Source of the DNA: a virus
Direction: 5' to 3' (one strand)
IMG/VR virus record: IMGVR_UViG_3300020478_000003
Span: 1 to 64,000 of that record
Length of the DNA: 64,000 nt
The notes under the pieces are model-generated. The model ran no database searches, had not been told where the DNA came from, and saw only the letters and a program-made list of their open reading frames with translations. A program made the translations under genes and the position numbers. Below, in pieces: positions 1-64,000 of the stretch; positions within the stretch are counted from its first letter, which is position 1, and each line of letters opens with the position of its first letter.

Positions 1-275
1 AGCGGCAACCTTAGATGCTTCATCAATTTTAGTAGCAGTTTTAGTACCAGCTTCTGTTATATCTGAAGTAACTTTAGCACCTTTAGCCGCAACCTTAGAT
101 GCTTCATCTACCTTAGTTCCAACTTTGGTTCCAGCTTCTGTTACTTGAGTCCCAAGTTTTGCTACATCATCAACCTTTGCCGCCATCTTAGCGGCTTCAT
201 CTACCTTAGTTCCAACTTTTGCAACATCATCTACTTTTGATAATGGTTTAATGGCATCATCGACTTTGGATACTG
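1..275 (-). repeat. Degenerate ~30-bp tandem repeats coding K-V-D-E decapeptides
   Basis: On the minus strand this stretch encodes seven or more consecutive units of about ten residues, e.g. KVDDAIKPLS, KVDDVAKVGT, KVDEAAKMAA, KVDDVAKLGT. The DNA repeats are also visible: positions 1-24 and 87-110 are nearly identical. The array continues past the left edge, so its total copy number is unknown. In a tape-measure protein, repeat number would affect length directly. Confidence 0.7.
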
Positions 276-1452
276 CTTTTACAACTTCATCGGATTTACC
301 AGCAATCTTGGATCCTAATTCACCGGCTCTTGCAAGATCATCTGCTTTCGTGGACAGCCCAAGAATGTTTTTCATTCCTAACCAGCCTCCACCTAGTCCC
401 ATTAAAGGCATTAGAAATCTACCACCAAACTTCATTAGTTGCGATAGTAATCCTCCACCTTCTTTATCTTTCTTGTTCAATGAAGGTCCACCACCTAAAC
501 CCTTCATACCTTGAGCGAATTTTTTATCTCTGCGATCCTCTAAAGCCATTCTTGCGGCTTTAATCTCTCTTGCTTCTCTCCGCCTGTCCATAGCAAGTTC
601 TTCTCTTTCAATTTCGAGAAGTTCATCTATCTGTTCAGACTCTATTCCTAAAGGATCTCCATCGAGCATTGTCGCCATAGAAACGGGAGTACCTTCAGTT
701 CCTGGAGCATCTCCTGATACTTTCTCAGGGGCTTTAGTTGGTCCACCAGCTATACCTTTAAGAGATGGAGCATCTCCACCTGATTCCGCATCTTCTATTT
801 GCTCGTGCTTAATTCCTAAATACTCTTCTTCAGCCTTATTGATTTTTTCCTGAAGTTCTTTATTTGATGTTTCTAGTTCTTTCGCCTCGATTTTTTCAAT
901 AATTTGATCTTTAGTGAGTTCATTAAACTCTCCTAAATTCTTTAATTCTTCAGCAAGAGCCGATATTCTTAATTCGTTTGCTTTAGCATTAGCAATTGAC
1001 TTTTTCTTTAAGTCCCTTTCGGCTTGTCTTTTTCTTTGTACCGCTTCATTTCGTACTTGCTGTGCCGCATACTGTTCAGCCGATATTCCAGACATAGCGG
1101 AAGCCATACTTTGTTTTCGTACTTTATCCCTTTGGACTTTTGCTTTGGCTTCCTCTACTCCACGGGCATCGGCTATTTCCTTTTCTTCTTCAGTCAGAGC
1201 ATTATAACCGCTTACTCTATCCCTTATAGCTTGAATATAACTACCATTCTCACGCATCCAATCTCTATGCGTTGCCATTTCTTCGGCAAGCAGTATTTTT
1301 GATTGTTCTTTTTCTTCCGCCCTTTGTCGTTTTCTTTGTTGTTTTAAGGCTTTGGATTCCCCGGACAGCATCTTATTCATCTTTTCGATACCACCTCCAA
1401 TGACGGCTTTCGCCCCCATTACTTTAGCCCAGGTTTCCATTGTTGAAGCCAT
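1..1452 (-). CDS. Tape-measure-like tail protein, gp29 position (partial)
   Basis: The reading frame is open from an ATG at 1450-1452 to the left edge (484 codons seen), so the C-terminus is missing. A good Shine-Dalgarno (AGGAGA) precedes the ATG, which overlaps the stop of the frameshifted gp26/gp51 frame as TAATG, suggesting translational coupling. Residues about 35-330 are charged, Lys/Glu/Arg-rich and predicted coiled coil. About 330-370 is Gly/Leu/Met-rich and hydrophobic. The last ~90 visible residues are ten-residue repeats built on K-V-D-E/D-x-A/V-x-K. Position directly after a gp26-type chaperone with a frameshift is where tape-measure genes normally lie, and T4 gp29 is the tape measure. 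No direct sequence match to gp29 was recognised, so the function is inferred from context and composition. Confidence 0.55.
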   Translation of the reverse strand, partial: MASTMETWAKVMGAKAVIGGGIEKMNKMLSGESKALKQQRKRQRAEEKEQSKILLAEEMATHRDWMRENGSYIQAIRDRVSGYNALTEEEKEIADARGVEEAKAKVQRDKVRKQSMASAMSGISAEQYAAQQVRNEAVQRKRQAERDLKKKSIANAKANELRISALAEELKNLGEFNELTKDQIIEKIEAKELETSNKELQEKINKAEEEYLGIKHEQIEDAESGGDAPSLKGIAGGPTKAPEKVSGDAPGTEGTPVSMATMLDGDPLGIESEQIDELLEIEREELAMDRRREAREIKAARMALEDRRDKKFAQGMKGLGGGPSLNKKDKEGGGLLSQLMKFGGRFLMPLMGLGGGWLGMKNILGLSTKADDLARAGELGSKIAGKSDEVVKAVSKVDDAIKPLSKVDDVAKVGTKVDEAAKMAAKVDDVAKLGTQVTEAGTKVGTKVDEASKVAAKGAKVTSDITEAGTKTATKIDEASKVAA

Positions 1453-1646
1453 TAAGGTCTCCTATTTCTCATTTGTTCGTGTCGTTCTTTTTCTTGTTGT
1501 AAATGTTCCGCTAAAAGTGAAACATAAATTTCTCTTTCATACGGAATCATATGCTCTAAATCATATAAACTATAGTTGTGGTGTTGCATAAGCTGGAAGT
1601 TGGTCTTGTAATGATTGACCAACGTATCGTAGCTTATGCAAAGCCG
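1452..1646 (-). CDS. 51: gp51-like frame, reached by -1 frameshift from gp26
   Basis: This frame has no good independent start at its beginning but is open from just upstream of the gp26 stop to TAA at 1452-1454. It adds 64 residues, including HHNYSLYDLEHMIPYERE, a pattern typical of the second half of tail-assembly chaperones. A -1 slip on the heptamer T-TTT-TTC (1646-1652) would give a 311-residue gp26-gp51 fusion; an internal ATG (residue 20 of this segment) could alternatively give a 45-residue free protein. The segment lies immediately before the tape-measure-like gene with stop/start overlap, as in lambda G/GT and relatives. The symbol is by position and motif and is tentative. Confidence 0.6.
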   Translation of the reverse strand, partial: RLCISYDTLVNHYKTNFQLMQHHNYSLYDLEHMIPYEREIYVSLLAEHLQQEKERHEQMRNRRP

Positions 1647-2386
1647 AAAAAATCCTCCAGCCCCTCCAATGTGACTGGCTCTTTATGACCACACTTTGAA
1701 CACTTATAATCAATTACGTGTCTCAAACGTGGCTGATTTGCGAAAAAATCTTTAATTGCATCAAATGCTGGTTCGTGCATATGCTCTACAAATTGACTCA
1801 TTTCAGCTTTTGATGTTTCAGCTCCTTTATAAACATTCTCTGCATCAAATACATAATCTATTGAATCCACAATAACTTTAAACATTTTTTCAATAGAGTC
1901 GTTTTCATTATCGTGGACTTTCATCTCAGAAGTAGACAAATATTTTAACTGGATACCTATTGCATCCGTTAACATTACCTTAGAATAATCTTTGTCCGGA
2001 AAATCGATTTTGATTTCATCGATTTTAATAGAATACTTGTCTATATTTCCACAGGGTACTCCATCCTTTTCTTGATTACAGGTAAATGATGGCTCAATTA
2101 CTTCTCCTCTGCTTTTTGCTCTAATATTTAAGAACAAAAAATCCACATCAAACTGAGGTAATTTCTCTGTATCGAGTTTTCCATCTGTGCAGTTGTCGAT
2201 GATTCTTATAATTACATCCCTTACTGCATTTTGAAACTCAACTCCTTTTAATGTTTTCGCTCCTTCCATTGCTGTAAGAAGAATCTTTTCTTCTTTCACC
2301 AGAAATGGGCGATAAGTTACAGTTACTTTCTTGTCCGATGGCAAGGTCAACTTGTACATCGGAGTTTCTAACTTCGGTAATGCCAT
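1634..2386 (-). CDS. 26: gp26-like baseplate hub / tail assembly chaperone
   Basis: A 250-residue protein resembling the T4 gp26 baseplate family: a short N-terminal beta region that starts MALPKLETPMYKLTLPSD, then a helical middle. It carries two cysteine pairs. One is CNQEKDGVPC around residue 103, and the other is a zinc-ribbon-like C-x2-C (YKCSKCGHKEP) near residue 230, just before the stop. The start has a clear AGGAGA seven bases upstream. T4 gp26 acts in assembly of the central hub. The C-terminal frameshift site into the next frame suggests two products, as for other tail chaperones. Somewhat longer than T4 gp26 (~208 aa). Confidence 0.75.
   Translation of the reverse strand: MALPKLETPMYKLTLPSDKKVTVTYRPFLVKEEKILLTAMEGAKTLKGVEFQNAVRDVIIRIIDNCTDGKLDTEKLPQFDVDFLFLNIRAKSRGEVIEPSFTCNQEKDGVPCGNIDKYSIKIDEIKIDFPDKDYSKVMLTDAIGIQLKYLSTSEMKVHDNENDSIEKMFKVIVDSIDYVFDAENVYKGAETSKAEMSQFVEHMHEPAFDAIKDFFANQPRLRHVIDYKCSKCGHKEPVTLEGLEDFFGFA
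1646..1652 (-). promoter_or_regulatory. Slippery heptamer T TTT TTC (-1 programmed frameshift)
   Basis: Read on the minus strand in the gp26 frame the codons are GAT TTT TTC GGC, so the heptamer matches X XXY YYZ. It lies four codons before the gp26 stop. A perfect 7-bp stem (GTTGGTC with GACCAAC, plus-strand 1599-1605 and 1617-1623) lies about 22 nt downstream, and a small GCTT/AAGC hairpin lies closer. Stem spacing is longer than usual, so the stimulatory structure is uncertain, but the slip site and the open -1 frame fit well. Confidence 0.65.
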
Positions 2387-2420
2387 AATATTATCTCCTA
2401 TATTCGCATTATATAATCAA

Positions 2421-3146
2421 TTATGTTGGTCCTCTTCTGTCTGATAAAAAATGACCTTCATTAAATTTTCCGCCAGTAGCGGTAGTATCTGAATCAGCCC
2501 ACCATCCGTGTCCTGGATCAGTATGATTCCAATCTCTAAATACCCAAGTTACAGTAAAAGTAGCAATCTCTCCTTCTGAACCCCACATATATTCTACTGG
2601 TCCTAATGCTGATGGATATGCTTCTATTAATGCAATATTAGCAATTGCTCCACCTTGTCTATCGAGAGGTATAATTCTTATTTCTGAAGCAATATAATCT
2701 TGATAATAACTTAATGTGTATACCTGTCTATGAGAAGGTTTGGGACTATTTTTAGACACTCCAGTTCCGTGTTTTACTTGTCCCATAATAGCGGCTATCC
2801 ATCCATCAAAAAATCTATGTTCGGCATAGTCTTCACCAATCATAAATGTCATCGTTACAGTATCAATAATTAAATCGTTTGCTACTTTAAAGATGGGACC
2901 GAAACGTTTAACATCGATTGTACCTAGATTTTTGCCTGGAACAGATACTTGTTTTGCTTTATACGAAAGAAATTTGGTTCCGCCTTTTTCTTTTTCTACT
3001 CCAGTATAAAATTCTCCTAAGTATCCACCGCCACCAGACATACCCATATCTTTATGTCCTTTGGGCATATAAATTTCGATAGAATATAAATTATTTCTAG
3101 CGAAATCTTCTTTAGTTATTACTTCATTAAAATCCGATACTTGCAC
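2421..3146 (-). CDS. 54: gp54-like baseplate tail-tube initiator
   Basis: This 241-residue protein begins MQVSDFNEVITKEDFARNNL, which aligns with the start of T4 gp54 (DFN...DFxRNNxFS). It continues with tube-protein-type beta segments, such as VSVPGKNLGTIDVKRFGPIF and TVTMTFMIGEDYAEHRFFDGW, and ends in the EGEIATFTVTWVFRDW segment typical of the gp19/gp48/gp54 tube fold. The start codon is GTG (3144-3146), sharing one base with the upstream TAG, with GGAG eight bases before it. In T4, gp54 sits on gp48 and nucleates tube polymerisation. It is shorter than T4 gp54 (~320 aa), so gp54 rather than gp19 is judged from the N-terminus and from the separate gp19 at 57852. Confidence 0.65.
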   Translation of the reverse strand: MQVSDFNEVITKEDFARNNLYSIEIYMPKGHKDMGMSGGGGYLGEFYTGVEKEKGGTKFLSYKAKQVSVPGKNLGTIDVKRFGPIFKVANDLIIDTVTMTFMIGEDYAEHRFFDGWIAAIMGQVKHGTGVSKNSPKPSHRQVYTLSYYQDYIASEIRIIPLDRQGGAIANIALIEAYPSALGPVEYMWGSEGEIATFTVTWVFRDWNHTDPGHGWWADSDTTATGGKFNEGHFLSDRRGPT

Positions 3147-3817
3147 TATTTACTCCAAACTGATTTAGCTGAGGCACCCACAAATCTTTGATAAGGTAGA
3201 AATATAGCATTCTCCCATTCATTAGGCGGTGCTTCTAATAGACTTGTTCTTACGTGTCCATATAGGTATTTATGTATCATCTTATCGGAGTTTTTGATGT
3301 TCTTTACCGATCTCCAAGTCATATTAAAACGTGCTTTGTCAGTCATATCTTCTACCTCTCCCTTTTGGGAAGCAAATTTCATTATCTTGTTCATAAATTT
3401 CATTCTTTCGATAGGATGTAAGTAATGAAAGTTCAGTCCCATAAAGCCGTCTTTATACGCATCTAGAACAATAATAAGAGGAAATTTATCCCAATATGGT
3501 AGAATCGCTTTCAGTTTGGCATCATATCCAAACGTGTACATCTTTCCAGGTCTTAACTGGGCTTTCTTCTTAAATCCTTTAGCAGATTCTCCAACTTTTT
3601 GTTTAAACCACGCTACCGACTTTTTTGTTTGTCTAGCTTTAGAAATTCTCTTCGGAGACAATTGGGCTTTTGTTAATTCGGCTCCAATTGCTCTTCTAGC
3701 CATTTGACCGACTTTATTCGTTCTGGTTACTTTGCCCCATTGACTGCCTATCCAACGATATTTGTTTCCGTCGGAAGCGACTCTTTCAGTTCCTTTTGCG
3801 ATGTCTACTACAGCCAT
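3146..3817 (-). CDS. Conserved-looking phage protein, function unassigned
   Basis: 223 residues, not assigned to a named family. The N-terminal ~70 residues are basic (VASDGNKYRWIGSQWGKVTR, then many Lys/Arg). The second half has a compact aromatic core: YDAKLKAILPYWDKFPLI, then GFMGLNFHYLHPIERMKF, and a C-terminus reading EAPPNEWENAIFLPYQRF. It lies between gp4 and the gp54-like gene in one minus-strand operon, one base from gp4's stop and overlapping the next start by one base, so it is probably a virion or DNA-end protein. In T4 the gp2 DNA-end protector lies beside gene 4, but I see no firm similarity to it. Confidence 0.6.
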   Translation of the reverse strand: MAVVDIAKGTERVASDGNKYRWIGSQWGKVTRTNKVGQMARRAIGAELTKAQLSPKRISKARQTKKSVAWFKQKVGESAKGFKKKAQLRPGKMYTFGYDAKLKAILPYWDKFPLIIVLDAYKDGFMGLNFHYLHPIERMKFMNKIMKFASQKGEVEDMTDKARFNMTWRSVKNIKNSDKMIHKYLYGHVRTSLLEAPPNEWENAIFLPYQRFVGASAKSVWSK

Positions 3818-3818
3818 A

Positions 3819-4268
3819 TTACTTTACCAAATGATCCTCTGTTAGTATTTTAAATGTCCATTTTCTATCCGCACAAAATTCCTCGGCTGCTTTCCATTTT
3901 GCTTCATTTATTTTCCAAGTTTTTATAGCATTTAAATATCGAAACTTGCTCTTAGGATTCTTAGTTCTTGGTTTTTTGGGAGGACCGCATTGTTCTTTAG
4001 GCTTAACCTCAATAAGCAAATGTCGTAAATTTCCGTCTGCACCTTTCTGTTCAATCCAAAAATCAGGAAAGTATCTATGCACTTTGCCATCCACAGGACT
4101 CACATAAGGTAATACTATTTCCTCACTACTCCATCGTACAATATTCTTTTGTGTAATATCGCAATATACCATAAATCTACGTTCCCAGGCGGATCGATAT
4201 TGCACGTTATCCACTGCCCCAACATACTTATCACGATTTTTTACTTTATATTTTCCCTTATATGCCAT
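3819..4268 (-). CDS. 4: Head completion nuclease, gp4-like
   Basis: 149 residues, matching the length and pattern of T4 gp4 (gp50/gp4 head completion protein, ~150 aa). It starts MAYKGKYKVKNRDKYVG and continues with YRSAWERRFMVYCD, RYFPDFWIEQ, LLIEVKPKEQ and WKAAEEFCADRKWTFKILTE. The D (PDFW) plus E-x-K (IEVKPK) arrangement is that of a restriction-like endonuclease fold. The protein is needed to finish the filled head before tail joining. It is the first gene of the minus-strand unit. Only a weak GAG lies before the ATG, and the divergent late promoter at 4275-4282 would place the transcript start at or next to the ATG. Confidence 0.85.
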   Translation of the reverse strand: MAYKGKYKVKNRDKYVGAVDNVQYRSAWERRFMVYCDITQKNIVRWSSEEIVLPYVSPVDGKVHRYFPDFWIEQKGADGNLRHLLIEVKPKEQCGPPKKPRTKNPKSKFRYLNAIKTWKINEAKWKAAEEFCADRKWTFKILTEDHLVK

Positions 4269-4274
4269 CTCAGT

Positions 4275-4282
4275 TATTTATA
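4275..4282 (-). promoter_or_regulatory. Late promoter TATAAATA (minus, for gp4 operon)
   Basis: TATAAATA on the minus strand, matching the T4 late promoter core recognised by gp55-type sigma. It ends six bases before the gp4 ATG, so the mRNA would be leaderless or nearly so. It overlaps the divergent plus-strand promoter by two bases. Confidence 0.6.
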
Positions 4283-4288
4283 TAAATA
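4281..4288 (+). promoter_or_regulatory. Late promoter TATAAATA (for gp48 operon)
   Basis: Perfect TATAAATA followed by G, 39 bases before the gp48 ATG, in the 59-base divergent gap between gp4 and gp48. Confidence 0.75.
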
Positions 4289-4327
4289 GTTCAAATACTA
4301 CTTATTTAGCACGATTGAGGTACAACA

Positions 4328-5404
4328 ATGGCAGATGTTTATAAAGGACAAAAACGACCTAATATAGGTTCACACGGGTCCGCAGTACAAGTTGCAGATA
4401 TTCAGAGCGGATTAGCTGAACCAGCCCATCCAGTCTCTACATTTGCTCCTGATCCTTCTGATATTCCACCAGGAGATGGTGTTCGGATATTCAAATTCCC
4501 TTTAGAGGATGTATCCGCAGGGAATTTTTGGACAAGACTCATAATTAATTCTTGGGTTCCAGTCACTCGGAACAAAGAAGTCGTAACTGGACAAAACCAC
4601 TCATTGGATAAAGACACAATAGCGAATATCTGGCTTCCTATGCCTCTAACTCTTTCTACTTTATATCAGCAAAAATATACAGAAACCGAAAATATGATGG
4701 TCAATAGAGGTACTAAAGACTCTACTGGTATGGGAGGTTTACAAGGATACGCCGCAACTTTCTGGGATCAAGCTAAATCCGCAGTATCTGGAACCGCTCA
4801 AGAATTAGCAGGTTTCACTTCAGATATAGCGAATGTGAATGCTTCTGGTAAAATGGCAATGGGTTCAATCGCAAATCAGCAAATGGGGTTAGTATACGAT
4901 GGAGCATCTTTAAGACCACATACACTTTCTTGGAGAATGACTCCTAAAGACAGAGAAGAGCAAAATGCTATAGAAACAGTTTGTTTTGCTCTCAAAAAAT
5001 TCTCTTCTCCTGTAGTAAAGGGTGCTCTTGCTGGTGATTCTAATTTTGCAAATTCGGCAAAGGCTCACCAGAAAGCAGTAAAGGATGTAGAAAAAGAAAG
5101 TAAAAAAGGGAAAAAGGATATTGCGCCAGCCGCATTGAAAGATGTACAAGATTCATTGAGAAGTATTGGTCGTCTAGGTATACCTGTAACCGTCAATGTA
5201 GAATTCTGGTTTGGGAAAGAACGAAACCCACATCTATTTCAAATTAAAGATTCATTTATTCAATCAGTAGAGGTAAATTATACGCCTACAGGAACGTGGA
5301 ATGCTTATGAAGATGGTGCTCCAATTGAAACTCAGCTAACAGTACAATTGAAAGAAAATGCAATCATTACACAAGAGGATATTGAGTTTGGAGGAGGATA
5401 TTAA
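4328..5404 (+). CDS. 48: gp48-like baseplate tail-tube cap
   Basis: 358 residues, close to T4 gp48 (~364 aa). The N-terminal arm (YKGQKRPNIGSHGS) is followed by FKFPLEDVSAGNFWTRLIIN. The middle is Ala/Gly-rich and loop-like (residues ~125-180). After that comes GLVYDGASLRPHTLSWRMTP, a tube-fold signature seen in gp48/gp54 family members, and VTVNVEFWFGKERNPHLFQI. The C-terminus carries SVEVNYTPTGTWNAYEDGAP, the conserved strand pair of the tube fold. gp48 binds the hub and the bottom of the tube and is followed by gp54. The first gene of the plus-strand baseplate unit; it overlaps the next start by one base (TAATG). Confidence 0.75.
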   Translation: MADVYKGQKRPNIGSHGSAVQVADIQSGLAEPAHPVSTFAPDPSDIPPGDGVRIFKFPLEDVSAGNFWTRLIINSWVPVTRNKEVVTGQNHSLDKDTIANIWLPMPLTLSTLYQQKYTETENMMVNRGTKDSTGMGGLQGYAATFWDQAKSAVSGTAQELAGFTSDIANVNASGKMAMGSIANQQMGLVYDGASLRPHTLSWRMTPKDREEQNAIETVCFALKKFSSPVVKGALAGDSNFANSAKAHQKAVKDVEKESKKGKKDIAPAALKDVQDSLRSIGRLGIPVTVNVEFWFGKERNPHLFQIKDSFIQSVEVNYTPTGTWNAYEDGAPIETQLTVQLKENAIITQEDIEFGGGY

Positions 5405-5907
5405 TGGCTAAGTACACAAAAATACTTCCTCAACTTACCTACAATGGTGTGAGTATATGTGATATTACTCATAGATTGGATATGCTTAAAACAGTAATGA
5501 ATTATGAAACAATGTATTATTCTGTAAATATTTTAGAGACTGATACTCCTGAAAAAATAGCAGAAAAATATTATGGAAATCAAGATTATTGGTGGATTGT
5601 ATGTGCAATCAACAAAGTCGTTGATCCATTTTATGATTGGGTAATGAGAGAAACAGAAGTCGAAGCATATGCTGAAATCCTTTATGATGATATAAATGCA
5701 ATTCATCATTACGAAGATGCTAATTATGTTCAATATGATGAACAAAATGGAGAAGGAACTTTAGTGCCAGTTACTAACTTAGAATGGGAAATATATGTAA
5801 ATGATAAGAAAAGACAAATAATGTTATTAAAACCAACGCATATTCCCAAAATAGCAGATGAATTTGCAAAATGGATGAAAGATACTAAACAACAATTTCA
5901 GGAATAA
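5404..5907 (+). CDS. 53: Baseplate wedge protein gp53
   Basis: 167 residues (T4 gp53 ~196). The core is LETDTPEKIAEKYYGNQDYW followed by WIVCAINKVVDPFYDW, the LysM-like signature of gp53 proteins, which clamp neighbouring wedges around the hub. The rest is acidic and aromatic, ending in a basic/helical tail. The ATG overlaps the gp48 stop, so the genes are translationally coupled. The next gene starts six bases after the stop. Confidence 0.85.
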   Translation: MAKYTKILPQLTYNGVSICDITHRLDMLKTVMNYETMYYSVNILETDTPEKIAEKYYGNQDYWWIVCAINKVVDPFYDWVMRETEVEAYAEILYDDINAIHHYEDANYVQYDEQNGEGTLVPVTNLEWEIYVNDKKRQIMLLKPTHIPKIADEFAKWMKDTKQQFQE

Positions 5908-5913
5908 TATATT

Positions 5914-7209
5914 ATGGCTGAGCAAAGTCTTGAAACTCTAGATCCAAAAACTATTTCTGATTGGAATTGTGAGTTTACGAATTATAAAGGAGATAGTGAA
6001 GAATTAAGTGGAATTATTAAGCAGATGAGTATATACGAGTCTATCTACAATAATTGTATGTTTGGAAGTATACTGATTGATGATGGAACTGGTATGATTG
6101 AGGCTAATGGTATAGTCGGTTCTGGATTAGAACAATTTCATTTTGAAATAGTTACACCGAATTCGTCTTCTGCAAAAACTTCTAATCTTGAAAAAGAGTT
6201 TAAGATAGATTCTGTATCTGCTGGAATAAAAACCAAAACACATACTGAATATAATATAGGAATATCATCTCCGTATCTTTTCGTTAATAATCAGAAAAAA
6301 ATAAGTCGATCATTTATGAAAATGACGGCTTCTGAAATAGCAGAATATGTGGGTACAAGTGTTTTAGAATTTGGTTCATATCTATGGACTGATTTTGTGG
6401 TCTCTCCTTCCCTTCACGAAAAACAGATTGTTGTGCCAAATTGGAATCCATTTCAGTTGTTGAATTTCTTGGCTAAAAATTCCGTATCTGCTAAGGGAGA
6501 ATCTAATTATTTGTTCTTTGAAAACAATGATGGCTTTAAGTTTATGACTGTAGACGAATTAAAAGGTGGAGATATAATGCGAGCCTTTACATTGAAGAGT
6601 CAGCCTGTTCAAATAGCTGAAGATGCTCGAGGCTTCACGGTTGATAACTCAATGATGGAGAATTATTCAGAGCAAAGTAGATTTAATATATCTGGAGGGC
6701 AAGTGAGTGGTCAATATGGTGCATCCATATTGACTCATAATATTCTTGAGAAATCATTAGAATCATATGAGGTAGAATATGACGGAGAGAAAGATGTCGT
6801 ATTAGCAGAAGGTATTGGTCTCAATGGACCAAAAGATGCTCCATATGCAGACTTTAATGTGAGACAACACGAAGGCTTTATGAGTGCTAATTATCTTTAT
6901 GGTATCCACGATAAAGGAGAGAAGAGCCATTATCCGCATTATGATATGAAGAAGACCGAAATGAGAACAAATACCATCAAATTTGATGTTCCTGGTGACA
7001 CAAATTGTTGGGCTGGTGATGTTGTAATATTAAGAATACCGACAAATATTCACGTTCACGATTTACCTGAGGATCAATATTTGACGGGAAAATGGTTAGT
7101 CACGGCTATACATCATAAAATTAATAATAAGGAATATGTAATGACATTAGAATGTATGAAAGATGGATTCTTCGGAGATCCAGATATGGTAATAGAAGAG
7201 AGAGGATAG
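5914..7209 (+). CDS. 27: Baseplate central hub protein gp27
   Basis: 431 residues (T4 gp27 ~391). Family features: IYNNCMFGSILIDDGTGM in the first tube-like domain; GIVGSGLEQFHFEI; IVVPNWNPFQLLNFLAKNSV followed by NYLFFENNDGFKFMTVDEL, the usual gp27 P-x-NPF and FFE-x2-GF stretch. Near the C-terminus FDVPGDTNCWAGDVVILRIP and YLTGKWLVTAIHHKI match the family's last beta domain. gp27 trimers form the torus that carries gp5 and connects to the tube. The following gp5 gene starts three bases downstream. Confidence 0.85.
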   Translation: MAEQSLETLDPKTISDWNCEFTNYKGDSEELSGIIKQMSIYESIYNNCMFGSILIDDGTGMIEANGIVGSGLEQFHFEIVTPNSSSAKTSNLEKEFKIDSVSAGIKTKTHTEYNIGISSPYLFVNNQKKISRSFMKMTASEIAEYVGTSVLEFGSYLWTDFVVSPSLHEKQIVVPNWNPFQLLNFLAKNSVSAKGESNYLFFENNDGFKFMTVDELKGGDIMRAFTLKSQPVQIAEDARGFTVDNSMMENYSEQSRFNISGGQVSGQYGASILTHNILEKSLESYEVEYDGEKDVVLAEGIGLNGPKDAPYADFNVRQHEGFMSANYLYGIHDKGEKSHYPHYDMKKTEMRTNTIKFDVPGDTNCWAGDVVILRIPTNIHVHDLPEDQYLTGKWLVTAIHHKINNKEYVMTLECMKDGFFGDPDMVIEERG

Positions 7210-7212
7210 ATT

Positions 7213-8115
7213 ATGCAATTTATGGGATTTGATGGATTTGTTTGGTTTATGGGCGTAGTAGAAGACCGACGTGATCCAATGGCTTTGGGAAGATGTAGAG
7301 TAAGAATCGCTGGTTTACATACAGAGAAGATGGAACAAGGTATTGATGAAGGTATTCCTACAGAAGATTTACCTTGGGCTCATCCGATGCAACCAATTAC
7401 TTCTGCCGCAATGAATGGAATTGGGACAACTCCTCTGGGTCCTGTAGAAGGAACTTGGGTAGTAGGATTCTTTAGAGATGGAGAGAATTGTCAAGAACCA
7501 ATAATGATGGGAACTCTTGGAGGATATCCTACAAAAGCACCAGCAAAAACTGGGTTTAATGATCCGAATGGTATTTATCCAAAAGCTACTCATTTGGGAG
7601 AACCAGATACACATAGAAGAGCAAGAAAAAACTTTACAGGTCCACCGAGTGTAGGAGGAGGTTCGTCTAAGCCTGAAGAAGGTTTACCTATGGATAATTA
7701 TAAGGCTCAATATCCATTTAATCACGTAAGAGCAAGCGAAAGTGGACACGTAGAAGAATGGGATGATACTCCAGGTAGTGAAAGACTTATGAGATATCAC
7801 AAAGCAGGTACGTGGGAAGAAATTGGACCCGATGGGACACGCACCGTGAACGTACAGATGGACAATTATACTATTGTCGCGGCTAACGATGATCTTACCG
7901 TAACTGGAGATGCTAACATTAAAGTTGATGGAAAATTGACCATTGAAACTGGTGGAGATTTGGAGATGAAAGTTGGTGGTGAATGGAAGATGGAGGTAAC
8001 AGGAGATTGGAAACCTGACATAATGGGAGATTGTACAATCACTTCTGTTGGTAATTTAACAACGGAATCAGGTAAAATAAACTGGGTCAAAGGCGCAGGA
8101 TTAAAATTAAACTAG
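7213..8115 (+). CDS. 5: gp5-like baseplate hub spike, no lysozyme domain
   Basis: 300 residues. The N-terminal OB-fold domain is clear: VWFMGVVEDRRDPMALGRCR, then PWAHPMQPITSAAMNGIGTT and GTWVVGFFRDGENCQEPIMM. T4 gp5 (~575 aa) then has a lysozyme domain; here the sequence goes through a Gly/Pro linker (KNFTGPPSVGGGSSKPEEG) straight to the spike. From about residue 160 (FNHVRASESGHVEEWDDTPG) to the end there are repeated short strands such as GDANIKVDGKLTIETGGDLE, giving a trimeric beta-helix needle. It therefore pierces the outer membrane mechanically but brings no muramidase of its own. The PAAR protein at 10569 probably caps it. Confidence 0.85.
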   Translation: MQFMGFDGFVWFMGVVEDRRDPMALGRCRVRIAGLHTEKMEQGIDEGIPTEDLPWAHPMQPITSAAMNGIGTTPLGPVEGTWVVGFFRDGENCQEPIMMGTLGGYPTKAPAKTGFNDPNGIYPKATHLGEPDTHRRARKNFTGPPSVGGGSSKPEEGLPMDNYKAQYPFNHVRASESGHVEEWDDTPGSERLMRYHKAGTWEEIGPDGTRTVNVQMDNYTIVAANDDLTVTGDANIKVDGKLTIETGGDLEMKVGGEWKMEVTGDWKPDIMGDCTITSVGNLTTESGKINWVKGAGLKLN

Positions 8116-8129
8116 TAGGAACGAAATAA

Positions 8130-10559
8130 ATGGCAGTATCACCAAGTAGTGTAATATCAGCCTCACAAGGAACAGGAACGTTTACAAGCGTTAATGATGC
8201 AATGGGATCCGTTGGATCCACAATGCGATCCCCGGCTACGGGGAAATTAAATCAAATGAGAAGTGATGCTAAGCCTCTGGATGTTACAGGTCAAGTAGAT
8301 AAGACCGCTCTAGAGGCGGCATATGGAGCTGATGGAACTGAAATCTGGGACACTCTTCAAGGAGTACAAGAAGTTTCAGATGGCTTTACTCATTGTGGAG
8401 ATTTTTTAGAAGATGCCCTGCTAGCCGCTACACGAGACTTTATACGAAATTCTGGAATTCAGCAAGCTGGTAGAGAATTATCTAGAGCATTAGGTCAGTA
8501 TGATGATATGCTTGATTGTGCCGCTGGATTTGCTACATTACTTGAATCTGAAGGTGTTATTGATGATGCTATGGGAATGGGTGATCTCCCTCAGCTTTCT
8601 AATAGAACAAGAACACTAGTTGAAGATATAACCAATGCCTCAAGCGTATCTAATATGCTTGCTAATTGTGCTGTTATTAGAAATCTAACAAACGATTTCA
8701 ATAATATGTGCGGAGAGATGATGGAGAAGGTTAATGATCTTATCGGAAAAGATGTCGCCGCACTGGCAGCCGCCCTTACCAAATTAGCCCAATGGGCAGC
8801 CTTTGCAAAGATGGCAACTTCCGATCCTTGTGCATTAGTCAATAATAACAGAATGCTCCAGCACGTAACGCAACCCGTTATGGAAGACATTGTTAAGTTA
8901 TATAAAGGAGCTACAGGGCAACTCGATGAGCCAGAAGAACCTGAACTTCCTCTTGCTGATGAAGTTGGTAAACCTCCCGGAACAGTTATTGATGTACCCA
9001 AACATAAGCAAGCCGCGATGGAAGGGCAACCTTCATTCGCACAAGTAGCTGATGATTTGCCTGTTGGAACAGAAGTAGTTGAACAACAAAAAGCGGCTTC
9101 TCCAACTGGAGGATATGATTCTACACCACCTGAATATGTTCCTGGTGTAGGATGGACAACTCCAAATGATCCAGATTTTCCCGAAGATGTTGAAGCAAAG
9201 TCAGATTTTTCAAAAGGACTTGAGAAAGGTGAAACTCCATTTAATAATTCAACCGAATCGTTTAAGAAGAATAAAGATGAAGTTGAATATAAGGCAGTAG
9301 CCGAAGATAAAAAGAAAGTCGCAAAAGTCCATAAAGTAGGATGGTGTACAGGTGGCACAAATGGAGGTACTAATAGAAATGAAGATGCTTGTAAAGCTAC
9401 AGATGGTGAATGGCACGAAAAGGAAATGACTGATAATGAGGTCAAAATGGCTGGTTCAGTAGAAGCGGCTATGGGACCAATAGCTAAGACTTTAGCAGAT
9501 GTTTTTCCAGAATACGAGGCTGGTCCACCACCAAGCAGTCCTTCCTCTGCTTTGAAAGATGTACAAAGACCCAAAATTACTCCTAAGAGTCGGGACGTTC
9601 CCTCAGATCCTGGGAATCCAATGATCATAACTAAAGAACGAGATGCACTTGAGGGAGTGGGTTCATTTTACGGAACTTGGACTACACCGAGAAAAGTAAC
9701 TCCATTTACTCCAGCAGGAGTAGATCCGATATTATCAAAACAGGGGGCTCCTGTACCAAAGTCTAGTGCAGATCCTAATGATCCAAAACCATTTGCGGTT
9801 CCAACTTATGTACAAGCAGGTTTAGGGGTATTACCTGGAACATTTCGATTGAGTGAAGGTGCCGCCTTGCTTCCACCAGATAGAACAACACAGAAATCTA
9901 ATATTGGTGGAGATATCTCGGATTATGATCAATCTAGAGAAGTGGTCGAATTAGCAATGAAAACGGGAGATTGGTCGCAAGTAGAGACTTGTGGTTGTGA
10001 ACCAAGACAGGCTATACCTGATGCAAAAGAAGTGGGAGCTTGTGATTTTTCAGATTTAGAATATCCTAATGGATATCAATTGGTTCCACCTGAAAATTAT
10101 ACTGAATCATTAATTGCTAAAGTAGACGCGGCTGAAGCGGCAGGAACTGGTGCTTATATTGTGGTAGATGATAATATTTACGAATCAGTAGAAGCAGTAA
10201 TAATGGCTCAATACGGTGCTACTTTAGTTGAACCTTTTGAGCCAGGAAAAGAAGTATGTCTAAAACATTCAGGTAAATGGTATGTTATTTCGGCAGCCGT
10301 ACGAGCCGTCTCTGGAGCAAGTGCTTCTATACAAATTGATAATGCAAAATCTAAAGCAGTATGTGAAGAAGCAAATGGACAATGGGTATGCAAAAAAGGT
10401 CAAGCAGGAGTTACAAATGCGAAAAAAGCAATACAATCTTATGGAAAGTTTACAAACAAAAAGAATGTAAATACAAGATCAAAATTACCAACAGAGAAAC
10501 CTTTTGATACTGATAAATTACCTAGTTTAGAATTTAGTAGAATAGGTAGCAATGGATAG
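8130..10559 (+). CDS. Large virion structural protein, baseplate region
   Basis: 809 residues, unassigned. It sits between gp5 and the PAAR gene, where marine T4-like phages carry a large extra structural protein. Residues ~1-270 are mostly helical with several Cys (THCGDFLEDALLAATRDF; DMLDCAAGFATLL; NMCGEMMEKVNDLIGKDVAA). Residues ~275-520 are Pro/Glu/Lys-rich and probably flexible. A Cys-pair insert (WCTGG...DACKATDGEW) lies near residue 406-428 and a second pair (EVCLKHSGKW ... AVCEEANGQW) near 710-752. The start has only a modest ribosome site (AGGAACGA). Function beyond a structural role is inference from position. Confidence 0.6.
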   Translation: MAVSPSSVISASQGTGTFTSVNDAMGSVGSTMRSPATGKLNQMRSDAKPLDVTGQVDKTALEAAYGADGTEIWDTLQGVQEVSDGFTHCGDFLEDALLAATRDFIRNSGIQQAGRELSRALGQYDDMLDCAAGFATLLESEGVIDDAMGMGDLPQLSNRTRTLVEDITNASSVSNMLANCAVIRNLTNDFNNMCGEMMEKVNDLIGKDVAALAAALTKLAQWAAFAKMATSDPCALVNNNRMLQHVTQPVMEDIVKLYKGATGQLDEPEEPELPLADEVGKPPGTVIDVPKHKQAAMEGQPSFAQVADDLPVGTEVVEQQKAASPTGGYDSTPPEYVPGVGWTTPNDPDFPEDVEAKSDFSKGLEKGETPFNNSTESFKKNKDEVEYKAVAEDKKKVAKVHKVGWCTGGTNGGTNRNEDACKATDGEWHEKEMTDNEVKMAGSVEAAMGPIAKTLADVFPEYEAGPPPSSPSSALKDVQRPKITPKSRDVPSDPGNPMIITKERDALEGVGSFYGTWTTPRKVTPFTPAGVDPILSKQGAPVPKSSADPNDPKPFAVPTYVQAGLGVLPGTFRLSEGAALLPPDRTTQKSNIGGDISDYDQSREVVELAMKTGDWSQVETCGCEPRQAIPDAKEVGACDFSDLEYPNGYQLVPPENYTESLIAKVDAAEAAGTGAYIVVDDNIYESVEAVIMAQYGATLVEPFEPGKEVCLKHSGKWYVISAAVRAVSGASASIQIDNAKSKAVCEEANGQWVCKKGQAGVTNAKKAIQSYGKFTNKKNVNTRSKLPTEKPFDTDKLPSLEFSRIGSNG

Positions 10560-10568
10560 GAGAAAAAT

Positions 10569-10862
10569 ATGCCAGGAGTAGTAAGATTAGGAGATATGTG
10601 TACCGGACACGGATGTTTTCCGACTAGAACCGTTTTAAGTGCATCCTGGGATGTACTAGTTGATGGTTTGCCGGTTGTTAGGGTAGGGGATGTCTGGGAA
10701 TCTCACGGATGTTCAGTATGTGATTCGCACGATGCAATACAAGCAAGCGGTTCACCTAACGTATTAATCAATGGAATACCAGTAGCAAGAATTGGAGATT
10801 CACTATCCTGTGGTTCTACAAATCTTTCGGGGTCGGGAACTTGCATTATAGATGAAGCCTGA
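10569..10862 (+). CDS. PAAR-domain spike-tip protein (gp5.4-like)
   Basis: 97 residues, matching the PAAR family length and pattern: VRLGDMCTGHGCFPTR, VLVDGLPVVRVGDVW, SHGC, VLINGIPVARIGDSLSCGS. The His and Cys residues in the two GHGC/SHGC turns and the last SCGS are the usual metal ligands of the cone. PAAR cones cap the gp5 or VgrG beta-helix, sharpening the puncturing tip. Located nine bases after the 809-residue protein and before a late promoter. Confidence 0.9.
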   Translation: MPGVVRLGDMCTGHGCFPTRTVLSASWDVLVDGLPVVRVGDVWESHGCSVCDSHDAIQASGSPNVLINGIPVARIGDSLSCGSTNLSGSGTCIIDEA

Positions 10863-10873
10863 CCGATCCACAG

Positions 10874-10881
10874 TATAAATA
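10874..10881 (+). promoter_or_regulatory. Late promoter TATAAATA (for gp25-gp6 unit)
   Basis: TATAAATA in the 38-base gap between the PAAR gene and gp25, 19 bases before the gp25 ATG. Confidence 0.7.
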
Positions 10882-10900
10882 TGATATAACGAGATAAAGA

Positions 10901-11308
10901 ATGCCTGAACCGATACGAACAACTAGACTTAGAAAATATAGAGACATAGACCTAGATATGTTGGTTCATCCAATGACCAATGATGTTGTTGGTCGATCCG
11001 ATGTCGATGCTATTAATGGAAGTATCATTCGTATTATCAGAACACAACGCGGAGAACGTGTATTTCAAAGTGAATTTGGTTCAACGATATATCACTCACT
11101 TTTTGAGCCAATGTCCATCGAAACACGAGTTGTTTTAGAAGGAGCTATTGAGCAGGCAATTAGAAGATTTGAATCCAGATGTCGATTAGAAGGCGTATCA
11201 GTGGAAGCAGATCCAGACAGAAATGGGTATGAGGTAACCATCGTTTATACTCCCATAAATGAAGGTTCACCTGTAACACTCGATTTCTTCTTAAATAGAT
11301 TGAGGTAA
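10901..11308 (+). CDS. 25: Baseplate wedge protein gp25
   Basis: 135 residues (T4 gp25 ~132). GPW/gp25 family pattern: YRDIDLDMLVHPMTNDV, AINGSIIRIIRTQRGERVFQ, then SEFGSTIYHSLFEPMS and a helix ETRVVLEGAIEQAIRRFESR. The E-F-G and R-x-x-R-x-F-x(2)-E/S-F-G stretch is the family core and forms the wedge triad with gp6 and gp53. gp25 is the sheath-nucleating wedge component. gp6 starts three bases downstream. Confidence 0.9.
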   Translation: MPEPIRTTRLRKYRDIDLDMLVHPMTNDVVGRSDVDAINGSIIRIIRTQRGERVFQSEFGSTIYHSLFEPMSIETRVVLEGAIEQAIRRFESRCRLEGVSVEADPDRNGYEVTIVYTPINEGSPVTLDFFLNRLR

Positions 11309-11311
11309 CAA

Positions 11312-13081
11312 ATGGCGACAACTTTTAATCCAAAAGCATTAAATTTAAGTAATCTTGAGTTTGATGGAATAAAAAAGAACATTAAAGAGTTTATGAAAGG
11401 TCAAAACGAATTCATAGATTATGATTTCGAAGGATCTGGAATGAGTGTATTGCTCGATGTAATGGCATACACAACTCATTATATGGGATTTCACACTAAT
11501 ATGGCTATCAATGAATCTTTTCTTGATACTGCTACCCTCCGAAATTCCGTAGTATCTCACGCAAAATCAATTGGCTATGTTCCAAAATCTGCGACTTCCG
11601 CAGAAGCCATTGTTAAACTCACCTTTGATACTACTGGTACAGATCCTTCCTACATTGTTGTTGAAAAAGGAACGCAATTTGTTTCTAATATCAATGGAGT
11701 AGCATTACCTTTTACTAATCTTGAAACAGTAAATATATTTGCAGATGAAGGTGGAGAGTTCTCGGGAGAAATTAAACTCAATCAAGGCACATTAAAAGGT
11801 CTAGAATGGACAATGGATGCTACCTCAGAAACGCAAAAGTTTATAATTAGAGATCCATATTGCGATAGAGCAACCATAAGTATGATTGTTGCGGAATGGC
11901 CGTGGGAGAATAATCAAATTCTTTCTGAATTAGATAATAACTCTTCCGTTTTCTTCCTTCAAGAGGGACTAGATGGAGTCACAGAAATTTATTTCGGAAA
12001 TGGAATGTTTGGAAGACGACCTCTTGATGGACAACTAATTACAATTGCATATTTAAGTACGAATGGCGATGCCGGGAATTATACATCAACCGTTCAAGAA
12101 CAAACATTTGCTCTGGAATCAACAATTATGGAAGCCTATACGGCTTCAACGGTTACTGTAGAAACTGTAGATATTTCATCTTTAGGTGCTGAACAGGAAA
12201 GTACAGCAAACATCAAAGAAACTGCTCCAAGAGCATATGAACGACAAGATAGAGCGGTTACTGCCGAAGATTATAAAACGATTCTTGTAGAGAAATACCC
12301 AAATATTGACTCTATTGCAGTTTGGGGAGGAGAAGAAAACGATCCACCACAATATGGTGCTGTATTCATTTGTATCAAACCAAAGCACGGTTTAGAATTA
12401 TCTCCCTTGACGAAGAAAAGACTTACAGATGATATACTTTCCAAATACAATATGTTGGCTATTAATCCAATCATAACTGCACCAGAATACACGTATATTG
12501 ATGTAGAATCAACGGTTAAGTATGATCCAGTAAAGACTACATTATCCGCTGGTGAAGTTCAGACTAAAATTATATCAGAAATTGAAGATTTCTTTGAGAA
12601 GGAACTTGCACAATTTAAGGTAACTTTACGATATTCTAGACTTATTACTATTATTGATAGCACCGATAATTCTATCAGTAATAACTTAACCAACATCAAA
12701 ATGTATAAAAAGTTTTTCATTCAAGCATCCAATACAGTTGGTAACTATATTTTCAGATTTGACAATGCGATTACGGCAGGTACTGCTGTATCTTCTGTAT
12801 TCGGTAATTCAGAAGCCGGAACCCAATTTGCATTACTAGACGATGGGCAAGGAAACATTCTTTTATATGATATTGCGAATGAACAATTTTTAAATACTGA
12901 ACAAGGAACCATCGATTACGAAAATGGAATTATTGAGTTAATTGGATTTAACCCAGTTTTAGATACTAACACAGTAATAAGTTTGTATACTACACCTCAG
13001 TCAAATGACATTTCAGCAATCCGGAGTAATTTGCTAGTTCTACAAAACAGTAATATTTCAATGGTAAGTGTTAATGCTTGA
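11312..13081 (+). CDS. 6: Baseplate wedge protein gp6 (baseplate J-like)
   Basis: 589 residues (T4 gp6 ~660). The start is the usual FNPKALNLSNLEFDGIKKN, followed by GSGMSVLLDVMAYTTHYMGF and the helix-rich MAINESFLDTATLRNSVVSH-AKSIGYVPKSA block, which is strongly conserved in gp6. The middle has IYFGNGMFGRRPLDGQLITI and TAPRAYERQDRAVTAEDYKT, also family hallmarks. gp6 dimers build the ring of the wedge, pairing with gp25 and gp53. No anomalies seen. Confidence 0.9.
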   Translation: MATTFNPKALNLSNLEFDGIKKNIKEFMKGQNEFIDYDFEGSGMSVLLDVMAYTTHYMGFHTNMAINESFLDTATLRNSVVSHAKSIGYVPKSATSAEAIVKLTFDTTGTDPSYIVVEKGTQFVSNINGVALPFTNLETVNIFADEGGEFSGEIKLNQGTLKGLEWTMDATSETQKFIIRDPYCDRATISMIVAEWPWENNQILSELDNNSSVFFLQEGLDGVTEIYFGNGMFGRRPLDGQLITIAYLSTNGDAGNYTSTVQEQTFALESTIMEAYTASTVTVETVDISSLGAEQESTANIKETAPRAYERQDRAVTAEDYKTILVEKYPNIDSIAVWGGEENDPPQYGAVFICIKPKHGLELSPLTKKRLTDDILSKYNMLAINPIITAPEYTYIDVESTVKYDPVKTTLSAGEVQTKIISEIEDFFEKELAQFKVTLRYSRLITIIDSTDNSISNNLTNIKMYKKFFIQASNTVGNYIFRFDNAITAGTAVSSVFGNSEAGTQFALLDDGQGNILLYDIANEQFLNTEQGTIDYENGIIELIGFNPVLDTNTVISLYTTPQSNDISAIRSNLLVLQNSNISMVSVNA

Positions 13082-13095
13082 TGGTGTAATTACAA

Positions 13096-16000
13096 ATGGC
13101 TCAAAAAGATAACTTTACTACACATCCTGCAAAGTTTCTCTCACTCTTTGTAGAAAGAATGGTACCCGATTATGTTCGGGAAGACCATCCGATGTTCATC
13201 ACTTTCTTACGCAAGTATTTTGAATACTTGGAAAGGGAAACTGATGCTAATGGTGAATTAGGTGAATATAGACAAATCACCGATCTAATTCAGAACTTAG
13301 ATGTAGACCACGCCTTAGATTCTTTTATTCCAGAGTTTGAGAAACAGTATCTTCACGGTACTCCTCATACTGCTGTTGATCCTACCATAGATACCACAGA
13401 TAAGGCTTTTCTTACTAAGAATATTCAGCCCATCTATCGCCAAAAGGGTACTACCAACGCCCTTAACTTTCTCTTCAGACGAGATTTTGACAGTTCTGTA
13501 GAAACCATATATCCTAAACAATGGATGTGGAGAGCATCTGGTTCAGTTTGGTATGAGCCAGAGTGGATTACAATATTGACTGACAAAGAGACTGAAGATT
13601 CCAATTCACCATATTATGGTGAAACTGAAAATGTGGTTGTTCCTGAAACAGTAAAATCACTTTATAATAAGAAGATTGTAGGACAAACTTCGGGTGCTAC
13701 CGCTTTCGTTGATATGCCTGAGGACGTAACTGTTTCGACTTATGAAAAGTTATTACTCACAGAAGTTAACGGAGTATTTCTCAAAGATGAAGAAGTCTGG
13801 GAAGATATAGGAACACAACTTAATGTAGTTCCCTTTAAAGCAAGAATTATTTCAGAAGGAATAAGAACAGAAGGTGAATGTATTATCAACGGTCACACTT
13901 GGCAAGATAAGTGGATGCACGTTACTGGTCATCCAAATGAAGTGCCTGTTCTGTTTGAGAAGCCGTTAATCACTGGTTTAACTAGTGGAGCTACTGCACA
14001 GATTAAAGGATTAGATGTAGATTACACCAAGATAAATTTACTGAATGTTAATCTCGACTTTCAGGAAGGAGAATACATTGTAAATACTCTTGCGTATCAA
14101 TATGACAGTTCATATCCAGGAGATGCACCTGTACAGTCTTTCTGTACAGTATCGCCCGACTGGCCGGCAGACCCAATAACGCAATATTCTCCATTCGATA
14201 ATATGATTGATTGTCAGGCGGCATTACATCCTGAAGGTAATGAGTCTGCATCTCCATATTTTGGTGAGCCAGCATTTTTAGAGTGGTATCCAGTTCTTGA
14301 ATTAACTACAGGAATTCAAACTGTAGAAAATACGATTCTTCAAAATATTACAGAACCTCCAGAAACAAGAGAAGCCTGCGATGCTCTTCTTGATTCTGTA
14401 GCCCAGCCTAATGTAAAAACTGCTGTTTGGAAAACAAATGGATACTGGTTAGATAGTGCAGGTTTCTTGTCTTCGGACAGAAAGATGCAAGATAATGATT
14501 ATTATCAAGACTTTTCATATGTTGTAAAATCTTCAGTTCCTGTCCAAGCATACAGAGAAGTATTAAAGAAACTTGTCCACCCAGTTGGACTAAAACTATT
14601 CGCTGAATTCTCATACGATTCTAACGTAGACTTGGTGGTGGAAATGCCCACCGATTATGTCAAGTGGTTCATTACGATATTTTCATATCTTGATGTTGCA
14701 ATGGACATCTGGGATGCAGAATCAGAACAACACGGAACCCTTGGACACGCTCATACTGGATTTGAATTATTCCTCGAGACAGGATTTGATGAGTATGTAG
14801 TAGAAGTATTGAAGTCGTTAGAAGTACGTTCTGGACTTGTTGGTTCTGAAGAGTGGGATAACCCATCGGATCACTTTTCTGTTAACTGGCAGATAGATGG
14901 TGGAAGAATTGGTTCACGAATTCAAGAAAAATTATATACAATTTCTTGGATTAATGATGAAGTTAAGATTGGTCTTGCGGCTATTCCACATACTACGGTA
15001 CTTGATTTCACTCAGCATCTACTTGTTCTCCCAATTAAAGAATTTCCACCAAGTGTTCAGGAAATGGAAATCTACGATGCCCGGGGCAATGAAGCTGATG
15101 GTCGAATGATTTCTTGTTCGGTTTGGGAACTTACAGTACAGAAAGCACTTCAGAGATTTATTTCTTGGCTCGAAGCATTTATTCCAGAAGCAGAATATGC
15201 TCCAGAAAAATCTTATGGACATTTTGAGACATATAGAGAAGACACCATTGTACACAAAGTATATGGTATGACCAATGATGTGATTGATTCTGTTCAAGTA
15301 GGAACATTTGAAAATGCGGCACATATCATACATAATCACGGACGTAAGAATGGTTTTGCTCCTGTAGTAGATACAAAACTTACTAAAGGTCAGACAGCAC
15401 CAGATTTAAGTGTAGGGGCTGCCGCCTTTCACGTACACGAATTTGAGGATCCAGTCTGTTCTGATACACAATATACAGATAAAGCCTCTTGTGAAACTGC
15501 GGGAGAAACTTGGGGTTATGTTGAAATTAAGAATTTAATTGTTCACGGGAAAACGGCAACTACTGCCCCAATGACGGTACAACAAGCAAGAGATTTAGTA
15601 AATCGAGATGCTTTTGAGATACCAAAATTCTTTGCTGATAAGCATACTACGGCTTTCTTTCCAGAAGCAACAAATCACGTTCACTTTTTTGAAGAAGGTG
15701 AAATAGTAGACAGACAAAGAGGACGGGTAGCAAATTGTTTACGAAGAGAAGAAGCAAGAGACTTAATTGATGGAAATATTGCTTCAGTTACTTTGTACGA
15801 TAATATTGGAAAACTGCAAGATTCTCAAGATCCTATAGAAGATGCTCAAGGAGTTCATCAAGGTGGTACAATAGAAAACGGAACTGGTGGGGTAATGACT
15901 GCCCACTATCACGAATATACGGTGACCTATGATTCTAATTGGGAAAACGGTACTGATTTTCAAGGTAATCCACTAACTCACGGATTTGTTTATACTCCAG

Positions 16001-19000
16001 TTGCTACTTGGGTATGTTTCAACTTTCATCCTGAATTAGGAGTTGGAGGTAATAATTTATGGGTAGATGAGTTGCAGACATATTGGGAACAGAACGTATT
16101 TGCCGTTGTTGATGATGCTACTATGCAGACCTTATTGGGCGAACCATCATTCACATTTCATCACCCTCAGGTTTGGAGTCCGACATTAAATCCAAATGTA
16201 GATTGGGTTGAATTATATTCAAGCAACTTTATTCAGAGTGTTCCTGGATCAGGAGACACAGGAGATTTGGTTGGTTCTGCTCTAATAACAGATCAAGTTA
16301 CAGATATTGCAACTATTGTAGCATATCCTATGGATCCAGATGTAGTTGCTATTGTAGATCAATCGGGAATTATCAATCTCTTAGATACCACTACTGGAGT
16401 TGTATCGTTATTCTTTGATTTAACAAATTTAAATCTTACTATTGGTCTTGGACCATTCGGAGCTTACGATGAACGAGGATGCTTAGGTCTTGCCTGGCAT
16501 CCCGATTATGCAAACAATGGTAAGTTTTATGTTTATTATATGACGGAACAAGGACCAGCTACAGGTGCATATGGATATCCACTTTCAACTACTATTATTT
16601 CTGAATTTACTGCTAATGTGGCTACAAATGCGGTAGATCCAGCAAGTGAAAGAATTCTTTTAACAATTCCACAGCCAGATATGAATCATAACGGTGGTCA
16701 ATTAGCATTTGGACCAGATGATATGTTGTATATCGGTCTTGGTGATGGTGGATCAGCGGGAGATACTTCAAGTTCAAGTGGTCACGGAGGACACGGTCTT
16801 TATGGTAATGCACAAAATCCATCTAATCTTCTGGGCACAATTCTTAGAATAGATCCAGCAGAAGACACAGTAGCCGGAACTCCGTATACAATTCCTGCAG
16901 ATAATCCATTCAAAGAGACACCTAGATTATACGGAGATACTGGGTTAGTATATTTCAAAGAAGAGATATGGGCTTACGGATTACGTAATCCTTGGCGTTT
17001 CTCTTTCGATACTCAAGGAAGATTGTGGTGTGCAGATGTTGGTCAAAATATGTGGGAAGAAATTAACATCATAGAAAAAGGTGGAAACTATGGTTGGAGA
17101 GTAATTGAAGGATATCACAATTACGAACAAGATCAGGCTATTATCGATCAAATTGCTCTTGATCTCCAATATGCAAACACAAATGAATTTTTAAATGATT
17201 TAAAACATCCGATTCACGAATATAGCCACGGTATTGGTATTAGTATTGTAAGTGGATTCGTATATCGAGGCACAGCATTAGATGGAATGCTAGGTAAATA
17301 TATATTTGGTGATTGGAGTAAGACTTGGTCTGGTACTTCTGGACACATATATTCACTAGAAGAAAATCCAGAAGGGCTTACCGCTTATTTCGACATAACT
17401 CCTAATGCGGTTAATGGTGCTAATCATAGTCATACTTGCGAATTGTCTCCAGCCCAAGTTGCTTCTTTACAAGCAAATCCCGGCTCTACTGTTTTTGTAG
17501 TTCAAAGCGATAATACCCACGCAGAACATTACACGCATACCTTTGAGATTATGTGGAATTCACAATTTAATCAGTGGAATCTAGTAAGTCAAACAAATTT
17601 AGAAAATCACGATGTATTTACATTCAGAGAATATTCAGATACTCCAGGTTGGACAAGAAAAGCACTTTCATTCTGGGATCCAGTTTCTGAAATAGTAACT
17701 CTCACAACTCACGACCGATCATTACTAACAATTGGTGAAGATACAAATGGTGAAATTTATCTCTCCACTCGTGTTGGTATTGATAGTTATCAAGGTACTG
17801 GACCTAACAATACTTCTATATACAAATTAACCGAAACATTCGATTCATCAACCGAAACTCCTGCACAAAGTCAGATACCAGCAGGTGAAATGGCTCACGT
17901 TCACGGATATAGAATAGAATATGATGCCGCCGCAGAAACATTTACGGCACAAGAAATTTCAGATATTGAAATGACTGTATGGGATGCGTTTTATCCAGTA
18001 TGGACTTACAATGATCCAGTATCTCATCTTCATCCCGTAACTGTTAGCTGGATACCTTCATTTGATGAAGAAATACAAATCGGATCTTCTGGTGGTTGGC
18101 ATTACAATACAAATAAAGTTCCACCAGTTTGGGAACCATATGATATTGGAGCTGATACTCCTTGGCAAGCACAAGTTGATGAAGAAGATGTTACTACCTA
18201 TATTGAAACTGCACCTATAGTAGAGATTTTAGGTGCTAACGAATATGGTCAAACTTCCCATATACACTACTTTGACGGTTCTGAACTAGATACATTTGGA
18301 CCAAATTCAGATAGACTTGCAATGCCCATTACAAGAATAGAAGCAGAACAATTAGCTAATGGAATTATAGCTGAAAAGATAGTTTTTTGTTCAATAGCAA
18401 ATTCTGGATTACACGAGCATTATCACAAATATAGCATTACTTACAATACTGCTACAAAACAATTTCAAGCCGATGAAATAGAAGAATTATGGGACACTCA
18501 GGGAACTGGTCAATGGACTCCAGTTGATGAAATTAATAAAACACACGAACATCCAATAGCCGTGAATGGAATTATGACACATTTGGGCTGGAATGGTCAA
18601 CCTCTTTATAATGCTCCTGATATTACATTATCCCACGCACACGATTGGGACGAACTTCAAGGTTCTGAAGCTGACCATTTACACTCATTTAATGGAACAT
18701 ATCTAGACACAATTGGAGCAAATGCAGGACGACAATCGTTGGCATTAGATGATAATCAAACAACGGATTTGATTAATGGAGATATTGATTCGGTTAAATT
18801 ATACACAAGTATTGCAACAGGAGATCATTATCACGCAGTTACCGTAACATATGACGAAAATAATTTGGCATTCATAGCAACGGATGTAGAAAAATGGTCA
18901 TCGGCTGATGGATTACAATTCTATTTGGAAGATCCTCGTACTCACGCTCACCCAACAAATGTACAAGGATTAGCAAGTCAGCCTGGATTCAATGAAATGA

Positions 19001-20442
19001 TGACAGATATGCCGGTGTTTAGTTCTCCTGGATATCCCTATCCTGGTGGTTCTCACCCGCACTTTCATAATAATTCAATAGTTGGTCCATTCGCTTGGAA
19101 TAATCAAATTGATTATGCACACGGATTGAATGTTACAGAAGCAATGCAATTAATAGATGGTATAGTTTCTTCAGTTAAAATTTACGATTCGATTGAAGGT
19201 GCTCACTTTCACGAATATACAATAATGTGGAATGATTCGACTGATAAATTTTATGTCGATAATTCTATTACTTGGATTAGGGGTGGAATTGAAGATGCTA
19301 GTCAGGATCCGACAAAATATTATGTGTCTGTAGTTGAAAATCCTTCTGAAGGACTTCATTGGCACAACTTAGTGATTGATTGGAATCCACTTGATACAGA
19401 TCCTCCACATATGGAAGGTGGAGCAATCTATATAACTAAAATTGAACCGGTTGATGAAGTTCTTACTTCTCAGCCCAATGTTGTTACCGAAGTTACTTCT
19501 ACGGCATTAAATCCTGTTACTACATCTTATCCAGATACGCCAAATCCTGGTGATACCACGATAATAATTCAGTATCAAGATTTAGTTACTACTACGGTCA
19601 CCACTACTACACAGATTACAACCACTACTACGACCACTACATATTATTCAGATTATAGTACAAATGTGGTTGTTGGATCGCCAGTAACGACTTATGATGT
19701 TCAAACAAGTGTTTCAACACAAACAGTAGAGGATATGGATGAAAGGAAGACATATATAAACACAGTTCTTCAAGCAAATAATCCACCAATTCTTTATATT
19801 CAACCTTCATTTATTGAAGGAGAAGGCTCTCACGATCACTTATTGTATGAGGACTGCGAACTTGATACCACTGGTCCATACGCAGGTAGAATGTGCGAAC
19901 CTATTACGCTTGCTCAGGCGAATGAATTAATTAATGAGCAAAATGCGAATTATGGAATAATATTTTATGATTCGCCTAATGGAGCAGATAACCATTATCA
20001 CGCATATACGATTAAATTTAATCCATTTGCGGGAACGGATGGCGAATTTGAAGTAGATGGAATTGGTCAATATGACCAAATTTACGGATCAGGAACTACT
20101 ATTCATACTTTTAAGTTGTCTGGTGGGTATCACGATCACGATTATTGGATGACTGTGGCAGATTATACTTCTCTTTTGACGGGTACTCATATAGTTACAC
20201 CACAAAGAGATTCCACTCACGCCAGTTCATATACTCACGAATTAACGCTTTCGTGGAATGGTAGTACGTATAATATAGAAAATCAGACAAGTGATTATGA
20301 TAATCACGATACAATTAGTTATACAGGTGCTGTAGCCCAAGGAGGACAATGGGTTCAGAATACAGATGGAGGTGGAGTTGGAGATCACGTTCACTCAGTA
20401 ACGATTGATGATTCATCCGTCTGGCCGGTAGATCCTGATTGA
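13096..20442 (+). CDS. Giant baseplate/tail protein (gp7 position), His-x-His repeats and sugar dehydrogenase domain
   Basis: 2448 residues. Residues ~1-160 form a wedge-adaptor segment ([60 protein letters not shown]), typical of the large protein after gp6 in marine T4-like phages, where T4 has gp7 (~1032 aa). Then come beta-rich repeats to ~700, a Cys-pair insert ([15 protein letters not shown]) near 787, and a complete glucose/sorbosone-dehydrogenase-type propeller at ~1035-1435 and ~1510-1580. Five long and two short copies of a His-x-His module occupy much of ~855 to the end. A Thr-rich linker covers ~2130-2215. It is probably the wedge component that carries a large peripheral receptor-binding or glycan-processing arm. 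The gp7 equivalence rests on position only. Confidence 0.7.
   Translation: [2448 protein letters not shown]
16198..17845 (+). other. PQQ-type sugar (glucose/sorbosone) dehydrogenase domain with internal insertion
   Basis: Within the 2448-aa protein, a beta-propeller with the hallmarks of soluble PQQ-dependent aldose sugar dehydrogenases: [93 protein letters not shown]. The HNGG histidine and the GLRNPWR arginine are the usual catalytic and PQQ-side residues, so activity is possible. A ~65-residue His-x-His module (17416-17613) interrupts the last blade; the fold resumes at [19 protein letters not shown] and ends SIYKLT. Whether PQQ is bound in a virion is unknown. Confidence 0.75.
17416..17613 (+). 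repeat. His-x-His mini-module inserted in the dehydrogenase propeller
   Basis: Reads [20 protein letters not shown], then [27 protein letters not shown], ENHD. Matching copies lie at 20121-20310 in the same protein, 29441-29660, 29707-29952 and 32929-33127 in the 2802-aa protein and 37663-37852 in the 1197-aa protein. Confidence 0.7.
19470..19740 (+). repeat. Thr-rich low-complexity linker in the 2448-aa protein
   Basis: About 90 residues with long runs of Thr ([20 protein letters not shown]), coded by repeated ACT/ACC/ACG triplets, ending near [16 protein letters not shown]. This is a stiff, mucin-like spacer between the fourth and fifth His-x-His repeats. Confidence 0.75.
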
Positions 20443-20479
20443 TCCATATAAACAATGGTGAGATTTTTAACTAAGGTAG

Positions 20480-20487
20480 TATAAATA
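20480..20487 (+). promoter_or_regulatory. Late promoter TATAAATA (for gp8 unit)
   Basis: TATAAATA followed by G in the 98-base gap before gp8, 53 bases before its ATG. A perfect 14-base palindrome (TGATTAATTAATCA) follows at 20492-20505, in the expected 5' leader. Confidence 0.75.
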
Positions 20488-20540
20488 GTTCTGATTAATT
20501 AATCACAACTAATACTTGAATAATTTTAAGGAGTAATCAA

Positions 20541-21551
20541 ATGGGTGCAATTGTAACCAGTAAATTCAGAACACAGAACTTGATGGTTTTCATCGACCAG
20601 TTCAAAACTACTGGTTCTGTTGATGACAACTTCCTGTATCTCGGGTTCGGACGATCTGACGTGTGGCCGGATGATGCTCAAGGAAATGACGAGAGTTCAG
20701 GTAATTTTACATTACCTGATCCATTAGATGAGGATGAATCTCAGTATTGGGCTGACATTGTTGGCGCAAAACGAATTCAGGATGATGATATTTCTCCAGT
20801 ACTTCCCCGTATTGACTGGGATACAGGAGATACTATCGCATTTGATGGTGATGCCGCGGCAGGTATCACTGGAATCGCTGAGCCTGGTCGTTCATTCGTA
20901 TCAAAAGTAGGATATCATTCTGTAGTAATGAATTCCGAATATCGAGTTTATATGTGTGCAGGAGAACCATCTCTAGGAAAATGCTACGTTGGTGGTGTTT
21001 GGGATGGTGGAACCGCAGCCTCAAGAGCAGTTTGTGAAGCAACTTCTGGTGGACTTTGGCTACCTCAGGGTGCTACTGAAGAACCTTCAGGATTCACAGG
21101 AGATGCCGCAGGATTGACCGCACAGAACATATTGACTTCTGACAACTACGTTTGGACATTCCTGTATAAACTGGAATTGAACGATATCATTAACTCAACT
21201 ACAAACGACTGGATGCCAGTAATATCAGGTAGTGGAGTTTTAGCAGGATCAGAACAATCTGATTTCGGAGATGTAGATGCTATATTTACAGCAAAAACTC
21301 ACCACGGCCTTATTCACGTTAGATTAGAAACTGCTGACGGATTTCCCGAAAATGATGACTTTAGACAAATTGGTCTATTGCGTAATCCCGAACTAGCTGG
21401 AGGCGGAACGAAAGCCCAGGCGGCTGTATATGCTGATGCTGATGTCAGTTTGGAAACAGATAGTGGACAGTTAATCTATCTAGAAAACAGGCGTGCGATT
21501 ACTCGTGCTTCTGACCAGATTGAAGATTTAAAACTCGTAGTAGAATTCTAA
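20541..21551 (+). CDS. 8: Baseplate wedge protein gp8-like, with Cys-pair insert
   Basis: 336 residues (T4 gp8 ~334). The N-terminus MGAIVTSKFRTQNLMVFIDQ followed by NFLYLGFGRSDVWPDD is the start seen in gp8-type wedge proteins of marine T4-like phages. VWTFLYKLELNDIINSTTND and the C-terminal DSGQLIYLENRRAITRASDQ also fit that family. A Cys-pair insert, GKCYVGGVWDGGTAASRAVC then EATSGGLW, sits near residues 146-176; I am not aware of it in T4 gp8. gp8 is the wedge component linking gp6, gp7 and gp10. A strong AGGAG site lies before the ATG. Confidence 0.75.
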   Translation: MGAIVTSKFRTQNLMVFIDQFKTTGSVDDNFLYLGFGRSDVWPDDAQGNDESSGNFTLPDPLDEDESQYWADIVGAKRIQDDDISPVLPRIDWDTGDTIAFDGDAAAGITGIAEPGRSFVSKVGYHSVVMNSEYRVYMCAGEPSLGKCYVGGVWDGGTAASRAVCEATSGGLWLPQGATEEPSGFTGDAAGLTAQNILTSDNYVWTFLYKLELNDIINSTTNDWMPVISGSGVLAGSEQSDFGDVDAIFTAKTHHGLIHVRLETADGFPENDDFRQIGLLRNPELAGGGTKAQAAVYADADVSLETDSGQLIYLENRRAITRASDQIEDLKLVVEF

Positions 21552-21597
21552 AATCTATTTTTAGAATTAGAAATATATCCCTCCCAAAGGGGAGGGA
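21544..21597 (+). terminator. Two adjacent hairpins after gp8 (possible terminator or processing signal)
   Basis: The first stem (AATTCTAAAA with TTTTAGAATT, 21544-21553 and 21559-21568) overlaps the gp8 stop. The second is GC-rich and perfect (TCCCTCCC with GGGAGGGA, 21578-21585 and 21590-21597, loop AAAG). No immediate U-run follows the second stem, so a classical intrinsic terminator is doubtful; mRNA processing or partial attenuation before the 1812-aa gene is an alternative. Confidence 0.45.
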
Positions 21598-21629
21598 ATA
21601 TAATGCGAATATTTTTAGGATAATAGCGA

Positions 21630-24600
21630 ATGGCATATAATTTCAATACATCTCCATATTATGATGATTTTAATCCAGATGATAGATTTTTAAAAATCTT
21701 ATTCAATCCTGGACGTGCAGTTCAAGCAAGAGAATTAACACAAATACAATCCATTCTTCAGCACCAAATGTCGGCTGCGGCTAATCACATTTGGAAGAAT
21801 GGAGCTCCCGTTGTAGGTGGAGGAATTAGTATAGCTAAACGACCTTATATGGCTCTTGCTACCGCAGATGGAACTTGGTTAAACCGTATTGTATATGGAG
21901 AAAACTCTTTAGCGGTTGCTGTCATTGATCAATTACACGATGATGAAACCCAGCCTGTCTATTATTACAGAGCCCTTTCCGGAGAATTTGAAGCTAACGA
22001 AAATCTATTCACATACGATACAGTTTGTGATGGTGGTTTCGATGTTAATGGAAATTGTATTGATAACTCTTGGTACGACCCTACAATGTTGTACAAAGCT
22101 GGAGTTATTACTTCTGTAGGAAAAGCACTAGAAGGAAAAGTTGAAGCTGGAGTTTATTGGCTTGATGGTTTCTTCACCCCGGTGCTTCCTCAAACTATTT
22201 TTCTAGATGATCTATCCCCTACTCCTACTTGTAAGTTAGGATTCGATATTGAAGAAGTTATCGTAGAGTCAACTACGGATCCACGACTTCTTGATCCAGC
22301 TTCCGGATTTTACAATCAGAATGCTCCTGGCGGAGACAGATATCAAAAAACTATGACCCTTTGTAAGGAAACAGACTCAGGAGAGTCTAACAAATGGATG
22401 TGGATGATGGATGTCAATGCTGGAAAAATAATCCAGAAATATCAATCTACTGATTATTCATTGCTATCTACGGAGATGGCAAAACGTACATTTGACGAAT
22501 CGGGCAACTATACTATAAATCCATTTCCAATCGAAAAGAAACCGGGATTGACTGCGGATCAATATGGAATAAAAGTTGAACCCAGTAAAGCATACATAAA
22601 TGGATTTGAACACGAATTAATTTCTCCTATAACGATTTACGCTGACCGAGCCCGAACAACTCGCCATATAGCGAATGACCGCATTACTCCTGAATTTGGT
22701 CCATATTTTGAAGTAGAAACAGTAGACGACCTGCACGGTGTTTTTAATGTTGTAAATAAAGAATATGTTATATTTGTTACTGATGTTAACCACGATATTA
22801 CTAATACAACTCCTTCCACTATAGGTGTACATAAACGTATTACTCACGTTACGAATGCACTCTTATCTGGTACTAATATAATGGGATATAGAATATATCT
22901 CGAAGATAACATCGGATTAGATGCTGTAGCACCTGCACGATGGATTGTTTCGGAAACTAATGTTGGAGTATACGCAAAACTTTATCGACCTCTAGGACAC
23001 GCAGTATCAAAAGGAGTACATTATCCTTGGTTGTTTAGAACGCACGATATAACTTCAGCATTGACTCTAGGACAGATAACATACACGACCCAAAAGAATT
23101 CTACAGCAACATTAACTGGTGGTGTTGCTTCAGTTCCTGCAGTATTTAACGATATGCACTGGCAAAACATCTTATATATTTGGGATGATACTGCGGATGC
23201 ACTTATACCACAAAACGGAACTGTCGCCTCTGGTGATACTTGGGTTGCCGACTTATCAGGAAACACAACCGCACTTATTACAATTATAGATCAAGTATCT
23301 GGTAACGTATCTACAAACTTGTCAGGACGAACTATTTCGATTATGGCAAATATGTATATGAGTAATGCTTCTTGGAGAGCAGTATCTTTTGATACAACTA
23401 CTGCGGACTTTACTCTTGCGAATGAAAAATTGCCTATTCCTATAGCAGTAACAGAAGTAACTCAAATTATTGCTCCTGATACCACAGATGTAACTTCTTC
23501 ATTTACTTTTACCAAGGGAGATACTGATACGACTTATCATATGGCGAATCTTGAGTGGACTGACGAGGTTAATGCAAGTCAACCAGGTACTTATTCAGTA
23601 ACATACTCTGCATTTACTCACGGAAATATTACAACCGCAACATATTTTGCGGTAAACTCATATACTGATGCTGGTATTCTTTATGATGATGTTCCAGGAT
23701 ATGTTACATCCATAAACGAAAATCGTTCACTTCAAGATGAGATAGACTTTAGAGCATCGGAAGCTGATTACGCAGTAGGTACATATTTACCTCTACCTGA
23801 ATCAAATCTTTCAGTTTCTTATGATTATTATCTTGGACGAAGAGATAGAATAACAATTAACGATGACGGAAAAATTCAAATTAAACAAGGCTTCCCTTCA
23901 GAAGATCCAATGCTTCCAACAGAAGAATTGAATGAAATGACCTTGTATAATTTGTTTATACCTCCATATACCTTTAATCATAAAAATATTAATGTATCTC
24001 ACGTGGAACAAAAGCGTTTCACAATGCAAGATATTAGAGGTATAGAAGGACGACTTGAAAATTTAGAATATTATACTTCATTAAGTCTTCTAGAAAAATC
24101 TACTGCCGATATGCAGGTTGAAGATGAAAACGGATTACAAAGATATAAAAATGGTATTTTAGTAGACTCATTCACCGATCACGGTATTGGGGATGTAAAT
24201 GACGAAGCATATTACTGTACAATTTATCCTGAAGCGAGAATTTGTACTGTACCTTATGAAATGTATGGTCTAGATTGTGAACCTGGAGTAACTTCAGGTG
24301 TTGTACATAATAATTTAACATACACTTTAAACTATAATGTTGAAGAGGCGTGGATAAAACAAGATCACGGAACACAAGTTCTAAACTTGAATCCATTTGC
24401 AAGAAAATCTTGGGTCGGTTTTGCTACATTAACTCCTTCTACTGATACGTGGTTTGAAGAAACATATATGCCTGATGTTATTATTCAAAACAAAAATAAT
24501 AATGCTGTGGTAGAGGCAGTAGAACAATACGGAACACAAACAAGATGGAATGCTTGGGAGACAACTTGGTCTGGATTTAAAGATAAGGGTGGTAGAGATA

Positions 24601-27068
24601 ATGTTCAAACTGGACGAGAAGTAACCTTCAGTTCTAACGCACAAAGTGGATTTGGTGGAACCAGTATGGCTCGTGCTTTTGAAACTGGACGAGGAGGAAC
24701 AGTCAATATGGGCTTTCGTTCAAGACAAAGACAAGTTTGGAGACAAATTGTTACCACAGAAACTTGGGACCAACAGCAACAAAAAACGACTAATCAAGTT
24801 CGATCTGGAGAAAGATCCCATATGGAAATCAAGGATGTTCGTACAGAAGTTGGCGACCGTTCAGTAGATGTTTCGGCTATTCCTTGGATGAGATCGGTTC
24901 CTGTGTCTATCGATGTAGACAAATTGCGCCCAAATACTCATATGCACTTTCAATTTGATGAAGTGGATGTAGATGCTTATATTACTCCTGAAGGTGGATC
25001 ACAAGGCGATCCAGTAATAACTGATAATGTGGGTAAAATAAGAAATGCTGTATTCCAGATTCCTGCAGAAGGTCCAGATGGAATTCGATTCAGAACAGGT
25101 ATGAAAATACTTGCAATGAAAGATAATTTTGAGGACTTTGATGCGATGACTACACAAGCGGTAGCTACTTTCACCTCTAAAGGAACTCTTGATACACGCC
25201 AAAAAGATATACTGTCTACGTTTGAAAGTTACAGAGTAACCGAAACTCTTCAAGAGGATCGCACAGTTTTAGGAGAAACACGAACAGTTTCAAGAAGTCA
25301 AGAAACAGGAAGATCCAGAACAGAAAGAAATATTACCGAGTGGTATGATCCAGTAGCAGAATCATTTCTTATATCTGGATCTGATGGTGGAGCATTTATA
25401 CATTCAATTGATTTGTATTTTTACTCAAAAGATGATGAATCTACTCCAGTTCGATTAGAAGTTCGACCAATGGTAAATGGATATCCTACAGCAGTACCGA
25501 TACCCAATGCAACCGTTATGTTATATCCTGAAGATGTGTCTGTTTCTACAAATGGTTCAGTAAGCACGAGATTTACATTTGCCGATCCTGTTTATTTAAT
25601 GGATGGAACTGAATATTGTTTTGTTGTTATATCTGATTCACTCTTATATAACTTGTGGATTTCAGAATTAGGAGAAGTTGACTTACTTACTGGTGATTAT
25701 GTTTCGGAGCAACCTTATCTTGGTTCGATGTTTACTTCTCAGAATAATACGACTTGGACTCCAGAACAGTTAATGGATGTTAAGTTCAGAATGAATAGAT
25801 GTCAATTTGATCCTTCTGGAACAATACAAATTAACCTGAAAGAATTCGCTGGAACTAAAGAAGTTGCCTCATTTACACCAAACTTTCAACCAATGGTTCT
25901 ATCAGGAACTACATTGGATATGGAAGTAATTGTAAATGGTGATACAAATGATATTCATTATGGTATTCAAGATAACGAAGAAGTCATACTAGAAGAAGTT
26001 GCGATACTTGATGGTACTCAAACTATCAATGCTGGTTATCAATATACTCCAATATCATATACTGTAGCTTTAGGTACACAAAATCCTAATATTTCTCCTG
26101 TTCTTAACAAAGAAAGACTATCGACTATAGCGATTAATAATATTATATGGGATACGGCTCCTACTGAAAAGAATCAAATGGGCATCTATCAGTCTAAAGA
26201 TGTTAAATTAGCTAATGAGGCTGATGATTTGAAAATGTTTTTGAGTGTTCAAGAGGTTAATGAGACATACGTAAAAGTATATTACGATACTGGTACAGTA
26301 ACGCCAAGACATATTACAGTACAACCATATGCAAATACCGTGACACACGGTGATTATAACGTAAATGATTTTGAAGAATATTACGCATATATTTATCCTG
26401 CAGGTGCTTATAGCCCTGAATCACACATAACAAACCAGGGTGCAGGTATTGCCGCGTGGAATGGAATTATTGATGCTCCTGGAATGGGACCCACAGCATA
26501 CGTTTCTACAGCATATGTAGATGGAGATGATGATCCTCTCAATCTCACTACAATGAGTTTGGTAGATATAAGCAATATGAAAGATATTAAACAAACTTGT
26601 TTTATTTGTACTGAAGATTTATCCGGGGTGGGTGCCGATACTACTTCTGCAGGAACTGGAACAGATTTAACCGAATATGAAGTTGATGATATTTGGTTTG
26701 GAAGTTGGGATAATGATTTGGATAGAAAATTTTATAAGAAGATTCTGAAGCCTGATGGAACTTATGATAAAGAAGAAGTACCTATTTTAGAAATAGACAG
26801 TCAAGTACCCGCAGAACATCCAGATTTTCCTGATGGTCTTGCTGTTATTGAAGGAGAATCGATTACTTGGAGAGAAATGAAAGACGGAGGAGTTGAAATT
26901 ACTAATACTTCCGTAACTACTGATATGGAATTTATTGAACATACTTTTACTCCATTGAAGAAAATTACTAAACCTTTCGATCACTTTAGAGTGAAAATAG
27001 AATTGCATACTACTCATCGGTGCTCTCTACCAGCAATTAGAGAGATGAGAGTATTAGCAGTAACATAG
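21630..27068 (+). CDS. Large DUF4815-type tail/baseplate structural protein
   Basis: 1812 residues. The N-terminus is a clear DUF4815 start: MAYNFNTSPYYDDFNPDDRF, LKILFNPGRAVQARELTQIQ, SILQHQMSAAANHIWKNGAP. The usual downstream stretch ITINDDGKIQIKQGFPSEDP with IPPYTFNHKNINVSHVEQKR and DIRGIEGRLENLEYYTSLSL is present near residues 745-825. A Gln/Arg-rich segment (TTETWDQQQQKTTNQVRSGE) near 1045 and a beta-rich C-terminal half follow; the end is HRCSLPAIREMRVLAV. A Cys pair (TVCDGGFDVNGNC) lies near residue 135-145. It probably takes the place of T4 gp9/gp10 as a fibre-attachment component, but that is positional inference. Confidence 0.75.
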   Translation: MAYNFNTSPYYDDFNPDDRFLKILFNPGRAVQARELTQIQSILQHQMSAAANHIWKNGAPVVGGGISIAKRPYMALATADGTWLNRIVYGENSLAVAVIDQLHDDETQPVYYYRALSGEFEANENLFTYDTVCDGGFDVNGNCIDNSWYDPTMLYKAGVITSVGKALEGKVEAGVYWLDGFFTPVLPQTIFLDDLSPTPTCKLGFDIEEVIVESTTDPRLLDPASGFYNQNAPGGDRYQKTMTLCKETDSGESNKWMWMMDVNAGKIIQKYQSTDYSLLSTEMAKRTFDESGNYTINPFPIEKKPGLTADQYGIKVEPSKAYINGFEHELISPITIYADRARTTRHIANDRITPEFGPYFEVETVDDLHGVFNVVNKEYVIFVTDVNHDITNTTPSTIGVHKRITHVTNALLSGTNIMGYRIYLEDNIGLDAVAPARWIVSETNVGVYAKLYRPLGHAVSKGVHYPWLFRTHDITSALTLGQITYTTQKNSTATLTGGVASVPAVFNDMHWQNILYIWDDTADALIPQNGTVASGDTWVADLSGNTTALITIIDQVSGNVSTNLSGRTISIMANMYMSNASWRAVSFDTTTADFTLANEKLPIPIAVTEVTQIIAPDTTDVTSSFTFTKGDTDTTYHMANLEWTDEVNASQPGTYSVTYSAFTHGNITTATYFAVNSYTDAGILYDDVPGYVTSINENRSLQDEIDFRASEADYAVGTYLPLPESNLSVSYDYYLGRRDRITINDDGKIQIKQGFPSEDPMLPTEELNEMTLYNLFIPPYTFNHKNINVSHVEQKRFTMQDIRGIEGRLENLEYYTSLSLLEKSTADMQVEDENGLQRYKNGILVDSFTDHGIGDVNDEAYYCTIYPEARICTVPYEMYGLDCEPGVTSGVVHNNLTYTLNYNVEEAWIKQDHGTQVLNLNPFARKSWVGFATLTPSTDTWFEETYMPDVIIQNKNNNAVVEAVEQYGTQTRWNAWETTWSGFKDKGGRDNVQTGREVTFSSNAQSGFGGTSMARAFETGRGGTVNMGFRSRQRQVWRQIVTTETWDQQQQKTTNQVRSGERSHMEIKDVRTEVGDRSVDVSAIPWMRSVPVSIDVDKLRPNTHMHFQFDEVDVDAYITPEGGSQGDPVITDNVGKIRNAVFQIPAEGPDGIRFRTGMKILAMKDNFEDFDAMTTQAVATFTSKGTLDTRQKDILSTFESYRVTETLQEDRTVLGETRTVSRSQETGRSRTERNITEWYDPVAESFLISGSDGGAFIHSIDLYFYSKDDESTPVRLEVRPMVNGYPTAVPIPNATVMLYPEDVSVSTNGSVSTRFTFADPVYLMDGTEYCFVVISDSLLYNLWISELGEVDLLTGDYVSEQPYLGSMFTSQNNTTWTPEQLMDVKFRMNRCQFDPSGTIQINLKEFAGTKEVASFTPNFQPMVLSGTTLDMEVIVNGDTNDIHYGIQDNEEVILEEVAILDGTQTINAGYQYTPISYTVALGTQNPNISPVLNKERLSTIAINNIIWDTAPTEKNQMGIYQSKDVKLANEADDLKMFLSVQEVNETYVKVYYDTGTVTPRHITVQPYANTVTHGDYNVNDFEEYYAYIYPAGAYSPESHITNQGAGIAAWNGIIDAPGMGPTAYVSTAYVDGDDDPLNLTTMSLVDISNMKDIKQTCFICTEDLSGVGADTTSAGTGTDLTEYEVDDIWFGSWDNDLDRKFYKKILKPDGTYDKEEVPILEIDSQVPAEHPDFPDGLAVIEGESITWREMKDGGVEITNTSVTTDMEFIEHTFTPLKKITKPFDHFRVKIELHTTHRCSLPAIREMRVLAVT

Positions 27069-27078
27069 GAAATAAATA

Positions 27079-27294
27079 ATGGCTAAAATACCCGCATACG
27101 AAAAAGACGAAGAAACTGGTGCTGTAATATTCAAAGATGCTACTGCCCTTGCCGCAAGAAGAAAAGTTATTGAAGCAAACAAACTGAAGGCAAAAGCAGA
27201 GAAAGACAAGAAACTTAGTATAAATAGTATGAAGAGGGAAATAAAAGACCTCAAAAAACTTGTATACGATTTGCTTGAAGAGAAAGCGGGGTAA
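27079..27294 (+). CDS. Small coiled-coil phage protein
   Basis: 71 residues: MAKIPAYEKDEETGAVIFKD then TALAARRKVIEANKLKAKAE and IKDLKKLVYDLLEEKAG. The C-terminal two thirds is a highly charged amphipathic helix, probably an oligomeric coiled coil. It lies in a tight run between the DUF4815 gene and the giant fibre, with a ribosome site in GGAAATAA. Possibly an assembly helper; not recognised as a named family. Confidence 0.65.
   Translation: MAKIPAYEKDEETGAVIFKDATALAARRKVIEANKLKAKAEKDKKLSINSMKREIKDLKKLVYDLLEEKAG
27219..27226 (+). promoter_or_regulatory. Possible internal late promoter TATAAATA
   Basis: TATAAATAG lies inside the 71-aa gene, 72 bases before the next start. The sequence also codes for Ser-Ile-Asn-Ser, so it may be coincidental. 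Confidence 0.3.
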
Positions 27295-27297
27295 TGA

Positions 27298-27510
27298 ATG
27301 GCACAACAAGGTTATGAAATAGGTCAGACGGAGATACCATTTGTAAGAAAGGATGAAACCTTTAAAAAGTGGAGAGAACGTACTAATCAAATGATACAGC
27401 AACAAAATAATTTTGTCCGCTTGCAAGAATTACATATGTTGGGAGTTGCCGATCCGTTTGTAACTACATCAATGCAACTAAATTATCAAAGCGAAATGTT
27501 GGATCAGTAA
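27298..27510 (+). CDS. Small conserved-looking tail-region protein
   Basis: 70 residues starting MAQQGYEIGQTEIPFVRKDE, then TFKKWRERTNQMIQQQNNFV and a C-terminus LQELHMLGVADPFVTTSM. It is soluble and has no Cys. Starts three bases after the previous stop. No function recognised. Small proteins of this kind sit between the large tail proteins in other marine T4-like genomes, so it may be a fibre-attachment adaptor (inference). Confidence 0.6.
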   Translation: MAQQGYEIGQTEIPFVRKDETFKKWRERTNQMIQQQNNFVRLQELHMLGVADPFVTTSMQLNYQSEMLDQ

Positions 27511-27526
27511 ATATAGGAAATAAAAA

Positions 27527-30500
27527 ATGCACTACACAGGTCACACCTTCAGTTTAAAAGAGTTGAACACTTTAGAACATCAAAAAAGTGCTTTTATTGA
27601 ATCTTTAAATATTAAGCTGGATGATCCCGAACTTTTAGTTAAAGATTTGGCATTGATGCTCCGTTCTCTTGAAGTGATGGAAAATTTAGAGCATCTTCCC
27701 GAATTTAAAACTTTTTTACTTAAAATTGCAGACACAGCGGCAGATTTTGTATCTCCCACAGAGATGATACCTAATGGTGGGATGGATATTACTTATGAAA
27801 CTGCAAACTTAGTTACGAATAGTTCATTTGCCGCCGATGCTTTTGAGGTAGAATTGCTCAAAAATGCTGGCTTTGATTCTCCTGTAGATATGACCCAGCC
27901 TTGGGCGAATGGTATTGCATACAAATACGATATTCTTTATACTGAAGGTACTCAAATAGTACAAGCATATAGTGACGGATTACAAGTAGCACTTGCTTGG
28001 TTTGAGGCTCCTTTAAAAGCAAACACACAATATAAATTTGCATACGATCTAATAGTTAGTGATGTAAACTGGGATTTACCAGACGGTGCTGTTAATATGG
28101 TCGACCAACTGGCTCCCGATACAGGAACGTTCTCTGAACAAGGTGGTGGACCAGACCCAAAAACATATATTTGTTCTGTTCTTGAAGATCCGAATCTTGT
28201 TCGTCCAACTTGTGATGGTGTTGAAGTTCAATGGGATACTTCAATTGCTCATATGGAAACTACTTGTACAGGTGCTGGTGGAACTTGGTTTGAAGGAAAC
28301 ATTAATGACCCAAATACACAAGCACATACGCTCGTACCTTATCACTTAGAAGCAAGAGAAGGCGACACAATTATTTTTACAAATCCTTCCACTTCTATTT
28401 TAGTTCACAATGCAGTTTCCGATGATAATATTTCTTTTGCTTCTCCTGATTTAAATCCTGGAGAAGATTGGGCTTGGGTAGTTGACGGTTATCACGATCT
28501 ATATTTCCACTGTACTTTCCACCCTCTTGAAGAAGGACGACTCACAAGTACGACAAATCACAGATTTGTTTATTCTATTGATCACGCTTTAAATCCTGGT
28601 GATACAATCAAAGTTCCAATCAACTACGGAACAAATGATCCTCTACCATCGTTAAGTAATTCATATCCAATTAACATAGCAATGCCTCAAACTTGTACTT
28701 CAATCGGAGGTGCAGGTAATCAGAATGTTATAGAATCACTTTATCACAATCTTTCACTTGATGATATTGTAACATTTCAATCTGGTGATGTTGAAACTAA
28801 TCCACAAGCTGGTGTTCCAGTAGATGTTTTATTTTCTGGTGGAGCAGATGATAATACAGTACACGCAATTGCTAATACGACTGTATCTGGTGGTGTTGTA
28901 ACTGATTTACAACTCGTAAGTATTGGTTCTGGCTATATTAGTATTCCAACAGTATATATTACTGGTGGAGGCGGAGCAGGTGCCACAGCAACTATTGAAT
29001 TTAGTGGGATCCTTTCCGATATTTCAGTAACAGATGTAGGTGTTGGATATACATCTCCTCCTACTGTAAGTATTTCTGCACCTGATGTTGCGACTATTCC
29101 TGATGGAGCAGGAGGACAGCAGGCTAGTATACAAGCTACAGCCACGTGTCAAATTACTGCCGGTGGAGAAGTTGATTTTATTACGATTGTTGAGCCTGGT
29201 ACTGGATATCACTCTCCTCCAACAATATCACTCGTTGGTGGTGGTCCTACTGTAACAGGAACAGTAGAAGGTACACTTAATGGTGCTGTTCTTGCAATTA
29301 CACTAACTTCAGGTGGAACTGGATATGGTTCAGGATCTAATGCTGTTCCAGTGGGTGAAAGAAAATGGGAAGAATTTATTGTTACCGCAGTACAAAAAGG
29401 TAATGCAAGAGTAGATGTATTTTTCAATGATGAAAATAATATAGGACACGTACATACTGCCGAATTGACTACGGCTGAATATGCCGCAATTCAACTTGGA
29501 AATCCAACAGTTGTTATGAGTTCTACGGATGGTGATGGATCAGGTGAAAATGCGCCACACGCACACTCTGTAACATATGATTGGGATCCTGCATTAAATA
29601 ATGGTGCTGGAGGAATGTATGTTGTGGGTATGTCAGGTTCGCATACACACGGTATGGATGCTTACTACGATATTAGTGGTGGAACAAAAATTGAACTTAC
29701 CAACTTCGGTCACTATCACGAACTTTTACTCGATACAACCGACGAAGCTACGCTTAAAGCAAATCCTCTTACTGGAATAACACAAGATAATGACGGAACT
29801 TGGAGTGCTACAGGTGGAACAACATTAATTCGTACTTCTGATTATGGTACTTCCGATCCACAGCATTTTCATACATTAGAAATGGGTTGTTCCGATCCGG
29901 CAAATGATATATACCTGATTATAGCAATCGATCAGCATATTCACGATTTTGATAGAGTTTGGTATCCAGGATCAAGTCAATTCACAATTGGACATTATAA
30001 CTTTGCACTTGGAGGTGATGATCTTAATCCAACATCTATCACAACTCCTATTACAGATGTTCCTGGATATGTTAAGAAATTACGAGGTATCGAAAGTGAT
30101 ACTCACGGATTAGAGGCTGGAGACAGAGTACATTATCAGAATATTTACAATGGTATTCATCACGGTAACACAAACTACTATGTTGATTATGTTATTGATC
30201 AGGATCACTTTGTACTCACAGAAACAGTAATTTATCCTTTAGAAAATGCACCAGGAACTACTCCAACAGAATACAATGTTGTAGAAGAATATACAGTAGT
30301 TACCGATATGGCATCATATCGATTTGAGGTTGATAGAGATTTTACAAACCATTTTGGTGATCCCTTTGTTTCTGGAGTTGAAATGCTCTGGTCACGACCA
30401 CGTACTGTTAAATCGAACAATCACGGATTAAGTGTTGGTGACATTGTTCAATTACCTTCTGGACCTCTCCCATATACTCCTACAGAATTACCTGGAGAAA

Positions 30501-33500
30501 TGAGAGATCACGTTGTAATTGCTCTTGGTGATGGCTATGGACCAACCGATAACTTAGAAATTACAGTAGACACAGCGGCATCAATAACATTTGCCGATCC
30601 AAACACTACGACTGTCGAAGGTGCTCAGGATACTCCTTGGTATTGGAGCTGGTGGGATAGAAGTGATCCTTCCTATTTTCCTTATCAAAGAGATGAAGCA
30701 GTCCACGCAAACTTAGGAGGTAACGAAGGTATTGTTGGTGGATTTGATGTGTTTAGAGGTGGTACTTATACATTTATTAATAATGCTTGGCACCACACTG
30801 GTTATGCTACAATGATAGATCCTTTCACGGGTGCACCTATGTCAATGTATTTGCACGCCGCGGGTATTAAAGCAATACCTGGAGCAGGATGGGATAATCT
30901 AGTTCAAGCAGGAATGACAAGAGGACTGGGTGATCCAGATGAAGGGTATCATTGTATCTCTAAAAATGCAAATCACGGATTAACAATTGTCTCAGGTGAT
31001 CATAATGAATTCATAAGTACAGACGAAGAGCCTGGTACTTGGGTATCAAATCAATCATTTCCAGAATGTATGGCATTAGATGGTTGGTGTGAAGCACTAG
31101 ACGTAGATGGATGGTACTATAATGGCGTAGATGATTACTCAGCTTGTGAAGCATTAAATCCTGGGTTTGGTGATGTTGGACTTCCTCAGTGGAGAGCATC
31201 ACAATGGATTGGTAACTTCTCAAAAGAATTTACTTGGAAAATCCCAGAAGATTTTGGACTTACAGGTGCAGACGGGCAGACTGGATTTGGACCATTTAAT
31301 CCTCCCGGTGCAGTCAACGGATATTATGCAGTTACTTCAGATCAAGGATTATACAAATTTGACAAAGAAGGAATGATTGAAGGTACTAATCGTACAATCA
31401 ATCTATATCGTGGTGGTACATATCGATTCAGAGTTAATGCTCCAGGACATCCTATGTACATAACTACTGATGATGGTTCTCATTTTACACCCGGTGCATA
31501 CTTTGGAGAATATCTATTAGGTGTTTCAGGAACACGGGCTGAAGAAGGTGCTGGAGATCAAAATTATACTGGTTCATCCCCATTTGGACTCGATGGTTCA
31601 GGTGTTGAAAAATACGAAGTATTAGAATTTACTGTACCTTCAGTAGCACCAGATACATTGTATTATCAATGTGCGTGGCACGCCTCGATGATAGGAACAC
31701 TTAATATTATTGACATACCTGTAGTTAATGCAGGTGATGATATTCACGTTTATTATCATCACGGTCAAGATAATATGTATACTCCGATACACGTTTTAGA
31801 TAAGATTCTTGTAGATAACGGATCAAGTCCTAATTACTTTCAAGTTCAACCAGAACCAGAACACGCATTTCCTGTAGCAGGGACACAAGCAGATATTCTA
31901 GGAACTGGTAATCTGGCGACAGCAACCGGCCCAGGTGATACACCAAGTATTCAAGCGGCAAACATCGAACTTGGCTCCGAGCAATATATTGATCCTGTGA
32001 CTATGATTCCTGGTATTGGTTCAGAACAATTTCTTGTTACAAATCAATATAACGGAAATGCCGTAGTTTATATGAGTACCGATATTGACAAGAGAGCAAA
32101 TATTGCCCTAAATAACGTAACTTTCAAAGAAGTTGTTTGGACAGAAACTGGCTCTTGGCAAGTAGGAGGAGGTTCAGCGTGGACATCCACTACAGAAGCA
32201 GGATATCTTGAACAACTCATAACTGGAGCACTTACCGAAGGAGTTACATACGAAGTTCAATATGATATAACCGAAGATTTCAAAGATGATTTTGGTGCAC
32301 CTAGTGGAACAATTACTGCTTCTATTATAGGAGACACTACGGTTACACTTACACCCAACACATTAGTTGGACATTATACTGAAACAATTACCGCACCTGC
32401 GAATACTACTACATTCAGATTAGATAGTACAGGAATGGGTAAGATTGATAATGCTTCAATTCGAGAACGTGTCACTGGTCAAAATGCTTGGTATATGGGT
32501 GAAGGATGGAGTTCAACGGCTGGAGCTAAAGCATATATTGATGGTTCAATAGCATCTCCTACAGAAATTAGTCAAACAGTTGCATTTGATGCAGGAAAAT
32601 TATACGAAGTTAAGTATAATGTAGCAGATATGGATCCAAATGATGACGGTATGACTGGACGATTGAGAGTTACCCTTGGGCATAATCCTAACAATCTTAT
32701 TTCAAACTGGAATTTTGATATTATTGATACTGCGGCAGTAAACTGGGCATTCAGTGGAGTTGATGTATCTATCGTTAATGAGAAAATGGAATTTCTCTCT
32801 TCAGTCAACGGTACAGCAACATACACACTTGCAAGTTCCCTTGTTAAGAATGCTCATTACGAAGTTACGCTTGATACAACATTACAGACTCATAACATTT
32901 ATATATTTACTGTTGGTCCAGGACCTAGTGGTTCTCACTCACATACTTTCCAGATTACTCAGGAAGATGCTGATTGGTTGATGGAAGATGAAACTAGAAC
33001 ACGAGCATTTCCACAATCGGATGCTTATCACGCAGAAACTTATACTCACGAATTTACTCTTTCTTATGCTACAGTAAATCAAGAATGGATATTAGTGAGT
33101 CAAACTATTCCTGAAGGACACGAAGATTTAGCATTGACCTCTACGGTGACAAATAATCCATCTATAGAAATTATATTAGATTCTGTTGTTCTAGCTACAG
33201 TTACAGAAAGCGGAATTCACCATCTTGATATAATTGGAGAAAATACTGCTGATTTTGTCGTTAGAGTAAACGGTACAGGTTCTATTGATCATATTAAATT
33301 GTTTGAAGAAGAAATTCCAATTTTAGATTACGATTCTACTGGACTTGTTCATCAAGGAGAAGTGGTTCATCACGTAAGAGCGGGATCGCACGATTCTCTA
33401 ATTCACTTTATTGCGGATGTAGATAATAACAGACCAGAAGAAAATAATCCATATTATCTTCAGACTGGTTGGGAAGGAAGTATTGATGAAGTTTCGGTTC

Positions 33501-35935
33501 GAGAAATCGAAGAGAAATGGACATTTGCTCCTCAGCAAGGAGCTTCTGCTTATGTAGATCAAATAGCAGGACAAATTTATACTGCTGGAACTGGAACTTC
33601 TGCAAGAGGAATTGCTCATATCAGTTTTGAAATAATTGATCAAATGAGTTATAAGGTAAACTTTAACGTAGATAGACCTACTGATTCTATAATTAAAATT
33701 GGACCATCTCCCGATACCGATACTTATGGTAGTATGGTTATTGCCGCAAACGATACGGATGGAGATAAAGATTTTGTCTTTAAGGCTCCAGTAACTGGAG
33801 TTGCATACTTAACACTCACAACAACTGGTAATGGATTCACATACTGGGATAATATTTCAGTTAAGACTATTCCAAATCTTTCATCCGATGAATATTTGCT
33901 TCTTGCACGTTCATTGAATATATTTGGAGTACCTATTGGTGGAGAAGAGAGATGGAAAGTTCAGCATATGGATATGGAGAATTTAGATTATGCTGGAATG
34001 CCAATTGCAGGATTACGTACACTAGAATCATATGGTGAATCAATAATTGAGGATTACTATGATGTCAATAAGCGACAAACAGATATATTGAATCCACCTA
34101 TCCGAATTGACAGTTTGAGTGTTGAATTTGGATTTAGGGCAATTGCGGCAGTAAATCCGTCTTGTTCTGATTTTAATACTCAAGCTAGTTTACCAGCTTA
34201 TACTTCAGCGGCAGATTGTACTCAACCTAACGGAATATGGTATGCTGAAGTATTTGAATTCTGTTCGGATGCAACTTATACTACTGAAGTCAATTGTATA
34301 GAACCTAACGGTACTTGGTCCCCAGGAACTTGTTCTGGTGGAGGATTTACAGAACAAGGAACTTGTCTAGCCGCAGGAACTTGTACTGATGCCGCCTATA
34401 ACAACAATCAAGCAATGTGTCTCGGTGCAGGAACTTGTGATAATAGCCTGTACAATAATAATGAAACACAATGTATGAATAATGGTGGAGCTTGGACAAG
34501 TGCAGGAAATAGTTTTACTCCGGCTGGTTATACTTGGACCCCAGGAACTTGTTCTGATATTGCATTTGGATCTCAATCTGCTTGTGAAGCACCAAGAGCA
34601 GTATGGACTCCAACAGTTGCGGCTCATTGTAAAGAATCTCTCGGTGGAGCACTTGCTCCGGCATTCACAACTCAGTCGGCTTGTGAACAACAAAGAGGAA
34701 TTTGGGATCCAACGCTTGTTAGTGCAATGAATGGAGATGAAATAGAAGCAACAGGAGAAGGTATTGATATAAATTGGGATATAACAATTGGAGGTGTTTC
34801 ACAGATCACATCCGCAATTCTACTACCTAGCAGAGTTAAATATGAAGTTACGGTAGATACTCCTTTAGGAGGACAAGAATGGAAGATCACTAATACTGCA
34901 GGAGATTATTTTACTTATCCTGATCCATTTGTTGTAAATGATCCTATGAGAATCATTACGATTTATCAGCCTGATCCTCAAATAGCTCCTAACGGAAAAG
35001 CGTATGGGGAAGATCCATCTTCTCCAAATCACGGCACAGCCGCTGGTGGACAATTTGCGGCAAACGAAGCAGAATTTTACATATATGGAATTGGATTTGA
35101 TCCTGCTTCTACTGTTAAAGTTCAAAAATCTTCCTCTGATGATATGCCTGGAAACTATGCAGTCGGAGGGGATAATACCACTATCTATGAAACTGGATCG
35201 GGAGTAATAGCTACCTATGTTTCTTCTACAGAAATAAAAGTACATCTTACTACAAGTGATATTCCAGCAGGACACGATGCTAGTTTAGGTTCAGCCGGTG
35301 GATGGGGTGTGATGTATTATGATGTAACAGTAACAAATCCTGATGGTCAGACATTCACAGAAAAAGCGAATGCAGTACCAGGAAGTTATGCTGGAGAATG
35401 GATAACAGTCTCAGATGGTAAATATTCCGGAATTACTCCGCCTGTTCATTCAAATCAACCATTCCCAGAATATGCTGTCATTGGATGGGACCCAAATCGA
35501 TATTCTTCTGGTAACGGAGTTAGAGTTTTCGGATATACTTTAGAGCCAGCAGTTAGAATTCAGCAGATTTCAAATAATTTGATGGAGACTATGCCGGATA
35601 TTTTTGATTTGGGAACAAATCCAGAATGGGCACCAGCTGGAGTTGTATCAGCTACAGAATATGAGATGCAAGTAATGGGAGCTTCAGACGATGGAGCTGG
35701 TAATCAATCTTGTGTGGTAACTTTAGTTCCTGCAGAAGGCACAGGCTTAGTATATACACCTGAAATTGCGACTGCCGCAAATGCGACTGCCGTAAGAATT
35801 ATCAACGGTGCGGTAGATGTGAATACTGGGTTATATCCACCACACGGAAGTTATGATATAATATTAACCAATGATGACGGTTCATACGATATAGTGAAAA
35901 AAGGTTTTCATTATGGTCCTGGTCCTTGGTCATAA
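27527..35935 (+). CDS. Giant tail fibre/adhesin (2802 aa) with cupredoxin, His-x-His, CBM-like and Cys arrays
   Basis: The N-terminal ~80 residues are helical (FSLKELNTLEHQKSAFIESL), probably for virion attachment. Then: a cupredoxin-like domain at ~266-345; beta repeats of the GSGYISIPTVYITGGG type at ~450-610; His-x-His modules at ~638-710, ~727-808 and ~1800-1867; a His-rich cupredoxin-like stretch at ~1065-1130; an amicyanin-like cupredoxin at ~1264-1395; several beta-sandwich (CBM-like) domains at ~1535-1720 and ~2080-2180; a Cys-repeat array at ~2210-2393; and two IPT-like domains at the end (YIYGIGFDPASTVKV; VTVTNPDGQTF). The pattern is that of a modular receptor-binding or glycan-binding fibre. 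Substrates are unknown. Confidence 0.75.
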   Translation: MHYTGHTFSLKELNTLEHQKSAFIESLNIKLDDPELLVKDLALMLRSLEVMENLEHLPEFKTFLLKIADTAADFVSPTEMIPNGGMDITYETANLVTNSSFAADAFEVELLKNAGFDSPVDMTQPWANGIAYKYDILYTEGTQIVQAYSDGLQVALAWFEAPLKANTQYKFAYDLIVSDVNWDLPDGAVNMVDQLAPDTGTFSEQGGGPDPKTYICSVLEDPNLVRPTCDGVEVQWDTSIAHMETTCTGAGGTWFEGNINDPNTQAHTLVPYHLEAREGDTIIFTNPSTSILVHNAVSDDNISFASPDLNPGEDWAWVVDGYHDLYFHCTFHPLEEGRLTSTTNHRFVYSIDHALNPGDTIKVPINYGTNDPLPSLSNSYPINIAMPQTCTSIGGAGNQNVIESLYHNLSLDDIVTFQSGDVETNPQAGVPVDVLFSGGADDNTVHAIANTTVSGGVVTDLQLVSIGSGYISIPTVYITGGGGAGATATIEFSGILSDISVTDVGVGYTSPPTVSISAPDVATIPDGAGGQQASIQATATCQITAGGEVDFITIVEPGTGYHSPPTISLVGGGPTVTGTVEGTLNGAVLAITLTSGGTGYGSGSNAVPVGERKWEEFIVTAVQKGNARVDVFFNDENNIGHVHTAELTTAEYAAIQLGNPTVVMSSTDGDGSGENAPHAHSVTYDWDPALNNGAGGMYVVGMSGSHTHGMDAYYDISGGTKIELTNFGHYHELLLDTTDEATLKANPLTGITQDNDGTWSATGGTTLIRTSDYGTSDPQHFHTLEMGCSDPANDIYLIIAIDQHIHDFDRVWYPGSSQFTIGHYNFALGGDDLNPTSITTPITDVPGYVKKLRGIESDTHGLEAGDRVHYQNIYNGIHHGNTNYYVDYVIDQDHFVLTETVIYPLENAPGTTPTEYNVVEEYTVVTDMASYRFEVDRDFTNHFGDPFVSGVEMLWSRPRTVKSNNHGLSVGDIVQLPSGPLPYTPTELPGEMRDHVVIALGDGYGPTDNLEITVDTAASITFADPNTTTVEGAQDTPWYWSWWDRSDPSYFPYQRDEAVHANLGGNEGIVGGFDVFRGGTYTFINNAWHHTGYATMIDPFTGAPMSMYLHAAGIKAIPGAGWDNLVQAGMTRGLGDPDEGYHCISKNANHGLTIVSGDHNEFISTDEEPGTWVSNQSFPECMALDGWCEALDVDGWYYNGVDDYSACEALNPGFGDVGLPQWRASQWIGNFSKEFTWKIPEDFGLTGADGQTGFGPFNPPGAVNGYYAVTSDQGLYKFDKEGMIEGTNRTINLYRGGTYRFRVNAPGHPMYITTDDGSHFTPGAYFGEYLLGVSGTRAEEGAGDQNYTGSSPFGLDGSGVEKYEVLEFTVPSVAPDTLYYQCAWHASMIGTLNIIDIPVVNAGDDIHVYYHHGQDNMYTPIHVLDKILVDNGSSPNYFQVQPEPEHAFPVAGTQADILGTGNLATATGPGDTPSIQAANIELGSEQYIDPVTMIPGIGSEQFLVTNQYNGNAVVYMSTDIDKRANIALNNVTFKEVVWTETGSWQVGGGSAWTSTTEAGYLEQLITGALTEGVTYEVQYDITEDFKDDFGAPSGTITASIIGDTTVTLTPNTLVGHYTETITAPANTTTFRLDSTGMGKIDNASIRERVTGQNAWYMGEGWSSTAGAKAYIDGSIASPTEISQTVAFDAGKLYEVKYNVADMDPNDDGMTGRLRVTLGHNPNNLISNWNFDIIDTAAVNWAFSGVDVSIVNEKMEFLSSVNGTATYTLASSLVKNAHYEVTLDTTLQTHNIYIFTVGPGPSGSHSHTFQITQEDADWLMEDETRTRAFPQSDAYHAETYTHEFTLSYATVNQEWILVSQTIPEGHEDLALTSTVTNNPSIEIILDSVVLATVTESGIHHLDIIGENTADFVVRVNGTGSIDHIKLFEEEIPILDYDSTGLVHQGEVVHHVRAGSHDSLIHFIADVDNNRPEENNPYYLQTGWEGSIDEVSVREIEEKWTFAPQQGASAYVDQIAGQIYTAGTGTSARGIAHISFEIIDQMSYKVNFNVDRPTDSIIKIGPSPDTDTYGSMVIAANDTDGDKDFVFKAPVTGVAYLTLTTTGNGFTYWDNISVKTIPNLSSDEYLLLARSLNIFGVPIGGEERWKVQHMDMENLDYAGMPIAGLRTLESYGESIIEDYYDVNKRQTDILNPPIRIDSLSVEFGFRAIAAVNPSCSDFNTQASLPAYTSAADCTQPNGIWYAEVFEFCSDATYTTEVNCIEPNGTWSPGTCSGGGFTEQGTCLAAGTCTDAAYNNNQAMCLGAGTCDNSLYNNNETQCMNNGGAWTSAGNSFTPAGYTWTPGTCSDIAFGSQSACEAPRAVWTPTVAAHCKESLGGALAPAFTTQSACEQQRGIWDPTLVSAMNGDEIEATGEGIDINWDITIGGVSQITSAILLPSRVKYEVTVDTPLGGQEWKITNTAGDYFTYPDPFVVNDPMRIITIYQPDPQIAPNGKAYGEDPSSPNHGTAAGGQFAANEAEFYIYGIGFDPASTVKVQKSSSDDMPGNYAVGGDNTTIYETGSGVIATYVSSTEIKVHLTTSDIPAGHDASLGSAGGWGVMYYDVTVTNPDGQTFTEKANAVPGSYAGEWITVSDGKYSGITPPVHSNQPFPEYAVIGWDPNRYSSGNGVRVFGYTLEPAVRIQQISNNLMETMPDIFDLGTNPEWAPAGVVSATEYEMQVMGASDDGAGNQSCVVTLVPAEGTGLVYTPEIATAANATAVRIINGAVDVNTGLYPPHGSYDIILTNDDGSYDIVKKGFHYGPGPWS
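28321..28560 (+). other. Cupredoxin-like domain 1 in the 2802-aa fibre
   Basis: Sequence HLEAREGDTIIFTNPSTSI, VHNAV, YHDLYFHCTFHPLEEGRL. His, Cys and His occupy plastocyanin-like positions, but the axial Met is replaced by Glu/Gly, so copper binding is possible but atypical. Confidence 0.55.
31320..31715 (+). other. Amicyanin-like cupredoxin domain in the 2802-aa fibre
   Basis: The segment INLYRGGTYRFRVNAPGHPM then VAPDTLYYQCAWHASMIGTL shows the strand order of a cupredoxin. The C-x2-H-x2-M loop (CAWHASM) matches amicyanin spacing (C-T-P-H-P-F-M), and an upstream His (PGHPM) can be the fourth ligand. This is the best candidate for a functional blue-copper site in the window. Confidence 0.65.
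34155..34710 (+). repeat. Tandem Cys-pair motif array in the 2802-aa fibre
   Basis: About eight consecutive units with the form C-S/T-D-x-Y/F-T/N-x(3)-x-C-x(3-5)-G-x-W, e.g. CSDATYTTEVNCIEPNGTW, CTDAAYNNNQAMCLGAG, CDNSLYNNNETQCMNNGGAW, CSDIAFGSQSACEAPRAVW. Single copies of the same motif occur in several other virion proteins of this window. Confidence 0.8.
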
Positions 35936-35968
35936 TATGGATCATAAGTAAAAAATAACACTGGATGA

Positions 35969-35976
35969 TATAAATA
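35969..35976 (+). promoter_or_regulatory. Late promoter TATAAATA, first of a tandem pair
   Basis: TATAAATAG in the 87-base gap before the 1197-aa fibre gene; a second core starts 12 bases later. Confidence 0.65.
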
Positions 35977-35980
35977 GTAT

Positions 35981-35988
35981 TATAAATA
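35981..35988 (+). promoter_or_regulatory. Late promoter TATAAATA, second of a tandem pair
   Basis: Perfect core 34 bases before the ATG at 36023. Cores starting 12 bases apart lie about one helical turn apart. Confidence 0.65.
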
Positions 35989-36022
35989 TATCAAGAGAAT
36001 ATAATTTTGGAGATAAATTAAA

Positions 36023-39000
36023 ATGTCAGTAACACTATCAAACATTACTACTGCGGTAGATCCGTTTAACGATATACCCGATATTACATTTGACAGTATC
36101 GATGTATCGGCGTATACCGAAGAAGTAGAGATATATACCAATACGCCAGCGGTAATGATACCGGCTAAATTGAACGCTATGGCGGCTTCAATGAAAAACT
36201 GGTTAAATGATAATGTTTCTGCTCCTTTAGAAAATCAACAAAATACATTTAAAAACGAAGTTGTAGTTAGAACAAATACAGCAATGAATGCTGTGGAAAC
36301 TTATATGAACAATGAAGTTCAAAGTTTCGTAAATACAGTCTTTGTTCCTTGGGCAAACGATGCAGGATTAGTTCTCTCTAATCACGCCAACTTACAAGAA
36401 AGCAATGTAACCACTACATTAAATCAATTACAGGCTGATTATACAGCCCACGTAATATCTCAAGATGCTCTTATTGCTCAAGCCCTTGTAGATATGTTGG
36501 CTAGTCTTTCTCAATATACATCGGGTGCAGCCGATTCTGGTTATACCGTTCATCAAACAAACGAATTACTTGCCGATATTACAATGACTCGGCAGATTGA
36601 TTTTAGCGATTATTTGTATGACCACAATAATGATGTTATATTTGCCCACGAAGGTCCAAACATTACTCATCACATTAATTACAAACCTACTGACGGTACA
36701 GTTTTATCGTTTGGTGAGTCAATGCAAATTTTTGGTGAGCCTCGACCATTCATTCAACATTTAAGATTAGAAATAAGTCCAGAAGATACACCTTCAGTTA
36801 AGCAGATTAAAGCATATGATATTTTTAAGAACACTTCTGCTGGAGGTGTTCATTCATTCAGAGGTACTGGACACGAAGCAGATGGTGAGCCAGCTGTAGA
36901 ATTAACAATCTTGAACAATCTATCCGTTGCTGATACTGATAATCCAGAAATTATCCTGAGACGAGGATCTGAAGCCGCATTAATGTTTGGAGGAATTGAT
37001 AAGGGAGATTATGCCAAATTAGTAGAGATAGATGGTACCACAGTTTACAATAAAGGTGTTGTTGGTAACTATGCTCAAGATTATGACACGATATTATTTA
37101 AACCACATCAATCATACTGCCACGATGGCGCATCCGGAGTAACTGGATGGGGAGTCATAGCCGATGACCACGCAAGTGGTATCGATGGTGACGGAGGAGC
37201 TTATGATACTCCAACTAAATGCGAAGAATATGTAGATAGTTCCGTTGCTCTTTTAGATGATCTTTCCCGTTCTTATGAATATAATATTCCTGGAGAATCT
37301 TATGAATCTGCAATATCTGACGGACTGATTTATAAAGTTTATATCAATGATGATACTGGATTTATTGATTCTTACGCATACTCAATTGATGCTAATGGTA
37401 AAACAGGAACTGGAGCTATACTTACACCTTACTATGATGACGGAGTTTCAGATGTCACAATGACTTCTGGTGGAACTAAATATTCCACTAATACTAAAGC
37501 AAGAATATTTGACTTAGGTGCTGTAGATCAAACCGGTTCAGTCGAAACAAAAGCTACGGCTACTTTTACTCTTAAAGATGGTATGATAAGAGATGTTGGC
37601 TTTACTGATTACGGAGCAGGTTATACTGGATATTGGGAAGTAGATGTTGCCGCTGAAGTTGGTGGTGACGGACACACACATAAAGTTCATTTAACTCAAA
37701 CAGAAGTAAATACAATTATGGGTGGTGGAACTGTTGTTTCAACAACGGTTGATGCTGGTCATACACACGATCAAACTGTTGGTTGGAATGCTTTCAATCA
37801 ATCTTTTGAATTTATTTCTACCACAGGTGCTCACGTTCATCCATTAGAAGTTACCACTCACGTAGTTAATCCCACTTTATCAATTAATGTTGCTACTTCA
37901 ACCGGAGGTCTAGCCGAAGGAACAGTTTATCTTAAAGAAGATGATTCTATAGATTATGTAGTAATGACAAATGGCGGAGCCGATTATGATGCCGCTGATA
38001 CACTTACTATTAGTGGAGGAACTCCTTCAACTCCTGCAGTCTGTACGTTCACACTTGCAAACGGTGGAATTGCAGGCTTTTCAATGGTAGATCAAGGAAC
38101 TGGATATACCGATTCAACCGCAAAAACAGTTGCAGTTAATATTCAAAACGATGCGTTTTCGCCAAGTGTAATTACAGCAAATGTTGGTGATACAGTAACT
38201 TTTACAAATTTAGATATTCAACCACATACAGTTACACATTCGGGTGGAATGTTTGATTCATTAGATATTCCTCAGAATGCTGTATTCTCATACGTTGTTA
38301 CTAAAGCCACAGAATTAACTGACAAGTACGAACTTTACGATACAAATAATACACAAATTACCGCAACTCTTTGGGTTCGTGATAATCCTTGCTACATTGA
38401 TATGGTTACCTCTACTGGAGGTGGACTTTATGGAAAAGCTACGGTTAATGCTAGTGGAAACGTTACGAACATTGCTGTAGAGAGACCCGGAGAAGGTTAT
38501 CAAAATACTGATACAGTTAAAGTAATTGATATATCTGGCGCTGGAGAAGGTGCTTATGCTACTGTGGAGACAGACAGAAGTGTAGGATCAGTTATTATAA
38601 CTAACGGTGGATCTGGCTATGATCAAGAAACAGAAGTTTTTGCATATGATCCTACTGGATTTCCTGATGGTTCTGGTGGTACAATTTATGGTTCAGGAGC
38701 AATTCTGAAACCTACAATTAATACAGAATATCAGGCGGCATATTGTGCAGATCCTCAGTATACAGATCAAGCCGCTTGTGAAGCCGCTTTAAATGTTTGG
38801 TATCCTGCAATTGAACTTGGACAAATTACAGATATAAAAGTACAAGCTGGAGGATCAGGCTATAAAGATATCGAGTTCATAATTAATGATGTGACAGAAT
38901 CTGGATCAGGATGTATTTTAGCTCCAGATCAAAACAATGTAGTTACGGCAGTCAACTTTAGTTCACGAGGCGGACAAGGAACTGCTGGAGGAAACGCATA

Positions 39001-39616
39001 TGTTGAACCTTTCATAATCATTCAAGATGCAGGCGGAACTGTTGGAACTGATGATTGGTCAGTCGGAAATGGATTTGCTGGTACCGTTGTACTAAATAAT
39101 GGTATAGGAGCAGTATCGATTGTTGATGACTGGGCAGATTATGTAGATGGAGAACAAAGGGTTGTTATTGTTGATGCTCACGCCGAACCAACCGGATTCG
39201 GAGCCACGGGTACTGCTACTGTAGGAGTATCTGGAAACGTAGAATCAGTTTCAGTAACTAATGCCGGTTCAGCATACAAGACACCAGTCGTAATGGTTGC
39301 TGGTCCAGTTAGTATGACTGCCCATATGTCTTCTATTAATAATGTTAATACTAATTTAGCATTATATGGACCTGAAGGAAATTCAAATGATTCACCATTC
39401 TCAAATAATAATACTGCTAATACTAACAAGAAGAATGGAATAATGATTCAATTTGAAAATCCAAACGGACATACATTGAACGATAATTGGGTATTCAAAA
39501 CGCAATCTTGGAAATTGGGTACTCCTGCAAGTATACTATATACTTCTAGTAGATACGATGGTAACCTTGAAAATATGCGAGGAATTATAACTCTTAAAGA
39601 TGTTTGGGAAACATAA
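36023..39616 (+). CDS. Tail fibre protein (1197 aa) with cupredoxin-like and His-x-His domains
   Basis: The N-terminal ~190 residues are helical (PAKLNAMAASMKNWLNDNVS; NAVETYMNNEVQSFVN), a typical fibre trimerisation and attachment region. About 250-360 is beta-rich (FGEPRPFIQHLRLEISPEDT). A His-x-His module lies at ~548-610 and a cupredoxin-like fold at ~703-791 (FSPSVITANVGDTVTFTNLD; HTVTHSGGMF), which lacks the Cys/Met loop and so probably binds no copper. Gly-rich fibre repeats (TNGGSGYDQETEVFAYDPTG; VTNAGSAYKTPVVMVAGPVS) are present on both sides. A Cys-pair insert (YCADPQYTDQAACEAALNVW) lies near ~908-926. The end is a compact beta domain (ILYTSSRYDGNLENMRGIIT). Likely a second receptor-binding fibre. 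Confidence 0.75.
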   Translation: MSVTLSNITTAVDPFNDIPDITFDSIDVSAYTEEVEIYTNTPAVMIPAKLNAMAASMKNWLNDNVSAPLENQQNTFKNEVVVRTNTAMNAVETYMNNEVQSFVNTVFVPWANDAGLVLSNHANLQESNVTTTLNQLQADYTAHVISQDALIAQALVDMLASLSQYTSGAADSGYTVHQTNELLADITMTRQIDFSDYLYDHNNDVIFAHEGPNITHHINYKPTDGTVLSFGESMQIFGEPRPFIQHLRLEISPEDTPSVKQIKAYDIFKNTSAGGVHSFRGTGHEADGEPAVELTILNNLSVADTDNPEIILRRGSEAALMFGGIDKGDYAKLVEIDGTTVYNKGVVGNYAQDYDTILFKPHQSYCHDGASGVTGWGVIADDHASGIDGDGGAYDTPTKCEEYVDSSVALLDDLSRSYEYNIPGESYESAISDGLIYKVYINDDTGFIDSYAYSIDANGKTGTGAILTPYYDDGVSDVTMTSGGTKYSTNTKARIFDLGAVDQTGSVETKATATFTLKDGMIRDVGFTDYGAGYTGYWEVDVAAEVGGDGHTHKVHLTQTEVNTIMGGGTVVSTTVDAGHTHDQTVGWNAFNQSFEFISTTGAHVHPLEVTTHVVNPTLSINVATSTGGLAEGTVYLKEDDSIDYVVMTNGGADYDAADTLTISGGTPSTPAVCTFTLANGGIAGFSMVDQGTGYTDSTAKTVAVNIQNDAFSPSVITANVGDTVTFTNLDIQPHTVTHSGGMFDSLDIPQNAVFSYVVTKATELTDKYELYDTNNTQITATLWVRDNPCYIDMVTSTGGGLYGKATVNASGNVTNIAVERPGEGYQNTDTVKVIDISGAGEGAYATVETDRSVGSVIITNGGSGYDQETEVFAYDPTGFPDGSGGTIYGSGAILKPTINTEYQAAYCADPQYTDQAACEAALNVWYPAIELGQITDIKVQAGGSGYKDIEFIINDVTESGSGCILAPDQNNVVTAVNFSSRGGQGTAGGNAYVEPFIIIQDAGGTVGTDDWSVGNGFAGTVVLNNGIGAVSIVDDWADYVDGEQRVVIVDAHAEPTGFGATGTATVGVSGNVESVSVTNAGSAYKTPVVMVAGPVSMTAHMSSINNVNTNLALYGPEGNSNDSPFSNNNTANTNKKNGIMIQFENPNGHTLNDNWVFKTQSWKLGTPASILYTSSRYDGNLENMRGIITLKDVWET

Positions 39617-39629
39617 TATTAAGAGTTCA

Positions 39630-39637
39630 TATAAATA
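39630..39637 (+). promoter_or_regulatory. Late promoter TATAAATA, first of a tandem pair
   Basis: TATAAATAG in the 71-base gap before the Cys-rich adhesin cassette. The second core starts 12 bases downstream, the same spacing as the pair at 35969. Confidence 0.65.
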
Positions 39638-39641
39638 GTAA

Positions 39642-39649
39642 TATAAATA
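39642..39649 (+). promoter_or_regulatory. Late promoter TATAAATA, second of a tandem pair
   Basis: TATAAATAG, 38 bases before the adhesin ATG at 39688. Confidence 0.65.
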
Positions 39650-39687
39650 GAAATGAATATTAAAGAACATTTGGAGAAAAAAGTCTA

Positions 39688-40686
39688 ATGGATATTTTAA
39701 CACTAGGAAAAATGAACGCTATGGCGCGGGATGTTGACGTAACGTTGGAATATCTAGCCAATGCAACCTTCCAAGCCCTAAAAGATGTTTGTGATATACA
39801 AGCCGGGATGGAGGCAAATTTAAATACCATCGCTCAAAATAACATTGATGAAGTAAATGCCGCTGGACCAAATCGTGGAATACAGACAAGAGAATATTTC
39901 AACGATTGTGCCCGAGGCTGTCATTGTATGGTAGGATGTTCAGATACCTTTACTGTTCCTCCCGGAACAAAAACTATTATGTTTGAAGCCTGGGGTGGCG
40001 GTGGAGCCGGTGCAGGACATTGTTGTCAAGGTTGCTGGTGTGATGTGGCATCTTGTGGATCAAATGGCGGATTTTATGGAAGAAAGACTATCTGTGCAGA
40101 AGCAGGGCATTTCGACGGTGTTAACGGAGGAGATGTTTATACGATTTGTGTAGGAGATGGAGGTAACGGTGGAAGTCATTGTTGGACTGCTTGTTGCGAT
40201 GCTCCTCGAGGTTGTGCTTCATATGTAACTGGACCAGGACTTACAAACTTTTGTGCTGTAGGTGGACGAGGTGGATATAATCTTTATTGTACTTGTCAAT
40301 GTAATATGAGTCATTGTTGGGCTGAAGCCGCACATTGTAACGGAATGATAATGTGTGCTCCAGTTGGGTGTAATCAAGCAACAAATATGGATTCAACAGG
40401 AACAGGAGCAGTTAACGGTCAAATGTTTGAAAAAGAACAATTGAGTGCTGGACATTGTGATTGTGGCGGAAGATTTACAAGAACAGGTCAATCAGATGGT
40501 TTAACAAATTCAATAATGCAACACATTGGACACTCAATGTCTTATTGTGGATGCGAAACACCTTGCTATAGCTTCCGACACGCAGGTGGTGGAATGAACA
40601 CTATGAAAGCATACTGCGGAAATCCACTAGAAAATTGTCTAGGTTCTCCTGGAAGACCAGGCTTAGTTAGAGTAACATACGCATAA
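39688..40686 (+). CDS. Cys/Gly-rich adhesin tip, copy 1
   Basis: 332 residues with about 31 Cys (~9%), very high for a cytoplasmically assembled protein. The N-terminal ~55 residues (MDILTLGKMNAMARDVDVTL) are shared with copy 2 and look like an attachment or trimerisation helix. From ~95 on, a Gly-rich domain of the phage glycine-rich family appears: DTFTVPPGTKTIMFEAWGGG, VYTICVGDGGNGG, LTNFCAVGGRGGYN, ending SPGRPGLVRVTYA. Cys replace many positions that are Gly/Ala in ordinary members (HCCQGCWCDVASC; HCWTACCDAPRGC). Likely a fibre-tip receptor-binding protein whose loops are pinned by disulfides or metal; the receptor is unknown. A probable assembly chaperone follows 13 bases later. Confidence 0.7.
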   Translation: MDILTLGKMNAMARDVDVTLEYLANATFQALKDVCDIQAGMEANLNTIAQNNIDEVNAAGPNRGIQTREYFNDCARGCHCMVGCSDTFTVPPGTKTIMFEAWGGGGAGAGHCCQGCWCDVASCGSNGGFYGRKTICAEAGHFDGVNGGDVYTICVGDGGNGGSHCWTACCDAPRGCASYVTGPGLTNFCAVGGRGGYNLYCTCQCNMSHCWAEAAHCNGMIMCAPVGCNQATNMDSTGTGAVNGQMFEKEQLSAGHCDCGGRFTRTGQSDGLTNSIMQHIGHSMSYCGCETPCYSFRHAGGGMNTMKAYCGNPLENCLGSPGRPGLVRVTYA

Positions 40687-40699
40687 GGATAATAGTAAA

Positions 40700-41392
40700 A
40701 TGAGCGACACTTGGCAAGAAACTGTAGATGTAGATTATCAATATGATTGTCCCTCGGAGAATTATCTTGATGGTCCGGCGTCTGAAAGTATAACAGAAAA
40801 TTACAACGGACCAGCCAGGTTGGTTGCTCTTGTTGATAAAGAAACTAAATTAGTTGAAGTAACATTACGAGAATGGGAAGCATATGATGGTCGCCCAGAC
40901 AGAATAAATTGCGATAACGTAGTTATTGACTGTTCAGCAAATGCTTTAGTATGCGAAGTTCTTTCTGATTATCATAATAATCATTTAGATACATCCGAAG
41001 TGCATCCCGAAGAACCTAGAGAAATGAAATCGATTCCAACTCCTGACGGTTACGAAGAATTTACTTGGTTCTATCCAATTCATCCAGACGAATTATATGA
41101 TTCAAACAAAACTACATATGAAGATGGTGAATGGAAGTTATATAAGAACACAAATCAAGATATTTTAGGACAGGGAGAACCTGCAAATTGGGACGAAATA
41201 CGACAAATGCGAAATGGAATGTTGTGGATGACAGATGCGACCGCAAATGCAGCCGATGCTCCCGCAGACCTTAAAGCAGGAGTAACTGAACTAAGGCAAA
41301 AATTACGGGACTTGCCTGAGGCATTAAAGGATATAGACGATATCTTTGTTCCTTCATCGTTCCCATCAACTAAAATTTTGGAGCAAAAGTAA
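40700..41392 (+). CDS. Probable fibre assembly chaperone for adhesin copy 1
   Basis: 230 acidic residues. The N-terminus (ESITENYNGPARLVALVDKE) is shared with the paralogue at 42383 (STQEYNGPETLILWIDKESK). The C-terminal part (IRQMRNGMLWMTDATANAAD, then APADLKAGVTELRQKLRDLP) resembles phage tail-assembly-chaperone proteins, which carry an R-x2-R-N-x(2)-L-x2-T/S-D helix and an R-Q-K/A-L-R-D-I/L-P helix. The TAA overlaps the next adhesin ATG as TAATG, so synthesis of chaperone and next adhesin is coupled. Role by motif and gene order only. Confidence 0.6.
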   Translation: MSDTWQETVDVDYQYDCPSENYLDGPASESITENYNGPARLVALVDKETKLVEVTLREWEAYDGRPDRINCDNVVIDCSANALVCEVLSDYHNNHLDTSEVHPEEPREMKSIPTPDGYEEFTWFYPIHPDELYDSNKTTYEDGEWKLYKNTNQDILGQGEPANWDEIRQMRNGMLWMTDATANAADAPADLKAGVTELRQKLRDLPEALKDIDDIFVPSSFPSTKILEQK

Positions 41393-42363
41393 TGGATATA
41401 TTAACGCTAGGAAAAATGAATGCGATGGCCCGGAACACGGACCAGGCTCTCGAATTAATGTCCAATCATCTATATGAAACTCAACAAGAGATATGTGCTT
41501 TTCAAGCATCTAATGTAGATAATATTAACTCCGCTGTAGCTACAGGATTGGCACAACTAAGCCAAAACGTTGCAGTTACAATGTCTACGGATCAAAAACA
41601 TTTTTACATTTATAATACTTCTCACTGGTCAGCATATAATGGAGGATGTTGTTTACAATGGACAGTTCCTGAAGGAACATCAATTATTACTTTTGAGATT
41701 CTTTCTGGAGGTGGACCAGGTGGTTCAGCTGGATACGATTATGATATCGGACACGGTGGAGCCGGTGGAAACTATAACGAAAAAACTATATGTTTAGCAG
41801 GTGGACATTTTCAATCGTCTGCTGGAAACGAATCAGTTTATACATTATGTGCAGGCGGAACATCAGGATGTTCTTGCTGTACAACTTGTAACCGAGCGTG
41901 TAGACACGGATGTACTTCATTTGTAACAGGAGATGGATTATCCAACTTCTGTGCAATTGGCGGACACGGTGGATCAACATCTTGGGACGTACAATCATCT
42001 TGTTATAACTGTCATATCGGTGGAGTACAATGTGATAGAGGTAACTACAACGCAGGTTGGGTAACACATAACTGTAACGAAGCCGCTTATGGTGGTGATA
42101 TGTGTTTCAGAGGTATTGCCGCTGGTATGCACAAAGGATACAGTTGTTGTAATGAAATTACAAATGGTCAAGGAAGTCCTGCAGGACCGTTCACAGCACC
42201 TTGGTCCGGTGCGGCAAACCATTATTGTGCAGGAGATTATGCTTGTTGTGCTGGTCACTCAGCATTCCCTGGTGGAGGTGGAGTAGGTGACGGAAACGCC
42301 GCTGGTACACCTTGTACAGGATCTTGGGGAGCCGGTGGTCTTGTTAAAGTGACTTATCAATAG
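41392..42363 (+). CDS. Cys/Gly-rich adhesin tip, copy 2
   Basis: 323 residues with about 23 Cys (~7%). Paralogue of the 332-aa protein: the first 14 residues (MDILTLGKMNAMAR) are identical and the same Gly-rich domain follows (WTVPEGTSIITFEILSGGGP; GCTSFVTGDGLSNFCAIGGH; GSWGAGGLVKVTYQ). Core strands are kept while Cys-bearing loops differ, as expected if the tips bind different receptors. Translation is coupled to the upstream chaperone. Confidence 0.7.
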   Translation: MDILTLGKMNAMARNTDQALELMSNHLYETQQEICAFQASNVDNINSAVATGLAQLSQNVAVTMSTDQKHFYIYNTSHWSAYNGGCCLQWTVPEGTSIITFEILSGGGPGGSAGYDYDIGHGGAGGNYNEKTICLAGGHFQSSAGNESVYTLCAGGTSGCSCCTTCNRACRHGCTSFVTGDGLSNFCAIGGHGGSTSWDVQSSCYNCHIGGVQCDRGNYNAGWVTHNCNEAAYGGDMCFRGIAAGMHKGYSCCNEITNGQGSPAGPFTAPWSGAANHYCAGDYACCAGHSAFPGGGGVGDGNAAGTPCTGSWGAGGLVKVTYQ

Positions 42364-42382
42364 AATTAGGAGAAATTAGAAA

Positions 42383-43141
42383 ATGGCTAAAGTACAAAGA
42401 ACCGTAACATACAATATGCCTGATGAGTTTGAGCAGGAAGTGCCTACTACTGCGTTGGGTAAAACCTCTACGCAGGAGTATAACGGGCCGGAAACTCTAA
42501 TTCTCTGGATAGACAAAGAATCAAAAGATATTGAGCAAACTTGGGACAAGGATGATTATACAGAACAACCAGTTCCATTAAATTGCGAAGTACACGAATT
42601 ACACGCAGATTCAGACGAAAATTGTATTAAAATTGGAATACTGTTCGGTGGATTTGCTCAACGCAAACTTTATGAAATTCAAGTTGGTCCAGCCGCAGAT
42701 AAGAACAGAGTTATTCCAGATCCTTCGGATCCTAGACAAATCTTTTCTGAAAATGATATTGTCGATGATTATACTCAGCCTCTAAAATTTAGGACAGATT
42801 GGCGCCGATATGATGATGATTTCATACGTGCAGAACGTAATGGTAGATTAAAAGAATCTGATGGAAGAATTGCAGAAGATATGCCTGCAGACCTTAAAGC
42901 AGAATGGGAAGCATATCGCCAGAAATTACGTGATATTCCTGCTGATTGGGCTGCCGTACCTAATCATTTAATTATGTTTCCTCAAGCTCCAGATGGAGAA
43001 TATGACGATAGGTATATTAAGAATGAAGATCCAGAACACGAAGTAACTTTAATTTCGGCTCGTACGGCTGCGGATAATGATGCAATTGGTCAATTAATCC
43101 CGATTGCTGGAATAGATGAAGATGAAAGTTCTCTTAAATAG
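42383..43141 (+). CDS. Probable fibre assembly chaperone for adhesin copy 2
   Basis: 252 residues, paralogue of the 230-aa protein at 40700. The C-terminal core is the best match to tail-assembly chaperones: RAERNGRLKESDGRIAEDMP then ADLKAEWEAYRQKLRDIP. A Cys-containing middle (NCEVHELHADSDENCIKIGI) corresponds to NCDNVVIDCSANALVCEVL in copy 1. It ends the adhesin block and is followed by the terminator at 43168. Confidence 0.6.
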   Translation: MAKVQRTVTYNMPDEFEQEVPTTALGKTSTQEYNGPETLILWIDKESKDIEQTWDKDDYTEQPVPLNCEVHELHADSDENCIKIGILFGGFAQRKLYEIQVGPAADKNRVIPDPSDPRQIFSENDIVDDYTQPLKFRTDWRRYDDDFIRAERNGRLKESDGRIAEDMPADLKAEWEAYRQKLRDIPADWAAVPNHLIMFPQAPDGEYDDRYIKNEDPEHEVTLISARTAADNDAIGQLIPIAGIDEDESSLK

Positions 43142-43167
43142 GACCAAAAGAAAAAATTAATATTTTG

Positions 43168-43193
43168 AAGGCTTCTTTCGGGAAGCCTTTTTT
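43168..43193 (+). terminator. Intrinsic terminator after the adhesin block
   Basis: Perfect 8-bp stem AAGGCTTC with GAAGCCTT, loop TTTCGG, followed by a T-run. This separates the late fibre unit from the sugar cassette. Confidence 0.85.
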
Positions 43194-43220
43194 ATTTGTA
43201 ATATAAGTATAGAAAAAGAC

Positions 43221-43249
43221 TTGACAAGTCTGATTGGTTATGTTATAAT
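43221..43249 (+). promoter_or_regulatory. Consensus sigma-70 promoter for the sugar cassette
   Basis: TTGACA at 43221-43226, a 17-base spacer and TATAAT at 43244-43249; TGT directly before the -10 also gives an extended -10. Perfect consensus, in contrast to the late TATAAATA promoters elsewhere. It implies transcription by host RNA polymerase, probably early or constitutive. Predicted start near 43256, about 30 bases before the first gene. Confidence 0.85.
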
Positions 43250-43284
43250 TGTCGTTAAAATTTAATCTGAATTGAGGTGATGTG

Positions 43285-44427
43285 ATGAAAAAAGGTCGTT
43301 CTAAGGCTTTCTTTATTAATGGTGGCGCTGGAAGAGTAATATGTTCTATACCTGCATTTGAAAAATATGCAAAAGATTCTGGTGATAAAAATTTTGTAAT
43401 TGTCTGTGAAGGCGGAATGGACTTCTACCGAGGTCATCCTGTCTTACAAAAACACTCATACGAAGTATGGCATAAAGGTCTTTTCGACCAACATCTCCGC
43501 GATAAAGATATCGTAACTCCAGAGCCATACAGAATCAACGAATATTTCAATCAAAAATGTTCTCTTGCTCAAGCATTTGATATCGAAATCAATGGTCTTG
43601 ATAAGCCTAGAGAATTACCTCCCCCTTCCATCACTCTCAATAAGATGGAATCAGTTACTGGATATCAAGCGATTCAGCAAATCAAATCTCAATTAAACAA
43701 AGACAAAGCACTTATTGTTCAACCATTTGGTCGATCCGTAACACAAGTAGGAGAATATTTAATTGACGGCACTTCAAGATCCTTTGAAGTACAGAATATA
43801 ATCAATATTATTGATGGTCTCCGTAAGTTTTATGCAGTAATTGTAATGGCGGATCTTGCACTTCCTATTCCAGAAAATAAAGAAGCACCAGTTGCAATGC
43901 CCAGAGAACCCAATTTAAGATTGTGGGCTTCTATGATAAATTCCGCAGATCATTTCTTGGGATGTGATTCTGTTGGACAACATATGGCAAAAGCACTTGG
44001 TAAAACCGCTACTGTAGTTATTGGTTCTACTGTACCAATTAATATTTCTTATCCTAATGATGATAATATTGACATTATAGATATTGGAAAAGAAAATGGA
44101 AGAGATTATGCTCCTATTAGACTCACTATGGATGATGAGAAAGATAGGGCGAATGATGGTTCAATGATGCTAACTGAAGAACAAGAGCAACGGGTTATCG
44201 ATTCGTGTATAGAATATTTAGGCGAAGGAAAGGGATTTCAAGGAAGATTTATTCCTACCGGACATACTCAAAGTTGTTCAATGCACAATCCTACTGAAGA
44301 AGCAATTAAAGAATCTAAATATGATTTCAAAGCGGAAAATCTTTTAGCAGATTCTAACAAAGATAAAAACGCTACTATTGAACCGTTTGGAAAAGTTGAG
44401 CCTTACGAAGTGAAAGTAAATGAGTGA
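43285..44427 (+). CDS. GT9-like glycosyltransferase (heptosyltransferase-type)
   Basis: 380 residues. FFINGGAGRVICSIPAFEKY near the start corresponds to the GGxGDxxxxxPAL nucleotide-sugar fold start of GT9 ADP-heptose transferases. LWASMINSADHFLGCDSVGQ then HMAKALGKTATVVIGST (around residues 215-250) matches the family's conserved second-domain stretch (A-x2-F-x-G-x-D-S-x2-x-H-x-A-A/K-A-L-G-K-x-V-x2-F/I-G-S-T). Start chosen at ATG 43285 because AGGTGA lies six bases upstream; a GTG at 43282 is too close. First gene of the cassette under the sigma-70 promoter; it overlaps the next gene by eight bases. Substrate is inferred only from the HldD-like gene nearby. Confidence 0.6.
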   Translation: MKKGRSKAFFINGGAGRVICSIPAFEKYAKDSGDKNFVIVCEGGMDFYRGHPVLQKHSYEVWHKGLFDQHLRDKDIVTPEPYRINEYFNQKCSLAQAFDIEINGLDKPRELPPPSITLNKMESVTGYQAIQQIKSQLNKDKALIVQPFGRSVTQVGEYLIDGTSRSFEVQNIINIIDGLRKFYAVIVMADLALPIPENKEAPVAMPREPNLRLWASMINSADHFLGCDSVGQHMAKALGKTATVVIGSTVPINISYPNDDNIDIIDIGKENGRDYAPIRLTMDDEKDRANDGSMMLTEEQEQRVIDSCIEYLGEGKGFQGRFIPTGHTQSCSMHNPTEEAIKESKYDFKAENLLADSNKDKNATIEPFGKVEPYEVKVNE

Positions 44428-46156
44428 GTGGATAGCTGGTATTGCTCTAGGGCATAATGCTGGCGTTTGTTTATTAAAAGATGGTGAAATTGTTTTCTCT
44501 GTTGAGGAAGAAAGACTATCAAAGTTTAAGCACGACGGTGGTCCTCTTCTCAGTATGATGAAAATCTTAGACTATACAGATAAACTTGATTATCTGGTAA
44601 TCTCTCATTTAATAGCTAATCCAGAAGACATAAAAGAATACACGGTTTTAGAATATACTAGAGAACCTCTTTATCAAGGATTTGCCAGAAGATTAGGATT
44701 AATTGAACAATCAAGACTAGTTAAAGAACAATCACCACAAGTTATCAATATGATTGATAACCATCATCAATGTCACTCCGCAATTGCTTTTTACAATTCT
44801 GGATTTCAGACAGCGGCGAGTGTTATTGTAGATAGCAATGGAAGTTCTAATCGATTAACTGATGACGGAGTAATATATTATGAAACAGAATCTATTTTTG
44901 ATTGTTCTTATACAAAAGGAATAAAAACAATATATAAAAAGGTTCATTGTACTAAGGGAAAAAGTTATTTATTACTAAAAAATTATAATCCCGATTTGAA
45001 CGAAACGTTTGATTTAGAAGCAGATGAAGGTCCGGGAATTGGAAAAGTATGGGATGCGGTCACAGATTATTGTGGATTTCACGTAAACGAATGTGGAAAG
45101 ACAATGGGATTATCTGCATACGGCGCACCAAACCCAAACTTACCAGACTTATTTCAAAATGATACTGCTAATAAAGATTTGATAAAAGCATTTTATCCAT
45201 ACAGATCCGAACTGAATACAAACAAATATAATATTTTAGATGTTTTGGAATCAGCCGATCAGGATATGGCTTTCAAAGTACAAGAGGAAACCCAAGAACA
45301 AGTCTTAAAGTTAATTATCAAAGCATCCGAGATGAGTAACAATAAGAATGTGGTATTAAGTGGAGGCTATGCTCTCAATTGTGTTTCTAATTATTATTAC
45401 TTGGATAAACTGAAAGAACACGATATTAATTTGTATGTAGAACCAAATTCGTCTGATGCTGGAACTGCAACTGGTGCCGCCTTGTTATATCATTATCGAA
45501 AAGGTGATATAAATAAACGAGAAAGAATTGAGAGTTTATATCTAGGGCCGGAACAAGAGTATACCGGTTACGATGTTTTTCAAATTATTGACAGTTACAA
45601 TGGACAAGTGAATGATGCTTCATATAAAGAAATTGCCGAACTAATTAAAGAAGGAAATATAGTTGCTATATTTCAGGGTAGGTCTGAAAATGGACCTAGA
45701 GCATTAGGAAATAGAAGTATTTTGTTCAATCCAACCATAAAAAATGGCAAAGATATCGTAAACAAAGTAAAGAAACGGGAATGGTTTAGACCATTTGCCG
45801 CTTCAGTAATGAAAGAATATGCTCACGATTGGTTTGATATGAAAGGCTTAAAAGAGTCTCCTCATATGATGTATGCGGTTGATGTTAAAGAAGATAAGAA
45901 AAATTTAATACCAGCAGTTTTACACGTAGATGATACTTGCAGAATACAGACCGTTAATAAAAATGTAAATGAACATTATTATAATCTCATTGAGGAGTTT
46001 TATAAATTAACAGGTATACCGTTATTGTTCAATACTTCATTGAATCTAGCAGGAGATCCTTTAGCGGAAACTCTTGATGATGTGATGAAAATTTTAACCG
46101 ATTCGGAAATGGAATATTGTTATATGCCCGAACACGCAACTTTAATTAAATTATAA
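44420..46156 (+). CDS. NodU/CmcH-family carbamoyltransferase, copy 1
   Basis: 578 residues with the family order: WIAGIALGHNAGVCLLKDGE and SVEEERLSKFKHDGG at the N-terminus; MIDNHHQCHSAIAFYNSGF near 110-128; GKTMGLSAYGAPNPNLP; NVVLSGGYALNCVSNYYYLD; EPNSSDAGTATGAALL; SENGPRALGNRSILFNP near 422-438; and FNTSLNLAGDPLAETLDDV at the end. These proteins transfer carbamoyl from carbamoyl phosphate to a hydroxyl through a carbamoyl-adenylate. His residues of the HHQCH stretch are the expected metal/active-site ligands. Known members carbamoylate sugars or antibiotics; the acceptor here is unknown. Starts inside the end of the glycosyltransferase gene. Confidence 0.85.
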   Translation: MSEWIAGIALGHNAGVCLLKDGEIVFSVEEERLSKFKHDGGPLLSMMKILDYTDKLDYLVISHLIANPEDIKEYTVLEYTREPLYQGFARRLGLIEQSRLVKEQSPQVINMIDNHHQCHSAIAFYNSGFQTAASVIVDSNGSSNRLTDDGVIYYETESIFDCSYTKGIKTIYKKVHCTKGKSYLLLKNYNPDLNETFDLEADEGPGIGKVWDAVTDYCGFHVNECGKTMGLSAYGAPNPNLPDLFQNDTANKDLIKAFYPYRSELNTNKYNILDVLESADQDMAFKVQEETQEQVLKLIIKASEMSNNKNVVLSGGYALNCVSNYYYLDKLKEHDINLYVEPNSSDAGTATGAALLYHYRKGDINKRERIESLYLGPEQEYTGYDVFQIIDSYNGQVNDASYKEIAELIKEGNIVAIFQGRSENGPRALGNRSILFNPTIKNGKDIVNKVKKREWFRPFAASVMKEYAHDWFDMKGLKESPHMMYAVDVKEDKKNLIPAVLHVDDTCRIQTVNKNVNEHYYNLIEEFYKLTGIPLLFNTSLNLAGDPLAETLDDVMKILTDSEMEYCYMPEHATLIKL

Positions 46157-46165
46157 GGATAAAAA

Positions 46166-47947
46166 ATGAGTCAGTGGATTGCAGGAATGTCTCGTGGACA
46201 TAACGCTACAGTATGTTTATTGAAAGACGGAGAAATCGTGATGCAAATCGAAGAAGAAAGATTATCACGAAGAAAATATGATGGCGGACCATATGCCGGA
46301 ATAGTTAAAATTTTGGACTATACAGATAAACTTGATTATCTAGTGATTGCTCATACCCAGCCAGATGTTAGTAATGTAGATTTTAGGGGTGGAAGCATAT
46401 ACAATGGACTTGCTCAAAAATTGGGTCTAATTAATGATGATTCTCAAGTATTGGATATGCACAAATGGCACCATAAATTACACGCCGCTTGTGCTTTTTA
46501 TAGGTCTGGATTTGATGAAGCAGTGGCAGTTATTGTTGATGGTGCCGGAACATTTATTCCATTGATTTTGAATCAAGAAGAAGTTATGTCTTGGGAATTG
46601 GAAACGATAATGACTTGTAATTATCCAGATGAGTTTAAAACTCTCTATAAACATCAAGGAGGTAGAGGACCTTGGGCATCTTATTATGATGCAGAACAGG
46701 AATCTAGTCGAGAAGGCGAAACAGGAACACACGAATTGATACTTGATGATTCTGGTGGTATCGTAAAAGCATATGAAGCCGTAACACAATATTGTGGATG
46801 GGCGCCTATCGAAGCTGGAAAAACGATGGGTTTATTTCCATATGGCGGACCATCTGATTATTTTCCTCCTATATATTCTGATGGAGGTGGTGGAGAATGG
46901 AAAACTACAGACAGAAATTTAATTATTCCAACATTTCCCAATGGAGCAGTGGTCAATGAAACTCGTTACAAAGGATTGAGAAGTACCGCAGAAGATATGC
47001 GAGGTGATGTAACTTTGCTCCAGAATCGTAGAGATATGGCTTGGGCTATTCAAAAAGAATCTCAACAAATGGTTCTTGATTTGATTCGCAAAGCGGTTGA
47101 GATGAGTGGTAAGAAAAATGTTGTTCTTTCTGGTGGATATGGATTGAATTGTGTCGCTAATTACTGGTATCTTGATCAATTAAAAGACGAAGATATAAAT
47201 TTTTATGTAGAACCTGTCAGTAATGATGCAGGAACTGCTATGGGTGCGGCATTCCTGGCCCATTATTCTCTTACTAAAGACACAAAAGTACGACCATATG
47301 GAGAGAATCTGTGTTTGGGTCCTGAGGTAATGCAATCTACTGAAGATATTATTAAAATTGCAGAAAAATATGGAGCAACTGGTGTATATGAAAAACAATA
47401 TGCAATAGATGCCGTTAAATTAATTTTGAAAGAAAACATTGTTACCTTATTTCAAGATAGGTGTGAGAGCGGTCCAAGGGCTTTGGGCAATCGTTCTATC
47501 CTATATGATCCACGAACGGTTGAGGGAAAAGACTATGTTAACTCCGTAAAAAAGAGGGAATATTTTCGACCGTTCGCAGGATCTATTCTTCACGAACACG
47601 CCCACGATTGGTTTGATATGCGTGGAATGGAAGAATCTCCTCATATGATGTATGCAATGTATTGTAAAACAGAAGAATATGCAAAACAAATTCCGGCTAT
47701 TATTCACATAGACGGAACTTGTAGAATACAAACTGTTAAAGAACATCAAAATCCAATTTACTATGAAATCATTAATGAGTTTTATAAGCAAACTGGAGTT
47801 CCAATTATCTTTAATACATCTTTCAATCTTGCTGGTGAACCCTTGGTGGAAACTATCGATGATGCGATTAGAACATTAGCGGAAAGCGATATCGAATACC
47901 TATATATACCAGAGAAAGAACTTATTATAGAAGTAGCAAACAAGTAG
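46166..47947 (+). CDS. NodU/CmcH-family carbamoyltransferase, copy 2
   Basis: 593 residues, a diverged tandem paralogue of the preceding gene. The same landmarks are present: WIAGMSRGHNATVCLLKDGE, IEEERLSRRKYDGGPYAG, HKWHHKLHAACAFYRSGFDE, GKTMGLFPYGGPSDYFP, NVVLSGGYGLNCVANYWYLD, EPVSNDAGTAMGAAFL, CESGPRALGNRSILYDPRT and FNTSFNLAGEPLVETIDDA. The HHQCH motif of copy 1 is HHKLH here. Both copies keep the catalytic framework, so both may be active, perhaps on different positions of one sugar or as a hetero-oligomer. The start follows nine bases after the first copy's stop, with AAGGA upstream. Confidence 0.85.
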   Translation: MSQWIAGMSRGHNATVCLLKDGEIVMQIEEERLSRRKYDGGPYAGIVKILDYTDKLDYLVIAHTQPDVSNVDFRGGSIYNGLAQKLGLINDDSQVLDMHKWHHKLHAACAFYRSGFDEAVAVIVDGAGTFIPLILNQEEVMSWELETIMTCNYPDEFKTLYKHQGGRGPWASYYDAEQESSREGETGTHELILDDSGGIVKAYEAVTQYCGWAPIEAGKTMGLFPYGGPSDYFPPIYSDGGGGEWKTTDRNLIIPTFPNGAVVNETRYKGLRSTAEDMRGDVTLLQNRRDMAWAIQKESQQMVLDLIRKAVEMSGKKNVVLSGGYGLNCVANYWYLDQLKDEDINFYVEPVSNDAGTAMGAAFLAHYSLTKDTKVRPYGENLCLGPEVMQSTEDIIKIAEKYGATGVYEKQYAIDAVKLILKENIVTLFQDRCESGPRALGNRSILYDPRTVEGKDYVNSVKKREYFRPFAGSILHEHAHDWFDMRGMEESPHMMYAMYCKTEEYAKQIPAIIHIDGTCRIQTVKEHQNPIYYEIINEFYKQTGVPIIFNTSFNLAGEPLVETIDDAIRTLAESDIEYLYIPEKELIIEVANK

Positions 47948-47954
47948 GAGAAAA

Positions 47955-49382
47955 ATGCAAAATGCTGAGGAAAAATATTTGTCGGAATTAACCGAAGAAG
48001 AATTAGAAGAAGAAAGAAAACTGAGAGTAGTAGATCCAGCTAGGAGCAAAATTTATGAAGAGGAAAGGAAAATGAAGAAAGAAAAAGATCCTACTGGAAT
48101 ACATCGCAATGATTCATTGATTCCTCCACGAGAATTTGAAGGAGCAGATCCGAAAAATTTAGGTAGGGAAGGAGATGTAGATGGTTCTATTCCTGTCGAT
48201 GCTCTTCCTGGTCAATCAGATGGTTTAATTTATAAGAATAAAATTCCTGTGAGTACTGGCGGAGTTCTTGGAGTTGATATGTCTCCGGAGGAACAACGAG
48301 AAAAAAGAAAAGAACTTCCGGACGAACTTAATATTTACGGTCAACCTTCAGAACCTCTTCAGCCTCCACCAAATGCTCCTAAGACAGAAGGATATAGTCT
48401 TGAGGAAGTAAGAGAAATTGTTCAAAAGAAATGGAGAGAAGAACACGGACAACCCGAGACGCCAATATCTGATGAAGAACAAGCAAAACGTACCAAAGCC
48501 GCCCAAAAATTAATTGTCGTTACTGGTGCCGCAGGTTTTATGGGGTCACATTTGGTAAGAGCATTAAATAGTGCAGGACGAGAGGATTTATTGCTTGTTG
48601 ATGATTTGAGCGATCCTGCTAAACTAAAAAATATTTCTAATTGTGTATTTCAGGACTATTCAGATAAAAGTAAGTTTCTAGAACTTTTTGCTTTTATTGC
48701 AGAAAATGGAATGGTTGAACGTATATATCATCTTGGTGCAGAAAGCGACCGTAATTGTCAAGATGGAAAATATTTAATGGAAAACAATTTTCAATATACA
48801 GCCAATCTTATGGACCTATGTCATATGCACAAAATACCTATGGTATATGCTTCTAGTGCCGCAGTATATGGTCAATCAAAAACTTTCGATGATACCACAG
48901 ATAATTATGTTCCAGAAAGTTATTATGCTTTAAGTAAACTCCAAGCAGATAGATATCAAAGAAAATTTACGGCTCACGCGGAAAGTAGAATTATCGGATT
49001 AAGATACTTTAATGTTGTATCAGAAGGAGAATATGAGCAACATAAAGGAGATATGAAATCAGCGGTAGCTTGGATGACAGAACAATTTGACTGGAAGGGA
49101 GAAATAGAATTATTTGAAGGTTCAAAAAACTTCCGTCGTGATTTTGTACACGTTAAAGCCGCTATTTGGATGACAATGAATGCTATGGACAAGGGACGTT
49201 CTGGAATTTATAATATAGGAACAGGAACAGCAAGATCATTTTATGATATGGCTATGGAGATTTGCGAAGATGACCAGAAAATTAAATACATTCCTATGCC
49301 GGAAGAAATAGCAAAAGGATATCAAAAACTAACTAAAGCAAATATGGATAATGCTTGTTTTGGAATAACTACCAGACCTTAA
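47955..49382 (+). CDS. HldD-like ADP-heptose epimerase with long N-terminal extension
   Basis: 475 residues. Residues ~185-475 are an extended SDR epimerase: TGAAGFMGSHLVRAL (NAD loop, G191/G194/G197), MVYASSAAVYGQS, Y324-x3-K328 (YALSK), GLRYFNVVSEGEYEQHKGDM, then FRRDFVHVKAAIW, SGIYNIGTGTARSF and IPMPEEIAKGYQKLTKANMD. The latter three match E. coli HldD (ADP-L-glycero-D-manno-heptose 6-epimerase) closely. The C-terminal helix of HldD is missing; the protein stops at GITTRP. The first ~185 residues are charged and Pro-rich (SELTEEELEEERKLRVVDPA; SDGLIYKNKIPVSTGGVLGV), of unknown function, and unusual for an epimerase. Confidence 0.75.
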   Translation: MQNAEEKYLSELTEEELEEERKLRVVDPARSKIYEEERKMKKEKDPTGIHRNDSLIPPREFEGADPKNLGREGDVDGSIPVDALPGQSDGLIYKNKIPVSTGGVLGVDMSPEEQREKRKELPDELNIYGQPSEPLQPPPNAPKTEGYSLEEVREIVQKKWREEHGQPETPISDEEQAKRTKAAQKLIVVTGAAGFMGSHLVRALNSAGREDLLLVDDLSDPAKLKNISNCVFQDYSDKSKFLELFAFIAENGMVERIYHLGAESDRNCQDGKYLMENNFQYTANLMDLCHMHKIPMVYASSAAVYGQSKTFDDTTDNYVPESYYALSKLQADRYQRKFTAHAESRIIGLRYFNVVSEGEYEQHKGDMKSAVAWMTEQFDWKGEIELFEGSKNFRRDFVHVKAAIWMTMNAMDKGRSGIYNIGTGTARSFYDMAMEICEDDQKIKYIPMPEEIAKGYQKLTKANMDNACFGITTRP

Positions 49383-49383
49383 T

Positions 49384-49584
49384 ATGATTACAATAATTTG
49401 GTTATTAACATTAACGGTATGCGGAGCAAAGGGAGAATGTGTAAGTCAAGTAATACAAGATTTTGAAGATCAAGATAAATGTTTAACAATTCAACAGGAA
49501 TATGAAGATTTTCCTAAAGATCGAAATCCTAGATGGAAGACGGTAAAATACGAATGTAAGATCAAGGACGGTGAGCAAGTTTGA
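49384..49584 (+). CDS. Small secreted-type protein with Cys residues
   Basis: 66 residues. The N-terminus MITIIWLLTLTVCGAKGE is a short signal-peptide-like hydrophobic stretch, followed by a mature part with C-x(13)-C and one more Cys (ECVSQVIQDFEDQDKC; VKYECK). There is no clear ribosome site; the ATG sits two bases after the epimerase stop, so translation is probably re-initiated. It may be exported to the periplasm, but the short hydrophobic core could also be a membrane anchor. Function unknown. Confidence 0.55.
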   Translation: MITIIWLLTLTVCGAKGECVSQVIQDFEDQDKCLTIQQEYEDFPKDRNPRWKTVKYECKIKDGEQV

Positions 49585-50072
49585 GGGAAATTCTAGTAAA
49601 GGATAATTATCTAGATATCGAAGATTTTGAGGTTATCCGAGATACAATGTCCACAGATATGTTTCCTTGGTTTTTCAATGAGGAGAAGATTTATAATGTA
49701 ACCGAAAATACTCTTTTCAATTATCAATTTACCCATACCTTTTACCACGAAGACGAAAGAAAATCCCACCATTTTAATATTCTTCATCCTTTACTGGAAA
49801 AACTGGAACCGAAGAAGTTGATAAGAATTAAAGCTAATCTGAATCCAATCTCTCATAAGCTGATAGAATTTGAATCCCATACAGATCAAGAATACGAGTG
49901 TAATGGAGCGATATACTATATAAATGGGAACAATGGATACACGAGATTCGGAGATGAGAAAATACAATCAAAAGAAAATCGAATAGTATTTTTTGGAGCG
50001 GAGATGATTCATACAGGAACCAATTCTACCGATTGTAAGAATAGGATGGTTATTAATTTTAACTATTTTTAG
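49581..50072 (+). CDS. 2OG-Fe(II) oxygenase
   Basis: 163 residues, starting with TTG (49581) that overlaps the upstream TGA as TTGA; the N-terminal ILVKDNYLDIEDFEVIRDTM fits the family, so the early start is preferred to a later ATG. The iron ligands H100-x-D102 (ESHTDQEYECNGAIYYINGN) and distal H144 (GAEMIHTGTNS), with 2OG-binding R155 (CKNRMVINFNY), all have correct order and spacing. Phage enzymes of this type are common in marine T4-like genomes. The substrate could be a nucleobase, protein or sugar; location at the end of the sugar cassette makes an envelope or virion modification possible. Confidence 0.8.
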   Translation: MREILVKDNYLDIEDFEVIRDTMSTDMFPWFFNEEKIYNVTENTLFNYQFTHTFYHEDERKSHHFNILHPLLEKLEPKKLIRIKANLNPISHKLIEFESHTDQEYECNGAIYYINGNNGYTRFGDEKIQSKENRIVFFGAEMIHTGTNSTDCKNRMVINFNYF

Positions 50073-50084
50073 TTAAATCCATAT

Positions 50085-50282
50085 TTATCCTGGATCTTTC
50101 TTTTTAAGTTCTTTTTTGAAATTGTCAATCATTCCTAAGATTGTTTCATATTCCTCTAATTCTCGGCTTAATTCGTTATTACATCCGATAAGATAGTCAA
50201 TACGTTTTCCGTACTTTTCTTCCATCTTTCTCTCAATTTCAATCTCAAGACCTTTCTTCCACACAAGTTCGGCTAGATTCAT
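50085..50282 (-). CDS. Small helical protein, unknown function
   Basis: 65 residues: MNLAELVWKKGLEIEIERKM, EEKYGKRIDYLIGCNNELSR, ELEEYETILGMIDNFKKEL. Predicted all-helical and highly charged. It overlaps the upstream minus-strand gene by four bases (ATGA), so the two are co-translated. No family recognised. Confidence 0.6.
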   Translation of the reverse strand: MNLAELVWKKGLEIEIERKMEEKYGKRIDYLIGCNNELSRELEEYETILGMIDNFKKELKKKDPG

Positions 50283-50509
50283 AGCATTTCTTCATTTTCC
50301 AATAATTTTGTGAGAATAAGATGCTTCATTTCCTCATAATCCTTATCAAATTCTGCCGTTGCTGGATCACCGTGCATTACAAAGGTGTGAGACTCTATAG
50401 GAAATCTCTCCCGTTTGATTACATAGAAATCTGACAGTATTTTATCTAAAACTTCAGAATATCGCTTGTAACGGCGTTGATGAAAAGGGACATAGTCTTT
50501 TTCTTCCAT
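50279..50509 (-). CDS. Small acidic protein, unknown function
   Basis: 76 residues: MEEKDYVPFHQRRYKRYSEV then LDKILSDFYVIKRERFPIES, HGDPATAEFDKDYEEMKHL. Good ribosome site (AAAGGTGAT) directly before the ATG. Transcribed against the neighbouring late genes from the minus-strand TATAAATA at 50559-50566. No family recognised. Confidence 0.65.
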   Translation of the reverse strand: MEEKDYVPFHQRRYKRYSEVLDKILSDFYVIKRERFPIESHTFVMHGDPATAEFDKDYEEMKHLILTKLLENEEML

Positions 50510-50522
50510 ATCACCTTTATTA

Positions 50523-50530
50523 TATAAATA
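50523..50530 (+). promoter_or_regulatory. Late promoter TATAAATA (for holin-neck-packaging unit)
   Basis: TATAAATAG on the plus strand, 100 bases before the holin-like gene. A one-mismatch relative (CATAAATA) lies at 50603-50610, closer to the start. Confidence 0.6.
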
Positions 50531-50558
50531 GTTAAAACACGTTTTCGTTTCTGTTTAT

Positions 50559-50566
50559 TATTTATA
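50559..50566 (-). promoter_or_regulatory. Late promoter TATAAATA (for the minus-strand gene pair)
   Basis: TATAAATA on the minus strand, about 50 bases before the 76-aa gene. With 50523-50530 it gives two converging late promoters whose cores are 28 bases apart. Confidence 0.6.
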
Positions 50567-50630
50567 CGCTTAAAGTGAACTGATTCCAGAAACGGAAAAT
50601 CACATAAATAACTATAGGAATAAGGGTACA

Positions 50631-50954
50631 ATGGAAACTTTACTGGCAGTATTTGGAGCAAAATGGTGTTGTGTATTTGCATCCACAGCTGGTGGAATAA
50701 CTAATGGATTGGTTCACACTTGGATTGGATGGAAAGGCGAATTAAAAAATGTCGCATTGGCGGCTGCGGCAGGTTGGATAGCCGCAGAATTTTTTATACC
50801 AGCTTTAATGGAACAATTTGAATTTGGTCCATACACGGCATTAGCAATAGCATTTATGATAGGATATATGGGAATCCGAATACTTCCCCATTTGGAGAAG
50901 AAAATTGTCAAAAAGGTCGATAATGCTATAGACAAAATTGGCGAAGACAAATAA
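50631..50954 (+). CDS. Holin-like small membrane protein
   Basis: 107 residues with three hydrophobic stretches (about 5-30, 39-58 and 65-86) and a short charged C-terminal tail (LEKKIVKKVDNAIDKIGEDK). The pattern FASTAGGITNGLVHTWIGWK with AAAAGWIAAEFFIPALM and IAFMIGYMGIRILPHLE resembles LydA/phage_holin_3-type holins. No endolysin or spanin is next to it, so the identification is by topology and pattern only. Expressed with the neck genes from the late promoter region. Confidence 0.5.
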   Translation: METLLAVFGAKWCCVFASTAGGITNGLVHTWIGWKGELKNVALAAAAGWIAAEFFIPALMEQFEFGPYTALAIAFMIGYMGIRILPHLEKKIVKKVDNAIDKIGEDK

Positions 50955-50968
50955 AGGAAAAGGTTGTA

Positions 50969-51712
50969 ATGGCTAAATTACAAACAATAGATGAATTGAG
51001 GGATTATGCGTATCGAAAACTTGGAGCTCCGAAGATTGAGATCCAAGTGGACGATTCTCAAGCATATGACAGAATAGATGATGCTCTCCAATTATTTGTG
51101 GAGCGACATTTTGATGGAGCTGAAGAGAAATTCATAACAATTGAATTTACCGCGGCTGACGAAACAAACGAATATTTAACCTTGTCGGATGATATCGTGG
51201 CAGTAACACGAATCTACGAACCGGGGAGATATAGTTCTGAAGCAATGTCTGATGTTCGCTACAGAATTATGTTTGATGAAATGTTCGATATGACCAAAGT
51301 CAATATGCAGTTTTTTGAGATAACGATGGAACATCTTGAAATGATCCAAAGTTATTTCAGACTAGACAGAACCTTCACATTTAATAAGGCTAGTCATAGG
51401 CTTTATTCACATTCAGGAAAGATCATAGAAGGAAATAAAATTCTTATCCGAGCCTGGCAAGCAGTTAGACCTGATGAATCAAACGGCTATGCTGTGGATA
51501 TATTTAATGACGAATGGATTAAAAAGTACGCCACTGCTCAAATTAAACAGCAATGGGGTGCTAATATGAAACAATTTGACGGAATGCCTCTTCCTGGTGG
51601 AATCACCATTAATGGGCAACAAGTTTGGGATGAAGCTAAAGAAGAGATAGATAAACTCGAAGAAGAATTTTCCCTTAACTACGAACTTCCAGTAAACTTT
51701 ATAGTGGGGTAA
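50969..51712 (+). CDS. 13: Neck protein gp13-like
   Basis: 247 residues (T4 gp13 ~309). The start is the usual one for marine T4-like gp13: IDELRDYAYRKLGAPKIEIQ then VDDSQAYDRIDDALQLFVER. Later come GNKILIRAWQAVRPDESNGY and a C-terminal KYATAQIKQQWGANMKQFDG. gp13 with gp14 closes the filled head at the neck before tail joining. gp14 begins four bases after its stop. Confidence 0.8.
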   Translation: MAKLQTIDELRDYAYRKLGAPKIEIQVDDSQAYDRIDDALQLFVERHFDGAEEKFITIEFTAADETNEYLTLSDDIVAVTRIYEPGRYSSEAMSDVRYRIMFDEMFDMTKVNMQFFEITMEHLEMIQSYFRLDRTFTFNKASHRLYSHSGKIIEGNKILIRAWQAVRPDESNGYAVDIFNDEWIKKYATAQIKQQWGANMKQFDGMPLPGGITINGQQVWDEAKEEIDKLEEEFSLNYELPVNFIVG

Positions 51713-51716
51713 TCTT

Positions 51717-52328
51717 GTGGGAATGTTTGACAATATGTCTAAGTCACCTATCATCCAAGATATGGTGGAAGAGGTTGTCGAAGTTATAGGTTTTCAAGCT
51801 AAATACCTTCCTCGCAAATACAGTACGGCTCTTGATCCTATCTTCGGAGAGGACCCATCGAGCAAATTTGATACTGTATGGACATTGCAGATTCTTATTG
51901 ATGAATATCAAGAATACGGAGATGTAGGAGATTTCTACGGTAAATTTGGTATAAGTGTAACCGATGAAATGAAGGTTACTTTCACTAAGAAATCTTTTGC
52001 CGAACAGACAGCCGCCACGGATGATGATACACCGATTGCTGGTGATTTGTTATACTTCACGGATGCGGAAGCATTATTTGAAGTTACTTTTGTAGGAAAT
52101 GATAGCACGTTTTATCCATCACCAGAAGGTCCTGCACACGTTTGGACATTAACTCTTAAACCTTGGGAATACGGTGGAGAAGATATTGATGTGGCTGATG
52201 CAGAAATAACCGCATTAGAAACAGAAATTGAAACGGCTGTAACTAATGAATTAGCAACTCCTGATTGGGATAGTATGGATGATGATATTCTTGATCTATC
52301 AGAAATGAATCCGTTTGGAAGTACATAA
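51717..52328 (+). CDS. 14: Neck protein gp14
   Basis: 203 residues (T4 gp14 ~256). Family pattern: EVVEVIGFQAKYLPRKYSTA, PIFGEDPSSKFDTVWTLQIL, GKFGISVTDEMKVTF, TPIAGDLLYFTDAEALFEVT then FVGNDSTFYPSPEG. Starts with GTG (51717), with a GGGG eight bases upstream; an ATG at 51723 is a possible alternative. The C-terminus is acidic (DDDILDLSEMNPFGS). Confidence 0.85.
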   Translation: MGMFDNMSKSPIIQDMVEEVVEVIGFQAKYLPRKYSTALDPIFGEDPSSKFDTVWTLQILIDEYQEYGDVGDFYGKFGISVTDEMKVTFTKKSFAEQTAATDDDTPIAGDLLYFTDAEALFEVTFVGNDSTFYPSPEGPAHVWTLTLKPWEYGGEDIDVADAEITALETEIETAVTNELATPDWDSMDDDILDLSEMNPFGST

Positions 52329-52338
52329 GGAATAAATT

Positions 52339-53031
52339 ATGTTAGGTACAACTTTTTATCACGGAACAACAAAAAAATTAATCATCGCCTTTGGATCAGT
52401 ATTTAATAATATTCACGTTCAACGGAAGGAGTCTGACGGTACACTTATAAAAGATATTCAAGTACCGCTTGCTTATGAATCCAGAAAGAAATATCTTGCA
52501 CGATTGATTCAAGACGCCAAAAAGAACAAACAAGTTCCTCGTATGGGTTTTATCTTAACGGGATTACAGGCTGACTATTCACGGGCTGGGAATCAAATGA
52601 ATCAGTATAAATTTACTTCGGCAGTACCCAATATGGGAACTGTTATGTATGCTCCCATTCCGTACAATTACACTTTTGCTCTTGATATTTACGTGGATTA
52701 TATGGATGATGGACTTCAAATCATTGAACAGATTTTACCTTATTTTCAGCCCGATTTTAATATAGTAATCGAAGAGGTTCCTGAATTAGAGTTAAAAAGA
52801 GATATTCCCATTGAGTTGACTGGAATAAATATGGTAGATGAATTTGAGGGAGATTTTGCAGAACAAAGAATTGTCAACTGGCAACTAGACTTTGAAATTA
52901 AAGGCTGGCTTTATCCACCAATACGAGAACAAGGAGTGGTCAAAACTGTTACCACAAAATATTCTACTCCTGATATTATAGGAGATGACAAACAGCCAGA
53001 AGAAAAAGACTGGTTTGTGTTAAACGAGTAG
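52339..53031 (+). CDS. 15: Tail completion/sheath stabiliser gp15
   Basis: 230 residues (T4 gp15 ~272). Pattern: LIIAFGSVFNNIHVQRKESD, VPLAYESRKKYLARLIQDAK, VPRMGFILTGLQADYSRAG, PYNYTFALDIYVDYMDDGLQ and IIEQILPYFQPDFNI, then IVNWQLDFEIKGWLYPP near the end. gp15 forms the hexameric ring at the tail top and terminates the sheath. Normal length for non-T4 members. Confidence 0.9.
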   Translation: MLGTTFYHGTTKKLIIAFGSVFNNIHVQRKESDGTLIKDIQVPLAYESRKKYLARLIQDAKKNKQVPRMGFILTGLQADYSRAGNQMNQYKFTSAVPNMGTVMYAPIPYNYTFALDIYVDYMDDGLQIIEQILPYFQPDFNIVIEEVPELELKRDIPIELTGINMVDEFEGDFAEQRIVNWQLDFEIKGWLYPPIREQGVVKTVTTKYSTPDIIGDDKQPEEKDWFVLNE

Positions 53032-53037
53032 AGTTAA

Positions 53038-53271
53038 ATGATTGATGTTAACAGATTTATCCTGTTACTGAAACAGACAAAGATTGTACCGGCTCCAGAG
53101 ATAAACAAGGTAAAGACTGTACTTAAAAAACTTGAAAGAGGACAAAAATTGAATATTAAACAGATGGAAATTTTTCAAGATATAGCAACAAAAGCATCGG
53201 TAGATCCGATGACAAATAATCTGGCGATATTGTCTTTAACTAAGCAGGTCTTGAAAAGACAAATGAAATGA
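53038..53271 (+). CDS. Small basic protein between gp15 and gp16
   Basis: 77 residues, Lys-rich and helical: MIDVNRFILLLKQTKIVPAP, KVKTVLKKLERGQKLNIKQM, FQDIATKASVDPMTNN. Position and composition suggest a packaging or neck helper, but I recognise no family. Its stop overlaps the next start by four bases (ATGA). Confidence 0.6.
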   Translation: MIDVNRFILLLKQTKIVPAPEINKVKTVLKKLERGQKLNIKQMEIFQDIATKASVDPMTNNLAILSLTKQVLKRQMK

Positions 53272-53489
53272 TTACTTTTAAAAAATACAATGAAATTGTT
53301 AATGGTATTGCGAAAAAGCTAAAAACCTCAAAAGATAGTGCGGTTAATGCTCTTGTAAAAGCACAGGAAAAAGGAATGAATCCTTTGAAATGGCAGAAGC
53401 ATTTGGCTATGTTGCAAACGTTTGTTCAAATAGTAGCACATTATGATGGAGATTATGAAAAAACCAAGAACAACGCAAAAAAGCATTAA
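53268..53489 (+). CDS. Small basic protein upstream of gp16
   Basis: 73 residues: MITFKKYNEIVNGIAKKLKT then DSAVNALVKAQEKGMNPLKW and QKHLAMLQTFVQIVAHYDGD. Basic, helical, no family recognised. Overlaps the previous gene by four bases and the start of gp16 by about 35 bases. Confidence 0.6.
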   Translation: MITFKKYNEIVNGIAKKLKTSKDSAVNALVKAQEKGMNPLKWQKHLAMLQTFVQIVAHYDGDYEKTKNNAKKH

Positions 53490-53973
53490 AGATAAGCTAG
53501 ACGCGGAATTAGCGGTAGCCGAAGACATTATTGGAGATTTTGAAAATGGTGAAATTTTCCCTCCAGTTGAAGAAAAACGAATTGTAAACACACGCCGAGA
53601 ACGTGGGTTAGCACCACGTACGGCAATACAATCAAATCCGGATTCGGGAGACCTTAACAATGATTATCAATATGCTAGAGAGAATCTATATAATCTTATA
53701 GAAAGAGGAAATGATGCTCTTGAAGGTATTCTTGAACTTGCAAAAGAAATGGAACATCCTAGAGCATATGAGGTAGCTAGCGGATTAATCAAAAATGTAT
53801 CTGAAACAACAATGGAATTGTTGAAGATGCAGAAAGAATTAAAATCACTAAAAGAGGGTGAAGCCCCAAAAACAAACGTTAATAACCTTTATGTAGGCAG
53901 TACCGCCGAACTGCAAGAAATGCTAAAAGGAAAAACATTAGGTAATGGTGGACGTGATGATAAAGAAAGCTAA
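53455..53973 (+). CDS. 16: Terminase small subunit gp16
   Basis: 172 residues from this start (T4 gp16 ~164). The core DLNNDYQYARENLYNLIERG then NDALEGILELAKEMEHPRAY and EVASGLIKNVSETTMELLKM is the typical gp16 helical block, with VNNLYVGSTAELQEMLKG at the C-terminus. It recognises DNA and regulates the gp17 motor. Three in-frame ATGs (53443, 53446, 53455) are possible; 53455 is preferred because GGAG lies just upstream, though spacing is short. Confidence 0.85.
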   Translation: MKKPRTTQKSIKDKLDAELAVAEDIIGDFENGEIFPPVEEKRIVNTRRERGLAPRTAIQSNPDSGDLNNDYQYARENLYNLIERGNDALEGILELAKEMEHPRAYEVASGLIKNVSETTMELLKMQKELKSLKEGEAPKTNVNNLYVGSTAELQEMLKGKTLGNGGRDDKES

Positions 53974-54124
53974 AGAATGGGCACTCGACAAAATGTTCAA
54001 TGTCTTTGGAAAAGACAAGTCAGGAGATAAACTATACGAAACTCGATGGGTATGGTATCATACAGTCCTCGTAGTAGAACTTTTCATAATAATCATCCTT
54101 TTATTATACATAGCAATTCGATAG
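53957..54124 (+). CDS. Small single-span membrane protein between gp16 and gp17
   Basis: 55 residues in a frame overlapping the end of gp16 by 17 bases: MIKKAKEWALDKMFNVFGKD, KSGDKLYETRWVWYHTVLVV, ELFIIIILLLYIAIR. The N-terminal half is basic and soluble, and the C-terminal ~25 residues are one strongly hydrophobic span ending in Arg. GGTGG lies upstream of the ATG. Hydrophobic span, codon continuity and operon position support a real gene. Function unknown. Confidence 0.6.
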   Translation: MIKKAKEWALDKMFNVFGKDKSGDKLYETRWVWYHTVLVVELFIIIILLLYIAIR

Positions 54125-54141
54125 TCTTGCTATAAGAAATT

Positions 54142-54390
54142 ATGGCAAATATCGTAATTAAGAAATGGACAGTTGCTTCCGTACAGGTAGTATATCATAT
54201 TCCAGATTATATACATATTATTAATGAATTTGTATGGCAGACTGAAGATCAAATACCAGAGTTTCCAAGAATTACCCAGTTTCTTGACTATTGGGATAAG
54301 AACATTGATGGACCAATAAAAGAAGCATATATCTATGACCACGGTTCATCTCAAGTTAGACACGTGGACAGAAGATTTAAAATCAACTAG
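54142..54390 (+). CDS. Usg-family-like small protein
   Basis: 82 residues: VQVVYHIPDYIHIINEFVWQ, TEDQIPEFPRITQFLDYWDK and NIDGPIKEAYI. The order Y-x2-P-D, W-Q-x2-D, P-x-F/P-P-x(3)-F-L-x-Y/F-W and G-P-x(3)-V/A matches the small Usg protein family known mainly from alphaproteobacteria; its biochemical role is unsettled. Ends nine bases before gp17. The resemblance is recalled, not computed. Confidence 0.6.
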   Translation: MANIVIKKWTVASVQVVYHIPDYIHIINEFVWQTEDQIPEFPRITQFLDYWDKNIDGPIKEAYIYDHGSSQVRHVDRRFKIN

Positions 54391-54398
54391 TTTATATT

Positions 54399-55973
54399 AT
54401 GACAAAAATTGCCTACCTAGGAAATCCCCTACTAAAAAGAATCAATGTTCCTCAGAATTATACTCAAGAAGAAATAGCCGAGTATATAAAATGCAGGGAC
54501 GATCCAATTTATTTCATTAAAGAATATATCTACATTGTCAACGTAGATAAAGGATTAATGAAATTTGATTTATATCCGTTTCAGGAAGAATTAATCAATG
54601 GTCTAGTTGATAACAGATTTAGTATAGTCAAATGTCCAAGACAGTCTGGAAAATCTCAGACAAGTCTTGCGTTTATGCTACATTATGTTTTATTTAACGA
54701 CCAGAGAAACGTAGCAATTTTAGCTAATAAAGGGATGACTGCAAGAGAATTGTTGGGTCGTCTTCAAATGGCTTATGAAAAACTTCCTATGTTCTTGCAA
54801 CAAGGTGTATTGGAATGGAACAAAGGTTCTATTCATTTAGAAAACGGATCTAGAATTCTTGCATCTTCTACATCGGCAAGTACCATTCGAGGTTATGCTT
54901 TTAATCTGATTTTTCTAGATGAGTTTGCATTTATTCCACAAAATCTAGCAGAAGATTTTTTCAATTCTGTTTATCCTACCATATCATCTGGAGAAACTTC
55001 CCAAGTTATTATTGTTTCTACACCGAATGGTATGAATCATTTTTATAAGATGTGGCAGAATGCAATAGATGAAAGATCGGAATATAAAGCATTTGAAATC
55101 AATTGGTGGGATGTTCCTGGACGAGATGAAGCGTGGAAGAAACAAACAATTGCAAATACGAGTGAGGAGCAATTCAAACAGGAATTTGAAACTGAATTCC
55201 TAGGTAGTGCTGGTACTCTAATTGCTCCTGCAAAAATTTCTTCACTAGCGGTTAAAAATCCTCTTTCACGAAAAGATGGTCTGGACGTTTATGAAGAAAC
55301 AATACTAAATAACAGATATTTTATAGCCGTAGATGTAGCAGAAGGACGTGGACAAGATTACTCAGCCTTTAGTGTAATTGATATTACAGAAATGCCGTGG
55401 AAACAGGTAGCAAAATATCATTCAAATACAATATCTCCTCTGCTCCTTCCCACTATCATCCACCAAGTCGCATCCGCATATAATAATGCTACAGTTTTAA
55501 TTGAATCGAATGGTCCCGGAGCAGAAGTTTGTAATATTCTTCATTACGACCTGGAATATGAACACTCTATTAATGAATCCGGGGTTCAATCAAAATTAGG
55601 AATCAAAATGACTAAGCGAGTTAAAGCGGTTGGTTGTTCTAATTTTAAAGACCTTATAGAAAATGATAAATTAATTATTAATGATTTGGAGACAATATCA
55701 GAAATATCTCAATTTGTTGAACGTGGTAAAAGCTGGAAAGCAGAAGATGGTGGAAATGATGATTTGGTTATGGCTCTTGTATTATTCTCGTGGTTTTCAT
55801 CTCAAGATTTGTTTAAGGAATTGAATAACGTAGACTTGAGGACTAAATTATATGATGAACAAATGCAACAATACGAAGATGAATTGACTCCATTCGGATT
55901 TATCGATGATGGTCAAATGGAAGAAGATAAGTATACGGTTGAAGGTGGAGAAGTCTGGCAGATTTATAATTAG
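54399..55973 (+). CDS. 17: Terminase large subunit gp17
   Basis: 524 residues (T4 gp17 ~610). Walker A CPRQSGKSQTS at residues ~79-89, Walker B LIFLDEF at ~170-176, then the C-motif-like VIIVSTPNGMNHFYKMW. The RNase-H-like nuclease has its first Asp in IAVDVAEGRGQDYS (~D312), the second acidic site in VLIESNGPGAEVCNIL (~E368) and the third in GGNDDLVMALVLFSWF (~D455). It is the ATP-driven packaging motor and headful nuclease, acting at the portal. The shorter length reflects N- and C-terminal trimming typical of non-T4 members. No inteins or frameshifts. Confidence 0.95.
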   Translation: MTKIAYLGNPLLKRINVPQNYTQEEIAEYIKCRDDPIYFIKEYIYIVNVDKGLMKFDLYPFQEELINGLVDNRFSIVKCPRQSGKSQTSLAFMLHYVLFNDQRNVAILANKGMTARELLGRLQMAYEKLPMFLQQGVLEWNKGSIHLENGSRILASSTSASTIRGYAFNLIFLDEFAFIPQNLAEDFFNSVYPTISSGETSQVIIVSTPNGMNHFYKMWQNAIDERSEYKAFEINWWDVPGRDEAWKKQTIANTSEEQFKQEFETEFLGSAGTLIAPAKISSLAVKNPLSRKDGLDVYEETILNNRYFIAVDVAEGRGQDYSAFSVIDITEMPWKQVAKYHSNTISPLLLPTIIHQVASAYNNATVLIESNGPGAEVCNILHYDLEYEHSINESGVQSKLGIKMTKRVKAVGCSNFKDLIENDKLIINDLETISEISQFVERGKSWKAEDGGNDDLVMALVLFSWFSSQDLFKELNNVDLRTKLYDEQMQQYEDELTPFGFIDDGQMEEDKYTVEGGEVWQIYN

Positions 55974-55992
55974 GTGATGAAATTTATAAAAT

Positions 55993-56000
55993 TATAAATA
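55993..56000 (+). promoter_or_regulatory. Late promoter TATAAATA (for sheath/tube)
   Basis: TATAAATAG, 130 bases before the gp18 ATG, giving an unusually long 5' leader (about 56006-56130). The leader contains no convincing gene. Confidence 0.75.
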
Positions 56001-56130
56001 GTTACAATGGTAGAAGGAGATAGTCTTTTCCCTCGGACCTCATCGGAATTATCGCATAATAACTCAATAACGGTAGAACGATAGGGGTAAACCATAATTT
56101 GAACATCTATTTTAATATAGGAGAAAAACG

Positions 56131-57843
56131 ATGGGATTTCAATTAAGCCCAGGCGTACAAACGAAAGAAATTGATCTTAGTACGTCTATTCCCGCGGTTG
56201 CTACTTCCTTAGGAGGTACAGTCGGTCGTTTTACTTGGGGACCTGCATTTGAGCCTTATCTATGCACCTCAGAAGCCGACCTGCTTGCTGTCTTCGGAAA
56301 ACCAACCAACGACACATTTCCAGCGTTTCTTTCTTCTGCCGCGTTCTTGAAGTACACAAACAGTCTTCAAGTAGTAAGAGTTGTTGATTCGGGAGCGATG
56401 AATGCCGCGCCTTCTGGAAACGTAACTCAAATAACCGGTGAAGAAGATTTTGAAACACAACTGGACTCCGGTACTTTGACTGAAGGCTTTTATGCTCGAT
56501 ATCCTGGTACATACGGAAATGGCATTAGTGTACATACACACGATGGTTCCGCATCTTGGAGCTCCTGGCAGTATGCCGGTGCATTTGATGTGCAACCAGA
56601 TACTGGAAACAACGAAATGGCAGTTGTCGTTGTCGTTGATTCAGAAGTTGTAGAAAGTTATCTTGTAGGTTTAGCACAGGGCGACAAAAATAGCGATGGT
56701 GGAAACATCTGGGGTATGGATGTTATTAATCCTCAGTCCAAATTGATTTGGATTGTAACCGCAAACGTTACAAATTCAGGAGCCGGAAGTCACACTTTTA
56801 GTGGTGGATTAGCAGTATCGGCTCAAGTCGATGCACATTGCGATGACGGATCAAACGATGATCAATCAACTTGCGAAGGTAACGGCAATACTTGGGTCCC
56901 ACAAGTGGATGCAGGTACTGTTGGAGCAAATGAGTATATGCAAGGTTGGGATAAACTAGCAAATGCTGATGAAGTTAATATTTCACTAGCAATTGCAGGT
57001 GGACTTTCTAACGAGAATTCTGCTCAAGTTGCAACCGTTTCTAAGTACATCATTGAGACAGTAGCAGAAGGTCGTAAAGACTGTATGGCTATTGTATCAC
57101 CTCCAAAAGAAGAAGTTGTTAATGTTGGTGGAGCCACTAACGCAGTTAACAATGTAATTGCTTGGAGAACGGATGTTGCATTTAATAGTGCTTCATCTTA
57201 CGGTACTCTTGATGGAAACTACAAATACGTTTATGATGTCTACAATGACACATACCGCTGGATTGGATTCAGTGGAGATGTTGCAGGATTAATGGCTCAT
57301 ACTGATTCGGTAAGAGATGCTTGGTGGAGTCCAGGTGGTCTTAATCGTGGTCAGATTAAAGGAGTTGTAAAACTTGCTTATCAACCGACTCTAGCACATA
57401 GAGATCAATTGTATATGCTTCCTAACGGAATCAATCCGATTGTAACTTTCCCAGGTCAAGGCACAGTCCTCTGGGGAGATAGAACTCTGCTAGTTAAACC
57501 TAGTGCTTTCGATAGAATCAATGTTCGCAGATTGTTCATAATTCTAGAAAAAGCAATAGCAATATCCGCAAAATACTTCTTGTTTGAATTCAATAACGAA
57601 TTCACTCGTAAGAATTTCTTGAATATGGTTAACCCATATCTCGCAGGAATTAAAGCGAGACAAGGAATGTATGATTTTTATGTTCAATGCGACGGAGATA
57701 ATAACACACCTGAAGTCATTGATGCAAATCAGTTCGTTGCGAGTATTTTTCTTAAACCTTCCAAATCAATCAACTTTATCACGCTTAACTTTGTTGCGAC
57801 AAAGACTGGCGTTGATTTTGCTGAAGTGATTGGACAAGTATAG
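56131..57843 (+). CDS. 18: Tail sheath protein gp18, with Cys-pair insert
   Basis: 570 residues (T4 gp18 ~659). N-terminus: GFQLSPGVQTKEIDLSTSIP then AVATSLGGTVGRFTWGPAFE, the standard sheath start. The C-terminal domain has PNGINPIVTFPGQGTVLWGD, RTLLVKPSAFDRINVRRLFI and ILEKAIAISAKYFLFEFNNE, all sheath hallmarks. Between them, in a variable surface domain near residues 236-258, is a Cys-pair insert (HCDDGSNDDQSTCEGNGNTW) also found in other virion proteins here. Sheath proteins contract to drive the tube through the envelope. Confidence 0.95.
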   Translation: MGFQLSPGVQTKEIDLSTSIPAVATSLGGTVGRFTWGPAFEPYLCTSEADLLAVFGKPTNDTFPAFLSSAAFLKYTNSLQVVRVVDSGAMNAAPSGNVTQITGEEDFETQLDSGTLTEGFYARYPGTYGNGISVHTHDGSASWSSWQYAGAFDVQPDTGNNEMAVVVVVDSEVVESYLVGLAQGDKNSDGGNIWGMDVINPQSKLIWIVTANVTNSGAGSHTFSGGLAVSAQVDAHCDDGSNDDQSTCEGNGNTWVPQVDAGTVGANEYMQGWDKLANADEVNISLAIAGGLSNENSAQVATVSKYIIETVAEGRKDCMAIVSPPKEEVVNVGGATNAVNNVIAWRTDVAFNSASSYGTLDGNYKYVYDVYNDTYRWIGFSGDVAGLMAHTDSVRDAWWSPGGLNRGQIKGVVKLAYQPTLAHRDQLYMLPNGINPIVTFPGQGTVLWGDRTLLVKPSAFDRINVRRLFIILEKAIAISAKYFLFEFNNEFTRKNFLNMVNPYLAGIKARQGMYDFYVQCDGDNNTPEVIDANQFVASIFLKPSKSINFITLNFVATKTGVDFAEVIGQV

Positions 57844-57851
57844 GAGGAAAA

Positions 57852-58370
57852 ATGAACGTTGCAGATTTTGGAAAACAATATTCGGGTGACTACGCACGTC
57901 CTAATTTATTTAAGGTAAATATTGCCCAAATAGATTCAGAAATGTGGATTAAAACTGCTTCACTTCCAGCAACTACTGTTGGAGTAGTAGAAGTTCCTTA
58001 CCAGAACCGCAAATTAAAGGTTCCTGGTGACAGAACATTCGCAGATTGGACAGCCACAGTAATTAACGATGAATCATATGTCGTTAGGAGTGCATTGTTA
58101 TCTTGGCAAGAAGCCATAACCGGATTCACCAGTATGGCATCTACAATGGGAGTTTCGACTGCCCATAGAAAGATAGAAATTCAACCTCTCAAACGAGATG
58201 GTTCCAATGATACACATATAGTAAATGTGTATGGCTGGCCGTCTGAGATAGGTGCGATTGATCTTTCTTGGGAGACTGTTGATGCTGTCCAGGAATATAC
58301 TGTTACATTTACAGTATCTTGGGATGACGGTGGTGTTGACTCGGAAAAAGTAGACGTTTTAGCGGCATAA
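57852..58370 (+). CDS. 19: Tail tube protein gp19
   Basis: 172 residues (T4 gp19 ~163): VADFGKQYSGDYARPNLFKV, SEMWIKTASLPATTVGVVEV, PYQNRKLKVPGDRTFADWTA, YVVRSALLSWQEAITGFTSM and GAIDLSWETVDAVQEYTVTF. It forms the hexameric inner tube. Strong AGGAGG site upstream. Distinct from the gp54-like protein, which it resembles in fold only. Confidence 0.95.
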   Translation: MNVADFGKQYSGDYARPNLFKVNIAQIDSEMWIKTASLPATTVGVVEVPYQNRKLKVPGDRTFADWTATVINDESYVVRSALLSWQEAITGFTSMASTMGVSTAHRKIEIQPLKRDGSNDTHIVNVYGWPSEIGAIDLSWETVDAVQEYTVTFTVSWDDGGVDSEKVDVLAA

Positions 58371-58431
58371 TACGCTTAAAACAATTTTCCGAACATACGG
58401 TCTTGGTAATAAAAATTTGTTATTTGAGTCG

Positions 58432-58439
58432 TATAAATA
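58432..58439 (+). promoter_or_regulatory. Late promoter TATAAATA (for portal operon)
   Basis: TATAAATA in the 105-base gap between gp19 and gp20, 36 bases before the portal ATG. Confidence 0.75.
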
Positions 58440-58475
58440 TAGTAATACTTACTTAAATTAACAAACAATGGTGAT

Positions 58476-59999
58476 ATGGAACTATTTGGTTATAAGATAG
58501 AGAAGAAAATCGGCTCATCTGTGGTAGATAAAGGATCAAAATCTTTTGTCGCACCAAACCTAGACGATGGTTCCACAGTTATTGACGGAGGAGGAGTACA
58601 CGCCTTCTCCGTTAATTTCGATACCGCATTTAAAACACAGCAAGAATTAATTGCTAAATATCGGGCTTGTGCGAGAAATCCAGAAGCTGAATCGGCAATT
58701 GATGACATAGTTAATGAAGCTGTGGTTCTGGATCCTTATAAGGACCCAGTTACAATCTATCTTGATAAACTGGACACAGTTGATGTGCCTAAGAATATCA
58801 AAGATATGATTGCAACCGAATTTGATGTTATTTCCAAGAAATTGGAGTTTAATAAGTCTGGACCAGAAATATTCAGACGGTGGTATGAAGATGGAGCAAT
58901 CCATTATCATATAATCTTTGATAACGATAATGTCAAAAAAGGTATTAAGGAGTTAAGATACATTGATTCCACTAATATCAAAAAGATCAAAGAAGTTATC
59001 AAAGAAAAAGACAAAGATGGAATTGAGGTAGTTAAAGGAGTTGATGAGTATTGGATCTACACTAAAGAAAGTAGAGGAATAACTCAGACACTAAAAGTTG
59101 CCCTAGAAGCGGTCGCCTATTGCGACTCTGGTCTTTATGACAAAGATAAGGAAGTTACTCTTTCTTACCTTCACAAGGCAATGAAGCCGATTAACCAATT
59201 GAGAATGTTAGAAGACTCAATGGTTATTTATCGGATTACTAGAGCACCAGAAAGAAGGGTGTTCTACATTGATGTTGGTAATTTACCAAAAACAAAAGCG
59301 GAACAGTACCTCCGTAACATTATGAACAAGTTTAAGAATAAGATGGTTTATGATGCGAGTAGTGGTACTGTAGCTGATGGTAAAGATACAATGTCAATGA
59401 TGGAAGATTTTTGGCTACCTAGAAAAGAGGGTGGTCGAGGAACTGAAGTCGAAACATTACCAGGAGGACAAAATCTTGGTGATATGGATGATGTAGCTTA
59501 TTTTCAGAAAAAGGTATATCAATCACTTCACGTTCCGTCAAGTCGGATGGAAACTGAACAATCTTGGAGTTTCTCTAGAACAGGTGAAATAACAAGAGAT
59601 GAAATAAAGTTTCAGAAATATGTAACAAAGTTACGTAAACGTTTCTCCGATTTACTGTATTCATTATTAAGGACTCAGCTTTTAGCGAAAGGTATTATCG
59701 ATAAAGGCGAGTGGAATGTCTATCAAGAGAATATTAATTTCATATTTCAAGATGATGGATATTTCTCAGAATTGAAAAAATTAGAGATAATGACCTCGAG
59801 GATTGAAATGCTTGATACTATATCAAGTGGAGAAATGATAGGTCGTTATTATTCAATTGAATGGGTTCGAAAAAATATTTTAATGCAATCTGAAGAAGAT
59901 ATGGATGTATTAGATAAACAAATGGAAGCAGAGAAAAAAGAAAAACAAGCTAAAAACACCGGCGGCGACGGCGATGACAAAGCACCCGATCTATATTAG
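58476..59999 (+). CDS. 20: Portal protein gp20
   Basis: 507 residues (T4 gp20 ~524). Landmarks: NPEAESAIDDIVNEAVVLDP, ELRYIDSTNIKKIKEVIKEK, LRMLEDSMVIYRITRAPERR, VFYIDVGNLPKTKAEQYLRN, MSMMEDFWLPRKEGGRGTEV and ETLPGGQNLGDMDDVAYFQK, then SRMETEQSWSFSRTGEITRD. These are the usual wing and stem/clip motifs. The portal forms the dodecamer at the unique vertex through which gp17 packages DNA. Clear ATG with GGTGAT upstream. Confidence 0.95.
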   Translation: MELFGYKIEKKIGSSVVDKGSKSFVAPNLDDGSTVIDGGGVHAFSVNFDTAFKTQQELIAKYRACARNPEAESAIDDIVNEAVVLDPYKDPVTIYLDKLDTVDVPKNIKDMIATEFDVISKKLEFNKSGPEIFRRWYEDGAIHYHIIFDNDNVKKGIKELRYIDSTNIKKIKEVIKEKDKDGIEVVKGVDEYWIYTKESRGITQTLKVALEAVAYCDSGLYDKDKEVTLSYLHKAMKPINQLRMLEDSMVIYRITRAPERRVFYIDVGNLPKTKAEQYLRNIMNKFKNKMVYDASSGTVADGKDTMSMMEDFWLPRKEGGRGTEVETLPGGQNLGDMDDVAYFQKKVYQSLHVPSSRMETEQSWSFSRTGEITRDEIKFQKYVTKLRKRFSDLLYSLLRTQLLAKGIIDKGEWNVYQENINFIFQDDGYFSELKKLEIMTSRIEMLDTISSGEMIGRYYSIEWVRKNILMQSEEDMDVLDKQMEAEKKEKQAKNTGGDGDDKAPDLY

Positions 60000-60011
60000 G
60001 AGATAAATATT

Positions 60012-60614
60012 ATGCCTACTGAGAATTTAGAAAAACTTGTGCAAGCCGCACGAGATAAAAAACCCACCGCATTTAAACAACATTTACACGCTGAAATTGG
60101 AACTAGAGCAGAAAAAGGTATCGCAGAAATAAGAGCCGATCTTGCTAAAAATATGTTCGTAAGCAAACCAGAAGAAATTCAGGAACATCATTGTAATGAA
60201 GAAGGCGAAGAAGGAGTAGAACATACACACGATGATGGAACTACTCACACTCACGAAGGTGGTGATAAACCTCATACTCACGATGAAGAAGTAGAAGAAG
60301 GTAAACTACCACCCGCACTCCAAAAAGCTATAGATGCAAAGAAGAAAAATAACTCAAAATCTGATGATGTTGACAAAACTCCTGCTAAAGAATCATACGA
60401 TGATGAAGAAGATGAGGACGAAGATCCTGTAGGAGAAGACACGGATAAGAGTGAGCCTGGGACACAAGGTGATGATAAAGAATATGCAAAGAAACGTGAT
60501 GCTGTTCTAAAGAAGTTTGGTGTAACCAGTTGTGCTATGATTAAAGATGAAGCGGAAAAGAAAGCCTGTTTTAAAGCACTAGATGATGCTCACGTTGCAG
60601 ATCACGAGGAGTAA
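60012..60614 (+). CDS. Prohead-core-type protein, His/Glu-rich
   Basis: 200 residues at the position of T4 gp67 (prohead core). The N-terminus is helical: LEKLVQAARDKKPTAFKQHL, IGTRAEKGIAEIRADLAKNM. A central segment is a run of His-x-His and acidic residues: EGVEHTHDDGTTHTHEGGDK then PHTHDEEVEE, a plausible metal-binding cluster. The middle is very acidic and the C-terminus ends YAKKRDAVLKKFGVTSCAM and KALDDAHVADHEE. Its N-terminal pattern matches core-type proteins beside the portal in marine T4-like phages; identity with gp67 is inferred. Confidence 0.55.
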   Translation: MPTENLEKLVQAARDKKPTAFKQHLHAEIGTRAEKGIAEIRADLAKNMFVSKPEEIQEHHCNEEGEEGVEHTHDDGTTHTHEGGDKPHTHDEEVEEGKLPPALQKAIDAKKKNNSKSDDVDKTPAKESYDDEEDEDEDPVGEDTDKSEPGTQGDDKEYAKKRDAVLKKFGVTSCAMIKDEAEKKACFKALDDAHVADHEE

Positions 60615-60616
60615 AA

Positions 60617-61192
60617 ATGAGTCTGATTAAATTCGGAGATTATCTAGACGAACTATTAAATGCTCCTATTATTGAAACATTAGGAGAAGATGAAGTAATT
60701 GTCGAGTGGGCAGAAGAAGATTGGAATAAATTTACTGTTGCCGAAAAACTTGAACTGGAGACTGAAGCTAATGGTTGGTCAATGTGGCAAATTGGATCTA
60801 TTGAAGATCCAGGCAAATCGGGGATGTACATTGTTGCAGAAGATGAGCATATCTGGGAATATATTCATCAATTAGAAGAAGCAACCTGTGATGCGTGTGG
60901 AGAAGATCCGTGTATATGTAATAAAACTGAAGCAGATATAAATGCGGAAGAATGGCTTAAGGAATACAAAGCTAGAACTACTCAACAACGCAGACAAACG
61001 CAGAAAAATAAAGATCGGTTAAAATTTCAAAATCGTAGTCAGAAATTAAAAGATAAAATTGAGCGTAAAAAAGGCGGCAATAAAGTCAAACGTATGAAAT
61101 TAAGAAAAAAGTGGTTGAAAGTTAACCGTGCTAAAATCGCTAATGCTCAAAAAGTATATGGCGGGAAAGTCAAATCGAAATATACAAAATAG
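60617..61192 (+). CDS. Basic Cys-motif protein between core protein and gp21
   Basis: 191 residues. The N-terminal half is acidic (MSLIKFGDYLDELLNAPIIE; EDEVIVEWAEEDWNKFTVAE). Near residue 93-103 is CDACGEDPCICNK, a C-x2-C-x(4)-C-x-C that could bind zinc. The C-terminal half is strongly basic (TTQQRRQTQKNKDRLKF; KDKIERKKGGNKVKRMK). Position corresponds to T4 gp68 (prohead core), but no convincing similarity is seen. A role in core or DNA binding is a guess from charge. Confidence 0.55.
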   Translation: MSLIKFGDYLDELLNAPIIETLGEDEVIVEWAEEDWNKFTVAEKLELETEANGWSMWQIGSIEDPGKSGMYIVAEDEHIWEYIHQLEEATCDACGEDPCICNKTEADINAEEWLKEYKARTTQQRRQTQKNKDRLKFQNRSQKLKDKIERKKGGNKVKRMKLRKKWLKVNRAKIANAQKVYGGKVKSKYTK

Positions 61193-61199
61193 GAGTTAA

Positions 61200-61841
61200 A
61201 TGAGATTAATATCGGAAATTACCGAAAATGTAGAGTATATTCAAGAAGCTAACGGAAAGGATCTCTATATAGAGGGTGTTTTCTTGCAGGCGGACGTAAA
61301 AAATCGCAATGGCAGAATGTATCCTAGCAAAGTTATGGAGAAAGAAGTCAAGCGATATACAAAAGAATATATTGATAAGAAACGAGCGTTTGGTGAACTA
61401 GGACATCCTGAGGGACCAACTGTCAATTTAGATAGAGTTTCGCATATGATTACTGAATTGACTCAAGATGGAACAAATTGGAGAGGAAAAGCTAAAGTAA
61501 CTGATACTCCACACGGAAATATCGTTAAAAGCCTTATCAAAGAGGGAGCCCAACTTGGAGTCTCTTCTCGTGGTATGGGTTCGCTTAAAGCGAATAAAAA
61601 AGGATATCAAGAAGTGCAAGATGATTTCTATCTTGCTACAGCCGCGGATATTGTCGCGGACCCATCTGCTCCTGATGCTTTCGTAAATGGTGTTATGGAA
61701 GGAAAAGAGTGGGTATGGGATAATGGAGCAATCAAAGAAAAAGAGATTGCAAAGTATAATAAAATAATCAAAAAGACGCCGAAAAATCGATTAACATCGA
61801 TTGAAGCAACAATTTTTGAAGATTTTATGAATAAGTTGTAG
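61200..61841 (+). CDS. 21: Prohead maturation protease gp21
   Basis: 213 residues (T4 gp21 ~212). Family motifs: YIEGVFLQADVKNRNGRMYP, RAFGELGHPEG with the catalytic His69, VSHMITELTQDGTNWRGKAK, and LGVSSRGMGSLKANKKGY with the catalytic Ser around 122-123, then DFYLATAADIVADPSAPDAF. This serine protease sits in the core and cleaves scaffold and capsid proteins during head maturation. Length and motifs are normal, so it should be active. Confidence 0.95.
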   Translation: MRLISEITENVEYIQEANGKDLYIEGVFLQADVKNRNGRMYPSKVMEKEVKRYTKEYIDKKRAFGELGHPEGPTVNLDRVSHMITELTQDGTNWRGKAKVTDTPHGNIVKSLIKEGAQLGVSSRGMGSLKANKKGYQEVQDDFYLATAADIVADPSAPDAFVNGVMEGKEWVWDNGAIKEKEIAKYNKIIKKTPKNRLTSIEATIFEDFMNKL

Positions 61842-61867
61842 TAAAATGGAGACATATTGCTACGGTT

Positions 61868-61889
61868 AAACTAATTAGTTTTATAAATA
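61868..61889 (+). promoter_or_regulatory. Late promoter TATAAATA with abutting palindrome (for gp22-gp23)
   Basis: TATAAATA at 61882-61889, 60 bases before gp22. Immediately upstream is a perfect 14-base palindrome (AAACTAATTAGTTT, 61868-61881), which could bind a regulator. In T4 the scaffold/capsid genes are the most highly expressed late genes. Confidence 0.7.
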
Positions 61890-61949
61890 TAGTTACATAA
61901 TCGATTAGAACTAATTTATAGATTAATCAATAGGATTAGGAGAACCCTG

Positions 61950-63077
61950 ATGAAGTTAAAAACAGAAACTGGCGAAATGTTGGTTTTGGACGAAGAAACC
62001 CAAGTCTGGAAAGGCGAGGAAGAAGAGTCCACAACTTCTATTACGGTGTCAGAGGCTGATGAACTTTTAGAGAAGGGTGACCTGGAAATGGTTGCTGACT
62101 CATCTGAAATTGAAACTGCCGAAGAATCTCTTGAAGAAGCCGGAGAACCCAAAGGTAAACCGCTAAAGAAGAAAAAAATAGCGGTAGCTGGTTCAGGCGA
62201 AGTCGAAGTCCACGAAGATGATGACGAGGACGAAGATGACGAAGCTGATGGGGACGAGGCGGACGAAGATGACGATGACGAAGTAGAAGAAACCAAAGCA
62301 AAATCTGCCAAAAAAGAAGAAGTGGAATTGGAAGTTGATGTTGATGTTGAAGACGATGTTAAGGCATTGTTTGATGGTCAAGATTTGACAGAAGATTTTA
62401 AGGCACGAACAAAACTCGTTTTTGAGACTGCGGTTAAAGCTAAGGTTAAGGAGAATATTGCATCTCTTGAAGAAAAGATGCAAGAACAACTTGCCGAACA
62501 GACAGCCGCACAACTTGCCGATATTACAGAGAAATTAGATGGTTATCTAGACTATATGATTTCCGAGTGGATCGAAGATAATAGCAAGGCTATCGAACAC
62601 GAGCAGAAAAACGAAATTCTAGAAGGTTTCGTTAGTGGAATGCAGAAGTTGTTTGCTGACCATTACATTGAAGTTCCAGATGAACGATACAATGTAGTTG
62701 ATGAGCAAGCTAAAGAGATTGAAACTCTTAAAGAACAACTGGACGCTGAAATGAATAAAAACGTTGAAGCAAAAGGTAAACTTGCTGAAGCATCCGCTGA
62801 AAAGATTTTCAGAGAAGTAACAGAAGATTTGACTGAAACACAAAAAGCTAAGATGAAAAGTCTCGCAGATGGTGTGGAATTTGAAGATGCTGAGACCTTT
62901 GCTGAAAAACTCAACACTCTGAAGAAAACTTATTTTCCTTCAGAGGCAGAGAAAGAAGAAGTTGTTGCAGAAGAGGGTGCTAATGGTACTTCCTCGGAGG
63001 TAGTGATGTCTGATGCAATGAAAAAGGTTATGGCTTCACTTTCACAAACACGGGAAACAAGCATCTTAGGTGCTTAA
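61950..63077 (+). CDS. 22: Scaffold/prohead core protein gp22
   Basis: 375 residues (T4 gp22 ~269). An N-terminal ~90-residue region (KLKTETGEMLVLDEETQVW; EEESTTSITVSEADELLEKG) leads into a very acidic run (residues ~85-115, DDDEDEDDEADGDEADEDDD). The conserved core is GQDLTEDFKARTKLVFETAV, GYLDYMISEWIEDNSKAIEH and EGFVSGMQKLFADHYIEVPD, characteristic of gp22, followed by coiled coil. The C-terminus (SDAMKKVMASLSQTRETSIL) resembles the gp22 end. The acidic segment makes it longer than T4 and may be a cleavable linker. gp23 follows. Confidence 0.9.
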   Translation: MKLKTETGEMLVLDEETQVWKGEEEESTTSITVSEADELLEKGDLEMVADSSEIETAEESLEEAGEPKGKPLKKKKIAVAGSGEVEVHEDDDEDEDDEADGDEADEDDDDEVEETKAKSAKKEEVELEVDVDVEDDVKALFDGQDLTEDFKARTKLVFETAVKAKVKENIASLEEKMQEQLAEQTAAQLADITEKLDGYLDYMISEWIEDNSKAIEHEQKNEILEGFVSGMQKLFADHYIEVPDERYNVVDEQAKEIETLKEQLDAEMNKNVEAKGKLAEASAEKIFREVTEDLTETQKAKMKSLADGVEFEDAETFAEKLNTLKKTYFPSEAEKEEVVAEEGANGTSSEVVMSDAMKKVMASLSQTRETSILGA

Positions 63078-63110
63078 CATCATTTATCAAACTACTAGGA
63101 GAAACTGAAA

Positions 63111-64000
63111 ATGTTTTTATCAGAAGAAATTAAAGATAAGTGGCAGCCAGTTATGGAGCACGAAGATCTCCCAAAGATCGATGATGCTACCAAACGTGCG
63201 ATAACACTTCGTCTTTTAGAAAATCAAGAAAAGGCTTTGCAAGAAGCCAACGTTACAGGTGCTAACGTAGACAATTGGGATCCAATTCTCATTTCGTTGG
63301 TACGTAGAACTATGCCTCAGTTAATGGCGTATGATACTATTGGAGTCCAGCCTATGTCCGGACCTACTGGTCTCATTTTCGCTATGAAATCACACTATAC
63401 TGGCGAAGCCAGCACAGGTGCTGAAGCATTAACAACTGCCGCTGGTCAACCCGATGTCGATTTCTCAGGGAATGACGGTGCAACTCCAGCCACTACTACT
63501 TACACTACGTCCGACGGCGAAGCGTTAGGTGGATTTGTTTCAGGTGGAGGAGACTTCAAAGAAATGTCTTTCTCAATCGAGAAGTCGAGCGTTACAGCCG
63601 CTACTCGTGCGTTGAAAGCTAAGTATTCTTTGGAACTTGCTCAAGACCTTAAGGCTATCCATGGATTGGATGCTGAGTCAGAATTAAGCAACATTTTGTC
63701 TGCTGAAATTCTTGCTGAGATCAATCGTGAAGTTATCGAGAAAATTCTTTCTCAAGCGACTGCAGGAGCAGCCGCTGGAACAACTACTGCCGGAACATTT
63801 GACGTTGCAGATTCCACTGATAACAGAGGAGCACGTTGGGGTGGTGAGCGTTACAAGTCACTATTGATTCAAATCAACCGTGAAGCTAACTTAATTGCTA
63901 AGAATACCGGCCGTGGTGCTGGTAACTGGTTGCTTGTAAGTCCAGATGTTGCATCTGCACTTGATATGGTTGCCGGATTAGCAGTTCCTAATATGGATGT
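63111..64000 (+). CDS. 23: Major capsid protein gp23 (partial)
   Basis: 296 codons are visible; the gene runs off the right edge. An AGGAGAAACT site precedes the ATG. Pattern: LSEEIKDKWQPVMEHEDLPK, then VDNWDPILISLVRRTMPQLM and AYDTIGVQPMSGPTGLIFAM-KSHYTG, all typical of gp23, followed by EMSFSIEKSSVTAATRALKA and KYSLELAQDLKAIHGLDAES, then REANLIAKNTGRGAGNWLLV. The single CATG I found in the window lies in this gene, in the codons of A-I-H-G. The N-terminal ~60 residues are the prodomain removed by gp21. Confidence 0.95.
   Translation, partial: MFLSEEIKDKWQPVMEHEDLPKIDDATKRAITLRLLENQEKALQEANVTGANVDNWDPILISLVRRTMPQLMAYDTIGVQPMSGPTGLIFAMKSHYTGEASTGAEALTTAAGQPDVDFSGNDGATPATTTYTTSDGEALGGFVSGGGDFKEMSFSIEKSSVTAATRALKAKYSLELAQDLKAIHGLDAESELSNILSAEILAEINREVIEKILSQATAGAAAGTTTAGTFDVADSTDNRGARWGGERYKSLLIQINREANLIAKNTGRGAGNWLLVSPDVASALDMVAGLAVPNMD

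Follow-up and report, generated by a model that had tools for sequence, protein, structure and literature searches.

Elimination of restriction sites is already known as a phage strategy. CTAG and GATC are absent from all isolates of the HF1 group of haloviruses, and AGCT is also absent from HRTV-7, losses that have been read as restriction avoidance (PMC7230728). The survey of Rusinov et al. (2018) associates eliminated sites with orthodox type II systems and with non-temperate phages, and defines an "eliminated" class by a ratio below 0.1 and an expectation above 15. It also notes that, among coliphages of the myovirus family, avoidance of host sites is far stronger where hydroxymethylase is lacking than where it is present (PMC6286503).

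The phage record and its relatives

The window is the whole stretch of DNA analysed, 64,000 nucleotides, and corresponds to positions 1-64000 of a record of 124,360 bases. Relatives measure about 141 kb; the record may therefore be incomplete, and a phage gene bearing on the loss of CATG could be absent from it. T4-type portal, capsid, terminase, tail and replication genes are present in the record in an order conserved with respect to the genes of Methylophilales phage Melnitz, and the corresponding proteins show 22-65% identity to those of Melnitz. The closest named relatives at the DNA level are Melnitz and the Pelagibacter phages Mosig and HTVC008M. Judged by its genes, the record is that of a T4-like myovirus with Kyanoviridae relatives. 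To gather further relatives, IMG/VR was queried with the portal, polymerase, terminase, recombination protein, topoisomerase, helicase, baseplate and carbamoyltransferase. The main features of the window are:

1-64000, no strand: CATG-purged part of the record of a T4-like marine phage; 1 CATG against 204 expected (2 against 380 in the record)
54399-55973, plus strand: gp17 large terminase gene, the basis of the clade tree
58476-59999, plus strand: gp20 portal gene, a query for gathering relatives
63111-64000 (the gene ends at record position 64313), plus strand: gp23 major capsid gene, which bears the surviving site; 52% identity to Melnitz gp23

Beyond the window, the record carries a tryptophan-halogenase-like gene (85279-86976; L002:1279-2976). 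Its matches in sister loci reach only 34%, and no counterpart was found among the CATG-free relatives that were compared.

Loss of CATG at the DNA level

Trinucleotide counts predict 204 CATGs in the window and base composition predicts 218; the only one present is at 63660-63663 (z = -17.6), and CATG is the most extreme in depletion of all 256 4-mers. The whole record has 2, at 63660 and 67597, where 380 are expected (z = -23.8); the second most depleted 4-mer, AGCT, stands at 232 of 416 expected, and no other word comes near CATG. With an observed/expected ratio below 0.1 and an expectation of at least 15, CATG falls within the eliminated range in both the record and the window. A first-pass annotation, made from the letters of the window, had correctly placed the single site in gp23, where the reading frame is ATC CAT GGA (IHG), and its estimate of about two hundred expected sites agrees with the computed values. 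It had also proposed counting all 4-mers of the full genome against a model and against codon-shuffled genes. The first count puts CATG lowest, at 2 of 380, with unrelated 4-mers not equally depleted. The second used synonymous-codon shuffles, which preserve the proteins and the codon usage: these gave 319 +/- 13 CATGs (minimum 280 in 200 shuffles) where 1 is observed in 102 CDS, and 334 where 2 are observed in a wider set of 126 CDS. The loss thus exceeds any effect of protein sequence and codon usage.

The purge is synonymous and is achieved through codon choice. Throughout the record, histidine codons that precede a G are CAC in 234 cases and CAT in 1, while before other bases CAT (459) outnumbers CAC (161), and none of the 874 methionine codons is preceded by a C. 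Both patterns had been noticed by eye in the window, and the counts bear them out. The sister clade, by comparison, writes histidine before G as CAC 142 times and as CAT 128 times, and has a C before 99 of its 1627 methionine codons. Dipeptides of the His-G type are no rarer in the record than in the sister clade, which argues that the selective pressure acts on the DNA and not on the protein.

Accessory genes are included in the purge:

44420-49382, plus strand: accessory block without CATG, comprising two NodU-like carbamoyltransferase genes and a heptose-epimerase-like gene; common to 35-40 CATG-free loci

This sharing fits the suggestion, made from the window by itself, that such genes have belonged to the lineage for enough time to lose their sites.

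Distribution of avoided words among relatives

CATG falls below 0.13 of expectation in 154 overlapping loci (1.86 Mb), a redundant set with several loci per contig, and the lowest value outside this group is 0.19. The sister clade retains about half of its expected sites (387 of 782), and T4-like loci outside the clade, 114 of them in an earlier set limited to lengths of 8 kb or more, have a median of 0.66 of expectation. The terminase tree unites the CATG-free sequences with modest support (80/64), and the sister group with support of 100/99. The absence of CATG is a clade trait. That it should be a product of library preparation, assembly or chance is hardly credible: codon-shuffled controls retain the word, the same CATG-free pattern is seen in contigs from many metagenomes, and CATG is at normal frequency in T4-like contigs from outside the clade in the same metagenomes, which rules out preparation and assembly as the cause.

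Over half of the CATG-free loci (89 of 154) have also lost AGCT (16 of 2325 expected) and GATC (8 of 4169). We refer to phages that lack all three words as triple-purged and to the others as CATG-only. The query lineage retains AGCT and GATC, yet on the terminase tree it is nested (97/97) within sequences free of both, and at least three changes of state are needed. The simplest reading of this tree has avoidance of AGCT and GATC arising first and relaxing afterwards; repeated gain is possible. The first-pass annotation had remarked that other four-base palindromes are easily found. They are indeed present, but a normal frequency is not universal among them, since the window has AGCT at 111 of 206 expected, GGCC at 12 of 62 and GCGC at 13 of 43. 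GGCC is partly avoided in the query as well. Among longer words, codon shuffling of the record gives AAGCTT at 0 of 41 expected, ATGCAT at 0 of 38 and AGATCT at 1 of 42, and GCAGC/GCTGC (18 of 122) and CACTG/CAGTG (35 of 134) are reduced beyond codon effects. These avoided 5- and 6-mers suggest that additional restriction specificities may have acted on the query.

Other T4-like loci wholly lack differing palindromes. L113 has no AGCT (69 expected), GATC (104), ACGT (33) or CGCG (19); GTAC is missing from L163 (58 expected) and L245 (51); and L207, L208 and L244 likewise belong to this group.

A mutation bias, or a constraint on DNA unrelated to restriction such as repair, protein binding or a CRISPR motif, might also have removed CATG, and the mild deficit outside the clade (median 0.66) is in keeping with such a process. 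However, mutation bias would not reduce one palindrome to less than 1% of expectation and leave CATA, CATC, CATT and GATG common, as they are in the window, nor would it strike AGCT and GATC equally in neighbouring phages; a CRISPR motif would not be expected to take the form of a 4-base palindrome. We consider this explanation very improbable.

Contexts of the surviving sites

The few sites that survive are not distributed at random with respect to their flanks. The site in the window is:

63660-63663, no strand: sole CATG of the window, within CCATGG (63659-63664), at a His-Gly of gp23; aligned CATG-free relatives have CACGG

Alignment makes the purge directly visible: at this His-Gly, where the query has CATGG and its CATG-free relatives CACGG, the sister clade has CATGG in two of four different sequences (L196 and L022). 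In CATG-only phages, CCATGG is the context of every one of the 8 distinct survivors in contig interiors (query 63660 and 67597; L103; L279-281; L286-288; L303; L362; L363); one more survivor, ACATGC in L169, is at a contig edge, 15 bases from the end. Against a neutral share of 8.6% for CCATGG, p is about 3e-9, or 2.5e-8 if the L169 edge site is included, values that are descriptive because the contexts were picked after inspection of the data. The CATG-only sample retains 8 of 65 expected CCATGG (12%, an eightfold depletion). Full exemption of CCATGG is ruled out by this figure; the context has been less strictly purged, not exempted.

Different contexts are found in the triple-purged phages. 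The 9-mer TGGCCATGA accounts for 9 of 15 distinct CATG survivors, which are spread over different genes and all three frames; a further context, CATGAGG, is included in 4 of the 15. The sites of the 9-mer are:

L259: 7341, 18881
L260: 1988, 3629
L309: 3806
L339: 49
L449: 1195, 7286
L490: 9733

Since survivors occur in all three reading phases, a constraint at the protein level is ruled out. In one triple-purged subgroup TGGCCATGA is over-represented about ninefold, with 10 observed against 1.1 expected and a maximum of 5 in 300 codon shuffles, an excess that also rules out neutral tolerance as the sole source of the 9-mer. In this subgroup it is frequently extended to AAATCATGGCCA, in varying genes, frames and orientations.

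The surviving AGCTs of triple-purged phages show a similar restriction of context. All 6 distinct sites are CCAGCT/AGCTGG, for which the neutral share is 10.4% (p about 1e-6, again descriptive of a context chosen after inspection):

L013: 9196
L182: 1954
L185: 13716
L257: 1782, 4913
L289: 74

The effect of context repeats across independent contigs. Most likely, these contexts (CCATGG in the query lineage; TGGCCATGA, CATGAGG and CCAGCT in relatives) mark sites that are poorly cut, and overlapping methylation or flank-dependent cutting could account for most of them. A stricter version, in which sites persist only beneath an overlapping methylase of CCATGG, TGGCCA or CCA type, and TGGCCATGA is either protected in this way or itself a functional element, is possible but rather doubtful. 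If true, part of the methylome of an uncultivated host would be readable from viral sequence alone.

Probable restriction by the host and the rival of a phage nuclease

CATG is a 4-base palindrome of the kind recognized by orthodox type II enzymes, as are AGCT and GATC in the relatives, and it is the core word of NlaIII-type restriction-modification systems. The best explanation for its loss, to which we assign a probability of roughly 85%, is purifying selection on the phage by type II restriction of the host at CATG. A single palindrome is affected, at the DNA level, in accessory genes as well as in the rest and throughout a clade, and AGCT and GATC have been lost equally in neighbouring subclades; for these reasons a CATG-cutting host enzyme is the preferred reading. 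The lineage would long have infected bacteria with a system of NlaIII-type specificity that cuts unmethylated CATG. Every CATG in incoming DNA would reduce survival, so that mutations creating the word would be eliminated and synonymous changes destroying it fixed until almost none remained. Surviving contexts would be those cut poorly: a second host methylase may overlap them, or the enzyme may act on them slowly.

The host enzyme is one that we infer, because no host was found; a portal scan of genome contigs gave a single match, at 46%. Methyltransferases of families PF00145, PF01555 and PF02086 were not found in the record or in the clade, and the record has no gene of PF00303, the thymidylate synthase/hydroxymethylase family. 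The dCMP hydroxymethylase of T4 belongs to the thymidylate synthase family. Lacking these three main methyltransferase families and PF00303, the phage DNA is probably not hypermodified. Two observations sit poorly with a plain CATG cutter: CCATGG remaining at 12% of expectation is not predicted, and the excess of TGGCCATGA (10 against 1.1) is not accounted for by simple escape from cutting. The proposal that NlaIII-like selection shaped the window, made in the first-pass annotation, is accordingly upheld as to the core word, although some contexts (CCATGG in the query lineage) have been purged less strictly than it implied.

Alternatively, the phage could encode its own CATG nuclease, perhaps packaged in the head, that attacks the DNA of the host or of competitors and spares a phage devoid of its sites. 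The candidate is a 437-aa gene of unassigned family (record 94454-95767; L002:10454-11767), found in 41 CATG-free loci and in no sister loci, 24 of which hold the neighbouring helicase. The leader of its product (MLKFRSFIPEGK) is similar to the head-targeting leaders of T4-type internal proteins, its invariant D219 and SVK could form a variant of the PD-(D/E)xK motif, and the top structure matches to its predicted fold (pLDDT 81) are chains of HincII, although these are non-significant (best E 0.14, TM below 0.16). Against such a role, a homologue occurs in phage C48C1, where CATG is normal (27 of 38). The query copy is 74-77% identical to copies from triple-purged phages and only about 31-33% identical to those from CATG-only phages; the gene therefore fails to follow the set of words lost. 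Additional nucleases would be required for the loss of AGCT and GATC, and a search that lacked a positive control gave no match to ICEA, which is related to NlaIII. We regard the 437-aa gene as a weak rival to host restriction, and a phage nuclease as an improbable cause of the loss.

Comparison with known systems

No description of clade-wide nested word sets together with strict survivor contexts was found in the open-access literature covered by the search. As to context-dependent survivors in particular, nothing relevant was found in that literature, which is weak evidence of novelty, and survivor contexts are absent from the results and discussion of the Rusinov survey (PMC6286503).

The record shares the core word CATG with NlaIII-type systems; no gene of such a system was found in the phage record, and the assignment of the putative enzyme to this type follows from the avoided word. 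In Melnitz, too, palindromes are strongly avoided (GATC 23 of 498 expected, CGCG 1 of 61), but it retains CATG (398 of 639) and has a cytosine-5 methyltransferase, which the query does not. Longer words are also missing or scarce in Melnitz (MZ577097.1; L005-L007), with AACGTT at 0 of 43 expected, GTGCAC at 0 of 24 and TCATGA at 1 of 21.

CATG in the record fits the "eliminated" class of Rusinov et al., being a palindromic, type II-like word in what is probably a non-hydroxymethylated myovirus; a difference is that the viruses of that survey had known hosts and enzymes (PMC6286503). The HF1-group haloviruses resemble the present phages in that whole palindromic 4-mers are gone from complete genomes, but they are archaeal viruses that avoid other words, and their CATG is merely reduced, to 0.24-0.44 (PMC7230728). 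The marine T4-like clade, by comparison with the HF1 group, has lost CATG in every member and AGCT and GATC in a nested subset. The loss is near-absolute, is common to a whole uncultivated marine clade, and is nested, some members having lost CATG alone and others all three words. The avoided words may thus serve as a heritable fingerprint of the restriction enzymes of the hosts and of changes in them, and the strict contexts of the survivors offer a testable handle on the sites that escape restriction in nature.
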